This document shows positions 1 through 64,000 of a stretch of 64,000 nucleotides of DNA, piece after piece. The stretch covers positions 3,038,001 to 3,102,000 of the forward strand of contig NEEC01000010.1 of NCBI GenBank assembly GCA_002189035.1, read 5' to 3'. The position numbers and the translations under genes were made by a program. Origin of the DNA: Utricularia gibba. Taxonomy: Eukaryota; Streptophyta; Magnoliopsida; Lamiales; Lentibulariaceae. Under the pieces are notes generated by a model that was not told the DNA's origin, ran no database searches, and worked only from the letters and a program-made list of their open reading frames with translations. Each line of letters starts with the position of its first letter. Position 1 is the first letter of the stretch.

Positions 1-2306
1 TCTGCGCCAGGATTTTCTAAAACTTCCTTCATATGGCAGGATGGGCGGTGATCGTGATGATAACGTGGGGACTAGATGGGCTGTGCTTATCGCTGGTTCA
101 AGTGGTTACTGGAACTATCGACATCAGGTATTGGGGCTCAAGGAATCTTTTATCTGGAATTTCTACATTTTTTGGTACTTTTTGGTTACTGTTTCTATGC
201 CCTAAATTGTGGGTAGGGTACCTTTGGTCAGCTCGTTTTTGTTTGTTGTTTGTTGTTTGTTTTGCGGAACGTTGGCTGATTTCATTTTATTTTATTTGCT
301 GTAGGTTTGTAGAAGATAGATGCTTTCATATTCCTGAATCCAACGCATCCATTACACTTGCTTTGCAGTTTTTGGCGGAGTGATGAATAATGCTTGTTTT
401 TTTTTTCTTTTTGATCATGTGGTTTTATTGTTTGGTACAGGCTGATGTGTGCCACGCTTATCAAGTGCTGAAAAGAGGTGGTCTTAGAGATGAAAACATA
501 GTCGTTTTTATGTATGATGACATTGCTTATGATGAAGAAAATCCGAGGCAAGGCGTCATCATCAACAGTCCTCAAGGCGAGAACGTCTATACTGGGGTCC
601 CAAAGGTTGTTGACAAAGTTTCGAATTTAGTTAGTAGGAGCATCATTTACTTCATACACTACTGATCTTCCAAGATACAGGATTATGTTGGAATAGATGT
701 TAACGTCCACAACTTCTTTGCTGTTCTTCTTGGGAACAAATCTGCAGTCACTGGAGGTAGCGGGAAGGTCATCGAAAGTGGCCCTGATGACCACATATTT
801 GTGTTCTATACTGATCATGGAGGTCCTGGGGTGCTAGGTTCGTATCTATGAAGCAAGCTTACTTCCTTGAATTTTTCTTTACTCCTGGGATATTATCTAA
901 GACATTCCTGTTATTTTACGTATCAGGGATGCCCACCTATCCCAATCTTTATGCTGATGATCTAGTCAATGTTTTGAAAATGAAGCATGCTTCTGGGACA
1001 TACAAGAGCTTGGTGAGATAACATTTTTGTGGTAATTGACTGTTGCTTTACATTCAATGACACGCTATGCCTGACTTCTCCACTTGGTCGTTCAGGTATT
1101 TTATCTTGAGGCATGTGAATCCGGAAGTGTTTTTGAAGGCCTTCTACCTGAAGGCTTGAATATTTATGCAACCACTGCATCCAATCCTGTAGAGAATAGC
1201 TGGGGTACCTATTGCCCAGGAGATGAGATCAGTCCCCTGCTGAATATGATACCTGTTTGGGCGACCTTTACAGTGTTTCCTGGATGGAAGACAGGTATAG
1301 ATGTGCATGACTGAATAGCTATTTACCCGCCACATGAAATGCCCCATCTACTTATTGTACTAATTAATTTACACATTACACTTCAGTGATCGGCATAATC
1401 TTAAGACTGAAACATTGCGCCAACAGTATCATCTGGTAAGATATAGCTACACAAGTAGTGCTTCCAAGAATTTTGATTAGGATGATGCTTGTTATTTTCT
1501 CTCGCTGAATCTTCACTGAGCAACAAGATTGATGCTGGCATTTGCAGGTCAGAGCACGGACAGCCGAAAGTAATTCTCACTATGGCTCCCATGTGCTGCA
1601 ATATGGCGATCTGAAGCTGAGCGTGGATGAACTTTTCTTGTACATGGGTACAAATCCTGCGAATGATAACGTCACTTTTCATTGGCAGCTGCCTCACAAT
1701 GGCATTAGAAAATCATCAAAAGCTGTTCATCAGCGTGATGCTGATCTCTTGCATTTCTGGGATAAGGTACTTGAACAAATTATCCTCCGCCATCTGCATC
1801 CAAGATTTCTGGTCCTCATGGCGGATTCTCCATGACAATGCTTTTCAGTTTCGTAAGGCGCCAGAAGGCTCCACTAGGAAATCAGAAGCTCAAAAGCAGC
1901 TTATGGATGCTATGGCACACCGGGCTCACATCGACAACAGCATCATGTTCATCGGCAAGCTCATTTTCGGAATCAACAAGGGTCCTGAAGTCCTGAAGAC
2001 CGTTCGGCCTTCCGGACAGCCTCTCGTCGATGACTGGAATTGCCTCAAATCAATGGTAATGCACTCCATTTCTACACCCCCATTCCATTCTCCTGTTGAC
2101 ACGATTCCTCTTCCCTTCCACAGGTTCGAATATTCGAAACACACTGCGGTTCACTTTCGCAATACGGAATGAAGCACACGCGATCAATCGCCAACATATG
2201 CAACGCCGGCGTAACGGAGGAACAGATGGCGGAGGTGTCATCTCAAGCCTGCGCTAGTGTTCCGTCCAACATTTGGAGTTCTACCGCAAGAGGATTCAGT
2301 GCTTGA
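1..2306 (+). CDS. VPE: Vacuolar processing enzyme (legumain, C13 cysteine protease), 5' end outside window
   Basis: This is an asparaginyl endopeptidase of the vacuole that matures storage and vacuolar proteins and can act in programmed cell death. I read nine exons: 1-127, 441-605, 681-837, 927-1012, 1096-1294, 1387-1435, 1548-1766, 1849-2055 and 2124-2306. The first visible residues lie just before the conserved [20 protein letters not shown], so the signal peptide and start are missing. The catalytic His is in DHGGPG (exon 3) and the catalytic Cys in EACESGS (exon 5). The C-terminal prodomain ends with the stop at 2304-2306. Exon 5 is out of frame from about 1234: after YCPGDEISP the family sequence ([12 protein letters not shown]) continues in another frame, and one more C in the four-C run at 1234-1237 would restore it. 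Family assignment is certain; whether the break is real or a consensus error is open. Confidence 0.93.
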
Positions 2307-2775
2307 CGTTTGACAGAAGGGGGGCTGTCGTTCTCTCAGAGATAGCACATGTATGTATTTCTATGTATGTATTTCACTCGTATGCTTTATGCCTGATGTT
2401 CAGGTGGAAAAGCTCTCGCCTTGGTTACTGTAAATGAGGTACGTGTTTCGTCATCGCTTGTGATTCGCTTAGTTTGTGCATCGAAGAGAAGTGATGATAA
2501 TCAATGGAAAAGCAGTTCAGAATGAGTGGTATAGTACAAAAAACACGGCAAGCCAAATAATCTGGAGGTAGTAGTAGTAGTAGATATGGTGATCACAAGC
2601 CACAATCCGAAGACGACAGTGATGAATGGTTAACTATAGTACGTACGCTACGGAGGAGGAAATCCATGAAGAGATTCGTAGTAGAATCAGCTAATCACAC
2701 CACACCGGAGAGATCTGCGCGGAAACAAATCAAAGATCATCGCACGCCGGAGCCAGAGAAGCTTGGAGGAGAAGC
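2307..2775. other. Convergent spacer between VPE and the AG-peptide gene
   Basis: The stretch holds the 3' untranslated regions of two convergent genes. A short GTA trinucleotide microsatellite lies near 2567-2583. No further coding sequence is visible. Confidence 0.6.
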
Positions 2776-2973
2776 TCAGATCCGGAGAGCATTGAAGAAG
2801 ATGAGCGAAAATAGGGTGGTGACGAGTCCAAGCGCGATTGAAGGAGCGAAAATTCCGGCAGCAGATTCAGGACTCGGAGCAGGCGCTTCCTGAGCCACGG
2901 CGGTGCCGATGAGAGCGAACACAGCAAGAATCGCCGCCACGAACATGAACCCGCCGGCCTGGATCGCCGCCAT
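2776..2973 (-). CDS. Arabinogalactan peptide (AG-peptide), GPI-anchored
   Basis: A 65-residue single-exon gene for a short cell-wall/plasma-membrane proteoglycan backbone. Residues 1-27 form a signal peptide ending in GTAVA. The mature core QEAPAPSPESAAG carries the AP and SP dipeptides expected to be hydroxylated and O-glycosylated. A hydrophobic C-terminal tail (LGLVTTLFSLIFFNALRI) follows small residues, as for a GPI-attachment signal. Length and order match the AGP16/20/22/41-type AG-peptides. A TATA box lies about 80 bases upstream of the ATG. The exact role is unknown; members of the family act in tip growth and wall signalling. Confidence 0.9.
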   Translation of the reverse strand: MAAIQAGGFMFVAAILAVFALIGTAVAQEAPAPSPESAAGIFAPSIALGLVTTLFSLIFFNALRI

Positions 2974-3052
2974 TGTACGTACCTTTAGGGCTTCTCCTTT
3001 TTTACGGGTGGCGAAGGGTTGGAAGGACGTGAATTATGAGGTTTTTGCGGTG

Positions 3053-3060
3053 TATTTATA
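3053..3060 (-). promoter_or_regulatory. TATA box of the AG-peptide gene
   Basis: TATAAATA on the minus strand, 80-87 bases upstream of the AG-peptide start codon, which allows a 5' leader of about 50 bases. Confidence 0.7.
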
Positions 3061-3750
3061 GAGGAAACAACGATACGGGCAGATGCTGCCGCGGTGTCCG
3101 GGCAGATTAAGATCCTACAGGCTGGCACATGATACGACGCCGCACCAGCTCTGAGGACATCATCATTTCTTGACCCAACAGCAATTATCCTCTAAACCAA
3201 TCACACCTTGACACGTCTACCTCATTTTTGGCAAAGCCAGTTGTACTTACTTTTGATGGTCTGAGAACCGGCACGTCCATTGATAATTTCATTTTTAAAT
3301 TACTTCCTACTACACAAAATCCAGGATGCTGTAAGAAAGACGTTTTTTTTGTACTTTTTTTTTAAAAAAATATCATTAAGAAAAACAAAAGAGACTTTTC
3401 ATAGTGAGTGTATTCAATGAAGCTCTGCATCTGGTGTGACAAACAAGTCCAAGAAACAACCTGTCGCAAGCACAACACCGGAATCTTCATGATTAAAATG
3501 GGGACCGGACCCGGACCGGACAAGACCGGACCAGTCTTAATGACAACAAACTAGAGTTTTGAAACGGAAGGGGCTACTGGGGGAAGCTATCAAGAAAGCT
3601 TAGCTTGCAGAGACATGGGGACTAGCAGCAGCATCTTGCTTACAGCTTCAATGGCCAAAAGGGAACTGAAACTAATAACCAGCATGTTGTGTATTGGTTC
3701 TAGGCGCCTTGCTTTTTTCACATTGCCAGGTTTATTCCTGCGCATGCTCT
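3061..3750. other. AG-peptide upstream region and DUF866 3' flank
   Basis: Non-coding. It contains A/T runs near 3340-3390 and a small degenerate GGACCGGAC-type repeat at about 3500-3536. The right part is probably the 3' untranslated region of the DUF866 gene. No gene is visible. Confidence 0.5.
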
Positions 3751-5051
3751 CTATGCTACTTTGAACTCAGCACGGAGGTTGGAGATCATGACAGGGAACT
3801 GACCATTTTCGTCGTATTCGGAGAAGTCCCCTCCGGACAAGTCAATGTCGATGAACTTGGTTCCTTCAATCTGCACAGGAATAAATGCTCAAGGAGGATT
3901 GCTGGTTCATAACAAGAAAACCTGGAGAAGTGATTTTTTTTTTCCAGAGAATGACGCAAGAGACTCACGGATTCGGCTTCCCAGCCTCCGGAAAACAAGT
4001 AATCAAGGGGCTCGAAGCCTCTGCAGTCGAATAACATTAAAGGGGAAAATTTCCCGTTTTCAGCATGGTCTTGGGTTAAGGGGCGGCCCTTGCCTTGGAT
4101 CATCAGCACAGTGCCATCCCTGGAACAAAATTTACACTGGAAACGGTGGCAAAGGTGAACACAGAATTAAATCAGTGGGATACAGTTAAAGGAGAGAAAA
4201 ATAAAAATGCATCTTATTGCAAAGACAGTTATCGAGTGAACAAAAAAACCAAGGGAATATATCAGAATGCTAATCCAATGTGACACAGCGGATGCGTAAA
4301 AGTATCTGAAGTGAAACTTCGTTGGGGAAGAGTTTCTTTATGTCTATGCATGTAGGTGAAATGAGGGCAGGAACATGGCTTACCTTTTGATTAAGATGAA
4401 CATCTCCTTTTCCTCTTGCCGATGGAACAGTCTCACCCAGACTCACGCATGTCTCTTTCTGGGTAACCTCCCCACAGTTACCACATTTCAGCTGAATGAA
4501 AAAAAAAAAAAAAAACAACACAGCAATTGGTTATGTATTTGCGTCAAAGAAGATACAAGATCAAGCTGGCAACTCTGTGATATCAATAGCATCATGAAAA
4601 ACGAGGTATCGTTGAATGCAGTGCAGCAAAAACACATAACATTAGCCAAAAAAAAATTGTTCCCTAGTTTTATCTGAAGCAATTTAGCTGAAAAAATAAG
4701 ATTAGAGATACTACTTGCAATAGAAGCTCGAACTAGAGAAAACGACAGCCTATTCACACGGCAAAACATGCACCTAAAGTAAACACAACTTTACGCCAAT
4801 CTTATCAAAAGCCCACTAACGAAATGCGCCTAAAAGCTCCAAATTAGCGAGAAATGAGCCAGGATACCGAAAACCAGAGACGATTCACAGTTTTTCAACA
4901 AATCGCTATGACAGCCCTAAAGAAACGATCTTTTAGGGTGGAAAGGTACCTTGAAGCAGAAAGTGAAGTTGGGATCATCGCAGCCGCCCTGAGGCTGAAG
5001 GTAACTGAGATTCTCGAGCTCCGCAGTGATCGTCAGCAAGAAATTCACCAT
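3751..5051 (-). CDS. CXXC-motif zinc-binding protein (UPF0587/DUF866 family)
   Basis: The protein is 165 residues in four exons: 4950-5051, 4384-4491, 3969-4136 and 3751-3870, all joining in frame at GT-AG sites. It starts MVNFLLTITAELENLSYLQP. Two CXXC pairs (LKCGNCGE and KFCS within CKFC) form the predicted zinc site of this eukaryotic family, whose human member is C1orf123. GGWEAES, FIDIDLSGGDFSEYDENGQ and the C-terminal FKVA fit the family throughout, and the length is the family norm. The molecular function is poorly known; copper or zinc binding has been proposed for the animal protein. It is divergent from the neprosin-like gene, with about 600 bases between the starts. Confidence 0.93.
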
Positions 5052-5646
5052 CGCGCAACGCCCCAAATCCAACCTCCTGTCTGATGAAGCTCCGGTTGAA
5101 ATGCAATTAAATTATGTACTAAAATTCACTTTCAATTTCATTCCAAGATTCCTATCTCACTACCCACCAAGCCAAGGTTTCCTAAAACCTGTTAAATCAG
5201 ATAAAAATAAATATTAAAAATTCAATACTAAAATAAAATAAATTATTCATAACCCAAATTAGCGTGTTTCAGAAAAGTAGTGCTTTGAAAATTTTTCTCC
5301 ATTCTCAACACCTTACAGAAAGTGTTTGGGAAATGTAGCTTTTACCAATCTGAGATGAAAGAAGGATGGACCAAAGACTGGTTTCTTCTTGCAGACAGCC
5401 CCCAATAGGGGGAGTTCCTGGGTGCTTTCTGATAATGGTGATCACACAGGAAGCTTGATTCTGGAGAATGGATTTTGAACAAGGCATGCAAAGCAAATGA
5501 TGCGGGAGGTGAGTCATGTGGTTTCGAGCCAACATCTAACCAAGCAGATTGGAACCGACAGCAGGAGGAAATCCCACCCTCGTATTGTAACTTGAAACAT
5601 GGAGCAAAAGTAGCATTCGGGATAAGCAAATTCAGAGAGAAGAGAT
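5052..5646. other. Head-to-head spacer, DUF866 gene / neprosin-like gene
   Basis: Presumably holds both promoters and leaders. A/T-rich near 5100-5300. The reading frames visible here do not resemble known proteins. Confidence 0.5.
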
Positions 5647-7231
5647 ATGGAGCTCACATGGATAGCAGCAGCTCTGACGATGCTTTGTGCAGCAGCATTG
5701 ATCAACGGAGAGAGATGGGTCGTTAGGAGCATTCAGGTACTTGTTGAGAAGTTTCATTACTGATGAAGAACGAGGGCCATGTATTTTGTTAATCAGCTTT
5801 TGCCTTCAATTTCAATTGCTAGAGTGGAGATGGACATGTCATAGACTGCATAGACATGTACCGGCAACCTGCTTTTGAGCATCCTGCGTTGAGAGATCAC
5901 AAAATTCAGGTAGAGTTTGAATGAAATGAAGAAATGCTTGCTATTGAAACTAAGAATCACATTCGAACAGCTTAATCCCAGCTATGGACAACGGAAGGAA
6001 ACAGAAGTCTTCGGAGACTCACCAGTGACAGCAACTTCTCAAATCTGGCACAAGAATGGAACTTATCCAGAAGGAACTGTCCCGATTCCGAGGACGAAGA
6101 TAGACAATGCAACAAGAAAGTATCCAACATTTGCACAAGTCAATGACACCAAAATGACAACAAACCTTCTATTGGTCAATCACTTAGTAAGTGTAAAACG
6201 TGCTCACAGCTTTGTTGGATCTATCTTTACACACCAGGATGAAGTTTCTTTGCTATGCTTCAACTTTCAGATGGCTATCCTTATGAGAGCAGGCTATGCA
6301 TATCAAGGAGCTAAGAGAGACAAACGTGTGGAACCCATATGTTGAATTGGATGATGAATTCACTACTTCCCGAGTGGCTGTCAAGAGCGGACCTCGCACT
6401 TATTTTGAAGCTGTAGAGTCAGGATGGACTGTAAGTGGCAAGGTTCACAAATGCATGTTGCATAAGAAAGACAAAACTAGGATTAAGATACTCACAGTTA
6501 CTGTGCTGAATCAAGGTAAATCCCAGGGTTTATGGCGACAGGCAGACTCGTCTATACGTTTACTGGACAGTAAGTAATCTTGCTCAACCTCCTCCACTAT
6601 GGAAGCAAGGGATTTCATGCTTGAATTTTCTGGATTTTGTTCACCAGGTTGATGGCTCGAAGGAAACCGGCTGCTTCGATCTGAAATGCCCCGGTTTCAT
6701 TCAAACAAGCAGCGAAATCGCATTGGGGGGAGCTTTGGCCATAGATCTCCCATCCGAAATCATCGTGTACATTCACAAAGTTAGTCCTCTTCAATCATAA
6801 TCATCACAAAATACTGGATAATCGGTCTTCTAACTGGCCTAAAATCAAAGGACATTTTCACGAACACCTGGTGGGTGCGATACGGGGAAAGAATCAACGT
6901 GGGTTACTGGCCGGGCGATCTTTTTGGGGCGCTGAGTGGGCACGCGGAGATCGCGCAATGGGGTGGCGAAGTTTTCAGCCGGAGAGTGGGAGGAAGGCCG
7001 CACACGGCGACTGGAATGGGGAGCGGGAATTCCCCAATGGGATATTTGGGAACTCCGGCAGCGTGAAGAGAATGAGAGTCTTGGAGAATGACTTGGTATT
7101 GAAGCGGCCGCAGTGGGTGAATACCTTTTTCCGACGAGTATGACTGCTACGACGTCTACTACGTCCATAATTACGTTCCAGAACCTGAGTTTTACTACGG
7201 CGGCCCCGGCCGAAAACCCAGATGCCCATGA
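5647..7231 (+). pseudogene. Neprosin-like protein (DUF239/DUF4409), frame broken at three places
   Basis: The gene encodes a secreted protein with a neprosin activation segment followed by the neprosin peptidase domain (glutamic-peptidase type in characterised members). Seven exons: 5647-5736 (signal peptide), 5823-5909 ([19 protein letters not shown]), 5971-6186 (SQIWHKNGTYPEGTVPI), 6271-6430 (NVWNPYVELDDEFT), 6516-6569 (VYGDRQTRLYVYWT), 6648-6779 (GSKETGCFDLKCPGF) and 6851-7231, ending GGPGRKPRCP. Splice sites are good, but the frame breaks inside exons: a net +1 (or -2) at about 6316-6323, one G short at 7025-7027, and one T too many at 7126-7130. AATAAA follows at 7261. Either a young pseudogene or an intact gene with consensus errors; two of the three breaks lie in homopolymers, which favours the latter. 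Confidence 0.88.
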
Positions 7232-7560
7232 AGATTGTTTTCCATAACTTCGCCAAACAAAATAAAGACTGAGTTCTTGCAAAATTCAGACTTTTCTCAG
7301 AAACTGGGGAGCAGTTAAATATCAGATCTTGTACACGGCGAAGTAAAAGAGACAAGCTTGAACAAATATCACAAACTGTTTTCCACGAGAGAGTGAGGTA
7401 CAAGCACCATGGATCAAGATACCATCAGAGAAAGAAAATGCAGCAAAGGAAGAAGATACGGGTTCACTAATTTCTCTGTTATTCAGGCAGCCTGGGGCAG
7501 TAGACGAAATCTTGGCATAAAAAAATCACCTGCAAAGCAGTGCCACAGGAAGAGGGAGAC
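7232..7560. other. Convergent spacer, neprosin-like gene / epsin
   Basis: Contains the 3' untranslated regions of both genes, including AATAAA at 7261-7266 for the neprosin-like gene. No additional gene is seen. Confidence 0.5.
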
Positions 7561-10500
7561 TCATTTCTGGAAGCTCCCAAATTGGTTTTGATGGTCGTTT
7601 AGGCTGGAGAAAAAGTTGTCAGTTGTTGATCCTGATGCTGAAGCAAACCCTGGTCTACCCATGCCGTAACCAGAGCCCATGGCTGCACCCATGTAAATCG
7701 GAGGCAAAGGTTGTCCCTTTTCAACATCGTTTAATCCAGGGGCGATGCCAACATCTGCTAGGTTCACCTTCTTTGCTGTAATGACAAGTGTAATAAGATT
7801 CTTCAGACATCAAGATTCCGGATGCTGCCGCTTCAAAAAAAGTGGAGTTCAAACGAACACGAGCAATGGGTTCTGACTACTTACGTGCAGTTATGTTCAG
7901 ATCAATTAATCCACGACTCAACGAATCAGCCCATATCCCAGACTTGACTTGAAATGTGTCTTTCTTGGGTGCAGGCGTTGACTTTGTCTGGCTTGGAGGA
8001 TCATCATGCCGAGAATCTTTGTCAGGTTCTGCCGCTGAAGAATATGTATTGGATGCAAATGAACCGAAGGTGTCAGCCTCATCGAAATTGTTCAATGGCA
8101 AAGAGGTGAAAGGATCCACTATGCTGCTAGTTTTATCAGATTCAGGAGCACTGGAGTATGGCTGAGGAACTGGATTTAGAGTGCCGAAAAAGTCAACTGT
8201 TGTTGAAACGACAGGAGTAGCGTGCGAGGAAAATAAATCAACGCTCTGCAAAAAGAGAGTATGAACATTATGGTGAGGACAGGAACACTGCACATTTAAC
8301 ATGGTACACACCGGCTCCACAGAGACATGAGCAAATGCACAAACGAATATAAAAGACACTGCCAAAGCTACGAGAAAAGATGAATTAGCCATGCCATGTG
8401 AGAAGCTTTACCTCAGGAGCAGAATGTTTCTCTACCACTGCTTCAGGTGTTGCGGACACAAAATTGGCATCAGCAAATAAATCAACATCTGACGGATTTT
8501 CCAAAGAAGCAGATTTTCCTATTGGAGCAGCTAAGGGTTCACCAAAGAGATCAATATCTGGGAAAGACGGGCCACTTCGAGAATTTCCAGGCGGCGCTGA
8601 CACCAATCAACAAGAGACACAAGGATATCAGTTTGCAGTAAAGTTGCATATCCATGGGTAAAATATATTATCCAGGTACACTAAAAAAAAAAAGGCATAA
8701 CATTTGCACCAACAAGGAAGCATGAGGCTTAGATCATGCTGAGATCAGAAGTCTAGACGAGAAGAAAATGCAGGAGAAATCATTCAAGCGGTAAAATATT
8801 TCTGGTACGAATCACAAACCATAACTGCTGTCATCAGATAATATTTATGAGCCAAGATTACAAATTAGCAAATTCTTCCGTGTTCTTGCAGAAAGGAAGC
8901 AGAATAGAACTGCTTAATGCATATTTTTCTTTGGTATTTTTTTTTTATGTACGACAATGCTTTCAACAATTTACAACATAATTGAGCCACTTAGAAAAAA
9001 ATCGCTTACTTAATGAGGCAGAGCCTCGAGGATCAAAATCATCTGTATCTTCATCATATTTGCTTCCTAATGCATCTGCTGAAGTAGCTGAAGTGTGTTC
9101 CTGCGGCTTCTTCGAACTCTTCAATTTTCCTGAAACCCCACCCCAGAAGAAGTTTTTTCCCTGCTGCATTATGTTTTTGAAGTTGAGAGCAAGTAAAAAA
9201 AGAAACAGTCAATTCATATTCTCAATATAAATTGATCTCACTCGTACTAATTTTCATCAATCCTCATTAAGTGGTACAAAAAAAATCAAAATATTTTTGA
9301 TGTTGATGTAGGAGTATACTAGGTAATACTACTGACCTTCCATAACGGGGAGTTTCAGTTTTCGGCTTGACTCTCTTTTCATATTTCTCTTCCTCATATT
9401 CATCTGAATCCTTGTAACTATCTCCATACCCTTTGTCACCAAAGCCCCCATACTGGCCACTACTTCGAGAGTTGCTACTACTGAACGACGCTGTTCCAGA
9501 CTTGTACGTAATTCCAGATGATGAAAGCCCAAAGTACCTGAAGCATGGCAGTTAAGCCGAGAAAATGATACCAACAGAAGGGAAGACGCCAAGCCAAAGA
9601 GGCTTCTGACAAATAATCCTGTTTCTCAATGCAAAAGTGCACTTACTTATCACGGTTTGTGGCTGCTTTGTTCCTTACTTCTTGTATTTTGTCTTTGTCA
9701 TTGAGAAGAGATACAATAGTTTCAGCTTTTTTTCGTACATTAATTCCCAAATCCTTCCCACTGGGCTCAACATACTCAAAACTTGCTAGGGACTACAGAA
9801 CCAAACAACTGCTTAGGTATCGGAAGGAAAAAAATAGAGAAAAATACAATCTTTCAGCCATGCAGGTCTTCAAATGGTAGAATTAACTATGAAAGGATTC
9901 AAAAGAAAGACATACTGATATCTGAAAAGTGTGCTCTATGATTTCATCAACAGCACGTTCAGATCCATGGGCCACCAAATACTCAACCACAGTTAATGCC
10001 TAATGAAGAAAAAATACCACCTTCCCTGAATTTACTGTGCCATAGATATAACAAGATGTATATAGGAGAATTGCAAGCAATTACCTTGTACACTAGGCGC
10101 CAATTCTTTCCAGTCTCAGTCAACCTCGTCCAAAGAACATTCATAATCATCTGGCATTCCGAGCTGTGACACGCAAGGCAACTAAGTTCATACAAAAGAA
10201 AGACTCAAAAAAGACCAATTTGGCGAAAAAAATGAAAGTACAATTTTTTTGTGGCCTGTGCTATCTCTGCCAGTGCTGTGCCATGAGGACCCCAAGGCTC
10301 TTCATCTGTGGCATCCAGCACCTGAAGTTCGCAAGGAAAAAAATCACATAAAAGGCTGCAACCCGATAAAATTAAACTGCTCGGACTTTCTAAAGTCTAT
10401 TTGCGTGAGCAATACTCACTGTGAAAGTTACAGAAAAAAATTCTATGGAATTTTTGGCAAAACATACTATCTGCATTAATCAATTCATCCGATTCACAAG

Positions 10501-10860
10501 ATTTAGCGTCCTTGGGCCACAGGATCAAAAACACATCGTAACAAACATACAAACGCATCCCCTTGTTAGTTTGTTAAATCAAGTCATAACTCTAAGCCCA
10601 AAACAAACACCTTGAAGTCAAATAAATAACCAAGAAGAATTTCAGCTCACACCTATAACTCAAATCAATTTACCTTCTGCTCGATCTCCGGGATTTTGAG
10701 CACCTTCAAATTCACCTCTCTTTTCCTGCATTTTCATCGACAACAGAAGCTCCTCCGTGATCCAATACCAAAACTGACGAATAAAAAAAATAACAAAACA
10801 AGGATATCGAAAGACATACAGGTCACGGACAGTCTGCTCGAAGACCTTCACAAGATCCAT
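7561..10860 (-). CDS. EPSIN: Clathrin interactor, epsin (ENTH-domain adaptor)
   Basis: An epsin-type adaptor that binds phosphoinositides through an N-terminal ENTH domain and links cargo to clathrin at the trans-Golgi network or endosomes. Eleven exons: 10820-10860, 10674-10725, 10242-10321, 10085-10163, 9916-9999, 9647-9792, 9337-9537, 9010-9163, 8412-8596, 7885-8245 and 7561-7775. The first five or six encode the ENTH fold ([38 protein letters not shown]). The disordered tail has repeated DIDLFGE, DVDLFAD and SVDLFSS motifs, a clathrin box GLIDLN and a Gly/Met-rich end. All joins are in phase except exon 7 to exon 8, which is one base short. An extra C in the run at 9347-9350 would join it, so a consensus error is possible there. 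Confidence 0.9.
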
Positions 10861-11863
10861 CACGGATCGGATGACGAACGAAAATAGACTCAAACGAAAG
10901 CCTTCAGCGATCCGGATTGCAGATTTCAACTGCAATATATTTTACCAATCACAGAAAACAAAACCCAAAAAAAAAAAAAAACAATTCTTAGATGAAGTTG
11001 GGGTCAAATGCAAAAACAAAAATGAAGAAGGACCACAAAATGAAAACTTGATTGCAATATACAAATCTTCAGGTGGCTGAAGTGAAGGCTAGAAATTCTA
11101 TAGGGGCCATAAAAGAAATTCAGCGCAACGAAATTAATAAAAATTCCAACCGTACATAATCGGCCCGACCGGATTCCTATGGACTTGATCTCTGGTCGCC
11201 CGGTTCAGTGAATCCACACAGTTATCAACTCAATTGCAACCAAGATTAAGCTTCCGGCCGTACCTGAGCATCATATCGATTTCTAAACCCGGTCCAGTGG
11301 TTCGAACCGGTATTACATATACATATTAAATATGTAAATAATATCTTTTTATTTATTTTTGTTGGCCATATCGTTTGAAGGCCTTCAAAGCATTCATTAT
11401 TCACAGCATATACACTTCATGCAATCATTTGCTTACTACAAAGTATTCCCAGATACATTTATAGTAGTACATGGAGACACATGAAAGAGTGGAAAGTCCC
11501 ACAGTGAAAGTATGGAACAGCTGCTCAAGCCAGAGATATCAGAAGCTGGAAAACATGGCGTCAAGGTGAGTGAAATCGAAGAAGGATGAAGCAAAGAAAA
11601 GGAAAATAGTGTAGGGTGGAGGAGATTACCAAGGAAACTCAGTTTGCTTGAGTAAAGAGATTACTTGCTTCGAGTTCTTGGTCAAAAAGCTTCTGGTTCA
11701 GGTTGATTTCGCAGCCAGGCGGCAACCCTTTGCTTCTGTGTATCTGCTTCCTTGTCGACCCTTAGCTTCTCAAGGGATGTTCGGCTTGTCAGCTGCTCAA
11801 ACCGGGTTTGCTAGCAGCCCCTTGTTTCTGTGTATGCTTCCTTCTCAACATATGTTCGAGTTA
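10861..11863. other. Epsin upstream region and PPR 3' flank with duplicated segment
   Basis: 10861-11100 probably contains the epsin leader. 11100-11650 has no recognisable gene. 11728-11881 holds a diverged direct duplication that overlaps the last codons of the PPR gene (listed separately). Confidence 0.5.
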
Positions 11864-11881
11864 TCAGCTGCTCAAGCCGGC
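11728..11881. repeat. Diverged direct duplication covering the PPR gene 3' end
   Basis: Segment 11728-11804 and segment 11820-11881 share a series of blocks in the same order: a TTTCTGTGTAT-type block, GCTTCCTT, ATGTTCG and TCAGCTGCTCAA followed by CCGG. Copy B contains the complement of the final PPR codons and stop. Copy A lies beyond it, in the 3' untranslated region, and has about 17 additional bases. Confidence 0.75.
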
Positions 11882-13816
11882 CCAGTTTTTGAAGGCGATC
11901 AGTGCATCCATTTTCCTAGTGTTTCTCTTCCTCAGCTTAGATATTCTCAGCTTCTTGTGTCTCTCCATGAAGGCTTGTTTGTACCTCCACTTGTCAACGA
12001 AGATTTTCATCTCGAGAGATTTTTCAACAATTTGCATTGCTGCATCAAAGAAGCCACCCTTGACCAAGGCATATAGAAAAGCATCAATCAAACTAGCATC
12101 CAGTTTAAAGGATTTTTCTCCATCGCCAGAAATGGATTTCTTGACATCATTCCAGAGCAAAAGAACGCTGAAGTATTTCTCTTGTGCCGTGTAACCATGA
12201 ATAAGGGATAGGTATGTCTGCCCATTCGGCTCAAACCGCAGGAAAACCATCCTCCTGAAAGTCCTCCTTGCATCCTCCATTCTCCCTGCCTTGCAGAAAG
12301 CATGAATGATAGAGTTCCAGTCATGAGTTGCTATTTTGATCCTTGGATCCTCAATGACTTGGTCCAGAAATGCAGCCATCAGTTCAGGGCGGTGATGCTC
12401 GGTTAGGCCAGTCATGATCGTCAAGTAACAACCTTTCAGCTCTGATATCCTACTTTCTTTCATGTCTCGAAACAGTGAAAACGCAGATTGAAAATCTTTG
12501 CAGGACATGGCTGATTCAATAAGAGCATCATACATCCCAACGTCCAAGGCTAATCCTAAGTCACTAATTTCAGTTACCAACTGAGCAGCCTCAGCTATTC
12601 TCCGTTCTTTGCAATAAACTTTGAGAATCGGAATGTAGACACCAAGTCCAATGGAAGCTCCTTGAACATTCAGTTCCTCGAGGATTCCATGTGCCTTGTC
12701 TGGAATACCTAGAGTTATGCAAGCGCTAATAACACCATATCCAAAAGACCTTTCAACTACAACACATGATGACTCAACTTTTTGAGATTCAATGATCAAG
12801 TTGCAAAGACGCTTGTAGTCACCATTTTGGATAAATCCTGTTAAAATTTCATTATATGTTTCAGGACCAAACACTTCTCCCCCCTTCAATGCGTTCAGTA
12901 TAGTATCTGTAAGTACATCAAAATCACCAAACTTCACACGTCCACAGATCAAATTATGAAAAAATTCACTTTTGTTAGAGATACCAAGTCTATCTACCAC
13001 ATTCTCTAAGTCACTCACCTTCTCATTAAGACCCTTGCGCGCATACAAATATGCAAGTAGTCCAAAAGTAAGTTCATTAGGCTCCACGCCTAAAATCGAC
13101 ATGATCTCAACGATCTTCTCAGCATCAGTAACAGATTCAGCTTCATGGCAGTAATATTTCATAGCTGCATTACAAGCAGCCAAGTCTGGCTTCATGGAAT
13201 CCAACTTCTCATCCAAAGCAACCCTACAACTCTCATGAAAAACGCTCAAAAAACCAGAAAAGCTACCATCGTTTCTGCATATATCAAGAAGAATGCTTCC
13301 CCACATTTCAAACGGCATAAAAAACCGATTAGCCAGCAAGGCCTTTACTAATGCAAAAGCGGGGGCGCCAGTGTTGGCTGCCCGCATCGAATCCAAAAGT
13401 TGCTTCACACTTCCAAATTCCAAAAAATTTGGGTTCTTTTCCAACGCAAAAATCACCGATGCATATGCCCTCTTCAGATTGTGCACATCAAGCGTTGACG
13501 ACAAATGCGCTATTAAAGAGTTGGTCAGGGACTTGCTGGGAAACGAAGAGCAGCTTGCGAGCGTCTTGAATGATTTCCATGCCTCGTCGGTGTTTCCACT
13601 TACGAGAAGCTGTTCAAGTGACGCTTCAAGATTCAATTGTTCAGCCGGGGAACACACGTTGGGTTTTCCCCTGGATTGGGCTGCAGCCGGTTCCGCAACC
13701 TGAGCTACTCTTCTGGAAGAAAAAAGCGAGGGCTGGAGAAATGAATACAAGCTTGGAATCTCTGGTTCCGATGAGTACATCCGCCATGATAGCAGCCAAA
13801 AATCCCTCCTCCGCAT
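11864..13816 (-). CDS. P-class pentatricopeptide repeat protein, probably organellar
   Basis: An uninterrupted 650-residue reading frame, as is usual for PPR genes. The first 40 residues are rich in Arg and Ser with few acids (MRRRDFWLLSWRMYSSEP), like a mitochondrial presequence. Tandem 35-residue helical pairs run from about residue 90 to 620, for example LTFGLLAYLYARKGLNEK, YIPILKVYCKERRIAEA and WNSIIHAFCKAGRMEDARR. I see no E, DYW or SMR domain, so it is P-class, whose members bind organellar RNA for stabilisation, splicing or translation. It resembles the Arabidopsis At1g69290-type PPR proteins from memory, which I could not check. Its target cannot be read from the sequence. Confidence 0.92.
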   Translation of the reverse strand: MRRRDFWLLSWRMYSSEPEIPSLYSFLQPSLFSSRRVAQVAEPAAAQSRGKPNVCSPAEQLNLEASLEQLLVSGNTDEAWKSFKTLASCSSFPSKSLTNSLIAHLSSTLDVHNLKRAYASVIFALEKNPNFLEFGSVKQLLDSMRAANTGAPAFALVKALLANRFFMPFEMWGSILLDICRNDGSFSGFLSVFHESCRVALDEKLDSMKPDLAACNAAMKYYCHEAESVTDAEKIVEIMSILGVEPNELTFGLLAYLYARKGLNEKVSDLENVVDRLGISNKSEFFHNLICGRVKFGDFDVLTDTILNALKGGEVFGPETYNEILTGFIQNGDYKRLCNLIIESQKVESSCVVVERSFGYGVISACITLGIPDKAHGILEELNVQGASIGLGVYIPILKVYCKERRIAEAAQLVTEISDLGLALDVGMYDALIESAMSCKDFQSAFSLFRDMKESRISELKGCYLTIMTGLTEHHRPELMAAFLDQVIEDPRIKIATHDWNSIIHAFCKAGRMEDARRTFRRMVFLRFEPNGQTYLSLIHGYTAQEKYFSVLLLWNDVKKSISGDGEKSFKLDASLIDAFLYALVKGGFFDAAMQIVEKSLEMKIFVDKWRYKQAFMERHKKLRISKLRKRNTRKMDALIAFKNWAGLSS

Positions 13817-16800
13817 ACCTCAATCGTCACCTGCAGATCATGGAACTCGACCGAGGGATTTCCGCTACTCCAAATTTCGGTTGGGCCGCAGACTCAGAAC
13901 TCCAATGTAAGCAAATACAAGAGGCCCATCATCCGGCCCAATTCCTTCTCATTTCTCTTTGAATTGAAACATCTCCCATTTTCCTTCTCCAAAAGTATTT
14001 CATGTTTCTAAATGATGAAAGTTTATTAGAAAAAAGAAGAAATTATTAGGATCGATGTATGTGCGTAATTGATGATTGTGGTCAAAATACATCAAAAAAC
14101 AAAGACGTAAACTTTGATGACTCAAAAGCCCGAAATAAAAACCAGATCTAATCAACACATAGGACAAATTGATTTTATATAATAAGATAAATCAATATCA
14201 TTAACACAAAATCATATAACCAACTATATTGTCAAAGGCACATATACTATCAAAATGCTTACCCGTATACCCATCATCCACACATTACCCTTATAATCAT
14301 TAAATGTTGTTTGATAATATAATATAAAAGATTTATACCTAAGTTTATACATAAATCGCTATTTAATTAAATAACATGTGTATGACATATTTGTATAATT
14401 ATACTATTAACATACTCATTTTTTTGAGCATATAGACGATATACATAAATGAAGAGTATATCAAACGAATTCTTATTGAATAATCGTGAACAAATGATAT
14501 TTTTCAATTCACGATTGATTTGATTCGTGGAGCTTGCCGAACACACAACATAAAAGGAATGGTGACCGTACGTCAGGCTTACCGGACACGAAGCATGGGA
14601 AATCCTGCACTTGGCGCCATGTATTTCAGTGTTGCCTAATCAAATCATGATCTGGGGTGCATTGATGATGATTCCCCTCCTGAGCAATGGATAGTGGGAG
14701 TACGTGCGTCCCCTGTGAGGCCCTCATCGGGCAACCCGATGGAATCCAATACGGCTGCCCAAGTCGGGAACTTGATCGCAACAGCGGCCTAACCACGCTG
14801 CGAGCCAGAAACCCTCGCCCCAGATGCAGATAATGACAATGCGGGATGAGAATGGACCTCAGAACTTGGAGAATGATTTCCTGCACCAGACAGAGCGGAG
14901 TTCTTCTACTTCTTCGGACGCTGCGGTGCTCCAGATAGCCGAGGAGACCACCCCTTTAGACCTCACTGGTTTCTACTTTTTTCAATAAATAGTAGCAGTG
15001 CAAGGCGACGGGTAGGCGTCTGTTGTCAAGAAAAAGGAGTAGGGCAGGGTGCACGGACACTGGTGTAGGTATCTGCTTTCCAAATGGAGTGAAGTGAGCA
15101 TAATAATCAAACGGGCACGCAAATTATTGCATTGCTTCTTCTTCTTCTTCTTCTTTCACGGGCTAACTGCTGATCCTGCTGCTCCGGGCCCCTGCCATGC
15201 CATCTTTTTCAAAAGACGTTCAGAACCCACATTCATTTCGTTTCGTTGTATTGTAGACCGGAGATGGCCCCATCCCCCTCCCCTCCCGCAGACACAGACG
15301 CAGAACCAGAGCAAAAATGCTCATCCAGCCATTAAAAACCCCGCACCATTATTCGCTCCCCGCTCGTACGACACACGCATTCATTCGTTAACCATTTTTC
15401 GAGGTACTCGCTGCGGAGACCCACCTCTGGAGGGAGACTTCCCTTTTGCAAGCACACGAAAACGGTTCCAGTCATCGCTCATCTGTTAGATGGCGCCCAT
15501 AAATGTATTGGAATACTAAATTAATATACGGATGGAGTAAGCTGATTAAGTAATTAGGGTTTTGATTAGATCTCATCCATTCACTAATTTTATGAATTAG
15601 ATTATATCTTACCTAACTGTTCTTGTTATTAAAACAAAAACTATATCATATCAGAAAATGAAAATAGAATAATAAATATATAAAAAATAATGAAAATAGA
15701 ATAATAAATATATAAAAATTATGAATTACTAGTAAACGATAGTGTATAATTTTTTTTAATATAATTTATATTTTTTATGTATTTAAAATTCACGTGTGTA
15801 CTCTTTGACTCATTGAATATTGAATTTCAACACTTCCTATATAAAATAAGATTTCTCATTTCCTGATGAATCCCTTTAGAGTAGTTGATCAAAATGACTG
15901 ATTATAAATAACTTTAGCACATGGGATTATTGTAATTACAGTTTTTTGTTTTTATATTTTCTAATTTTTTGTCAGCAAACAAAATGAATCTATAAATAAC
16001 AGGTTGAGTAACTTTCAAACCTATGAAGTATTTGGTATAGTTTCTTAAAAATCAATTTTCGATATTATAAAATAAAAGATGACATTGTGGAGAAACGTTT
16101 TTAAATCTTTATATATACAAATTATTTATATTTGATAATAAAATTAAATCTATAACGTTTTTTCAACTATTCCAAATTCAAAAGATGAAATCATTCAAGT
16201 TAAAACGAACAACATCGTATTTTTTAATTTGAACCCGTAAAAAACATTGTAATTGAGGAAAATGTGTATGAATAATTACAAATTGTTATAACTAAATGGA
16301 AAAAAATGAGGTCAAATAAAATAATAATATTATTATTCTGGAATATAGGCTTAAGATATTTCTATTTTCAGAGTCAGCAAGTTGACATTGGGAAGTTTGG
16401 AATGATATTTCTTGAGAAATTGTACAGCTGTCGTACCTCGTTTCTGGCTAAAAATCCCAAAGTGAATATTGTTTTGGATAAGAACAAACAACCTCTCCCT
16501 TCCACGTCACCCTTTCTGATCCCCTCCCCCCTCTCTCTTATTGCACACTTCTGCAAATCACAACGTGCGAAAATGAATTTTTTTTTTAATATTTTACTGA
16601 AAGCAAATCAAAATTCGATTTGTCGGCCGACTTTCCCAAGCCTGATTATTTCTTTTTCTAAAGAATACAATTAATTTAATAAATTACTGAAATACCCCCG
16701 TAAATTAGGATGAATTTTGGTAAATAAATAAATAAAAGGAATTCCAGTGGGGGCCACCACAAACTTTCTAATGTACAAAAGTATATACATCGGGGTCTTG

Positions 16801-17042
16801 TACGCCTCAAAGAGCGAGCGAGAGGTTACGAGAAGCTAGAAAGAAACATGAGTGAGTACATATCCGTTAGCCGGGTAAGCGGGTCCGGTCCGGTCCGTGT
16901 CCGCGAATCAAAATCGGGTGCGGGTGCGTCTGAGGTGATGAATTCGAATCAAAATGCGGTCTGGTCTTTCTCCTTTGCGGGTGAAGGGGTGGCCCTACCT
17001 CCCTCCTATCGTCATCCTGATCTCTGACAAACGGTGTTAATA
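13817..17042. other. Long AT-rich spacer with a GC-richer patch
   Basis: 13.8-14.5 kb and 15.5-16.7 kb are strongly AT-rich and without recognisable genes. 14.6-15.5 kb is GC-richer, with short open frames on both strands and a CTT microsatellite at about 15135-15156. A 29-base A/T-rich unit is repeated in tandem at about 15656-15718. 16.75-17.04 kb is probably the 3' untranslated region of the CCCH gene. Confidence 0.5.
15656..15718. repeat. Short AT-rich tandem duplication
   Basis: A unit beginning ATGAAAATAGAATAATAAAT and continuing with TATAAAAA occurs twice in direct orientation, starting near 15656 and 15690. Confidence 0.7.
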
Positions 17043-18115
17043 TTAGGCCCACCCGAATTCCTGATCCGGATCGACCCGGCTGCCCCCCCGCTCCAGAGAG
17101 TTCTCCTTCCCCAGCTTCGCGTAGATTCTTTCGCGGAGCTCTCGGCCGGACTCCACCCTCTCCACGGCGGGCTCTTCCTCGAAGAGGGGCCCCAGGGGTC
17201 GAACGCGGTGGTGGGGGGGCGGGCTTTGCGGCCGTGGATCGGGGTCGTCGGGAGGCTGAGGAATCCGGGTCGGGTAGAAGGCGGCGACCCGATCCCGACA
17301 CCCCAGGCCGGTGGGCTCCCACTGAGGCCCAGGTTCATTTTCATCTTGTGGATGTGCAACCGCCCCATGGATCCGGCGAGTTGGCTCAGGTTCATCGAGT
17401 ACTCCGGCGGGGACCCGGTGGTCGGTGGTGAGGATGGAGGGGAGTAGAGCGCGGATTTGGGCGACGCGCCGAATAGATCCTGGGGCGGGAACCGACCCGG
17501 GGAAGCTTCCGGGGACGAGTACGGCAGAAGCCGGAGCTGCTCCGGGGTGTGGGCGAAGAAGCACACACGGCGTCGGCAGTGGGTCCCATCCTTGCAAGGC
17601 TGCGTCCGGTAACGCGCCGGGTGAAGCCAGCACTCGAAGACACCGTGCGCGTACTCGCACGAGTCGCCTCTCTTGCACGCTCCCTTACGGAAGTCAGGGC
17701 AGGCGGTACCGGAGTAGTGGTACTTCCGTGGGTCCCTCCGCCGCGCCTTCTCACCGGGATGCGCAAACGGGCACGCCGTCCAGTCATGGGACCTCGCCAG
17801 AGAGCATTTCTTCACCTTGAACTCAAACATCCGGAAGTCGTCGCACGAGAAGGCGTCCACCGGAATATCAAAGTCCTCCCCATCCACTCCCCCAATGTCG
17901 TCCAGGTTCGACGGGAGATACCGCTGAAGCGCGAGCAGAGCCGCAGCCGCGTCAGGGCTCCCAGCGCCGGAAGAGAAACCGCCATGCGGAATGGGAGGCG
18001 ACTGCACCATGGCCGCCGTCGGATCTTCTAGATAATGGTGATCCCATACAGGGATCTGAACCGTGGGATGAAACCGAAGCTGATTTCCAGTCATCATCAT
18101 ACTCTCAGAGCTCAA
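17043..18115 (-). CDS. CCCH tandem zinc-finger protein (plant RR-TZF type), frame break near C-terminus
   Basis: A plant-specific arginine-rich tandem CCCH protein of the AtTZF/OsTZF group, which shuttles between nucleus and P-bodies/stress granules, binds RNA and modulates ABA, GA and stress responses. Fingers at about residues 104-119 (C-x5-H-x4-C-x3-H), 139-157 (C-x7-C-x5-C-x3-H) and 174-189 (C-x5-C-x4-C-x3-H). A Ser/Pro-rich middle follows. The gene is intronless and GC-rich. The uninterrupted frame would run to 17012, but the conserved tail ([20 protein letters not shown], then ENS and a final FGWA) lies in the next frame and stops at 17043-17045. One extra base in the four-G run at 17186-17189 (C on the coding strand) joins the two. 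Confidence 0.93.
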
Positions 18116-21100
18116 GCGTTCCTCTCCTCTCCCTCAGTTGTTCACTCACTCTCAACCGGATGTCATGATCTCCATGAATTCGCGAAGGGGAGGTTGCAAT
18201 ATAAACTGTTGCAGGTTAACCACGGTCAGATCACATAACCATGGTTAGGTTAGATTGTCCACCTCTGCCCCTCCCTCCACTACATCCAGTACCCAGTAGC
18301 CTCGACAGGTGGCCTGGCACATACCTAAATCTTTCCCTTCACATTTACTTCAACTCTTCAAAATGATCTACTTTTGCTATCCCCATTTATTATTGGCATA
18401 AAAAAAACCCCCCTTTTTCCCTCTAATTATTTTTCTATTTTTTACTAATTAAAAAAAGAAAGAAATTTCAAGCTCAGACGACAATCAAGACCAGGGCAAT
18501 TGTGTAATTATTATTATTTCTTAGTAATTAAAAAAAGCAGTTGGGGGGCGGAGGAATCCAAAGTACGTGGAAGTTCATGGATGAGTTCGCCCCCCAAATT
18601 AGGACCACACCCAACCCTAGCTCCGGGATTCATCGTGGGCCCCGCGGCGCATTTTAACCCTCTCCACCCCCCTCTCTGTATTTAACCTACCCGTACGCCG
18701 CCGCTGCTCCCTGTGGACGGAACCTCCCCTCTCCTCCCCCCTGCTCACCGTCCACGTGGCTGTCTGCCCTACCGGGAAAATGAAAAATCCTTCTTTTTAT
18801 TTACCAAAATGTAAATAATTAGATTTATTTTATTACGTAATTATCGGGTATCTTCTTTTTTCACCGTGTAGATGCTTCTAGAGGCTTCCTTTTTGGGGGA
18901 ATTCAGGTACCGTACACATAACCAAACCAAACCATCTCTTTAATTAATTAAATGCTAATGAGTGTGGGTTAACCGTCCCAGAGCCGTGCAAATTGCAATT
19001 ATTTAGAGCCCAAATCCTCCATCTAATGACGGGTCAACTTGCCTAATACCATCCCACATCGACTATCAAAGTCATTTCGAAACTCCCCTCGTACTATAAA
19101 TATTACTCCTTGCTTCGTTTTTAAAATTAATAATTTTCAATATTATTCTTTTATCGTGAAGTATTTGTTTGTGTAAAGTAATCATGAAGTATTTGTTTTT
19201 TTATGTTATTTGAATGGAAAATACTTTTTAAACAGTAGGGGCAAGTGAGGGAGAGGGGACGTGATATTACAATATTTGCGAAAGGGAAATTATTACAACG
19301 GCTTTCATAATTCCAAATAGGGACATAAAGTAATTAATAAATAAAATTTGTGCGGCAATCGCGCCCTCACTTTTGAGATTTGGAGATAGACCGACAACGT
19401 CATTTTTCTAGAATGGACCATTAATATATAATAAAATAATGCAATAATATCTTTCCATTAATTGCATTTCCACCCCCCTCAATCTCCCAAATTTGGATCC
19501 AAACCTCCTAACCCCCCCCCCCCCCCCTTCCCTTTTGCATTATCAGTCCTTTTTTTTATTTTCATAAAAAAAAAATTCTGAAAGTGTAACGATCCGTCCT
19601 GGTTTTACTGGATTGCTTCAAATGCCCAACCTCCATTGTTTTATATTATTTACTACTGGAGAAAAGTCTTCATGCTAGATTATATTATTTCTATTTAAAT
19701 ACATCTCTTCTTATATTCATAATTAATGTGGGATAATGTCATAAGACTCATGATCTTACATTTTATTTTTATTTTAAAATAATAAATAGATGGGATCGGA
19801 TTTTAAAAATAATGATTTAGATATAATAAAAAAAGGAGGTCGGGATTCAATAATTGGGCACGGGAAAAAGATGATAACATAAATTTGGTCTAGGACAAGA
19901 CCAGCCATGGACCATGCTTTTTATCGATACATCACAACTGCAATTTTTTAAAAAAATTTTAAATTTTTCTTTAGGACATAACTCGACGTTATGAAATGAT
20001 GGAAAGTGATGGCGCACGTTAATTAGGTTTCAGCGTTTTCGTAGCGTATTCATGAGACTTGTCCCGAGCTTTTTAAGGGGTCGTGGCTAACGTGTGCAGC
20101 ATGGTCGGTTCAAGTCATTTCCGGCCGGGCACTAATTAATTAATTATCTTCGGAACCCGACCCGAGATCGAGTCTACTGGGTAATTTCATTTATTTTTTT
20201 AATAATGGATTTGGATAATGTGATTAAGTAATAATTCAAGGAAGTGACCAAAATTAAAGCATGTGTCACCCTATTCCACAAAAAAATAAAAAGAAAAGGG
20301 TAGGTCACGTGGCGGTCATAGATCACGTGAGGTGTGGGCAGTCGCTGTCTGGGTCTGGGAGTGCACCGTACACGTGTACCGCGTCTTGGTATTGGGACAG
20401 GCGATGACGTGGCCTCGGGGTTTCGGATTTGATTGGGACTTGGAACCACCCTTCCTTGGCACCATCCTCTTGTAACCCGTCAAAAACAAATATTGATTTT
20501 CTTTTTTTTTTTATTTTCAGATGGTTGGATATATGAATATCTAATTAAATGTCTCACTTTGTGATGCTGGGAGAGGATAATTATTGAACTTCGAATCAAT
20601 ATTTTGAAAATGTCATTTAGGTAATTTACAACCAATTATATTATTTTAAAATACTAATTAAATCTAATCTGGTGTTCGGGTGGGCGGAACCGGGTTCGAT
20701 GGGTGAGCCGGAAGGGAGGGCGGACGTGTCATGAGATATCTTGGGGGAGTGGTGTGGTGGTGACATTATTGATTGATCCGAATCCGGGATCGGGATGGGG
20801 ATATTATTGCGACCAAGGAGAGGCTGATGTGCCTCGCCGGGTCCTAATCCAATTCAATTATTAATTATTATTTGACGCCACGCCACCACTCCAACGGTGG
20901 CAGGGCATCCCATCCCATCCCATTCTGGATTCTACCGCTCTCCCCTTCTTCTGGTTTTACGTACGGTGCCTGACTGCCTGGTGGTGAAAATGGATAAGTT
21001 GGAATCGCCCCATAATTTAAATACAATAAATTATTTTTAAGTAGCCCGGCCCCTCAAGCGTCCACGTCCCCCAGGTTCTTATCCAAAGCCTCCCCCCCAT

Positions 21101-21620
21101 GTGATTGGCCGACTACGTGGGGTAGGGCTAGGGTATGGTAGGGGCTTCATTTTTTGTACTTGCTACATTTTCCATAACCGTTGCTCGTGTTTAACGAACA
21201 ACCACATTTCCAAGCGTCAAACCCCGAAGCTGTAAAAAATAAGGGAGGGTGTGACTGGGAAAGTTGATGAATTTATCACCTAAAGCGAATCGTATGGGTA
21301 TCGAATGCCGATGTGCTTTTGCTGTGTGCCTCCCACCCCGCTTTATTCATCGAGGGGCTTTAGGGCTTGGGTGTGTTTGGTTGGTTGGCTTGGTCAAGGT
21401 TCCCACTCTCGGAAACAGGACTATGCCTGTCGCACACCCGACTTGAGCTAGAAGACGCACACGCGAAAAAGGAAAAGAGGGTGGGGGGGTGCGACATGAA
21501 AGCTGCTAGTCATTGGGACCTGGGAGATACCCGACAAGGAGAGCGAGTCCTCCCATCGCCATGGCGTCGTTATTGTCAAGAGACCTCAGTAGAAAAATGA
21601 TACAGGGGATAAGTCGAGAA
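18116..21620. other. Intergenic region upstream of the CCCH gene
   Basis: 3.5 kb between the CCCH gene start and the PFK 3' end, with no convincing coding sequence. It has a G-box at 18753-18758, a C homopolymer at about 19514-19528, long AT-rich stretches, and a G-box/ABRE cluster at 20302-20412 (listed separately). 18.64-18.76 kb is a GC-rich patch. Confidence 0.55.
20302..20412. promoter_or_regulatory. Cluster of three G-boxes and one ACGT element
   Basis: CACGTG occurs at 20306-20311, 20324-20329 and 20371-20376, and TGACGTGG at 20405-20412. The third G-box is the centre of a perfect 12-base palindrome, GTACACGTGTAC (20368-20379). Such clusters bind bZIP (ABF/GBF) and bHLH (PIF/MYC) factors. 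The nearest downstream gene is the CCCH zinc finger about 2.2 kb away, whose family is ABA/stress-regulated. The link is inference. Confidence 0.6.
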
Positions 21621-24600
21621 TCAGGTGAGCCGTGCCCTTGGCGTGGTGCATGAGTTCTCGGCACTCGCCTTCAGGAGCTCAGTCTCTTTGGGTCCCAGAA
21701 AGCTGGGCTGATTGGTGGAGGACAGAAGCCGAGCCCACATCCTGTCTGTAATGACGACGCTGTTCTGCTTCTCGATGATGCGCTGCACAGAGACAAGGAG
21801 TTCAGGAGTTGGTTACGATGGCAAGTAGTAGTAGTAGTAGTAGTACTCTTTGTAGTGGAAGTTCTCACGTTGAAGGGTATGTATGATTGCCGTCCGTTTA
21901 CTAGGCCGGATGTGAACCCTGTGAAACCAGCCATTGCGCCATGGACAGCACTTTGAGCCAGGAGACTGCAGTACACGTTGTCGGATGCGTTGCTTGGGAT
22001 GGCTCTAATCATGTACGTTGGATCTACAAATTGAGAAGTAAGCATCCATTTGTGCAAAAATAGATAAGGTCAGATATGAAACTGCACCTACCGATGTATT
22101 TGAGTGTGATGGGCATTTTATCCAGCTTTGCAAAATGCTCCTGTTCAAAGAGGTTGGCCAACATGATCAGAAATGAATCAACGAAAGAAGTAAACAACCA
22201 CTCTTCAGGAAACATCATACAGAGACTATTGTCAAATGGAGGGATCAGGTTTAACTATTGTGTGTATAAACAGCAAAATGCAACAAAACTGCATCAAGTT
22301 ATGATATACCCTGATTTTCTGAGACAGCCATAGCCCAACGTCCTGAAGAAGTTTGTTTCCTGAAGCATCTCGCTCATCCTTTGCTCCAAGAAGGTCAAGA
22401 CCAGCTCCTTCCGCAATAACAATGACCATATGCCCGTTTTCTTTGAGTCTCTTCTCAATATATTCATAAAGTCCACCCTTTCCATCAAGATAAAAAGGTG
22501 ATTCAGGAATCAAACAACAGTCCACATCTCGGCTAGCCAGTGTAGCGTACATAGTAATGAAGCCTGCAAAACAGACCAACCGATTCTCATGAATAAATTA
22601 CACAAAAAATATGGCAACAGAGATGATAAAAGTTTTAAACGGGAAGTATGGCCTGAACAGGTTCCGGGTGCACAACAATGGCAGCATTGCTTGAAATACA
22701 TGTGAAACAGAAGAAGGCATGTGATATAGAACATATGAGACAATTAAAGAAATGAGCATATTCTACAATATAAACAAAATATAGAAGAGACAAAGCACTT
22801 TCAACCCACCACAATAGCGACCCATCAGTTTCACTAAGCCAATTCCATTCTCTGCACTTTCAGCTTCAACATGTGCAGCATTTATGGCACGCTGTGCCTC
22901 CTCTACAGCCGTATCAAAACCAAATGACTTATCGATTACCTGGTAACATCATCCAAATAAGAGGAATAGGCTAAGACCGGGAAGGGGAAGCATTCATAAT
23001 AATTTATCTAAAGTCTTAGCGAAATGATTTATTTCGGTCTATTGCAAAGGACTGCTGATCCCTCGAACCCACACACAAGTAAATAATACACAACAAATAA
23101 CACTGCAACAATGGTTTCGCAGATGACACTGAAGAGAATAAACATATTCAGAAAATGTCAAAACTCCACCTAGATGGCACTATCTAGAGAAGCTCACTCC
23201 AGCGCAATGCCATGCCTATAATACAACGACAAGCCAATACAGTTAAAAAGTTATCATTCAAATACCGGAATGTCGTTGTCGATTGTCTTAGGAATCCCAA
23301 CAACGGCAACCTTCAGACCACGCTTTCTGATTTCCTGTAAAACAATTGAGCCCACCAAAGTCAATGGATCAAATACGAATGAAGATAACTAAATAAGGAC
23401 AATTAGATGATAATACCTTATAGATTGCAGCTGCTCCCTTTTGAGTACCATCTCCTCCAATTATGTAAACCTGAACCACAGCACCAATCACAAAATAAAG
23501 GCTATGGTTACAAGCCATGCCAAACACAGAAATAATGATGAAGAGAATGCATTACTTATGGCAGAAAAATTGTAAAAGCACTTCTTTAGCATCAGAATAG
23601 CACGACACCTGGTTGATTCCGCGGTCTTGAATGCTATCAACAATCTTTGTGGTATCATGCCCACCTCGCGATGTTCCAATGATTGTCCCACCGCGTTTAT
23701 GTATGTCATTGACAATCTTTGGGGTCAATTCTATAGTATTTTTTGAATAGAAACCCCTGTAGCCTCCCTGTTAAACGAAGAGTTACCATGAAAACGAATA
23801 CACAGAAAGAAAGTAAAGGAATAGCAATCGGGGCTTTTAGCAGCATCACGTTTACCAAAAAATTCCGAGCACTAAAGCGGAATTTATCTTCAAAAAACAA
23901 AAGGTTCACAATCATCCCAACTCTTTGTTGGTGTAAGAAAAAGAAAAGTGCAAATAAAATACCGAAATGCTAATGAACTTACATCAATACCCAGGACTTT
24001 GTTAACACCATACATATAATCAAGGCTATACACGATCTCTCTGATAACTGTGTTCAGCCCAGGGCACAGACCACCACACGTCACAATGCAAGCGAGTACA
24101 TCATCTGAAGCAAAGTACACCTGCCCAAATAAACACAAACTCAACTAACATTCAACCGACGTCCATAAGAAAAGAGAACAAACCTTTTGACGAGGTCCTG
24201 CTCGTCTAAAATGTATTCCCCTTGGAGTATCCTTGTGAACTACAATCTGGCATTGCAACAACCATATAAGATGCTCAACTTAGAGATGAATTTCACGCAC
24301 AGAGAACAATTAGCATTTGAAATTCGCATCAAGTTACAGATATTTAAAAACGAAAAAACTTACAGTTACCACGACAGAACATAAAACGTGTGACATTGGA
24401 AATCACCTTTTCAGGAATACTATCATCCATGTCAACAAAATACTGCCTAGAAATCAAAAGAAAATTCCAATTTATTGAACATCACTATTGAAAAAGATCA
24501 TAGGGGAGAACCAGATTGAACTTACTTCACAACTGAATATGCAGGATTGGAACGAAGTGGATTGGGGTATGCCTGCCAAAAAAAAAAAAAAAAAAAAAAA

Positions 24601-24946
24601 TCAAGCAGTTGGATCATTTTTACAAGTAATCATAGCCTAGAAAGCATGATAAGGTTACCGCAATTTCGTAATAAAAACGAAAGAGCAGGCGAAAAAAAAA
24701 ACGTAAAAACAACACAGCACCAAAACGAGCACGGAACATTTCGAAAAATAATTCCAACCATAAAGCACATTAACAAACACATTATTCAGAATAACAAGAT
24801 CTGCGCATTGAAGAACATACAGTAAGATCGGAGACGTAATCCGTGAGATGAGGAATATCTTGAAGAACATATCCGAACTCTCCATCGACTTCTTTCATGA
24901 AAAAGCTAATCTCCGAGTCCTCGCCGTTCTTGCTCTCCGAGCCCAT
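21621..24946 (-). CDS. PFK: ATP-dependent 6-phosphofructokinase (plant PFK)
   Basis: Phosphorylates fructose-6-phosphate at C1, the committing step of glycolysis. The 13 exons are 24821-24946, 24526-24572, 24407-24446, 24184-24246, 23983-24120, 23609-23767, 23417-23470, 23266-23334, 22810-22939, 22310-22563, 22092-22140, 21869-22023 and 21621-21782. All are in phase and give 481 residues. GGLCPGLN (108-115) and GGDGT (196-200) form the nucleotide site; the Gly at GGDGT, rather than Asp, indicates ATP rather than pyrophosphate. TIDND (226-230) carries the catalytic Asp, and MGRYCGF follows. There is no obvious transit peptide (starts [10 protein letters not shown]), so it is probably cytosolic. 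Intron 1 carries a long A run at 24578-24600 and intron 12 a TAG microsatellite near 21825-21843. It shares a 693-base divergent promoter region with MED17. Confidence 0.95.
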
Positions 24947-25639
24947 TCTTGCTTCGATTCTCTCAGGAAAAAAAAGCTTCCAAACACAGATTGCTCCAAA
25001 ACAATAGTGTTACGGTGATTTCTGCCAACCGGATCGATGATCTTGTACGGTACGCAAAACGGGAAAGCGCAGGAGCCAGATTCAAAGCACGTGATTGATT
25101 CCGTCAGCTAAAACAGGTGGCGCCACTGTATACGCTCGTCTCGGTTTTGATGGCGGTTTGGGAATGCGTTCCAGTTCCACAGTTGTTCTAGTTATAATAA
25201 AATAAAATATTTAATAAGATTAAATTCAACTAAAACTACCCAAATATCCCTAAATTGAATATTGGGCTTTAGAGACGTTGCAAATTGAACCCATCTGTAT
25301 GGGCTGGCATAGCCTCGACGGGCCCAATAACGGCGCCCGTATCACTGCAGACGGCGGTAACCGGATCGTTGCTTGATGCGCGTACCATTCCCGCCGATCT
25401 GCTCCTGTTGAATTTGGGATGTCGGTGGTGACCCAAACCCCTTAAATCCCTGATTCTGTTGCCATTATTCGCTAGCGACAGACAAGGTAAACCTGCAAGG
25501 CTGCAATCTATGGAGTTGTTTTTCAATCAATTTTGCGACGCATTTGCCCGTCTTATTGTGTTGGATTTGGACATGACTGGATCTTGCTTATAAAATTCGC
25601 ATGTTTTCTGGTGTTTCGGTGAAGGCCTGAGGAAGAAGA
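24947..25639. promoter_or_regulatory. Divergent promoter region, PFK / MED17
   Basis: 693 bases separate the two start codons. The middle (25190-25265) is AT-rich. 25270-25640 is probably the MED17 leader. No TATA box is evident for either gene, as is common for housekeeping genes. Confidence 0.55.
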
Positions 25640-28291
25640 ATGGATGGAGATATTAAAATTTCGCTTGACAAGCTGCCGATTAAAAGGCTGGAAGCTCTGG
25701 ATGAGAATGGCTTTGAACGCTTCGCTAGGTTAATCTTTTTCTGCAGACGAACATTATCTTTAATTATGTATCTTTGGTGAGTGATCTTGTGTTCTTGCGT
25801 GCATCTGTTGCAGTGATGTCGATTATGATGAGAAAAAAGCCAGTTTGATAAGGAAAATAGACTTCGCGTGGGCGGTGGAGAGGGAAGACCCCGGTAAGAA
25901 GCAAAAGACAGATGGCGGGAGCTCAAAGGAGGTAACAAGCAGCCAGCATCAGTGGCCGTGGCAAAGCTTAGTGGAGAACCTACGTTTGGCTCACCAAGAG
26001 CTCATGGTCATTATAGACCTCATTAACACGGTAACTCAATTTTGATAGTCTTTAGACGTGTGCTTGTAAACTTTGATGCATCTCGGGCAGAGCCCTATAT
26101 TTCCGATGTCTTCCCTGCAGGTTGAGGCAAATGATGCCGTGTCTGTTGTTGGCATGACTCGGCCAAAGCAGCTGCTGAATGAGCACCTGTCCGATCTTGC
26201 TGTGTCTACTGCGACCAAGTTGCATTGTTTCAAGGCATGTTATTCCATATATTTTTAATTTTATTGTTTTGAGTTATTTCTTTTGGAAAGGATTTTTTTT
26301 CTGGTAAAAGTCATTTGATCTTCATGCATTTTGACGGTTACATATAGTCCTGTTTCATATTCTATTATCTGCAGAGTCTCGGAAAATATTTCAAGCAATC
26401 TGCTAAAGCATTGGAGGAGCAAACTGCACGAGGGGCTAGATTTTATGGTGCCCTTATGAGGTGAAAGTTTCTAGTACCTGAGGAATTCGTTTGTCTTTTT
26501 CTAACATAATTTGAGTGTCGTGATGTGCTGCTATCTTTTGACATACTTTTCTGTTTTCGAGGATAACAGATTGCAGCAAAATTGGAAAATTAAGAGACAT
26601 CGTTTGGTGGCTGCTGCCTCTGGGAATGAAGGCTTCTATATTGATTTATTTGACAATCCTTCACATGATTCAGCTTCTATCTTTCGGCCATCTTCCTTAT
26701 GTAGTGTTCCCATTGAGCATGATGCATCTGGAATGCTCACTATTAGTTTGTCTCGAAGTTCATGCCACTCTCTTCAGTTTGAGTTCTTTGGTTTTGGTTC
26801 TCCTGGTAGTGTAGGAAACCGTGGTAAAAAAAAGATGGTTGTTTTGAGTGAGGGCTCTTCCAAAGAATTTGGGGAGAAGCCCACGAATGATGATGAAAGT
26901 ATCCGGGGAATGCACCTGACGCTACGTCATGTTCATCGTGCAATACATGATGAACAGGTAGATTTTCTTACATCTGATTGCTTGCTTTCTTTTTCATTTT
27001 ATGAACTGCTACATCTAGAATGAATTCGATTGTTGCTAGTTGTATAACACTTTGCTGTTTTTGATGCTCTAGATCTTTGAGTTGGTGAGTCGTGATGCGA
27101 GCAATTCGTCTATGGGATTATATCTTACCGGAATTAGAGAAAAATACTTAAGCCTGAGGGTCGGTGAAGGAGCATCTGTATCTATTTCACTTGTGTCACC
27201 TGCTCAAAATGCCGACACAGTATGTTCACCCGTAGAGAATACTACAGACAATTTCAGTGGGGCAGCTTTCCTGGATGCCAAGGACTCTCCTGAGCATTTA
27301 CTTATTCCGATTCAACACAGTTTTGAAATTTACTTGCGACAGTTATTTCATGAGCAGGCCTTCATGAAGGCAAATACAAAGGAAATGTCTTCACAGAGAA
27401 ATACATTGGTTAGTCGGACAGTTAACGATAGCTCAAGCATCCTCAGTCATTTTTGCAAGGCTGTTGCTCACAGGATCTTCTCAAAGAAAGTTCTCCTTGT
27501 GCTCGAACATCTGGTAACGACAGAATTCATTTGTATGTATACATGCAATATGCCATTGTTAGAATCCTTAATCGTATTGCAAATTATGTCCTTGTAGGTT
27601 CAAAGAACACCCTATGTGAAGCTGCTATCTAATCCCACTTGGCAGTCTCGGACATCAACGTGGACCATTGTGATGAAGCTTCCACAATCAATCCTAAATG
27701 CAGGTAGTCAAATGCAGACATCATCTGTCGCCACCAAAAATGTAAGATCCCAGTTCTGGACAAAAATAGTGGTGATTGATGAATCGATCACCATCGAAGG
27801 AGAAGGCTCTCCCAGTGTCATCAGCCTGTTCAAGGGCAAGTCTGATAGTGTTTGCACCATGGATAGATATGACTGCGACTTGGTAAACCTTCCCACGATC
27901 ATGCTGCTGCAGGTGCGTAGTCTGTTTCCTCCTCTTCCATAGCTTCGAGCTTCTCACTTAACAATGGCTGATGCAGGTTGCCAGTCAAATTATCCAGTGG
28001 CTGCAGGAGGAAGCGCTGATCGTCGGCCTCAAAGCGAGCAGAGACTTCCTGTCCCTCGCACTGGAGCTGGAACAGGGTGAAACTGTTCGGCTTGTGGCCC
28101 ATGTAGACCCGGACGGCATAAAGTCATGCATCTCCTGGTGGCTAACCATCGACAACGGAAACGTCGCCGTCCAGCAGGCTTCCGACATCGACAACGTGGA
28201 ATCCGACAGCCGGAGATTCCTGGGATACTTGCCTCTAGACGTGCTGTACTCTACGTTGTTGGATTTTTTGAACCTAAGCAGCCATAGCTGA
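25640..28291 (+). CDS. MED17: Mediator subunit 17 (head module)
   Basis: A core subunit of the Mediator head, which bridges transcription factors to RNA polymerase II; in Arabidopsis it is also needed for miRNA biogenesis. Eight exons: 25640-25728, 25814-26030, 26121-26234, 26375-26460, 26570-26957, 27073-27513, 27598-27912 and 27977-28291. All joins are in phase and give 654 residues, close to the Arabidopsis protein. The start is MDGDIKISLDKLPIKRLEAL. Plant MED17 blocks include WPWQSLVENLRLAHQELMVI and RGMHLTLRHVHRAIHDEQ. Intron 3 begins with GC (26235-26236) rather than GT. The frame is intact throughout. Confidence 0.94.
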
Positions 28292-28898
28292 AGAAGAAAG
28301 GACGTTGATGAGTATTAGCAATTTTTTAAAAAGATATTATTTTGTTGATGGACAGTACCAGACACGTTCCATGTGGGAGGAGAAGCGGAAATTAGAATCG
28401 TGGGATTTTTCTGTGATGCCCAAATTTCGAGAAATGAAATAGCGACAGCGACTCAGCGGGAAAGAGCCAGTGCCCAATCGCGAGGAGCCCTAGGCAGCCC
28501 GGTGATTGACACGCCATTCGCCAACAGCGTTGCTGGTTTCTGCCTGCCTCCCTTCGCCGCGTTGAAGCGGCCGCCTCTCTGGGCGCCATCGCCGTCATCT
28601 TTTCTCAGTCTGCAAGCGAGAATCTGGTAATCGCTGTGAGTTCTTGTCTTCTTTACGCGAGTGAAATGGCCGTCGTCTGAGAATCCTTCGTAGCTAGCTC
28701 CACCCGCGAGGTATATGTTTTATCGTTGTGGAATATTATGCTAATGCAGTCTCTCTTTAATGCTCTGTTTTGTTCTTCTCTCGCGTATGCCCTGTTTCTC
28801 CCGTTTCTTCTGGTTTCGAAGTGGGTGTCGTACTTTGTACAGCAGCTGTAAACTGTGTTGTTTATAGTATAGGCTGAATATTTCGTGAAGTTTGAGTT
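28292..28898. other. MED17 3' flank and coiled-coil gene leader
   Basis: 28.37-28.9 kb is GC-richer and probably contains the 5' untranslated region, perhaps with a leader intron, of the downstream gene. No other gene is seen. Confidence 0.45.
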
Positions 28899-30030
28899 AT
28901 GGAGGCAAGAACAAGAGGGGCAACTAGAAGTTCACGGAATCATCCAGGGGAAGTCCCAAATTGGATCTTTATTGCAGGCAGTGCCCTGCTGAGTGCTTTG
29001 TCAATTCGCCTGGGTTATAAGCTCAAGCAGGTTTCTGATGCTAAACAAACGGGGAATGGTAATGCGAATTCAAAAGGTGTGCAAATCGATTCATGTGATT
29101 TGTTTTGGGACTACTGTTGGTAGCATTTGAAAGCTGCACACTTTGCAGTTAATGGGAAAGCTCCTGATGAGAAGACGCCAGGGAAATGCAATGTGCACTC
29201 AAATGCCTTCCCCTTCAGACGAAATGAAGATGGTTGCTTCAACTGTTGCCATGGTATGGCTTCTTCAATGCATAACTTGTGTCTTTCTTCTTGTTGCTAT
29301 TGCCTTATACCTGTCATCCACATTAACAAGGATGCAGAAATGTAACAGAAGTAGCAGAAATGGCTCTTCCCCTTGTGACTGTTCCAACTTGTGAGTTCAA
29401 CAGAGAGACTGGTGTCATGTTTTCCGCTTCTCCAGACATCCTGGAGCTGCCCCAGAAACCCTTCAACCAGTCAAACTGCTCAGATTCTGTCTCGGAATCA
29501 GGTTCTGATATTTTCACCAAGCGGGAGGTCATACAAAAGCTGAGACAGCAGTTGAAGCGACGAGATGATATGATACTAGAGATGCAGGATCAAATTGCGC
29601 AACTTCAAAACATTCTCAGCACAGAGCTTGCAAACTGTTCCCATCTTCAGTCTCTGGTGGACGCTGCCAATAGAGACTTAGTGAACTCTGAAAGTGAAGT
29701 TCAGAAGCTACGAAAGGTAATTGCGGATCACTGCCTTGGTCATACAAACCCCGGTGGCAGCCCCCCATGGTTCCTCCCTGGGCTGTGGAGGAGATCAATG
29801 GTCATCATGCCAATGGTTACACCGATTCAGAGAACGATTTTGGCTCATCGGAGAGAGTTAGAGAAGGGGAAAAGATTGAGATGCTGAAGAGGGAAGTTCG
29901 AGAACTGAAGGATTTGATTGAAGGAAAAGACTACTTGCTACAAAGCTACAAGGAGCAGAAGTCGGAGCTCTCAATGAAGATCAAAGAGTTGCAGCACAGA
30001 TTGGATTCTCAACTTCCCAACATTTTGTAG
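28899..30030 (+). CDS. Plant membrane-anchored coiled-coil protein, function unknown, one frame break
   Basis: Exons are 28899-29076, 29149-29253 and 29331-30030. Near the N-terminus is one hydrophobic segment (WIFIAGSALLSALSIRLGY), followed by a Cys-rich patch (CFNCCHG). Two heptad-rich coiled coils follow: FTKREVIQKLRQQLKRRDDM onward, and EKIEMLKREVRELKDLIEGK to the end at QLPNIL. The layout suggests a membrane-tethered scaffold; I do not recognise a biochemical function. After HTNPGGSPP the frame is lost at the six-C run 29761-29766. One further C restores SPPMVPPWAVEEINGHHANG and the last coiled coil. Reading the interval as a 44-base intron is unlikely because that is shorter than plant introns. 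Confidence 0.75.
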
Positions 30031-30410
30031 GTACAATCTGCTCCTTGTGCATTCTTGCTCGGCGTTGCTTCTACTCTTGGTTGGTGGGTTTGTCGGTTTG
30101 ATGGCCAAATTTCACACATCAAAATGAGTTTTATCTCTTTATTTACCTGCAAAAAGGCCCAAACAAAACACGTTTTCGTAAGCATGGAACCTGGATGAAG
30201 AGGTGCAACTGCCGACCTCGGACACGTCGCCGGAGACGGCGGCCTACCGGTCTATCCATCAATAACGTGTAAATATAGCAAGGCGAACGCGAAATCTGAT
30301 TCCGTTGTTGCAGCGTGGTCCTTGACTCGACATTTTGAGCCCCTTTTAAGCTGCACCTCATCGTCATCGCTGAATCGAAGTTCCGCTTACGGGTATTCTC
30401 TTCACTCGGA

Positions 30411-31169
30411 ATGAAGCAACTTTTCGAAAATCGGCAGAAATCTTTCCTGATAGCTTCCCCTGTTGAGAATGGGAAGATTGCGCGATCGAAGCAGTGTACC
30501 GAAGGTCGATTCCCTCCCCTCTTCGCGTGTGTTTTGGGCAGTTATCGTTGGTTAGATTACCATCTGATTGCAGTTGGTTGATTTTTCCCCCCAGAAAGTG
30601 TGCGCGCCGGTGCTCAAGCAGCTGCTATCGCGTTCGTAGCCAGCGGCATACCCACTGTAAGTGAATCGAAACCTGGTGCTGATCATCAATGCCCGGTTGA
30701 GTTCTCCCTGATCCTGTTTGATTCAATTGATAGAATTTGATCTGCATGGCATAGCCATATACGGAATCGAATCAATCCCTCATTCTATCTTGATCTCCAT
30801 CTTTCCTGGAGTACTTTTTTTTTTTTTGCGTTATCTTCCCTAAGAAAAGTATCTCTTCTTGATAACCTGGATTGAACGATGAGTGAAAAGAGATTGAATC
30901 ATGAGGCAATGAGTAAAGCTCACTAAATTCTCAGGTGGTAGTAACAAGAAAAGTCCCCTGGGCGAAGGCAAATCTCAACTATACAGCACAGGCTCTCATT
31001 GTATCAGCTGGTATGTGCATTCTGATCGGCATTGTGTCATGGAAATCACATTTGTTTTCTCATTTTTCTTGCAATCCAATGTGCAGCATCGATAGCAGCC
31101 TACTTCATTACTGCGGACAAAACCATAATGGCTTGTGCAAAGAAGAATGCGCAGTACAGGTCAGGCTGA
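30411..31169 (+). CDS. Early nodulin 93 (ENOD93) family protein
   Basis: Four exons (30411-30504, 30595-30656, 30935-31010, 31087-31169) join in phase to give 104 residues. The family pattern is clear: FLIASPVENGKIARSKQCTE, VRAGAQAAAIAFVASGIPT, then VPWAKANLNYTAQALIVSA and AYFITADKT. Two Ala-rich hydrophobic segments suggest a small membrane protein. ENOD93 members were found in nodules and in nitrogen-responsive tissues, and some have been reported in mitochondria. The role here is unknown. The stop just after NAQYRSG gives the usual length. Confidence 0.9.
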
Positions 31170-31205
31170 CAAGCACTTGTTTTGGCGATGGAACCTTCTC
31201 ATTGA

Positions 31206-31835
31206 TCATCTGTTCCCATGGGGACAGGGGATTCTAGTTTTGTGTAAGCCTTTTCTTCTTACCTGAAAAGAACTTACCAGAGCTTCCTTTATCGTATTCC
31301 CATTTGCATATTTGAGCTTGTCTCGTATCTGCGCTCGAAAACAATAACTCAGACGAGTATTCAAGGGCTGTACCATGAAAACATTAGAAGAATAGCATAT
31401 GAATCCTCCATCGCCCCATGGTGTGGGTACCTGAGCCTGCTTCAATGGAAGATGGGAAATGCCAAGATGAAATGAAGATTCTTGATCTAAATTATCCTAC
31501 AACATTGCAGTGTGATCAACATCGAACCCATCTGATATACCTTGGCGTTGCCACCCACGTACTGATCTTTGGGAGGCGCCATGCGCTGCCTTGGTGGTCG
31601 AAATACTTGCACCTGAGGGGGTGGAGGGAATCCAGCCGGCGGAACACCAGGTATAAACTGCGGTAGAGGCGGCATCTGGTGGCTGAAATGGTCTTAAAGA
31701 CTTGAACTCCGATAACCAGTGCCATCTCCAGCGGCGGTCTCCTCGCTCCTCCTGAAGACCTTCAGAACCACTTTGCGAAGCTCCTGACAGTTGCCTAGAA
31801 CGAGGTTTATATGACGATCGAACGCTGACGGCCAT
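31206..31835 (-). CDS. Uncertain proline-rich protein, frame apparently broken
   Basis: Three pieces on the minus strand look coding. MAVSVRSSYKPRSRQLSGAS starts at 31835. A proline-rich segment (MPPLPQFIPGVPPAGFPPPP, then RPPRQRMAPPKDQYVGGNAK) ends at a GT donor at 31541. An exon from 31430 begins VPTPWGDGGFICYSSN and can run to a GT donor at 31278 or a stop at 31206. The last two join in phase. The first two do not: after about residue 32 the plausible frame shifts by one, and a TAA then separates it from the proline-rich part. I do not recognise the family. It could be a real gene with consensus errors or a decaying one. Confidence 0.4.
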
Positions 31836-32149
31836 CTTGAATCATCACCCTAATTCGACTCAACATCGTTGCAGAATCCAAAGAATGGGAAATCCGCAGT
31901 CTAGGGCTTTACAAAACCAGAGGAAATGGGGAATTCAGAAGAACAGGATTAGGGTTTTGTGAAATAATAAATACTATAAAACGCCGATGCAAATTTTACT
32001 GCCAGTTAATAAAGTTTTCTGTTCAGTTAGCTACTGTTTTTGTGTAAACTGGAAACCGCTCTTCTCCGAGTATTTACAGAGTAAAATCCCGGCGGAAGGC
32101 AAGTATCGGAGAAGTGGACTCGGCGACGTGAAGCTGCTTACGTCTTTCA
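31836..32149. promoter_or_regulatory. Short divergent promoter region upstream of NUP85
   Basis: 314 bases separate the start of NUP85 from the start of the minus-strand proline-rich frame. A telobox (TTAGGGTTT) lies at 31949-31957, a motif common in promoters of housekeeping and dividing-cell genes. Confidence 0.5.
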
Positions 32150-35100
32150 ATGGAAACGGAGAATCCAAGGGTTTTTCCTCTGTCGAAGGCTTGGGCCGGC
32201 CATTCACCTGGGCGCGTATCTATAGCTTGGGGGCGCGGGAACACTCTGAGAGTGTCATTTTTGGAATCGGAGGAGTCTTCTTCGAATCAGATTTCGGGCG
32301 GGAAAGTAGTGGAAGTGAAGTTCAACAACGTGGACGGAGGAGTTTCTGATGACCATTGGTGCAGAATTGCACTAGGCTCTGTTGATCCATTTGCTCTTCT
32401 TCAGAGTCGGAAGGCATTCAAAAATACTCAGTATGAGAGCGATTGGTAATGTTTGTTACCATGTTCTATGCTGCGTTAGTTCATCAATCTATTTCTTGCA
32501 GTCGCTAGGTGTGGCGTTGCGTTCTATGGAGCTTTTATTCTATAGATGACATTCATATTCCTTCTGGGTTCTGGAACAAAAAGTCGTCTTCTTTGGTCAT
32601 ATGGCTTCCAATAAGACTAGAAAGTGGTTGTGTAACAAGATATTCTGTGACGAGCTCTGCTCTATTTAGATGAAAAGTCGTGTGCATTCACTTCACAATG
32701 CAAAGATGAGCGTAATAATGAGAGCAGGTGACAAAATGACAGTTTTTTCCATGCTCAGCAGGTGGGAACATGTGATGGAGTACAGCCGGGAAATAAGATC
32801 TCTTCTTGATAATTCGAATGTGGTTGTTACTCCAGCCATTGAAGACCCAAAGCTGATTTTAAAAGTAGATTGTTTTTTTTTTTGTTTTTTATTTTTAAAT
32901 CTTCTCTGGTTAATTGGTTGCAGCCCTAATCCTATGATTACGCTAAAACAGAAAGTTGATGACCCAACCCCTTTGAAAGCTGGTTTGGAGCTTTTGGAAA
33001 CTTTTTATGCTGACAAGCAGTCGGAAACATGGATCCCAGAGTGCCTTGCCGATTGGTTATCTGTATGGACTTATATACCTCACATGCCAACTTTCCTCTG
33101 CTCATGCTCTTTTGTCTATCCACTGTCGTATGTTCTTCTTCCTAACAGGATTTTGATTGTCTCTTCTCTGGAAGTATGCCAACTGTCCATAAAAAGCTCA
33201 TGGATTTTCAGACAGCGCTTGTTTCCATGAAGGTTTTCAGTTTGATATTACATATCTTATTAAAGTTACCTTTCGTAGTCAAATTTGGAAAAATGCATCA
33301 AGGTTTCCAACTATTTCAATGTATCTGTTGATAATCATGTTGTTTGGGTTTCAACATTGTACATGAAATAGATCGTATCAGTTGTTTTTGAGTAAATATT
33401 CACCTCCAAAATTAGGTGTAATGTTGAACTTCCTTATTCAGTTTCTAATTTGCAGTTGAGAACATTAAGCTTTTAACATTTTTCACAGGCTGTTGAGAAT
33501 GACCCTATGTACTGGGAGGTTATGTCATCAGCATTAGCAGTTGGGTGGCTTGACATTGTCGTAAGTCTGAATTTAACTGTTGGTTGACTGGAATTTTCAA
33601 GTATCTTAAGGCCATTCTTATGCTCTCTATGTTGATTGCAGGTAAAACTGTTGCGTGTACATGGATCTTATCTTTATGATCAACTAGGTAGTCGTGAGGT
33701 AGTTCACTTAGTTTTGGTTTGAAATTCTTATTTTCAAATAGGTGTACGAAGCAAGTTTTATGCAGTTGATGTATTTCATTGCTTTGGTGTCAAAACATTT
33801 TTTAGAATCTCTAGTTTTTCGCACTTTTTCTGATTAATGCTCCTTCCCTTAGCACTGGTTTTTTTCTCCATGCATTTAAACAGAAGGAAAATGGACTGGT
33901 CGAAGTGGTGGCTCTTCTTATATCACAGATGCCACGGTTGCGTCCTGAACTACCCGCAGGAAGATTAGGAGAATGCTACAAAACGAAACCCGAGTTTATG
34001 AGGGTATAGACATCTTGTAACATTTCAAATTCACTGCTGTAGATTTTTATATGTGATGCATTTAGGCATGGGAGAAGTGGCGAGCACAGATTACTAAACT
34101 GGACTGCAGTGCGTTCTGGCTTCAATGTGACCACCTGAAAACCAGAATGGGACTTAAAAATATGCTCCAAATCTTGTTAGGGAATACAGGCATTCTTTCC
34201 AACTCGACATGTCACTGGATAGAGCTTTTTGTCTCCCACCTTTTGTACATAAGGCCTTTCACCATGGTTCGTGTTATTTTCCAATTCAACTTATTTGCAT
34301 TTTCTGATCACACAGACACCAAAAATGATAGTCAGCTTAAATATGTTTCATTTTGAATCGTGTGCATTATAAGGGTCCCTTCTCTACTACAGGGTTTAGA
34401 CAGCATGTATAGTTTAGCTCGAAAGTGTGTACAGCTGAAACCAGTATCGGGGCCCCATAATTTGATGGACCTGCTTACTGGAATCCTTGAAGATAACACA
34501 ATGGTTGTCCTTGCTGGATGTGTGCGATCATTGGGCCCTTGGTGAGAAACCTCTCTTTCATGTCTTAAAACTTGGAAGTTTTCTTATTGAAAGTATTCTG
34601 ATATTTATAGCATTAGTGGCCTGGTAGTAACAATGCAATTCATAGCTTGCATTTTGTAATCTAATCAGTTCGATGACGTTTCCTAGAGCTTGATTCGAAA
34701 TAATAAGTGTTTTTTTTTCTCCCGTAAAAGGATGACTGTCCACGGTGTAGAACTGCTGACAGCCGGCAATTATGAAGCAGATGCCATTTTGCACGAGGAA
34801 AGAGCAGCCATTGGGGGAATCTGTCTTGAGGAGCTTCACCGTCTCATTTACGCCCAAGTTCTTGCATCTCATCCCCGGACATGGACTGTAAGTTGCAAGG
34901 GGAAATGCTCTTGGATTTTTTTCTTTTTTTAAAAAAATTCGTGTGTTTTTTCTTCAGGTTGCTCCTACATATTTGGCTGTATGCAAGAAGCAAGGACTTG
35001 GCTTGTTGGAGAATCTGTTGTACCAACTGCCTGTCCATGATCAGAAAATTTTGAAAAAGGCAACCATCTTGTGTTTTCATTTCTATTGTTTTAGCATAAC

Positions 35101-36223
35101 TTCATGTCTGCTTCCATCAGTTTGCGTTCACATGTTATAGTTCGAGCTTCGATGCTTATGACTATGGTGTTTGTCTAATCCTTCTACTTTCTCGTTAGCA
35201 GAGCATAGAAATCTGTGGTGCATATGCACTTGATCATGTTGGTCACAACTTGATGAAGGTACTGCAAAAATGCAGGATCTTCTTCATTTCGTATGCTTTC
35301 CAAAAAATTGCTAACCAACTCTACAGGCTTGCTAACTTTGTTTCTTTTCAATCCCCCGCAGATTGCAGGTGTTCACTATTGGAAACATGGCCAGAAAGGC
35401 TTAGCACTGCACTGGCTTCAGCAAGCTCAAGATAAACCTCGCTTAAACTGGATTGCCAAGCAGTTGTTTGACTCCGTTGGAAAGTCGCTTTCCGATGAAA
35501 GTTTCAAGGTAACAATCTCTTAATGTATAAAAAAACAACCTCCATCCATATACTCATTGAATGTATCCTTTTCCAATTTTGCAGCAATGGGAGGGGATGA
35601 TTGACTTGCTAGGAAGTGAATCAGAAACTGCAGGAGGTCTCCAGTTTCTAAAAAAGTAAGATCACATTAAGAAAAAAAAAACCCATATCCAAATTCCTCG
35701 TCCTGAATCTGTTCTAGTTTTCCTGATCACTACATCCCCAGGTATCGAGAATTTCGACGGTCCCTTCAGGAAGCCCAGTACGGAGCTACCATCGATGTGG
35801 CTAAAAGAGCTGCGGACGCCCTGATATCTGTACATATTCCTTCCATGATCACCTAACAATTGCAGTAGCTCCTTGCTTGATTTCCTCTCCTTGTGCAGCT
35901 GATGAAGAACCCTTCAACCCCTTCTCGATGCTGGCTGCCCCTGTTGTACGACTCGGTAAGCTGCTGCTTGTATCTCCCTCAAGTGTGATTCTGGGTGTGA
36001 TTGGATCTCGTGTTTTTCTCTGGAGCAGTTGAAGATACTGAACTGGGGGGAGCGGCCCCTGTTGAACGTCTCTGATACGAACCTTTTGCTGAACAAATTG
36101 CAAGAGCTCTCCTCGGCCAGACTGCTGCCGGGCTTCAGCCCACCGGAGCTCCCTCCGGAGGCCTTGAAGTCCATCCGACTAGCTCTTGCGACTAACTTAG
36201 GGCGCGCCTTTCTGGAGGAGTGA
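32150..36223 (+). CDS. NUP85: Nucleoporin NUP85 (Nup107-160/Y complex)
   Basis: A scaffold subunit of the nuclear pore Y complex. I read 17 exons, all in phase: 32150-32445, 32762-32864, 32952-33062, 33149-33232, 33489-33560, 33642-33698, 33884-34003, 34066-34266, 34393-34541, 34731-34887, 34958-35059, 35202-35258, 35362-35508, 35585-35655, 35742-35829, 35899-35955 and 36029-36223. Together they encode 688 residues, near the Arabidopsis length. Recognised blocks are WWEHVMEYSREIRSLL, ETFYADKQSETWIPECLADW, YWEVMSSALAVGWLDIVVKL, VHYWKHGQKG, QLFDSVGKSLSDES and the tail RLALATNLGRAFLEE. The protein is alpha-solenoid. Intron 11 appears to start with GC (35060-35061). Confidence 0.94.
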
Positions 36224-37001
36224 GCAGCAGATGCAAACCTAATGTATGATGTGGATTGCTCTTTTTTACAAAAAATTAATTGGAATTAGTATAAATAAAC
36301 TAATTTTAAATTTTTAAAATCATAAAAAATTATTTCAAAATTATCAAAATGGTACCAATTTAAATAATTTTAAAAAAATAAACTAATTTGTAGCATCACA
36401 AATTGCATTGGTTTTAAATTCAATAAAATTTTATATTAGAATTTTTTATATTTGTGTCTAAAATTTGTTGAATTTAATAATATCATTCCCGTGTATTATG
36501 ATTATACCATTTTTATATTTCGTATAATTTAAAATGATAATAATTATATCACAATTATATCTTATATAATTTAAATTGATGATGATTATATCACGTTTTA
36601 TATGATGTATTATTGTAATGATATTAGAGCCATAATCGATTAATTTTAATTACATGATGAGTTGAATATACAATTTAATAAGTTTTAGATAAACTATTTA
36701 CAAAATAACAAGTTAATGAGTTATGAAATAATTTTGAAATTTGAGAATTAACTTTTTAAGTTGATTATAAGTTGGGTGCCGCCTCCAAACTCTATCCAAA
36801 TTCGAATAGATCTACTCCTCCATTGCAGGAAGACAACTACTTTTCAGCATTCCGACGTGGGAAGTCAAATGTGAACCAAGACGTGGGACTGACTATTCAG
36901 ACAAGATGATAAGCCAGCCAATGGACAATTCCCACGTGCCCAAAAAAATGACGGCGGGCTTCCGCTTTCCTAATACAGACAGTACACGGCAAAATTTTGT
37001 C
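36224..37001. other. AT-rich spacer
   Basis: Strongly AT-rich with no open coding region. A diverged 30-base unit (TATAATTTAAA then TGATGATGATTATATCAC-like) recurs at about 36523 and 36565. 36.8-37.0 kb is more balanced and forms the proximal promoter of the first inhibitor gene. Confidence 0.5.
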
Positions 37002-37008
37002 TATAAAG
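37002..37008 (+). promoter_or_regulatory. TATA box of the first potato-II inhibitor gene
   Basis: TATAAAG lies 54 bases upstream of the ATG at 37056. Confidence 0.7.
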
Positions 37009-37055
37009 AGGCATGGCCGACTCGGACAAAACCCACCCACACTCAGCATACCGAA

Positions 37056-37387
37056 ATGGCAGCTACCTCCTCCACACGCCTGGGACTTTGTGCTCTTCTC
37101 CTCCTCGGTACGCCCCGCTACTTGCCCTAAGTTCTCTGTGTTTTTTTCACTTTCAAACTAATGGGTCCTTCTGTGTGTCACCAACAGCCACCATATTCGC
37201 CCAGGAGTTCAACGTAGCGTCGGGGAGAATCTGCCTTCTTATGTGCACCAACAACCGTGCGTACATGACGTGCCCCTCCACCGGCGACGAGCGGCGCCCC
37301 CCGAGTTGCAACTGCTGCCTGGCTCCGGAGCGCGGCTGCAGGCTCTACGACGCCGCCGGGCGCCAGCTCTGCAACGACTTCCCTTGA
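37056..37387 (+). CDS. Potato type II proteinase inhibitor, single domain (copy A)
   Basis: Two exons (37056-37107, 37188-37387) give 83 residues. A signal peptide (MAATSSTRLGLCALLLLATI) precedes a domain with eight cysteines (RICLLMCTNN, YMTCPSTGDE, SCNCCLAPERGC, QLCNDFP), enough for the four disulfides of the Pin2 fold. These secreted proteins inhibit chymotrypsin- or trypsin-like serine proteases and serve in defence or in endogenous control. The intron lies after the signal-peptide region in phase 1, as is typical for Pin2 genes. It forms a tandem pair with copy B 1.1 kb downstream. Confidence 0.88.
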
Positions 37388-38468
37388 GCAGCATCATGTC
37401 TCTTGTTGTTGAATGATTATCAAGTGTTGCGCGATTGGTTACTGTTCAATTCCTGTATTGAAAGAGCTCGAATGTGAAGCTCGGGTTATTTATATATTTT
37501 CAATGTTTTATATTTCATAAAATGGCATAATCAAGTGCAATAGCATATTTATTGACGATGTAACACAACCGTATCATTAGGGTTAAATAATCATTTAAAT
37601 TATTTGTCTTGATCATTAGTTACTGTTCTAAGTATCTCTAATAAATAGGTTTTATAAAACACCAAAGAGGTGTTTGGCAAGTTAGTTTAATTGTTTAAAC
37701 ATTCATATGTTGATAACAATGTATGTTTGGTAGAAGATGAGTTTTGCTAAACAATTTAATTTATAAAGTATTTATTTGAAACACATTTTTCAAATATATA
37801 TATATCTATATATTTAAAATATATGCATCTAGCGAACTTTAATCTTAACCACATAATACATGCTTATCTGAATACAAATAACAAAAATATATTATTAATT
37901 ATACTATCCTACCAAATGCAACTTATCCAATGCAATTGTAGGGATTAACTCACCTTCTTCGTTGCCCATATTCTAGTGGGCTTAAATGAGATTCGTTGTT
38001 TTGAAGTTTGTTCCGAATCGATCGCGTTGCAACTCACACAAAGTAAGAATTTAGAGAAATGTAATTATGTTAATTATATAAATTATACATATAATCAGAC
38101 ACATGAAGGCGTAATATGGTTTTCTATCCATTTTAAGGAAAATAATATTTTTAAAGCTGATAATTCTTTCATTTAATTAATAAATCCGACCCTTATGAAC
38201 ACTTTGCATGCGGGAGTTGGAAGGTGGGTCTGACTTTTCTCCCACGTGCTCCAAATTTGCAGATTACTTTTTTATTATTATTATTCTTATTTGACAAGGA
38301 AGGGTGTTCGTGTTCAGAATTCCCACCTTATTTCCATATTTTTAGTTTGAGTAGAATTTTCTACTAGTTTTATGACTTTTCAAATATGTATTTTCCACAT
38401 GGCCCAATAGAAGTCGGCCGCGTGCCGTAAATTTTGACTGGTCCGTACAAAGACAAGGGAGTTGCATG
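37388..38468. other. Spacer between the tandem inhibitor genes
   Basis: AT-rich. It contains a TA microsatellite near 37796-37806. A short open frame at 37976-38176 does not resemble any protein I know. The last 100 bases are the promoter of copy B. Confidence 0.5.
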
Positions 38469-38476
38469 TATAAATA
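38469..38476 (+). promoter_or_regulatory. TATA box of the second potato-II inhibitor gene
   Basis: TATAAATA lies 54 bases upstream of the ATG at 38523, the same spacing as in copy A. Confidence 0.75.
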
Positions 38477-38522
38477 CGTACGTTGGGAAGATCATCAATC
38501 CAGAGCATTCCGTTTACTAGCA

Positions 38523-38912
38523 ATGGCGTCTACCTCTGCACGTCTCGGATTGTGCGCTCTTCTCATTCTCGGTAATGCGCTACTTGCAGTTTAAATTTCT
38601 GCATACTTGAGTTTCTGTTTGATAGGACTGATTTCCGACGGCGTAATCGGCGGCGGACGCCCGGGGAAGAAAAACTAATGGAGTTTTTGGTTGTTGTGTT
38701 GGCGAGCAGCGATGTTCAGTCAGGAATTTGAAATGGCCGCAGCGCAAACGAGGAGGATCTGCCTGCAGTTTTGCTACGAGAATCTTGGGTACATGACTTG
38801 CCCCTCCACTGGACTCCAGAGGCGCCGGCCGTCTTGCAACTGCTGCCTGGCTCCTGAGCGCAGGTGCAGGATTTACAACACGACTGGCGACTTGCTCTGC
38901 TACGATACTTGA
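38523..38912 (+). CDS. Potato type II proteinase inhibitor, single domain (copy B)
   Basis: Exons 38523-38571 and 38710-38912 again give 83 residues. The signal peptide (MASTSARLGLCALLILAMFS) and the eight cysteines align with copy A (RRICLQFCYEN, YMTCPSTGLQ, SCNCCLAPERRC, LLCYDT). The intron is at the same place and phase, so the two genes are tandem duplicates. The loop between the cysteines differs (GDERRPP against GLQRRRP), as does the segment around the first cysteines, so specificity may differ. AATAAA at 38993-38998 is a likely polyadenylation signal. Confidence 0.9.
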
Positions 38913-38992
38913 GCAAGCACTCGCTCAGGATCGGTCCTCCATGCAACACAGCAATGGGGATCCTTGTTATTGATTAAATAAATTGAAGAAAC

Positions 38993-38998
38993 AATAAA
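38993..38998 (+). terminator. Polyadenylation signal of inhibitor copy B
   Basis: A canonical AATAAA about 80 bases after the stop codon. Confidence 0.5.
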
Positions 38999-39210
38999 GT
39001 GTCTGTGTGTTCTCATTCTCTCCCGCCGTGTTTGAAGCTTGAATCTCAAGTTCATCTGCTAGTTTCTTTAGCGCCTGCACTGTTTCCTAAAACAGTCTCA
39101 GACTCAAATCATGACACGCACCACGAACTAAATCGATAGGATGGAATCATTTTTTGGTACACAGAAACGTAAACAATGTTGCTGGGATGGTTTCTCTTTT
39201 TCGGTTTTTG

Positions 39211-39716
39211 CTATCTTTCGCCTCGTTGTTCGGGTGTTAACCCCCCTTTTCCGCAAACGGGGCAGCTCTTGAGGCCAAAGCCTTGGCATTCAAAGCACCT
39301 TTAAGTCACAGATTTCCATCAAAAGGCCAGTAAAAAGTAATCAAACTACGGAAAACAAATGAGTTGTCTGGTCTGCTACTTACTTCCATCTCTCGAAAAT
39401 ATTCCCATTCTTCTTGTTCTTTCCAGTGCCCTTGCATCCCGGGCACTCGATTGCACCTTGGCCCTTGCACTTCTGGCACTTTCCACTTATCTGCGCTCAC
39501 AGATAATCAGTTATGCAGACAAAAATTGAGTGCTCCGGCGGGCGAACGTACTGATAAACCCGGAGATCGCGATGACTGAGGCTTCAGTCTCATGCTTCTG
39601 CTGCTTTGTGGGGCTCCCCCATTTGGTGATGAGTTGATAACAAAATGACGGTGGAGAATCAAGAACCCACCGGCACCGTCTGATAAACACAACGGCGGCG
39701 TGGCTGTCGGCTTCAT
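39211..39716 (-). CDS. BSD2-like DnaJ cysteine-rich zinc-finger protein
   Basis: Three exons (39552-39716, 39384-39490, 39211-39298) join in phase to give 119 residues. The C-terminal half has four CxxCxGxG-type repeats (CQKCKGQG, CPGCKGTG, CFECQGFG, CPVCGKGG), the complete two-zinc cysteine-rich domain of DnaJ without a J domain. Plant proteins of this layout (BSD2, LQY1, PSA2 types) work in the plastid as holdases or thiol-dependent assembly factors for Rubisco or photosystems. The first 55 residues are rich in Ser, Arg and Pro with few acids, consistent with a transit peptide. Which member it matches cannot be decided here. Confidence 0.87.
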
Positions 39717-40423
39717 TGCTCGGGGATTTCTCAGAGCTTCTTCCCTTTTGCAGGTGAAGGAGATGCTTTGGATTAGATGAGACCGTACGTGTGGCTTACA
39801 ATTGTCCCTTATTTCAATATCATCAATTTTCACGAAGAAATACATTGTTTTACACAATATAAATTTAATTATATAAATTAATATTTAATTTTAAAATTAA
39901 AATAAAATTATTTTAGATATTCAATATTCTTTTATCACTATAAACATGTGTATACTTAAAATTATATTTATGTAGATTTAAAATTTATTTATCAAATCTA
40001 ATTTTAATTAAAACCATATAATATGTATTTATTTGAAAATAATTATTAATTAAAATATTTTTGTACATCGTGAGCTTGGGCCACAGCGAGGATTTGAATT
40101 CTCAAGGGTAATCCTGTGGGCCGATGGATTGTCGGCCCATGGGTGTGATATTCCAATCCAAGGGAAAAAGTGGAAATAATTTAGAAAAATAAAAAAAAGA
40201 AAATTGCGTTTGTCGCGGTCTGGTGCGCAGTATCAGCTTGGCACGGGAAAACGGCATTGGGAAGCGATCAACGCAGAGATAGATGGCGTTGTGCTCCTAA
40301 ATATGGTGATTGGGTTGGTCCTCCTCACACTCGACTGACGCCATTGTATCTCTGGGACGCGATACCGCATCACTTCTCCTCGCGTTCAGTGTTCTCTCTG
40401 AATACAGTGCGACTTGGGTGAAA
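39717..40423. promoter_or_regulatory. Divergent promoter region, DnaJ zinc-finger gene / starch phosphorylase
   Basis: About 700 bases between two genes for probable plastid proteins. 39850-40070 is very AT-rich. No clear TATA box was seen for either side. Confidence 0.45.
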
Positions 40424-43400
40424 ATGGCGACATTATCCACCGGCGCGGCGGTGGTGGCGCACCCATGTTGCCCCTCAAGGATTATGGCTTTTGTGGGTAG
40501 AAATCCGAAATCAAGAATTTTCTTCTTGACAGTGAAACCGTCGTTCTGCATTAGATGCGTTTCTAGTGATGGGACTCACAAAGGACCGAATCCCATTTGT
40601 GGAAAAGGTTGGATCATTGTTCTTTTTGCCTTTTGTGTGTTTTCGGTTGCAAAGGTGATGAACTCTTTTCAGGGATTTAAGATCGATTGTTATTATTCTG
40701 ATGTTTTGTGTAGTGGACGCTGATTCTGTTGCGGCGAGCATTAAAAACCATTTGGAGTTGACGCCCTTGTTCTCTCATCATGATTTTGGGCCTGGCAAAG
40801 CTTTCTTTGCCACTGCGCAAAGCGTGCGTGATTTACTTATTTCTAACTGGAACGCCACCTATGATGCTTATGACAAGATGAACGTGAAACAGGCTTACTA
40901 TTTATCGATGGAGTTCTTACAGGTTTGCTCTTCTCGATGAGTAGATGTGACTGCGTGCTTCTACTTTTTTTTTTTTTTTTGTTTCTTATGAACGCTGTTC
41001 GATTTCAGGGCAGAGCATTGTTAAACGCAATCGGTAACTTGGAACTCACTGGGGAATACGCAGAGGCTTTGAAAAAACTTGGTCACAGTCTGGAAACTGT
41101 TGCCTCTCAGGTCATTTTTTCATTATATTCACGAGTTTTGGAATGTGAAATAGGCTCTTCGTGAGAATTTTGATGTAGTTGATTATGAAAATTTCACATT
41201 ATATCCTTTGCATTCAGTAAGTATTTAAACTTGTTTTTTATTTTAACAGGAGATGGATGCCGCTCTTGGTAATGGAGGCCTTGGTAGACTGGCCTCCTGT
41301 TTTCTTGATTCGCTGGCGACTCTGAATTATCCAGCCTGGGGATATGGGCTTAGGTACAAGTATGGATTATTTAAGCAGAAAATTACAAAAGATGGCCAAG
41401 AGGAGGTTGCTGAAAATTGGCTAGATGTATGACTTCTCATAATTGTTTTATTCACTGTCGTAACATTACCTTTGGTATTCTTGTTTTTACCTATGTATCT
41501 TGAGCTGCTTTCATTATCTGAAACAGAGCAATTTTGCATTTATTTTCTTTATCATTTCTCACACGATTGCTTTCTCTTCAGATTGGTAATCCATGGGAGA
41601 TTGCCAGAAATGATGTCTTTTACCCTGTGAAGTTTTTTGGCAAAGTTGTGGTTGGTTCTGAGGGAAAGAGCCACTGGGTTGGTGGTGAAGATGTAGTGGC
41701 CGTTGCTCATGATGTACCAATTCCAGGATATAGAACTAAAACCACAATAAATCTTAGGTTGTGGTCGACGAGGGTGCGGTCCGACCAATTTGATTTGCAT
41801 TCATTCAATGCTGGGGAGCATGGCAAAGCCTGTCAGGCCCAAGAAGATGCAGAAAAAGTGAGTTTATGTGTTTTTTCTTCTGTCAGTTATATTCATGTGC
41901 AAATGCATTTGCACGTGGTATGTGAAGGAATAATTTTATGTATAACTGATCTCAATATTCTGTTGCTAACTGCATGTTTTTCATATTGCACTTGATTTTT
42001 CTTTTTCAATCATACAAAAATGTGGTGCTACCTTAATGTGGTCTCTGGTTCAGATATGTTTTGTGCTGTACCCTGGAGATTCATCCGAAGAGGGGAAAAT
42101 TCTTCGTCTAAAGCAACAGTATACACTATGTTCAGCTTCCCTCCAAGATATTGTCGCACGTTTTGAAAGGAGATCCGGTGGAAGTGTGCACTGGGACAAG
42201 TTTCCTGAGAAAGTTGCTGTTCAGATGAACGATACACACCCAACTTTATGTATCCCTGAATTGATGAGAATTTTGGTCGATCTGAAGGGCGTCAGCTGGG
42301 AAGTAGCTTGGCAGATTACGCAGAGGTATCTTATAGCTGCTTTGGGATGTCTTCCCAGTTTGCCATTCGCGTGCAATATTCATTACAGAAGTTTGCTGTT
42401 GTTTTTCATAGATGACACTGGTTTGCTTTGAAATTGGTTCTGTGCCTAGAGTAATTACATGAACACTCTGTGGCTTCCAGAACAGTGGCATACACGAATC
42501 ACACAGTTCTGCCTGAGGCCCTGGAGAAATGGAGCTATGCTCTAATGCAGCGCCTACTTCCTCGACACATTGAGATTATTGAGAGAATTGAAGAGCAGGT
42601 GCGCATGACTGTGAAATTCACCTTGGCAACTTTTTTTATAGTTATAGCTGCTTGACTGATTCTCTGTCTCGCTCATCTTTCAGCTGATTGAAGAAATAGT
42701 ATCTGAATATGGCACTTCACAACCTGAAGTGCTGAAAAAAAAACTAGCAACAATGAGAATTTTGGAGAATTTTGAGCCCCCTGCATCTGTTGCTAAATTG
42801 ATCATCAAACCTGCTGACGTTGTTGATGAAAAAGTCCAAGATGGTGATGTTAAAACTCGAGATCCCGAAAAAACCAAAGGTGGTGAAGCGGCCAAGAAGC
42901 AAAAACCAGCAAAACAGGAGCCTCCAAAGATGGTGCGGATGGCTAACCTCTGTGTTGTAGGTGGTCATGCAGTGAATGGCGTTGCTGAGATCCACAGTGA
43001 TATCGTTAAGAACGAAGTGTTTAACGACTTTTATCAGGTACGCCTTCATGGGAATTCAGTTGCTGCTTCCTAAGCAAGCAAAAAAAGAAAACTTCAAATC
43101 TTATCATTTGATCTGTGCAGCTATGGCCTAAGAAGTTTACAAACAAAACAAATGGAGTAACACCTAGAAGATGGATTCTTTTCTGCAACCCCCAGCTGAG
43201 TGACGTGATCACAAAATGGATCGGGACGGATGAGTGGGTTCTTAGACCTGAGAAACTGGCTGAACTGCGGAAGGTAGAGCAGATGGCCATATCATCTCCG
43301 GCCGGTCGAGACTTTGCTCCTTTTTTGTGCTCTTTCTGCCACTGAATCCGTTAAGTAGACTTGTGAATTTAACTGGCAGTTTGCTGACAATGAGGATCTC

Positions 43401-44708
43401 CATAAGGAGTGGTTGGCAGCAAAGAGGAGCAACAAGATCAAGGTTGCATCACTCATCAAAGAAAGAACTGGATATTCCATCAGCCCTGATGTCATGTTTG
43501 ACATTCAGGTCCCTTTCTCCTCCTTGGTTGGCTTACCTTCTCTGGAATGGCTTGCGGTATCATGGCCCCTTGCAGGTGAAGCGCATTCATGAGTACAAGC
43601 GGCAGCTGCTGAACATCCTGGGAATTGTCTATCGCTATAAGAAAATGAAAGAAATGTCAGCAGCAGAGAGGAACGCCAGATTCGCTCCTCGAGTTTGCAT
43701 TTTCGGAGGCAAGGCATTCGCCACCTACGTGCAAGCCAAGAGAATCGTAAAGTTCATTACAGACGTCGGAGCAACGATAAATCATGACAACGATATTGGT
43801 GATCTTTTGAAGGTATGATTGCATTTCTCTTCCAAAGACTTATCTCAGGGTCTGCAAGAACTCTTTCGTTCCATGCTCTGGTCCATTCATCTCTGTAGGT
43901 CGTGTTCGTCCCGGATTACAATGTCAGCGTCGCCGAACTGCTCATCCCTGCCAGCGAACTCTCGCAGCATATCAGGTAACATGAGTCACTGTAGTATTCA
44001 TAGTTTTCCCTTGCTGGGTGGTGCTTTATTTCCATCCCAACTTTCAGCACTGCTGGAATGGAGGCCAGTGGAACAAGCAACATGAAGTTCGCGATGAACG
44101 GCTGCATCCTAATCGGCACCCTCGACGGTGCTAATGTAGAAATCCGAGAGGAGGTTGGAGAGGATAACTTCTTCCTGTTTGGCGCTCGAGCACATGAAAT
44201 AGCAGGACTCAGGAAAGAAAGAGCCGAAGGCAAGGTTAGGACTCTTCCACGCATTCCCTTTTTTTTTTCCTTCAAATTCTTCCGCCGCCGCTCGATTTCT
44301 TTCTCCGTGCAGTTCGTACCAGATGAGCGATTCGAAGAAGTGAAGAAATTCATCAGGAGCGGCGCATTCGGCCCCACCTCCTACGATGAGCTCATGGGAT
44401 CCCTAGAAGGAAACGAGGGGTTCGGGCGCGCCGACTACTTTCTGGTCGGGAAGGACTTCCCCAGCTACATCGAATCCCAAGAGAAGGTCGACGAGGCCTA
44501 TCGAGATCAGAAGGTGACCGACTGACTCTATTCACCCCCATTCCATCAGGAAGCTGTGTAGCTTTAATGGCTGTTTCGTGCCCTTCTGCAGAGATGGACG
44601 AGGATGTCGATACTGAACACAGCGGGCTCCTACAAGTTCAGCAGCGACAGAACAATCCATGAGTACGCCACCGGCATCTGGAACATTCATCCCGTTGAGA
44701 TCAAATGA
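40424..44708 (+). CDS. PHO1: Plastidial alpha-glucan phosphorylase (starch phosphorylase, L-form)
   Basis: A PLP enzyme that transfers glucosyl units between alpha-1,4-glucans and phosphate in the plastid, used in starch initiation and turnover. Fifteen exons join in phase: 40424-40607, 40714-40922, 41009-41110, 41250-41426, 41582-41857, 42054-42325, 42481-42598, 42684-43037, 43121-43273, 43380-43508, 43576-43812, 43899-43975, 44048-44234, 44313-44513 and 44592-44708. They encode 930 residues. The N-terminus ([16 protein letters not shown] onward) is a transit peptide. [14 protein letters not shown] carries the PLP-binding Lys at about 776. The L-type insertion in exon 8 is short and Lys-rich ([14 protein letters not shown]). 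AATAAA lies at 44735-44740. Confidence 0.96.
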
Positions 44709-46219
44709 AGCGAGAACAGGTAGCGATCCCCCTGAATAAAGCCGCCGCCGGCAACTGTAATGCAGATGCATCTTCTTCTTCTTCAGTATGTGGGTGACAT
44801 TTAGTATTTCACAGTTTTGTAGGGGCAATAATATAATTTCCAATATTATTAGTAACCTCCTTCCCCCAGGCCATGGTTTTCCGTACCTTTTTTCGGGACA
44901 CGTCATCATCACCGCCGTTGCCCCACCTCGTACGTACGTGATGTCCCCATGCATGCAGAAGTCAATGAGGTTGACTTCAACCAGCTTCAGTATTTATACC
45001 AAGAAAAACATGTTAACGTACGTGATGTCCCCATGCATGCAGAAGTGATTGGATTTTATCAATCAAAAACATGTTAACAAAAACACGACTAAATCAAAAA
45101 TAGATTTAATCTGTTTACATAATATATTTTTAATATTTTAAAATATAATTAAAAATTATTAAATTCGATTCAACACATTTTTTAAAACCATGGTATAGAC
45201 GCACTACTGTGTAGCCTTAGTCGATATTGTTCGTTTTGGAATGAATCTACTACGAGCACATGCCCCTAATTCACATTGTTTGTGATATAAAAACTTCCAC
45301 ATGAAGGATGCCATTGTTACCTTATAACACTTTGGTTAGTTTATCGCATTTTGACCGTAGGCCTTTCCTAAAATAGAAATAAGCTTTCTATTGGGTTAAG
45401 TGGTAGCTTCTGTGTGTCTGAAACATTTAAAATACATAGAAAATATTAGTACAACTGCAGGCAAATGAAGCTGCATGTAATAGCTGGCAAGCCCAAGTGA
45501 ACTAACTGAAATTAGGGTTCTAGAGATGTAATATTTGTAATAATTGCTGAGAATTCATGAATCGGGCTCGCGATGAGGTACAGCAGCATGGCCAGGTCCT
45601 GTAAGAAAAGTACAGTAAATTTTTCTGGCTCGGTAGATCGTGAAATTCACATTTTCTATTTTTACATTATTGCGGCTGTTGTATTGCATGTGTGCTGTTC
45701 AAGAAGTGGACCGTCATCTTTGGATATTTCGCTGCAAAAGAAGGTTGCGGAAGCCTCCATAGTAAGTTCAACATGCTTTTGAATTTCTGGGATGGCACAA
45801 AGGGTTATGGCCTGATGTAGGGTTTGCTTACAGCAAATCAGGGTTTTCTCGATCTCTCTGTGAGAGAGTTTTTCACCTTGGAGTTTCTTATATCACGCAT
45901 TAAATAGCTAATGGATGGTCGACTAAAGTCAAAAGCATAAAGGGTGTTTGCAGTGATAAAGGCAAAATCTAAGTATATGGCTTGGTTAGCTTAGCCTGGC
46001 TCGAGAACAACAAGATGTACAAAGAAGACATTTTTATTGAGCAGGAGGAGGCATCCAAGATACATGGTAAAAGTTTGAAGTTACATTATACTCACAGTCG
46101 ACCTTCAAAGCCTGGTGTGATTTCTTGATAGTACAAGTTTTGAGCATTAGATGAGTACTCCTTTGTGGTGGCTGGAAAAAGAGTGGTAATCCAAGAGCTC
46201 ATAGAATGAGTGGTCGGTG
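44709..46219. other. Spacer between phosphorylase and EMF1
   Basis: Contains the phosphorylase polyadenylation region, the 31-base direct repeat listed separately, and AT-rich sequence from 45.06 kb. A short frame at 45573-45782 contains a protein-like stretch (GPSSLDISLQKKVAEASI), but nothing around it supports a gene. Confidence 0.45.
44932..45078. repeat. Direct repeats with ACGTACGT and CATGCATG palindromes
   Basis: A 31-base sequence starting ACGTACGTGATGTCCCCATG is present exactly at 44932-44962 and 45016-45046. A second unit, AAAAACATGTTAAC, occurs at about 45003-45016 and 45065-45078. The arrangement is a small tandem duplication rich in palindromes. Confidence 0.8.
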
Positions 46220-49200
46220 TCACATGTTTTGTCTACCATTCTTTCTGGGAAGGTTCTTTGTTCTTGCATTCTTGATCTTGTGTTGCTGCTGTTGGGAATC
46301 ACTCTGTACGCAAGTGTTGTGCGTAGTAGCCTGATTGTGAAACGAACCTCGTCTCACCCATTTTCTCTCGAGGGCCTCCTGGGGTGGTTTTTGTATGGAA
46401 GCATTTCTCTTCTTGAATTTCAAGGCTTTAGCAGTTATCATGTATTCATTCCTGGTATCAGGAATGGTGAAATCCGCAGGGTTCCTGTTGAGAACACAGA
46501 CTTGGGGCGCGCCATCATTGGGTGATGATGGTTGCTTTGGATTGTACTTTTCAATTGGCTGAAAGTCTCTAGATGGCGCTGGCATTTGAGCTGCAAACAT
46601 AAAAGAAAGGCTTCAATACAAATAAGAAGTTCCATATGAAAGCACCTTTCGCAGGGAAAAAGAAGGACCTGGTAAAGGAGCTCTGTTGAAACTTTCACCA
46701 GAAAATGGAGCGCCGTTGAGCGAGTGTGGGAGTTGCCTTGAGGGTGGAAACGGCGAGCCAATAAGCAGCTGGTTCTTGTTTTCAGCTGGTGTTAAACTCG
46801 GGGCTGGATGAGGGGAGAGGAAGGCTTATCAGAAAAACTACTATAACCACCCGGATATGGAGATCCATATGCATTTCTCAGATTCGTCAAAGACAGCAAC
46901 TGCATTGCTGGGATGTCAACATTGGAATAACCATCCAATACTCCAACAGAACTTGGGATCCTTCCTTCTTTCATGGCAGACGCATTGAGAAAACCTGTTT
47001 TCTCGATGACTACGTTCTTTCCCTTGCTGAATTGCTCAGGGAGTGGATGCAAAGGAACACTATTAGGAGGAACGGGGCAGTTCTGGCTAACAGTCACAAC
47101 GAAAGGCATGCTATTCCTCAATGGATGCCACTGTAAATCCGCTCTTTCAATGCTTCTTGGCCCTGATAAAACGGGATGGGGATCTAGATAGCCTGCATTG
47201 TACTGTTGGATTGGCACCAGAGGGGTAAAAAGCCTGAACTGGCTGGTCCCTGGATTGCTTGCATCAGACTGGAAATTTTTTCCATGGAAAAATTTCAAAA
47301 CACTCTGACCAAAGACCGGATTCTGGTTTGCGAAACTTGAGGCATTCTCCATGCTGCAAAAGGGAGTGTTGATCTGAACCCCATCCGCACAGAGAGCACG
47401 AGATCCTTCACTGGAACCAGTCATCTCCTTGGGAGAAAACTTCTGCCTCGAATTCTCGAGTGCTCTTTCTTGTTGATTTTTCGCAAGGAGCTCAACTATT
47501 TCCATAGGAATATCATCTACGGTTCCTCCAACCCCTGCAGCATTGTCTCTGCTTTGGACACTCCGCGACCGGGAGACATCACTGTTTCTTTTGCCTTCAA
47601 CAGCATTTGCTTCAGTCCCACTAAAGGACATATTCTGAAAAAAATGAGTAAATGTAAAATATTACTACAAATACAGCTAGAACAAGTTCTAGAGCTGCAT
47701 AATAGTGGAAAGAAAATCATGGAAGAGAGTATCTGCTTACCATAAACTTTTCATGGAATGAACCACTCTTCTGAATAGCAGATGGCAACAGGCTCTCTTG
47801 GTTCACGGTTGTTTTCTCGACAATCGACTCATTCAGATCTGGAATATCCCTGAGCTTCAAAAGCTTTCCATTAAGCAACTTCCTTTCAGCACCACTGCAG
47901 CTGCTTAGAGAGAGGTCTAACGGGACCTTTTCTTGATTGAAGCGCTGCCCTGACATGCCAGCATTCGTTGCCCTCCACAAGCCATCATGCATGGAAACAT
48001 CAGCAAACTTACTTTTTGAAAAGGTAACTGTTTCTCCTCTGATTGCAGAAGCATTTGGCGCTGTACAATCAAAACTAGAGTTAGAAGCTCGGAGATGTTT
48101 TCTTAAAGCGTCTGATCCTGCAGCATCTAACTCAGGCACATTTGGCAAAACCGTTCTTTTGTCAGCATCCACCTGCCTCTGCTTTCTGCTCTTATGGAAA
48201 ATTTTGTTCTTCTTGTGCTTAACTCGCTTAAAATCTGAGGCAACTGGCATACACAATCTTTCTGATGGAACTATTTCAGTTTCTGAATCAGAAATTTCTA
48301 CTCTCCGACCACTTTTCTGAGGATGCACATCCACTTTCAATCTTTTAGCTTCCCCCATAGGACAACTTGAATCCAAATTTTCTCGCCTGTTTTCCCAAGC
48401 CATCCATTTTTTTCTATGAGGATTTTGCAAGCCTTCTCTATCCTTTTGAAGGAACTCTAACTTAGCATCAGCTTCAGCCGTCATCGCTGTGACATGTGTT
48501 TCATTGTATGATGCATGCCTGTTTATCAGATGCCCAATTGCTGATTTTTTTTCCACCTCCATTATATCAGCTAGAGAACGCAGCTTCTTTTTTTTTCGAG
48601 TAAGTAGTGGAACAAATCCATCACTGCTTCCGGATGATCCATCACCTGGTCCTTCAGCTCTCGTGAAAGGGCACTCTGAACAGCATGCAAGAAGTATTTC
48701 ATTCTTACCGGAATACTCAAAGGGCTTCAAGAAAAAAAAAATGATCAAGTTACCTTTAGAGAAATTGGGGAGTTGCCGATTCCAGAATCGAACATTTCCA
48801 TACGGATGCCCACCTTTGGAAATCCCCACAACTCCTCGTTCATTATTTCCTGCACAAACTTTCCAAGATTCACTACCAAGCATGTGAGAAATGATCAGCC
48901 GGAACAAAATAGTCTCCCCAGAAGGTAATGCATCACAGATTCTAACAGACTCCATGATTATACAAAGTGCAGTAACAGCATAGTACATACCGTTGCCTTT
49001 TGTAATCGATAACATAAAACAGCATTTATCTTCAGCAACGGTTTTCTGCGAACTAGTTCCAGCAATATCATTCTGGTTTTCAGCAGCCATATCTGAACCA
49101 TTCTTCTCAGTGGTGTTTTCTGGAATACAATGTGAACACTGCCACCAACGGAATTTGGGAGCTGATAATGGAGGTAGATTGTATACTGAGCCATCAGTAT

Positions 49201-49748
49201 CCAGTGAAGAAAACGGCGAATGTGTCTTCAAATTTTTCTTCCTCACTTCGGCAACAAACCCACTGCATCATCAAATAAAATGTTTCCATAAGTTTTCTAT
49301 TGGCATCTTGCAGCTATGCTACAGGAAGCCATATGTAAGAAAAAAAACTACAAGCCATAATACATCAACGACTAAATGGTAAGCACAAGATATGCCAGAT
49401 CACATTCACAACATTGAAATATATGGCCCATTGCAGCCTGCATTTTGAACTAGTTAGAGCACCACCACTGCATGGCTGAATCTGATGGCTAGATCACAGA
49501 CAATAAATAAAGTTAAACAGCCAGTCCAACCAATCAAGAAAAAAACTAGAAAATCTACAATTGAAAATTGCAAGCGTTTACCGCATAGAGAAATGCTCTT
49601 GCACTGGTATTTCGACCTCTTCCATAGGGCAACTGATGTCTATAGCAATTGAGTTGATCTGGATAAGCGACACTACAGACTCTGATGCAGAAGGAGGAGA
49701 ATCAGATTTCATTGGATGACCTTCCGCAGATGAATTGCTTTTCTCCAT
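46220..49748 (-). CDS. EMF1: EMBRYONIC FLOWER 1 (EMF1)-like Polycomb cofactor, frame break in last third
   Basis: A plant-specific Polycomb protein that represses flower-homeotic and seed genes. Exons: 49582-49748, 48991-49262, 48754-48849, 47741-48675, then about 46646-47634 and 46220-46590. The N-terminus holds SIAIDISCPMEEVEI and HFSMRGFVAEVRKKN; the middle has KKKKLRSLADIMEVEKKS and PLDLSLSS; the later part has DDIPMEIVELLAKNQ. The frame from 47634 stops at 46792-46794, but EMF1-like sequence (SLTPAENKNQLLIGSPFPPS) continues in the next frame. One extra base in the four-G run at 46800-46803 restores it. The last exon carries VCVLNRNPADFTIPDTRNEY and stops at 46220-46222. The donor before it is uncertain (46669 or 46646, the latter needing another base). 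Confidence 0.88.
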
Positions 49749-50760
49749 TTCAAAACAACTAAATGCATCCCATAAAACAATTGGCTTAGAAATGCTATAT
49801 GATCACACTCCATTGACAAAACCATCCAACCTAGTAGATAAATCAAAACACCATCCATTCAAAAAACAAATCGAAATGAGGAAACCAAGAGCATGCCGAT
49901 AGTAACCAAGAATAGAACTGAGATGCATAGAGCATATAGCACAGCACCAATTAAGAGCAAACCACCAAACCCTAAATATCTACTTAGCTAAATTGAACGG
50001 CAGAAACAACTTAAAGTTTCAATCTTTTCCATTTTCTGATCAATGCAATTGCCAAACCCACGAAATGAAAAACAACTCACAACAAACAGAAGTAGAGCGC
50101 AATTGTAAAATTAGGGTTTTCTGAAAATCACAGTGTCCATCTGATTCTAATCTAGCCCCCCTTTTCAAAGGAACCGATAAAAACCCAGAAAGCTTCAACC
50201 TAGACTCAAAACCCATACAAAATGATGGACAATAATTTCCAATAAAAAAACCTCACAGTAACTAAGCAAAACCCAGACACATAAATTAGGGTTTACTGAG
50301 ATACTTGTAACTGGTACTACTCCAGCTTCACAAACCACCCACCACAAACAATTTACCGTACACCAGACGTCACATAAAATGACCAAGACATCGGAACGCA
50401 GAAGAAAAGAGGGGAATTTTCCTTGTTCAAAAACAAAATATAAGAAAAACAAAAACCCACTTCGGTAAAGTTGGCATAATTAAAGCAAAGCAGCTCCTTA
50501 AACGCAGATTATTAACAGATCAGAGAAGAAGATTCAGATGAGAAAAATAAAAAGAATCCAAAGTACGAACGAACTAACCTCTCTCTCCTTCGTCCGGAAA
50601 CGCAGATCAACACGACTAACCCACAGATTCCCTCCAAACCCGATCAACTGCGCGGACCCATATCTCATCTACGAGCTTGATTCGAACTGGTCCGCTGTAA
50701 TCGAACCCAACCGGAGCCCTAGTACTTTCTTTTAGGTCTGAACAATTGAAGAAAAATGGG
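49749..50760 (-). other. EMF1 leader with probable 5' untranslated intron and teloboxes
   Basis: A GT donor (GTTAGT, read leftward from about 50579) after a CT-rich exon suggests a leader intron of about 800 bases ending just before the EMF1 ATG. Three teloboxes (AAACCCTAA or its complement) lie at 49967-49975, 50111-50119 and 50286-50294. 50.76-50.86 kb is a GA/CT-rich stretch, probably near the transcription start. Confidence 0.5.
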
Positions 50761-53700
50761 TTCCCGATAGGGGGAGATGAGATGAAGAGAGAGAGAAAAA
50801 GTAAGAGAGAGAGAGGCCGATGGAGGAGAAAAAAAAAAGAATAATGAAACGGGGACAGGAGACTGAGGGACGGACAGTGGTGCATTTGTTCGTAAAATTT
50901 TAATGCCTGTCGATAAGTCCTACGTATTTTAAAACGATCTTGTCGCGTGTAATAAAAATAAAAATAAAATAAAATAAAAATGTGATAAATATTATGGTGA
51001 GTTGAATCCGTACGATTTCTTTCTGTTTCTCCCCGCTTGTAAGAAAGAAAGGGGGAGGGAGGGAGGAGAGGTTCTCAGACAACCATCTTTTTTTTCTCAC
51101 TGACGCCAGAGAACCCTAGGCACGCGAGTGGGGAGGAGAGTGGGATCCACGCGCGAGGACCAAGGGGTAGTTGTACCGTCACTGTCGCGTCAAAATGTGG
51201 TCCACGCACATACGACGGCTGCGATTGGTGCGTGCGAATCACGCCCTGGAAACCCTGGTGCTGGCTAGTTTCTGGGGTGAACCCTAAATGTGTTTGGCAA
51301 TAAAAGGAGGAACCTAAAATAAAAGTGGGGATAACCCTAAAAGGCTTTGTTTGGACGAATATTACCTTTTTACCCTCATAGTATGGCTCTCTTTCCCAAA
51401 AAAATATTTTAAAATTCCGATGTGGGATGATGAGGTTCACCAGTTCCAAACCACTCACTGAGTCTAAGAAATCTGTGAACGGGGAGGAGTGTGTGGGAAT
51501 CGGGGTCGCCTTTGTGCAGGTAGTACAGAGGAGTGGGCGCATTTCCAAGTTGTGGAAGAAACAACCCACTAAGTGTACTTAAAGTTACGAACTGGGATCT
51601 TGCAACAATGATCCCCGCCTGCATGTTTCTGGTCACCAGAACCAAAATGGAGAAGAGACCTGAGAGATGAAGCGGATAAGATCGTTGTAGTGTGAAGTGA
51701 TAGCGATGGGTCGGTGGTATTAAACTAAGAAACTTCATGTTACTGTTCAAAAAGGAAGCTGCCAAGAGCATCAGCAGCAGCAGCAGCATTCCTTGGATTT
51801 AATGCATCCAAAGAGATCTCATTTTCGTGTCAGCATGGTGATCCCTTCCATTGACCCAGCCCCTAATCCTCCTTGCTCACCCTACATAAATAAACAAAGG
51901 ATCCAAGTTCCTTTGCAACTCCTTTAGATGATGGACACCAGCAACTCACATATGGATGTTTCTCTGCACTTTTTGGTGGGTTGACTGCTCCGGTCCCTTC
52001 CGGGGAGGCGCGCGAGGGTAGTGTTATTAGGGTAAACTTGATGAAAATCCAACACCAAAACGAAAAAAAAAAAACAGTCAAAGCCTCAGTCATGATCTCA
52101 AGCACTTAAATCAGTCGATTCCTGATTGGATTTGCACTCCCTGCACCCATATCCTTTTTGGATTTACCTTCAATTCCATCAAATTCAATGTATTATTATC
52201 CAATATGAACTAGTTGAAAGAGATTTTAAGTAATGTATGATTTAATACCTCTTCTCCAATATCAAATTTCCAGAAAAACTGAGACTGATGGCGAGCATAC
52301 CATACGAGATGCACCAAACCAAAACCCAGCTTGCCGCTTGTTGCGCAGGCGCAGCACATTACGTGGATCAGCATCCAAGGGTAAAGAAATCCATCCAGCA
52401 CGCCTTTCCATTGCCTTGGAATCCACAACGCGTAGGGCAACGAGAGAAAATGCTTTATTTGAAAACAAAAACATTTTGACTCAATCACTTCAATTCTTAC
52501 AAGACTTCTCAAAACTGGTTTCACTTTCCATGGCAATAAGTACATCATGTGTCTCAACGTGGGATAGTGGAAACAAGTGGGTCATTTAGAAAATTCTTTC
52601 TATTTTACACATTACCATCAATTTTTTATACATACGTTGTTTATTTTTCTTATATACAAAAATACGGTAAGCACTTTTGTAATATATATTGAAACAAGTC
52701 CAGCATCGTACTTAATTTGTTCAAACTTTTTCGATATATTGTCCAGGCATTACCTCGACTCCGTTCCAAGTTGTCCCAACCTATGCAGGTGGTTACATGA
52801 GAACAGTATCTTAAAAATTTATTCTTTGATATTGTTAATCAAATTTTATAAATTTTAATTATAGTTTAAAAATTATTATTGATTTTAAATTAAATTGTAT
52901 CTAATGGGATGAGAATGGTGGGTCCGGGATCCGATTTGGAAAACTAATGTTGGGAACGATGGGCAAAAATGCGAAAATCCACAAATTAGGTATGCGTCAT
53001 CTTCTAACAATAATTATTTTGAAGCCCCCACTATGTTGTCTTATTCGCTTTTAGCACCAACCAAATTAAAAAAAAAAAAAAAGCCACCTTAAATGTGCCG
53101 TATTTCTTTCCACATACTCGCCGTTGATTGTTGCTTGCCCACGACGTGGGACACTTGCCTTTGCCAGCCTCCTCTCCCTTTCGTATCCTGCTAACCTGTG
53201 CCTGCACACACGACACGCCGTGGTTGAGCCGTGTCCGAGTAGGAGCTCGATTCGCATCCCTCAGTTACGCCGTTTGTACCAGTTCGGGATACTCGGCATT
53301 GTTCGTGTGGCCGATTTATGAAAATCGAGCTCGCTGATAGAAAAAGGTGGAACCCTAAAAGGGCAATCCAAGGTACTTGAGGATCCCGAGCAGCAGCATC
53401 AGGGCAAGCAGAGATGGGTGAGATCTGAACCCTCATCAAGGCGTGGAAATGGCATGAGTTGAGGAAACCGCGGTGGGCTGAGGCAGAGCTGTCTTCATAT
53501 ATACAGTAGATGGTGCAGAGTTAGTAATTGTATCTGTGTAATCGCAGAGCAGTCAGTCATTCACTGGGCTCCAACCCAGCACTCTCACGTCCCCCCGCCA
53601 TACCATACCCCACTGGGAGAGATAGATAGGGCAAACCTGGAAGCCGGTCACCGGAACCCAGATTTGATGGCAGTGCACTCCTAACGTATCATCCACATCC

Positions 53701-54239
53701 CTTGGCTCACGAACAGAAACAGGTTGGTGGTAGTGCACTAATTGCTCAATGACACTTCATACCTTAAAGAAAACCTCGTCTTTTTCACAGAGGACTTGGT
53801 TTCTGACGATGATCTTCATACTGATATCGGATCCGCCTTACTCCCCCAGACAGGCTTCGCCTCAGGCTCAGGCACCATTGCGTCATTAAAATAATGTTTC
53901 CCGATCTGTTCGGGGACGACGGCCGTACCTTGGACTGCGTGTGGTGGGCCGTCACATCCACTTCGCCACTTCCCTCGCTTTCGCGGTGTGTCCTGAGATG
54001 CTTTGCTTCGATCGAGAAGATATGCAAACAATAATTTAAATTGTGATAATGTTTTTTTTCTTTTTTTATTTAAAAAATTATTGTAATGATTTTTATTTAA
54101 AATAGGTCGCACAATATTTTGGGGATTAGGGCAAACACAAGGAAATAAATTTTAAAAACCAACTTGGGATTTTTTAACATTTTTTTGTGAGGGTTGTGGG
54201 TACGGGCGCGCCAGTAAGCCTAAGCGTGGGACCCAGCCC
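50761..54239. other. Sparse region without recognised genes
   Basis: 51.08-51.57 kb has a 164-codon minus-strand frame with no recognisable motifs. A CAG repeat (GCA)n lies near 51765-51788. 52.26-52.56 kb has two overlapping minus-strand frames, one with an Arg-rich stretch (LDADPRNVLRLRNKRQAGFW), which may be a relic. 52.6-53.1 kb is AT-rich. 53.1-53.5 kb is GC-richer, with a TATATA on the minus strand near 53495. I cannot support a gene in any of these. Confidence 0.4.
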
Positions 54240-56712
54240 TATAAAAACGAGCCCGCTCCGGCCTGCGAGGGAATTTCCGGAGGGAGGTTAAGAAATACAG
54301 GCGATAATCAGCCGGCAGATCGGGGGATAAGTGATGGAACTTTGGCGACTGCTGCGGGCGGTGGAAGCCTATCCGTAATCGCCTCGCCAACTTTGGGCTA
54401 GGTCGATTTTCGGACTTTCGTCTTTGATCACGTTGTTTTGGCGCCAGAATTTCATCCCGGATGATCGTGTTGGGTGAATTGAACTAGTCTGTGACCAGCT
54501 TCTGAGTATCCCCTATCCGCTGTGAAGCATCCTTTGAGCGATTGCGGCAACGCGGGGCGTCATACCGAGAAAATGCAAGTTCAAGAACTTCTTGGTTCGT
54601 CAGATGCTTTGCCGGACGACTTTGTTAGCGGTTCACTAATCATCTTAAAAGTTAAAAAGGCGTTGTATTTCTACCAGATGAAGTTTGCTGTCTCTCTGTA
54701 CAGCGTACCAGCCCAAGCCACTAAAACGCAAATAGGTTCTCGCAGTAGTATTCTTCTTTATTTTGATAATCTGGCTTCATTTTTTTCTTGTGATAGGATG
54801 GTGAATGGCTGTACGGCTAATGATGAAGAAATTGGAATACGGCAGGAATTTATCAGTTTGTCATAATCATGATTATTGAATATGGATCACCTAGTTGCAT
54901 GAGGGGTTGCTGAAGGATCTCTTGGTGTTGGTCGATGTTCCATGATTTCGGGACTTTTGATACCGTTCTTGTAACATGTGATTTTTGTTTTTTGAATGAT
55001 TGTCTTTGCTTTGAATGGATCGATTTTGTCTGTCTTGCTACCTTGGGCATCGTTTCGTTTGGGATACCAGTAATTTGATCTCCTTGATTTCTTTTTAAGA
55101 AATAAAGTATAGGTGCAGTAAATCTTCTGTACCGTGGCGACCATGGCTTACAGTAAAGTTGAATATGGGAGTGGGTGCATACAGAACAGAGGTGGCTTTT
55201 GTATTAGTTGTGTTAGATTTGTGGCCAAATTACTGATCCAAGTCTGTTGCGAAGCTTTTTTATGCTTTCCTACACATCAGGAAGGGAAACCTCTTGTCTT
55301 GAATGATGTTTTGAATTTTGTGCTTACTAGCCTCTTGCTAACCTTTTTATTCTGTGAACTCAGTTTTTTTCTAGCACGGCTAGCTTATTGAATTGATTCA
55401 CACGTTTTGTAGTGGTTTTTGAAGTAGCATCTCCCCACACTTGGAATGCCAGAGTTCAAGAAAGTGAGCGCTAAGCTAATCCTTTGGCACGAAAGGTAAT
55501 TTGCAATTGCAATATAGTTTTAATCTGCCGTCCAAATAAGGCTCCAACTTTTTGCTGTTGCCTGTTTTTCTTCCATGAAAACCATGGATATCTTTGTATC
55601 ACTCTCACATACAGGTTGTTGTTATCTGATCTTTCTCGCTTCTTTTAGTTCTGCAATCATGGAGAATTTGTTCAGTGCTGGTGGACAGGCTAGGCTAGTT
55701 GAGGGGTTGGGGCTGAATTTTCGGCTCCCCACTCTCACCAGGTGAAATGCAAATTTCGCATTAGCGAATGAGTAATACAAGTTTAGACTTGGCGATCTTG
55801 TTTTTCGTGCAGGGTGGTATCTGCATTCCAGAGCTAACATGGGGAAACCATCAAAATGTTTTGGCTTTAGCAGACTTTATCTACGCAGATTACCATGACC
55901 CAACAACACGGACGGGATTCCCAAGGTTCAAATCTGTTATCTATAGCTCTAATTCCAAATGCATAGTTTCTACATGAAATCGTGTTAAGTTTCATAATGG
56001 ATCTTATTTTGGTTTCAACTAGTAATAAACTTTTAGTTTCATAATGGATCATAAGACCTGATGTCCTTCTTTATCTGTGCTCTGCTTATCAGATGGCCGG
56101 AAAATGGTTGACTCCAAATGAAGAGATCATGTTCCAGACCTGTTTGCTGCTTTATAACACATTGGTAGGCCATGGGATCTGTGACCTGAATCCACGGCCC
56201 ATTTAGATGCTCGTGAAAGATGGAGGTGAATGTTGTTTGGTTGCACAGAGTTGCAAGAACTATGAATGCACGAAAGCATCAACATGGATGCCAAATTAAT
56301 CCGAGTCATCTGTACTCTGTCTTACAGGTAATTCGCCGAAGATGCCGTATACAGATACATTCGTCCATAACCTCCAAGCAGAGAAAACAAGGAAACAGGA
56401 ACGAGAACCTGCCACGAAAACCGAAGCAAAACCGTGCAGCTTGTACTGCACTGCAATTTGGGCATGCCAAGCCATTGCATTGAAATGAACTTTTATTGCG
56501 GCTTGTTCTGGGGACATCCCCATGAGCTGTTGGCAGGATGCCCCTCCTTTCTTTTTGGTCCGAACGGTTCCCGTTCTGATTGGTTGGACAAAATCGAATG
56601 TTCAATAGCGGGTCATGTTTCAACACTTTTGACTTTTTTTTGTTGTTCCAGGGAATCATTCGCCTCCCAGAATTCCAAATCTTCTCCAGACTGTGTAGAT
56701 TCCTCCACTTGA
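54240..56712 (+). other. Possible unrecognised transcript
   Basis: TATAAAA at 54240-54246 is followed by a GC-balanced stretch and an ATG at 54522 (KMQVQELLGSSDALPDDFVS). Downstream pieces that follow pyrimidine-rich acceptors look exon-like: GGICIPELTWGNHQNVLALA at about 55813, and a serine-rich ending SFASQNSKSSPDCVDSST with a stop at 56712. I could not join these into one frame and recognise no family. It may be a spliced gene, a non-coding transcript or a decayed gene. Confidence 0.3.
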
Positions 56713-57125
56713 CCAAGATACGCACATTTCACAATAAAAAACTTATATCATAATGTTGAAAGCATCTTGTGATATTCTGCTTACAGATCTGTGCGACGAA
56801 GGAACAAAAGCGGCATCTGCGACGGTGATGAGGAGTGAGAAAACAACAAAGCATACCTTTTCAGCCCAAGTCTTCCGGCAGGGAGCCTGAGTGTCGGAAA
56901 ACGGTACCAAGATCCACTTCTTCAGCGTTAACTGGATAACTCTCTCTTAATTAATCTTCATCATTATCCAGTAACCTGGATCTGTTAATCCCCCCACTAA
57001 TTTCTCTGCGTTCCTGTGTTTCTTAATCACACGTATCCCTGTTTTCTCTCCTCTGTCAGTTACCCGGATCTTTGGATCAGCAGCCCAGTTTCCTGGAAAA
57101 CATCAGTCTCTGCTACTCCCTCTGG

Positions 57126-57133
57126 TATAAATA
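57126..57133 (+). promoter_or_regulatory. TATA box of the YUCCA gene
   Basis: TATAAATA lies 64 bases upstream of the first ATG at 57190. Confidence 0.75.
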
Positions 57134-57189
57134 TCGCCCCTTTATCTCATCCTTTTCCATTCACCTACATTTGAGCTTCTTCTTGATAT

Positions 57190-58716
57190 ATGGCCTATCA
57201 CTGCTACTCCTCCGAAATGGAAGCGAAGTCTTCTAATGATCCTCTCTTCAAGGGCCTTTCGAAACGCTGTATCTGGGTTCCCAGCCCGCTGATCGTCGGC
57301 GCCGGTCCCTCCGGCCTCGCCGTGGCTGCCTGCCTGAAAAACAGAGGAATCCCATCTCTGCTTCTGGAAAGGTCGAGCTGCATAGCGTCTTTGTGGCAGG
57401 AGAAGACTTACGATCGCCTCAAGCTTCATCTCCCCAAGCAGTTCTGTGAGCTGCCGATGATGCCGTTTCCGCCGGAGTACCCGGCGTACCCTACGAAGAA
57501 CCAGTTTATACGTTATTTGGAAGAGTATGCCGAGCGGTTTGAGATTCAGCCGCGTTTCAATCAGCGAGTGGTGGCGGCGGAGTTCGACGCGAACGTCGGG
57601 TTTTGGAAGGTGACGACTGAGGAGGTGGAGTATTTCTGCCGGTGGCTTGTGGTGGCCACAGGGGAAAATGCGGATGAGGTGCTGCCGGAGATCGAAGGGC
57701 TCGGGGAGTTCAGTGGGGAGGTGATGCACAGCAGTAAGTACAGAAACGGGGAGAGCTTCAAAGGGAAGAAAGTCCTTGTCGTTGGATGTGGGAATTCCGG
57801 CATGGAAGTCTCCCTGGACCTCTGCAACCACTTCGCTCTGCCGTCCCTCGTTGTTCGAGACAGGGTACTTCCACTTCCTACACAAACCTTTGATTCTAAT
57901 CATCATCCATGCCTTGTCCGATTTCGTGTTCTTCTATTCTATTTTAAGAAGACATGCTGCTTGCCATATGATCCTAATTTGGCTGTGGGTGATTCAGCTC
58001 CATGTGCTACCAAGAGAAACATTTGGATGGTCTACTTTCGGCTTGTCCACGTGGTTGCTCAAGTGGGTTCCGGTGGGACTCGTCGATCGGATCATCCTGG
58101 CGTTGACGTGGTTGAAATTCGGAGACACTTCACGATTGGGACTGGTTCGCCCTGGTTTGGGTCCGATACAACTCAAGACCCAGTTCGGGAAAACCCCAGT
58201 TCTCGACGTGGGCACCCTCGATCGGATCAGAAGTGGACACATCAAGGTGCAGCAGCATCCATTTTCTTTTCCCAGGTGTGATCGTGGAAGTAACATGCTT
58301 TGTTTCTGATCAGGTGCGGCCGGGTATCCGGAGATTGCGGCGTCGTTCGGTGGAGTTCGACGACGGTACGGTGGAGGACTTCGATGCGCTGCTCCTGGCA
58401 ACAGGATTCAAGAGCAACGTAGCATCGTGGCTCATGGTAACCATGAGCTAACATGAACTAACAACGCACAGACATGAATGAACTAACCGCGCCAGTGTAC
58501 CAGGATGACGAGACCTTTTCGAGGAAGGACGGCCGCCCCAGGAAGCAATTCCCCAACAGCTGGAAAGGCAGCCGGGGGCTGTACGCCGTCGGATTCACGA
58601 ACCGAGGCATTCTCGGAGCGTCGATGGACGCCCAGAAGATCGCCGGCGACATTCATCAGCTCTGGGCAGCGGAGCCAAGCCATCTGCTGCCCACCCTCGC
58701 TTGCCGGAGCGTCTGA
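57190..58716 (+). CDS. YUC: YUCCA flavin monooxygenase (indole-3-pyruvate monooxygenase)
   Basis: Converts indole-3-pyruvate to indole-3-acetic acid, the last step of the main auxin route. Exons 57190-57864, 57998-58246, 58314-58436 and 58504-58716 join in phase to give 419 residues. The FAD site is GAGPSG (37-42), the NADPH site GCGNSG (199-204), and the FMO signature [11 protein letters not shown] (174-184). ATG motifs are VVATGE and LLLATGF. The C-terminal block [20 protein letters not shown] matches the family. The gene is GC-rich and its frame is intact. Two in-frame Met codons (57190 and 57217) are possible starts; the first is closest to the TATA box. AATAAA lies at 58843-58848. Tight tissue-specific control is usual but not readable here. 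Confidence 0.96.
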
Positions 58717-58842
58717 GTTGAGAGTAGTTGTTGTGAGAGGGCAGGTAGTGTAGGTGAATAAGCAGGAGGGGTCGTTGTGTAAATATTGTAAAGTGTCCGA
58801 TCCATATTGCAATTTTGGAGAAATTATGATACCAGAATCAAC

Positions 58843-58848
58843 AATAAA
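58843..58848 (+). terminator. Polyadenylation signal of the YUCCA gene
   Basis: AATAAA about 130 bases after the stop codon. Confidence 0.5.
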
Positions 58849-59886
58849 TTTTCATCATTCTACTGCAACCCTCCAGCAAGTCCATCACCAGGACCACTCG
58901 AATTGAATAAATGGAACCGGACACCTTTGACTAGCAACATGAATTACACTTTTAGTAGGTGTTTTATTTTAAGCATCTCATATACATGTTTCCACAACTG
59001 AAGTCATATATAGATAAGTATTTTAAAGAGAAAATTACAAGAAAACATTTCAAGTGTCCATTAGTATAAAGAATTTTTCGCATTCGCATATGGATATTTA
59101 CGAATCAAAATCCATTGTTAGGATTATTTTGAAGTTCAATGAGGATAAAGACATAAAAGAAGGATGACTGTAATTTATAGATATTGTTTATAGTGATACA
59201 TCGTTATAATTTGATTAAGGTAAAAAATCAATTAGTTTTAGTAATATAAAAGACTAAATATATAGTTTAATAAGTTTGAGTTTACAAAAAAAATAAGTTA
59301 AGTGATTGTACCTAAAAACATTAGGTTATACAAAATATGTGACTGGTGATTTGCTGCTACATCTCCTCAGGGATAGGCTGAAAGTACGCGATGCTTCAAG
59401 TACTGGTACTGTTGCCATCAATGGCTCACAAGTTTGATGCAAGCCCTTCATTGACACCGCTTGTGTTTAGACACATCTTGTAAAAGGGTAGCTGAATCTG
59501 TACGCGGGCGGGTTGTTTGGCGCAGAAGACAAGTGCTTTAGGCATATTCTGTGCATCAAAGAGATGCGGAGCGCGGGGATTGGGAAGAAGGCAACTCCCA
59601 TGTGCTCTGATCCCCTGGAGAAATGTTTGCAATCACAGGAGCTGACCTTTTTCCTGTTGCTGTGGGGGAAATAGGACATGTGTTGTTTCATTATTTCCTG
59701 TCCTTTCTCGTTCAATGCCGGAGAGGCATATCTCCGGGTATCTTCGCTTTATTCGGTGCCATTGTTTCTGTGTGTCCACGACGACTAGAAAAAAGGAGAT
59801 CATAGCAGATCTTCTAGTGGCGTTGCTGTTGAGTCGCGTTTAGGGTTCATGATTAGGGACCAACAAACCCACTCAGGATTATGAGG
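58849..59886. other. Spacer with small unrecognised frames
   Basis: 58.9-59.35 kb is AT-rich. 59.43-59.72 kb has two overlapping minus-strand frames of 68 and 82 codons (for example GIRAHGSCLLPNPRAPHLFD) that share the same DNA without recognisable motifs. It may be a relic of an older gene or chance. Confidence 0.35.
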
Positions 59887-59947
59887 GTAGTTGTCTGATA
59901 TGGCTGCCACCATGAGCCAAAAGTACGAGATAATTCCAAGATATAGT

Positions 59948-59990
59948 CAACTTTATCATTTAATGGATCATTTCATTTCCACATCATTAT
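59948..59990 (+). repeat. Left terminal inverted repeat segment of the MULE
   Basis: Starts CAACTTTATCATTTAATGG. It pairs with the complement of 63634-63673 at 31 of 40 positions, ending in a shared CACATCAT. Confidence 0.65.
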
Positions 59991-60560
59991 TTATTATTTA
60001 TTTTTGTACAAAAAATCATATAAATTTATATTTTTCTAAAAATATATATATTTAATTATATTTTATATTAAAAATTTAAATATAATATATTACAATATAA
60101 TTATATTACAATATTTATATTAATCAATAAATTAAAACATAACAATTAAATATATACAAAAATTATGCAATAAAATATTTAATAAATGCATAAGTAATAT
60201 TATTTAAATTAAAATCCCAAAGTCTCGAAAACACATTCTCGAAAATATCTAAAATTGAAATTAATCAACTTTTGATCTTATCTTCAAATGTATATGAGTT
60301 AAACTGCTTGAAAATGATGTTGATCTAGCACAACCTCTGGTATTCACTCTTCTTGCTGTATTGTGAACAAGATCAAATGGAGATGTACCCTATCCACTCT
60401 CAGGAATTGATGGATTAAATTGCCTTTTGTATATTTTCGCAAGGGTATTTACTTGATAATATTTTGAAATATAAGAACTTGCATCTTCATTGAAATCCTT
60501 GTACACCTAAGAGCGGAATAAAGTTAACAACTGTTATGATATTACAAATAACATGATACA

Positions 60561-62981
60561 TCAAAAGATAATTCTTACTTGAATGTCATGTGAACATGGA
60601 ATAGCTTTTTGCTGCCACTTTCCACAAGTACATGTCAAATATGTCAAACAAACAATATAATAATGTTTGTTTTTTCTAGAATTTTTGCTCTGAGACATCA
60701 CAGTGGCACTCATTTTCTCTGCATTGTATTTCTTGATCCTGTAGTTGATTGATTTGTCATCACATTTCTTATTAACAGATAGTGAATATGGAGTAAGCAA
60801 TTGACCCCTTTCCATGAGTAAATCCATCTTTGCTTTACTATTTGTGAAAATCTTAACATATCTCTCGAAAGTGGCCTCAACAAGAGCTTTTGGAGGTAAT
60901 ATTTGTGCTCTACGTAAAACACTATTTAATGATTCAGAGATACTTGTGGTATGCACACCACATCTACAAAAATAAGAAATGTAAGGTTAACATAGTAATA
61001 ATATGAATAAAATTATACCATTTCAAGTTACCTAATGGCATCATCATATGATAGTGTTCATCGCTTTCGATCGATTTCATGGAGATACTCAAATGCTGCC
61101 TCATTTTTATTTCTGATTTTCTGCATAACTATCTGAAACTTTTCTTTTTTTGAACTCAAGGCAGCTTCCCAAAATAAATTAACCAAATGTTTCGACCTGA
61201 AATGAGATATGAAATTTGCAAGTAGATGTTGCATACAAAATTTGTAATCTCCCATAGGCTCATTGAAAGCAAGTATATCCTTAATTGCAGATAATAATCA
61301 TGCACCACGGTCAGTTACTAGAAAAATACGATGTAATTTCATGATATGCTTAACCAAAATGTTAAAAAACCAATAGCAGGATTCATAAGATTCTTCCTCA
61401 ACAATAGCAAATGCAAGTGGAATTATAGTGCGGTCACCATCAAATGGCATGCTATTAGAAGGTGATATCTATATCCTGCATATAGATGTGTTCCATCAAC
61501 AGTAATAATTGGACGACAATACCTAAAAGCATGGACGCATGATCCAAAAGCCCAAAATATATGGTGTAGCATTTGCTTGCCATCATGGGAACGAAGATTC
61601 TCATATTCAAATATAGTATTTGTGATAAAACAAATATGTTAGTAAACAAACATCAATATTTGTAAAATAATAAAAATGAATTAACTGGATTGGATTCCTT
61701 AATAGATAACAAATAAGAAGAGAGCTTTGTCATCGATTCCTCCCAAGTACCATACATATTCATGATAGCACGCCTAATAACAGTCCATCCAAGCTTATAT
61801 GATATTTTGAAATGATAAACTTCATAAATATCATCAATCACATCAGAAACACGTATCCATGGATTTGCTTTAACCTTGTTCATGATATGAAGAGACATAA
61901 ATTTGCTAGTAATGCTATCATTTCTAGCAGTTCTAGAACTGCTAGAAAAGCAAGTATGAGGTCCCTCATATTGTGTCACAGTTCAAAATTGAGTGACACT
62001 GCTATTCCATACTCTAACACGCCATTCACATGGAGGTGTTGCATTTCAGTTGATACAATTTATCTCATACTACTTGTTATTGCTCTTCTCAACATGAAAA
62101 GACTTTTTCAGCTTCGTGATACAATAATAATTCAATGCTTTCTTCATTGAAGTTTTATCTTTGAAGAAAACCTCTTTGCATGGATCACCGCTTGTCCCAT
62201 CATATAAGTTTAAAGTCTTCTCAAACTCAACTGCTGTTGGAATTTGCATTGCTACATCGCTTTCATAAAACCTACTTTCTATTTGTTCATCATCATCATC
62301 ACTTGAAGAAAGTGGAGATGGAATAATTTCTTGCTTCATTTCGTTTTCAGCTTGCTCAGTAGCATCTTCCTCACATAAATGATCCGAATCCCATAATATG
62401 TCTTCATCACAAGGTGATTCTGGTGGTGAAGAATTGTGATATGTTGGTAAAGTATATGGATTATTATGACTGGTTGATGCTTCTCCAACATTAACTAGAA
62501 ATAAAACATAAAATATATCATTAGCACAAATTAATTATATGAATTCAAAAAAATATCTTAAATATAATCTAAAACTAATAATAATAAAATGTTATTTGGA
62601 AAAAAATTACATACTATTGTATTGTTGAATGATCAAATTCATGAAGTTTGGAGTTGCATTAATATACATATCAACACTTGAAATCATACGACTTTGATTA
62701 AAAATCAAAGACAAACTATCATCTGTTTGATCAAGATGATGACAGTACCTCTGAAAACCCATTGTTGAATCCATAGCAACATAATTCACAATGATGGTAA
62801 TAGAATACTCACTTGAAGATAGTTGCATAACTTCATAAATCAACGACACCAGCATCGATATTGATGTATCTTGAGCAACCAAAGCAGAAAATCGTGGTGA
62901 TGAATCATAGCACACACCATTGTTTCCATAAAACAAGTTACCTCCCCAATACAACCGGATCTCAATTGGAGAGGAAGCCAT
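60561..62981 (-). pseudogene. MuDR-type transposase, disrupted
   Basis: The start MASSPIEIRLYWGGNLFYG at 62981 matches the N-terminal domain of plant MuDR transposases. Next come an acidic linker (SSDDDDEQIES), the domain with EVFFKDKTSMKKALNYYC, and a segment with KANPWIRVSDVIDDIYE. The catalytic region follows: RPIITVDGTHLYAGYRYHL (first Asp), IPLAFAIVEEESYESCYWFF, then TDRGA (second Asp) interrupted by an in-frame TGA near 61292, then LLSAIKDILAFNEPMGDYKF. A SWIM zinc finger (CTCGKWQQKAIPCSH) closes the gene. At least one frame shift in the catalytic core and the stop make it inactive. Introns between some pieces are likely. Confidence 0.85.
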
Positions 62982-63039
62982 TGAAATTGTAAGAGGAATA
63001 AAAGAATAAAGAATAATGATATGAGATGTGTATTTCATT

Positions 63040-63505
63040 ATATACTTCGTTTTGAATTTTGAATTAAAAAAAAGACAAATGAATTTAATATTACATCAAA
63101 CTTTTTCAGAATTTTAATTTTAAAATTTGAACATGTCAGTATCAGATGTGTACTATTGCTTCGTTTTTTAATTTTGAATTGGAAAAAATACAAATGAATT
63201 TAATATTACACCAAACTTTTTCAGAATTTTAATGCTAAAATCTGAACATGTCAGTATCACATGTGTACTATTGCTTCGTTTTTTAATTTTGAATTGGAAA
63301 AAAGACAAATGAATTTAATATTACACCAAACTTTTTCAGAATTTTAATATTAAAATCTAAACATGTCAGTATCACATGTATATTATTAATTCATTTTTTA
63401 ATTTTTAATTTAAAAAAAGATAAATTAATATAATGTTACACCAAATTTTTTACAGAATTTTAATGCTAAAACCTGAACATATCAATGTCATATATGTATT
63501 ATTGT
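63040..63505. repeat. Four tandem copies of a ~115-base AT-rich unit inside the MULE
   Basis: The unit contains CTTCGTTTTTTAATTTTGAA, a run ending CCAAACTTTTTCAG, and GAACATGTCAGTATCA. The last landmark recurs at 63131, 63246, 63361 and, diverged, 63477, so the period is 115-116 bases. The outermost copies are the most diverged. It lies between the transposase start and the right inverted end, as subterminal arrays do in many MULEs. Confidence 0.85.
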
Positions 63506-63632
63506 GATGATCAAATTGATTATAATATAATATAAAAAGAAATAAATATAATATATTATTTATTTGAATTTTCGTGTAAAATATGAATATAAAATGTTAA
63601 TTGAATTTTGGTGTAAAAATTAAATAAAAACT

Positions 63633-63673
63633 GATGATGTGTAAATAAAATGAAGCACTAGAATACAAAGTTG
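63633..63673 (-). repeat. Right terminal inverted repeat segment of the MULE
   Basis: Complement of the left segment, with 31 of 40 matching positions; see the left segment. Confidence 0.65.
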
Positions 63674-63931
63674 GCTACTTATTAAAATTCTATATCCAGT
63701 GTTGGTGTGATAAGTAATTTGCCCTGAAAAGACCACTACCCAAACGACGTTGAGCCTTGCGTGGGCCCTCGCCCGGACCCCTGCGGTACTGGGACCCACC
63801 TGTCCGAGATTTATCGGCAGCTACGAACCTCTAAAAATATGAAATTAAATTAAATATTGGATTAATAACTAATTTAGAAGTAATCGAGAATATATAAAAT
63901 ATATATAATCTAATGCCGGATCTGATCTAAT

Positions 63932-64000
63932 CTAATCTTCTTGAAGGGGGGCTGGTAGGAGGGAGCTTGGTTTTCCGGCGGCGCCGACGGCAGAGTAGCC
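63932..64000 (-). CDS. Possible 3' end of a gene running off the window
   Basis: The last 69 bases are GC-rich and open on the minus strand, giving GYSAVGAAGKPSSLLPAPLQ, then EDstop. The abrupt change from AT-rich to GC-rich sequence with an open frame suggests a coding end, but 22 codons are too few to be sure. Confidence 0.25.
   Translation of the reverse strand, partial: GYSAVGAAGKPSSLLPAPLQED

Follow-up and report, generated by a model that had tools for sequence, protein, structure and literature searches.

One-base frame breaks in neighbouring genes of a Utricularia gibba contig are best explained as long-read consensus errors

The one-base frame breaks that interrupt five neighbouring genes of Utricularia gibba are very likely consensus errors of a PacBio assembly made from continuous long reads (HGAP/Quiver). 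The genes lie in a stretch of 64,000 nucleotides, referred to here as the window. At six positions in this window the genes of the plant are almost certainly intact, and the breaks are an artefact of data quality rather than a feature of its biology. The 516 contigs of the assembly add up to 100.09 Mb, and one of them has a length of 6.82 Mb. For the published U. gibba assembly, HGAP at 88x and a contig N50 of 3.4 Mb are reported (PMC5793159), and a further article names a 'Unitig_8 (6.8 Mb)' in the PacBio assembly of this species (PMC8333044). The sequence analyzed here very probably belongs to that published HGAP assembly, and polishing is likely to be the step that failed. Reads of this kind would drop single bases in short runs. 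Where depth or signal was insufficient, the run would stay one base short in the consensus, chiefly in short runs of G and C, and would occasionally be one base long. In a coding exon this would be seen as a sudden -1, rarely +1, change of frame in an otherwise intact, conserved gene. The preliminary description of the window had attributed the breaks to consensus errors in a noisy long-read assembly, and this is supported by the indels between the contigs C376 and C413, by the genome-wide signature of -1 changes in G and C runs, by breaks of the ohnologs at other sites and by purifying selection. One correction to the description is that the decisive pattern is specific to G and C runs.

All seven sites that had been proposed were read in three frames. 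Real one-base frame changes are present at six of them, starting at positions 1234, 7025, 7126, 17186, 29761 and 46800 (Table 1). Nearly all runs had been described as one base short; this holds for five of the six sites, which are -1 changes in G or C runs of 3-6 bases, while the T5 run is one base long. G and C runs of at least 3 bases make up 5.5% of the bases and contain five of the six sites (P ~3e-6, for sites found post hoc). The break suggested as likely in the epsin-like gene was not upheld. There the frame is open through the site, and a donor four bases further on (TCA/GTAGTA in place of AAG/GTCAGT) joins the next exon in phase. No epsin paralog, which could decide this case, was found in the genome. 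A C16 run lies between genes at 19512-19527 of the window; long G/C runs are thus not always collapsed in this assembly.

Table 1. Frame-break sites and control features in the window
Feature	Position	Strand	Observation
VPE (legumain-like cysteine protease) exon	1096..1303	+	-1 break in C4, 1234-1237
Neprosin-like gene, last exon	7025..7027	+	-1 break in G3
Neprosin-like gene, same last exon	7126..7130	+	+1 break in T5, compensates the -1 break in G3
Epsin-like gene	9347..9350	-	G4; break not required, alternative splice donor keeps phase
PPR gene, intact, in-window control	11864..13819	-	open frame of 651 aa
CCCH zinc-finger gene, single exon	17186..17193	-	-1 break in GGGGCCCC; G4 is 17186-17189
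Coiled-coil gene, last exon	29761..29766	+	-1 break in C6
EMF1-like gene	46800..46803	-	-1 break in G4 (C4 on the coding strand)

In each broken gene the coding sequence can be followed across the break. The frames before and after the break in the VPE gene, when joined, align to Arabidopsis VPE-gamma without a gap, and the next exon (about 1387-1436) is in the post-break frame. The VPE paralog L002, located on contig C4, has exactly one base more at the break site and a single reading frame. The three pieces of the neprosin-like gene score 57.6 and 11.9 bits against Pfam Neprosin when taken singly, with no match for the middle piece; joined, they score 91.5 bits over profile positions 94-214, reaching the end of the profile, and can also be aligned to a solved neprosin. 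The CCCH gene encodes zf-CCCH domains upstream of its break. The exact base of this break is uncertain, since it falls within GGGGCCCC. The EMF1-like gene has no Pfam domain match, and its name was given by recognition only.

Ohnologs were found for three of the broken genes: L064 on C451 for the coiled-coil gene (88% identity), L065 on C480 for the EMF1-like gene (74%) and L066 on C213 for the CCCH gene (70%). Each of them keeps the base that is missing from the window copy. L066 is in frame across the CCCH break site. L064 does not share the break of the window but has two separate -1 breaks, which lie in or adjoin C runs, one of them only a few bases downstream of the window site and in a different run. 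L065 is in frame at the window site and has a -1 change in a C run elsewhere, where the window copy is in frame. Were these breaks real, both coiled-coil genes and the two EMF1-like copies examined would be dead although conserved. Second copies of the window break sites in the assembly were not found, only paralogs at 70-88%. No relatives were found for the viral contigs.

Comparison by segment gave dN/dS values of 0.07-0.41 for the coiled-coil gene, 0.23-0.35 for the EMF1-like gene, 0.13 for the CCCH gene and 0.05 for the VPE gene. The range of 0.05-0.41 covers all computable segments, including those after the breaks. In the short post-break pieces of the VPE and CCCH genes synonymous sites are saturated, so raw counts replace dN/dS there; downstream of the CCCH break, differences are found at 18 of 22 synonymous sites but at only 1 of 71 nonsynonymous sites. 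The substitution pattern shows purifying selection on both sides of the window breaks. The low dN/dS and the CCCH counts imply that the protein downstream of the breaks was under selection until very recently. Apart from their breaks the affected genes are otherwise intact.

Pairs of contigs with identical matches were revealed by the Pfam searches, and with such redundant contigs the rate of consensus errors can be measured in the absence of reads. The loci L067-L072 show that the redundant contigs C241 and C376 repeat chromosome sequence (C304 and C413, respectively) almost exactly. Contig C376 (29.6 kb) and the chromosome-size contig C413 match along 15.9 kb, where they differ by 1 mismatch and 13 one-base indels. 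All 13 indels are at single-letter runs: 11 at runs of G or C that have at least 3 bases in the longer version, and two at A runs. C413 has the shorter copy in five cases and C376 in eight, mostly near the end of C376. G/C runs of at least 3 bases make up 6.5% of this stretch, so that 11 of 13 indels falling there has P = 6e-12. So few mismatches would have P = 9e-10 if mismatches and indels occurred at 5:1. Two alleles differ mainly by substitutions, whereas two consensus calls of one DNA differ by single-base indels in runs. Because one-base run indels far outnumber mismatches, C376 and C413 are read as two consensus calls of the same DNA; that they are an ordinary allele pair is implausible. 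Two of the 13 indels split in C413 an open frame of 341 aa that is found in C376. The comparison of C241 with C304 was rejected as an error estimate, as the 3.4 kb compared contain 16 mismatches, 2 indels and partial tandem copies.

The breaks occur throughout the genome, whatever the function of the gene. Elsewhere, in PPR, UGT, P450 and HSP70 genes and in the ohnologs, 14 breaks were read; all are -1 and 12 are in or beside G/C runs, a tally that was found post hoc and is hence descriptive. The nearly intronless PPR genes have two breaks in 24 genes (46 kb), one in a G3 run (L044) and one without a clear run (L047). Four -1 breaks at G runs are present in the UGT loci L005 (two), L015 and L024. 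The UGT family was rejected as a clean intronless control, since about half of its loci looked split, partly by introns, and only sites read by eye were counted. The loci L018 and L028 looked broken at first, and introns or alternative splice sites restore their frames. The UGT locus L009 has an in-frame TAG at position 1393 in an otherwise well-matching gene, the sole nonsense-type change met. Among the P450 genes examined, namely those with a long exon stopping early, L074, L075 and L076 have -1 changes in G or G/C runs and L077 has one elsewhere; the apparent break in L073 is an intron. The Cpn60 family has too many introns to be used for reading breaks. The cytosolic HSP70 gene L068 has a -1 change in a G5 run near position 1167 (C304:2,236,267), which is identical in C241. 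Such a shared break would be a systematic error or a real mutation or variant, and not a random error. An intact HSP70 gene is located about 7 kb from the broken one on C304.

It had been stated that essential genes of the window are intact. The PPR gene and the phosphorylase exons are indeed open, but the HSP70 gene and both examined EMF1-like copies are broken. Intactness therefore does not track essentiality, and the contrast between essential and dispensable genes carries no weight.

The six breaks of the window correspond to 2.5 per 10 kb of coding DNA, which was estimated at ~24 kb without gene models. In the duplicated stretch C413 has 5 errors per 15.9 kb, or 3.1 per 10 kb of any sequence, a rate that may be inflated as the reads were presumably split between C376 and C413. 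Extrapolated to the ~24 kb of coding DNA, this rate predicts about 7-8 errors, compared with six breaks in the window. The PPR genes have 0.4 breaks per 10 kb. The break rate of the window is thus unremarkable against the C413 stretch and high against the PPR genes. G/C runs of at least 4 bases occur 3.2 times per kb in the PPR genes, 5.9 times in the UGT genes and 16 times in the CCCH gene. The lower rate in the PPR genes is partly due to their fewer runs of this kind, and local read depth may account for a further part of the difference. Given the low PPR rate, either errors are unevenly distributed or the window was hit more often by chance. The low PPR rate, the identical HSP70 break in C304 and C241, and the T5 change, which is +1 and outside G and C, are points against consensus error.

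Real and very recent pseudogenisation, by frameshift mutations in several neighbouring dispensable genes, is very unlikely. Gene loss and turnover are known features of U. gibba, a second genome copy exists for several of the broken genes, and two breaks lie within one exon of the neprosin-like gene, all of which would suit such decay. It would have to strike five unrelated neighbours almost only by -1 changes in G/C runs, and would be expected to bring with it stop codons, larger indels and the loss of splice sites; nothing of the kind was noticed in the five broken genes. Conserved segments are free of stops and dN/dS is low right through the breaks, so that neither relaxed selection nor several kinds of disabling mutation is seen. 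The second copies of the EMF1-like and coiled-coil genes are broken too, at other places, and the coiled-coil gene has no intact copy as assembled. The same signature also separates C376 from C413, which are otherwise identical. We consider it even less probable, to the point of being nearly negligible, that there is no break at all and that the frame is restored by introns or alternative splice sites that escaped notice. This holds for epsin 9347 and for the UGT and P450 loci L018, L028 and L073, but at the six confirmed sites the two frames meet inside a single exon with no more than a few bases between them, leaving no room for an intron, and an ohnolog, a paralog or a solved homologue reads through. 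Programmed frameshifting was likewise rejected, as the ohnologs, paralogs and solved homologues are without the frame change of the window.

The changes may also be thought of as real instability of run length, caused by a mutator state such as weak mismatch repair, or as heterozygous indel alleles of which one was assembled. All changes are in or adjoining short runs; heterozygosity of the plant is possible, and the duplicate contigs could be haplotypes. True slippage increases with run length and should strike long A/T runs first, where almost no breaks occur, although the window has 396 A/T runs of at least 5 bases and 55 such G/C runs. The exon of the EMF1-like gene contains a T9 run that is in frame, the runs at many sites have no more than 2-4 bases, and haplotypes that differ as C376 and C413 do are implausible. 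This makes run-length instability highly improbable. Equally little credence is due to the view that short G/C runs lose single bases by an unusual kind of mutation in this plant lineage, so that many breaks would be true recent mutations; only the HSP70 break, which two contigs share, hints at a common, non-random change.

Consensus error of this type is a known and ordinary kind of artefact and is unremarkable as biology. PacBio data are known to suffer from single-base deletions in runs (PMC4888979), and the breaks resemble these in being one-base changes, mostly deletions, that break frames and are curable with short reads. Quiver is weak in long homopolymers (PMC4853030), and most indel errors in PacBio assemblies of P. 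falciparum are in long homopolymers (PMC5964635), while the errors described here concentrate in short G/C runs of 2-6 bases. As in unpolished long-read assemblies with inflated pseudogene counts, for which short-read or reference-based correction is the remedy (Kastor, PMC12007338; Polypolish, PMC8812927), conserved genes appear truncated or split. Those articles treat small or bacterial genomes; the present case concerns the nuclear genome of a plant, and duplicate contigs and ohnologs, instead of reads, reveal the error.

Should the apparent spread of the errors be real, at about one per 3-25 kb, automatic annotation could cut short or split a few thousand genes or more in this assembly. 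Reads would then have to be consulted before gene loss, domain loss or rapid protein evolution is claimed for this tiny genome, and gene loss should not be called from this assembly alone. A SWIM-domain fragment on the minus strand at 60561-60986 of the window resembles the remnant of a MULE/FAR1-type transposase. The authors who published the truncation of DCL3 in U. gibba used transcripts and 5' RACE to check it. One of the four Dicer-like RNase III loci in the assembly (C213:2761967-2762970) is without a match to the Dicer dimerisation domain, where a weak match could be missed. This check and the agreement of the assembly with the truncation at the level of domains indicate that not every apparent loss is an artefact.
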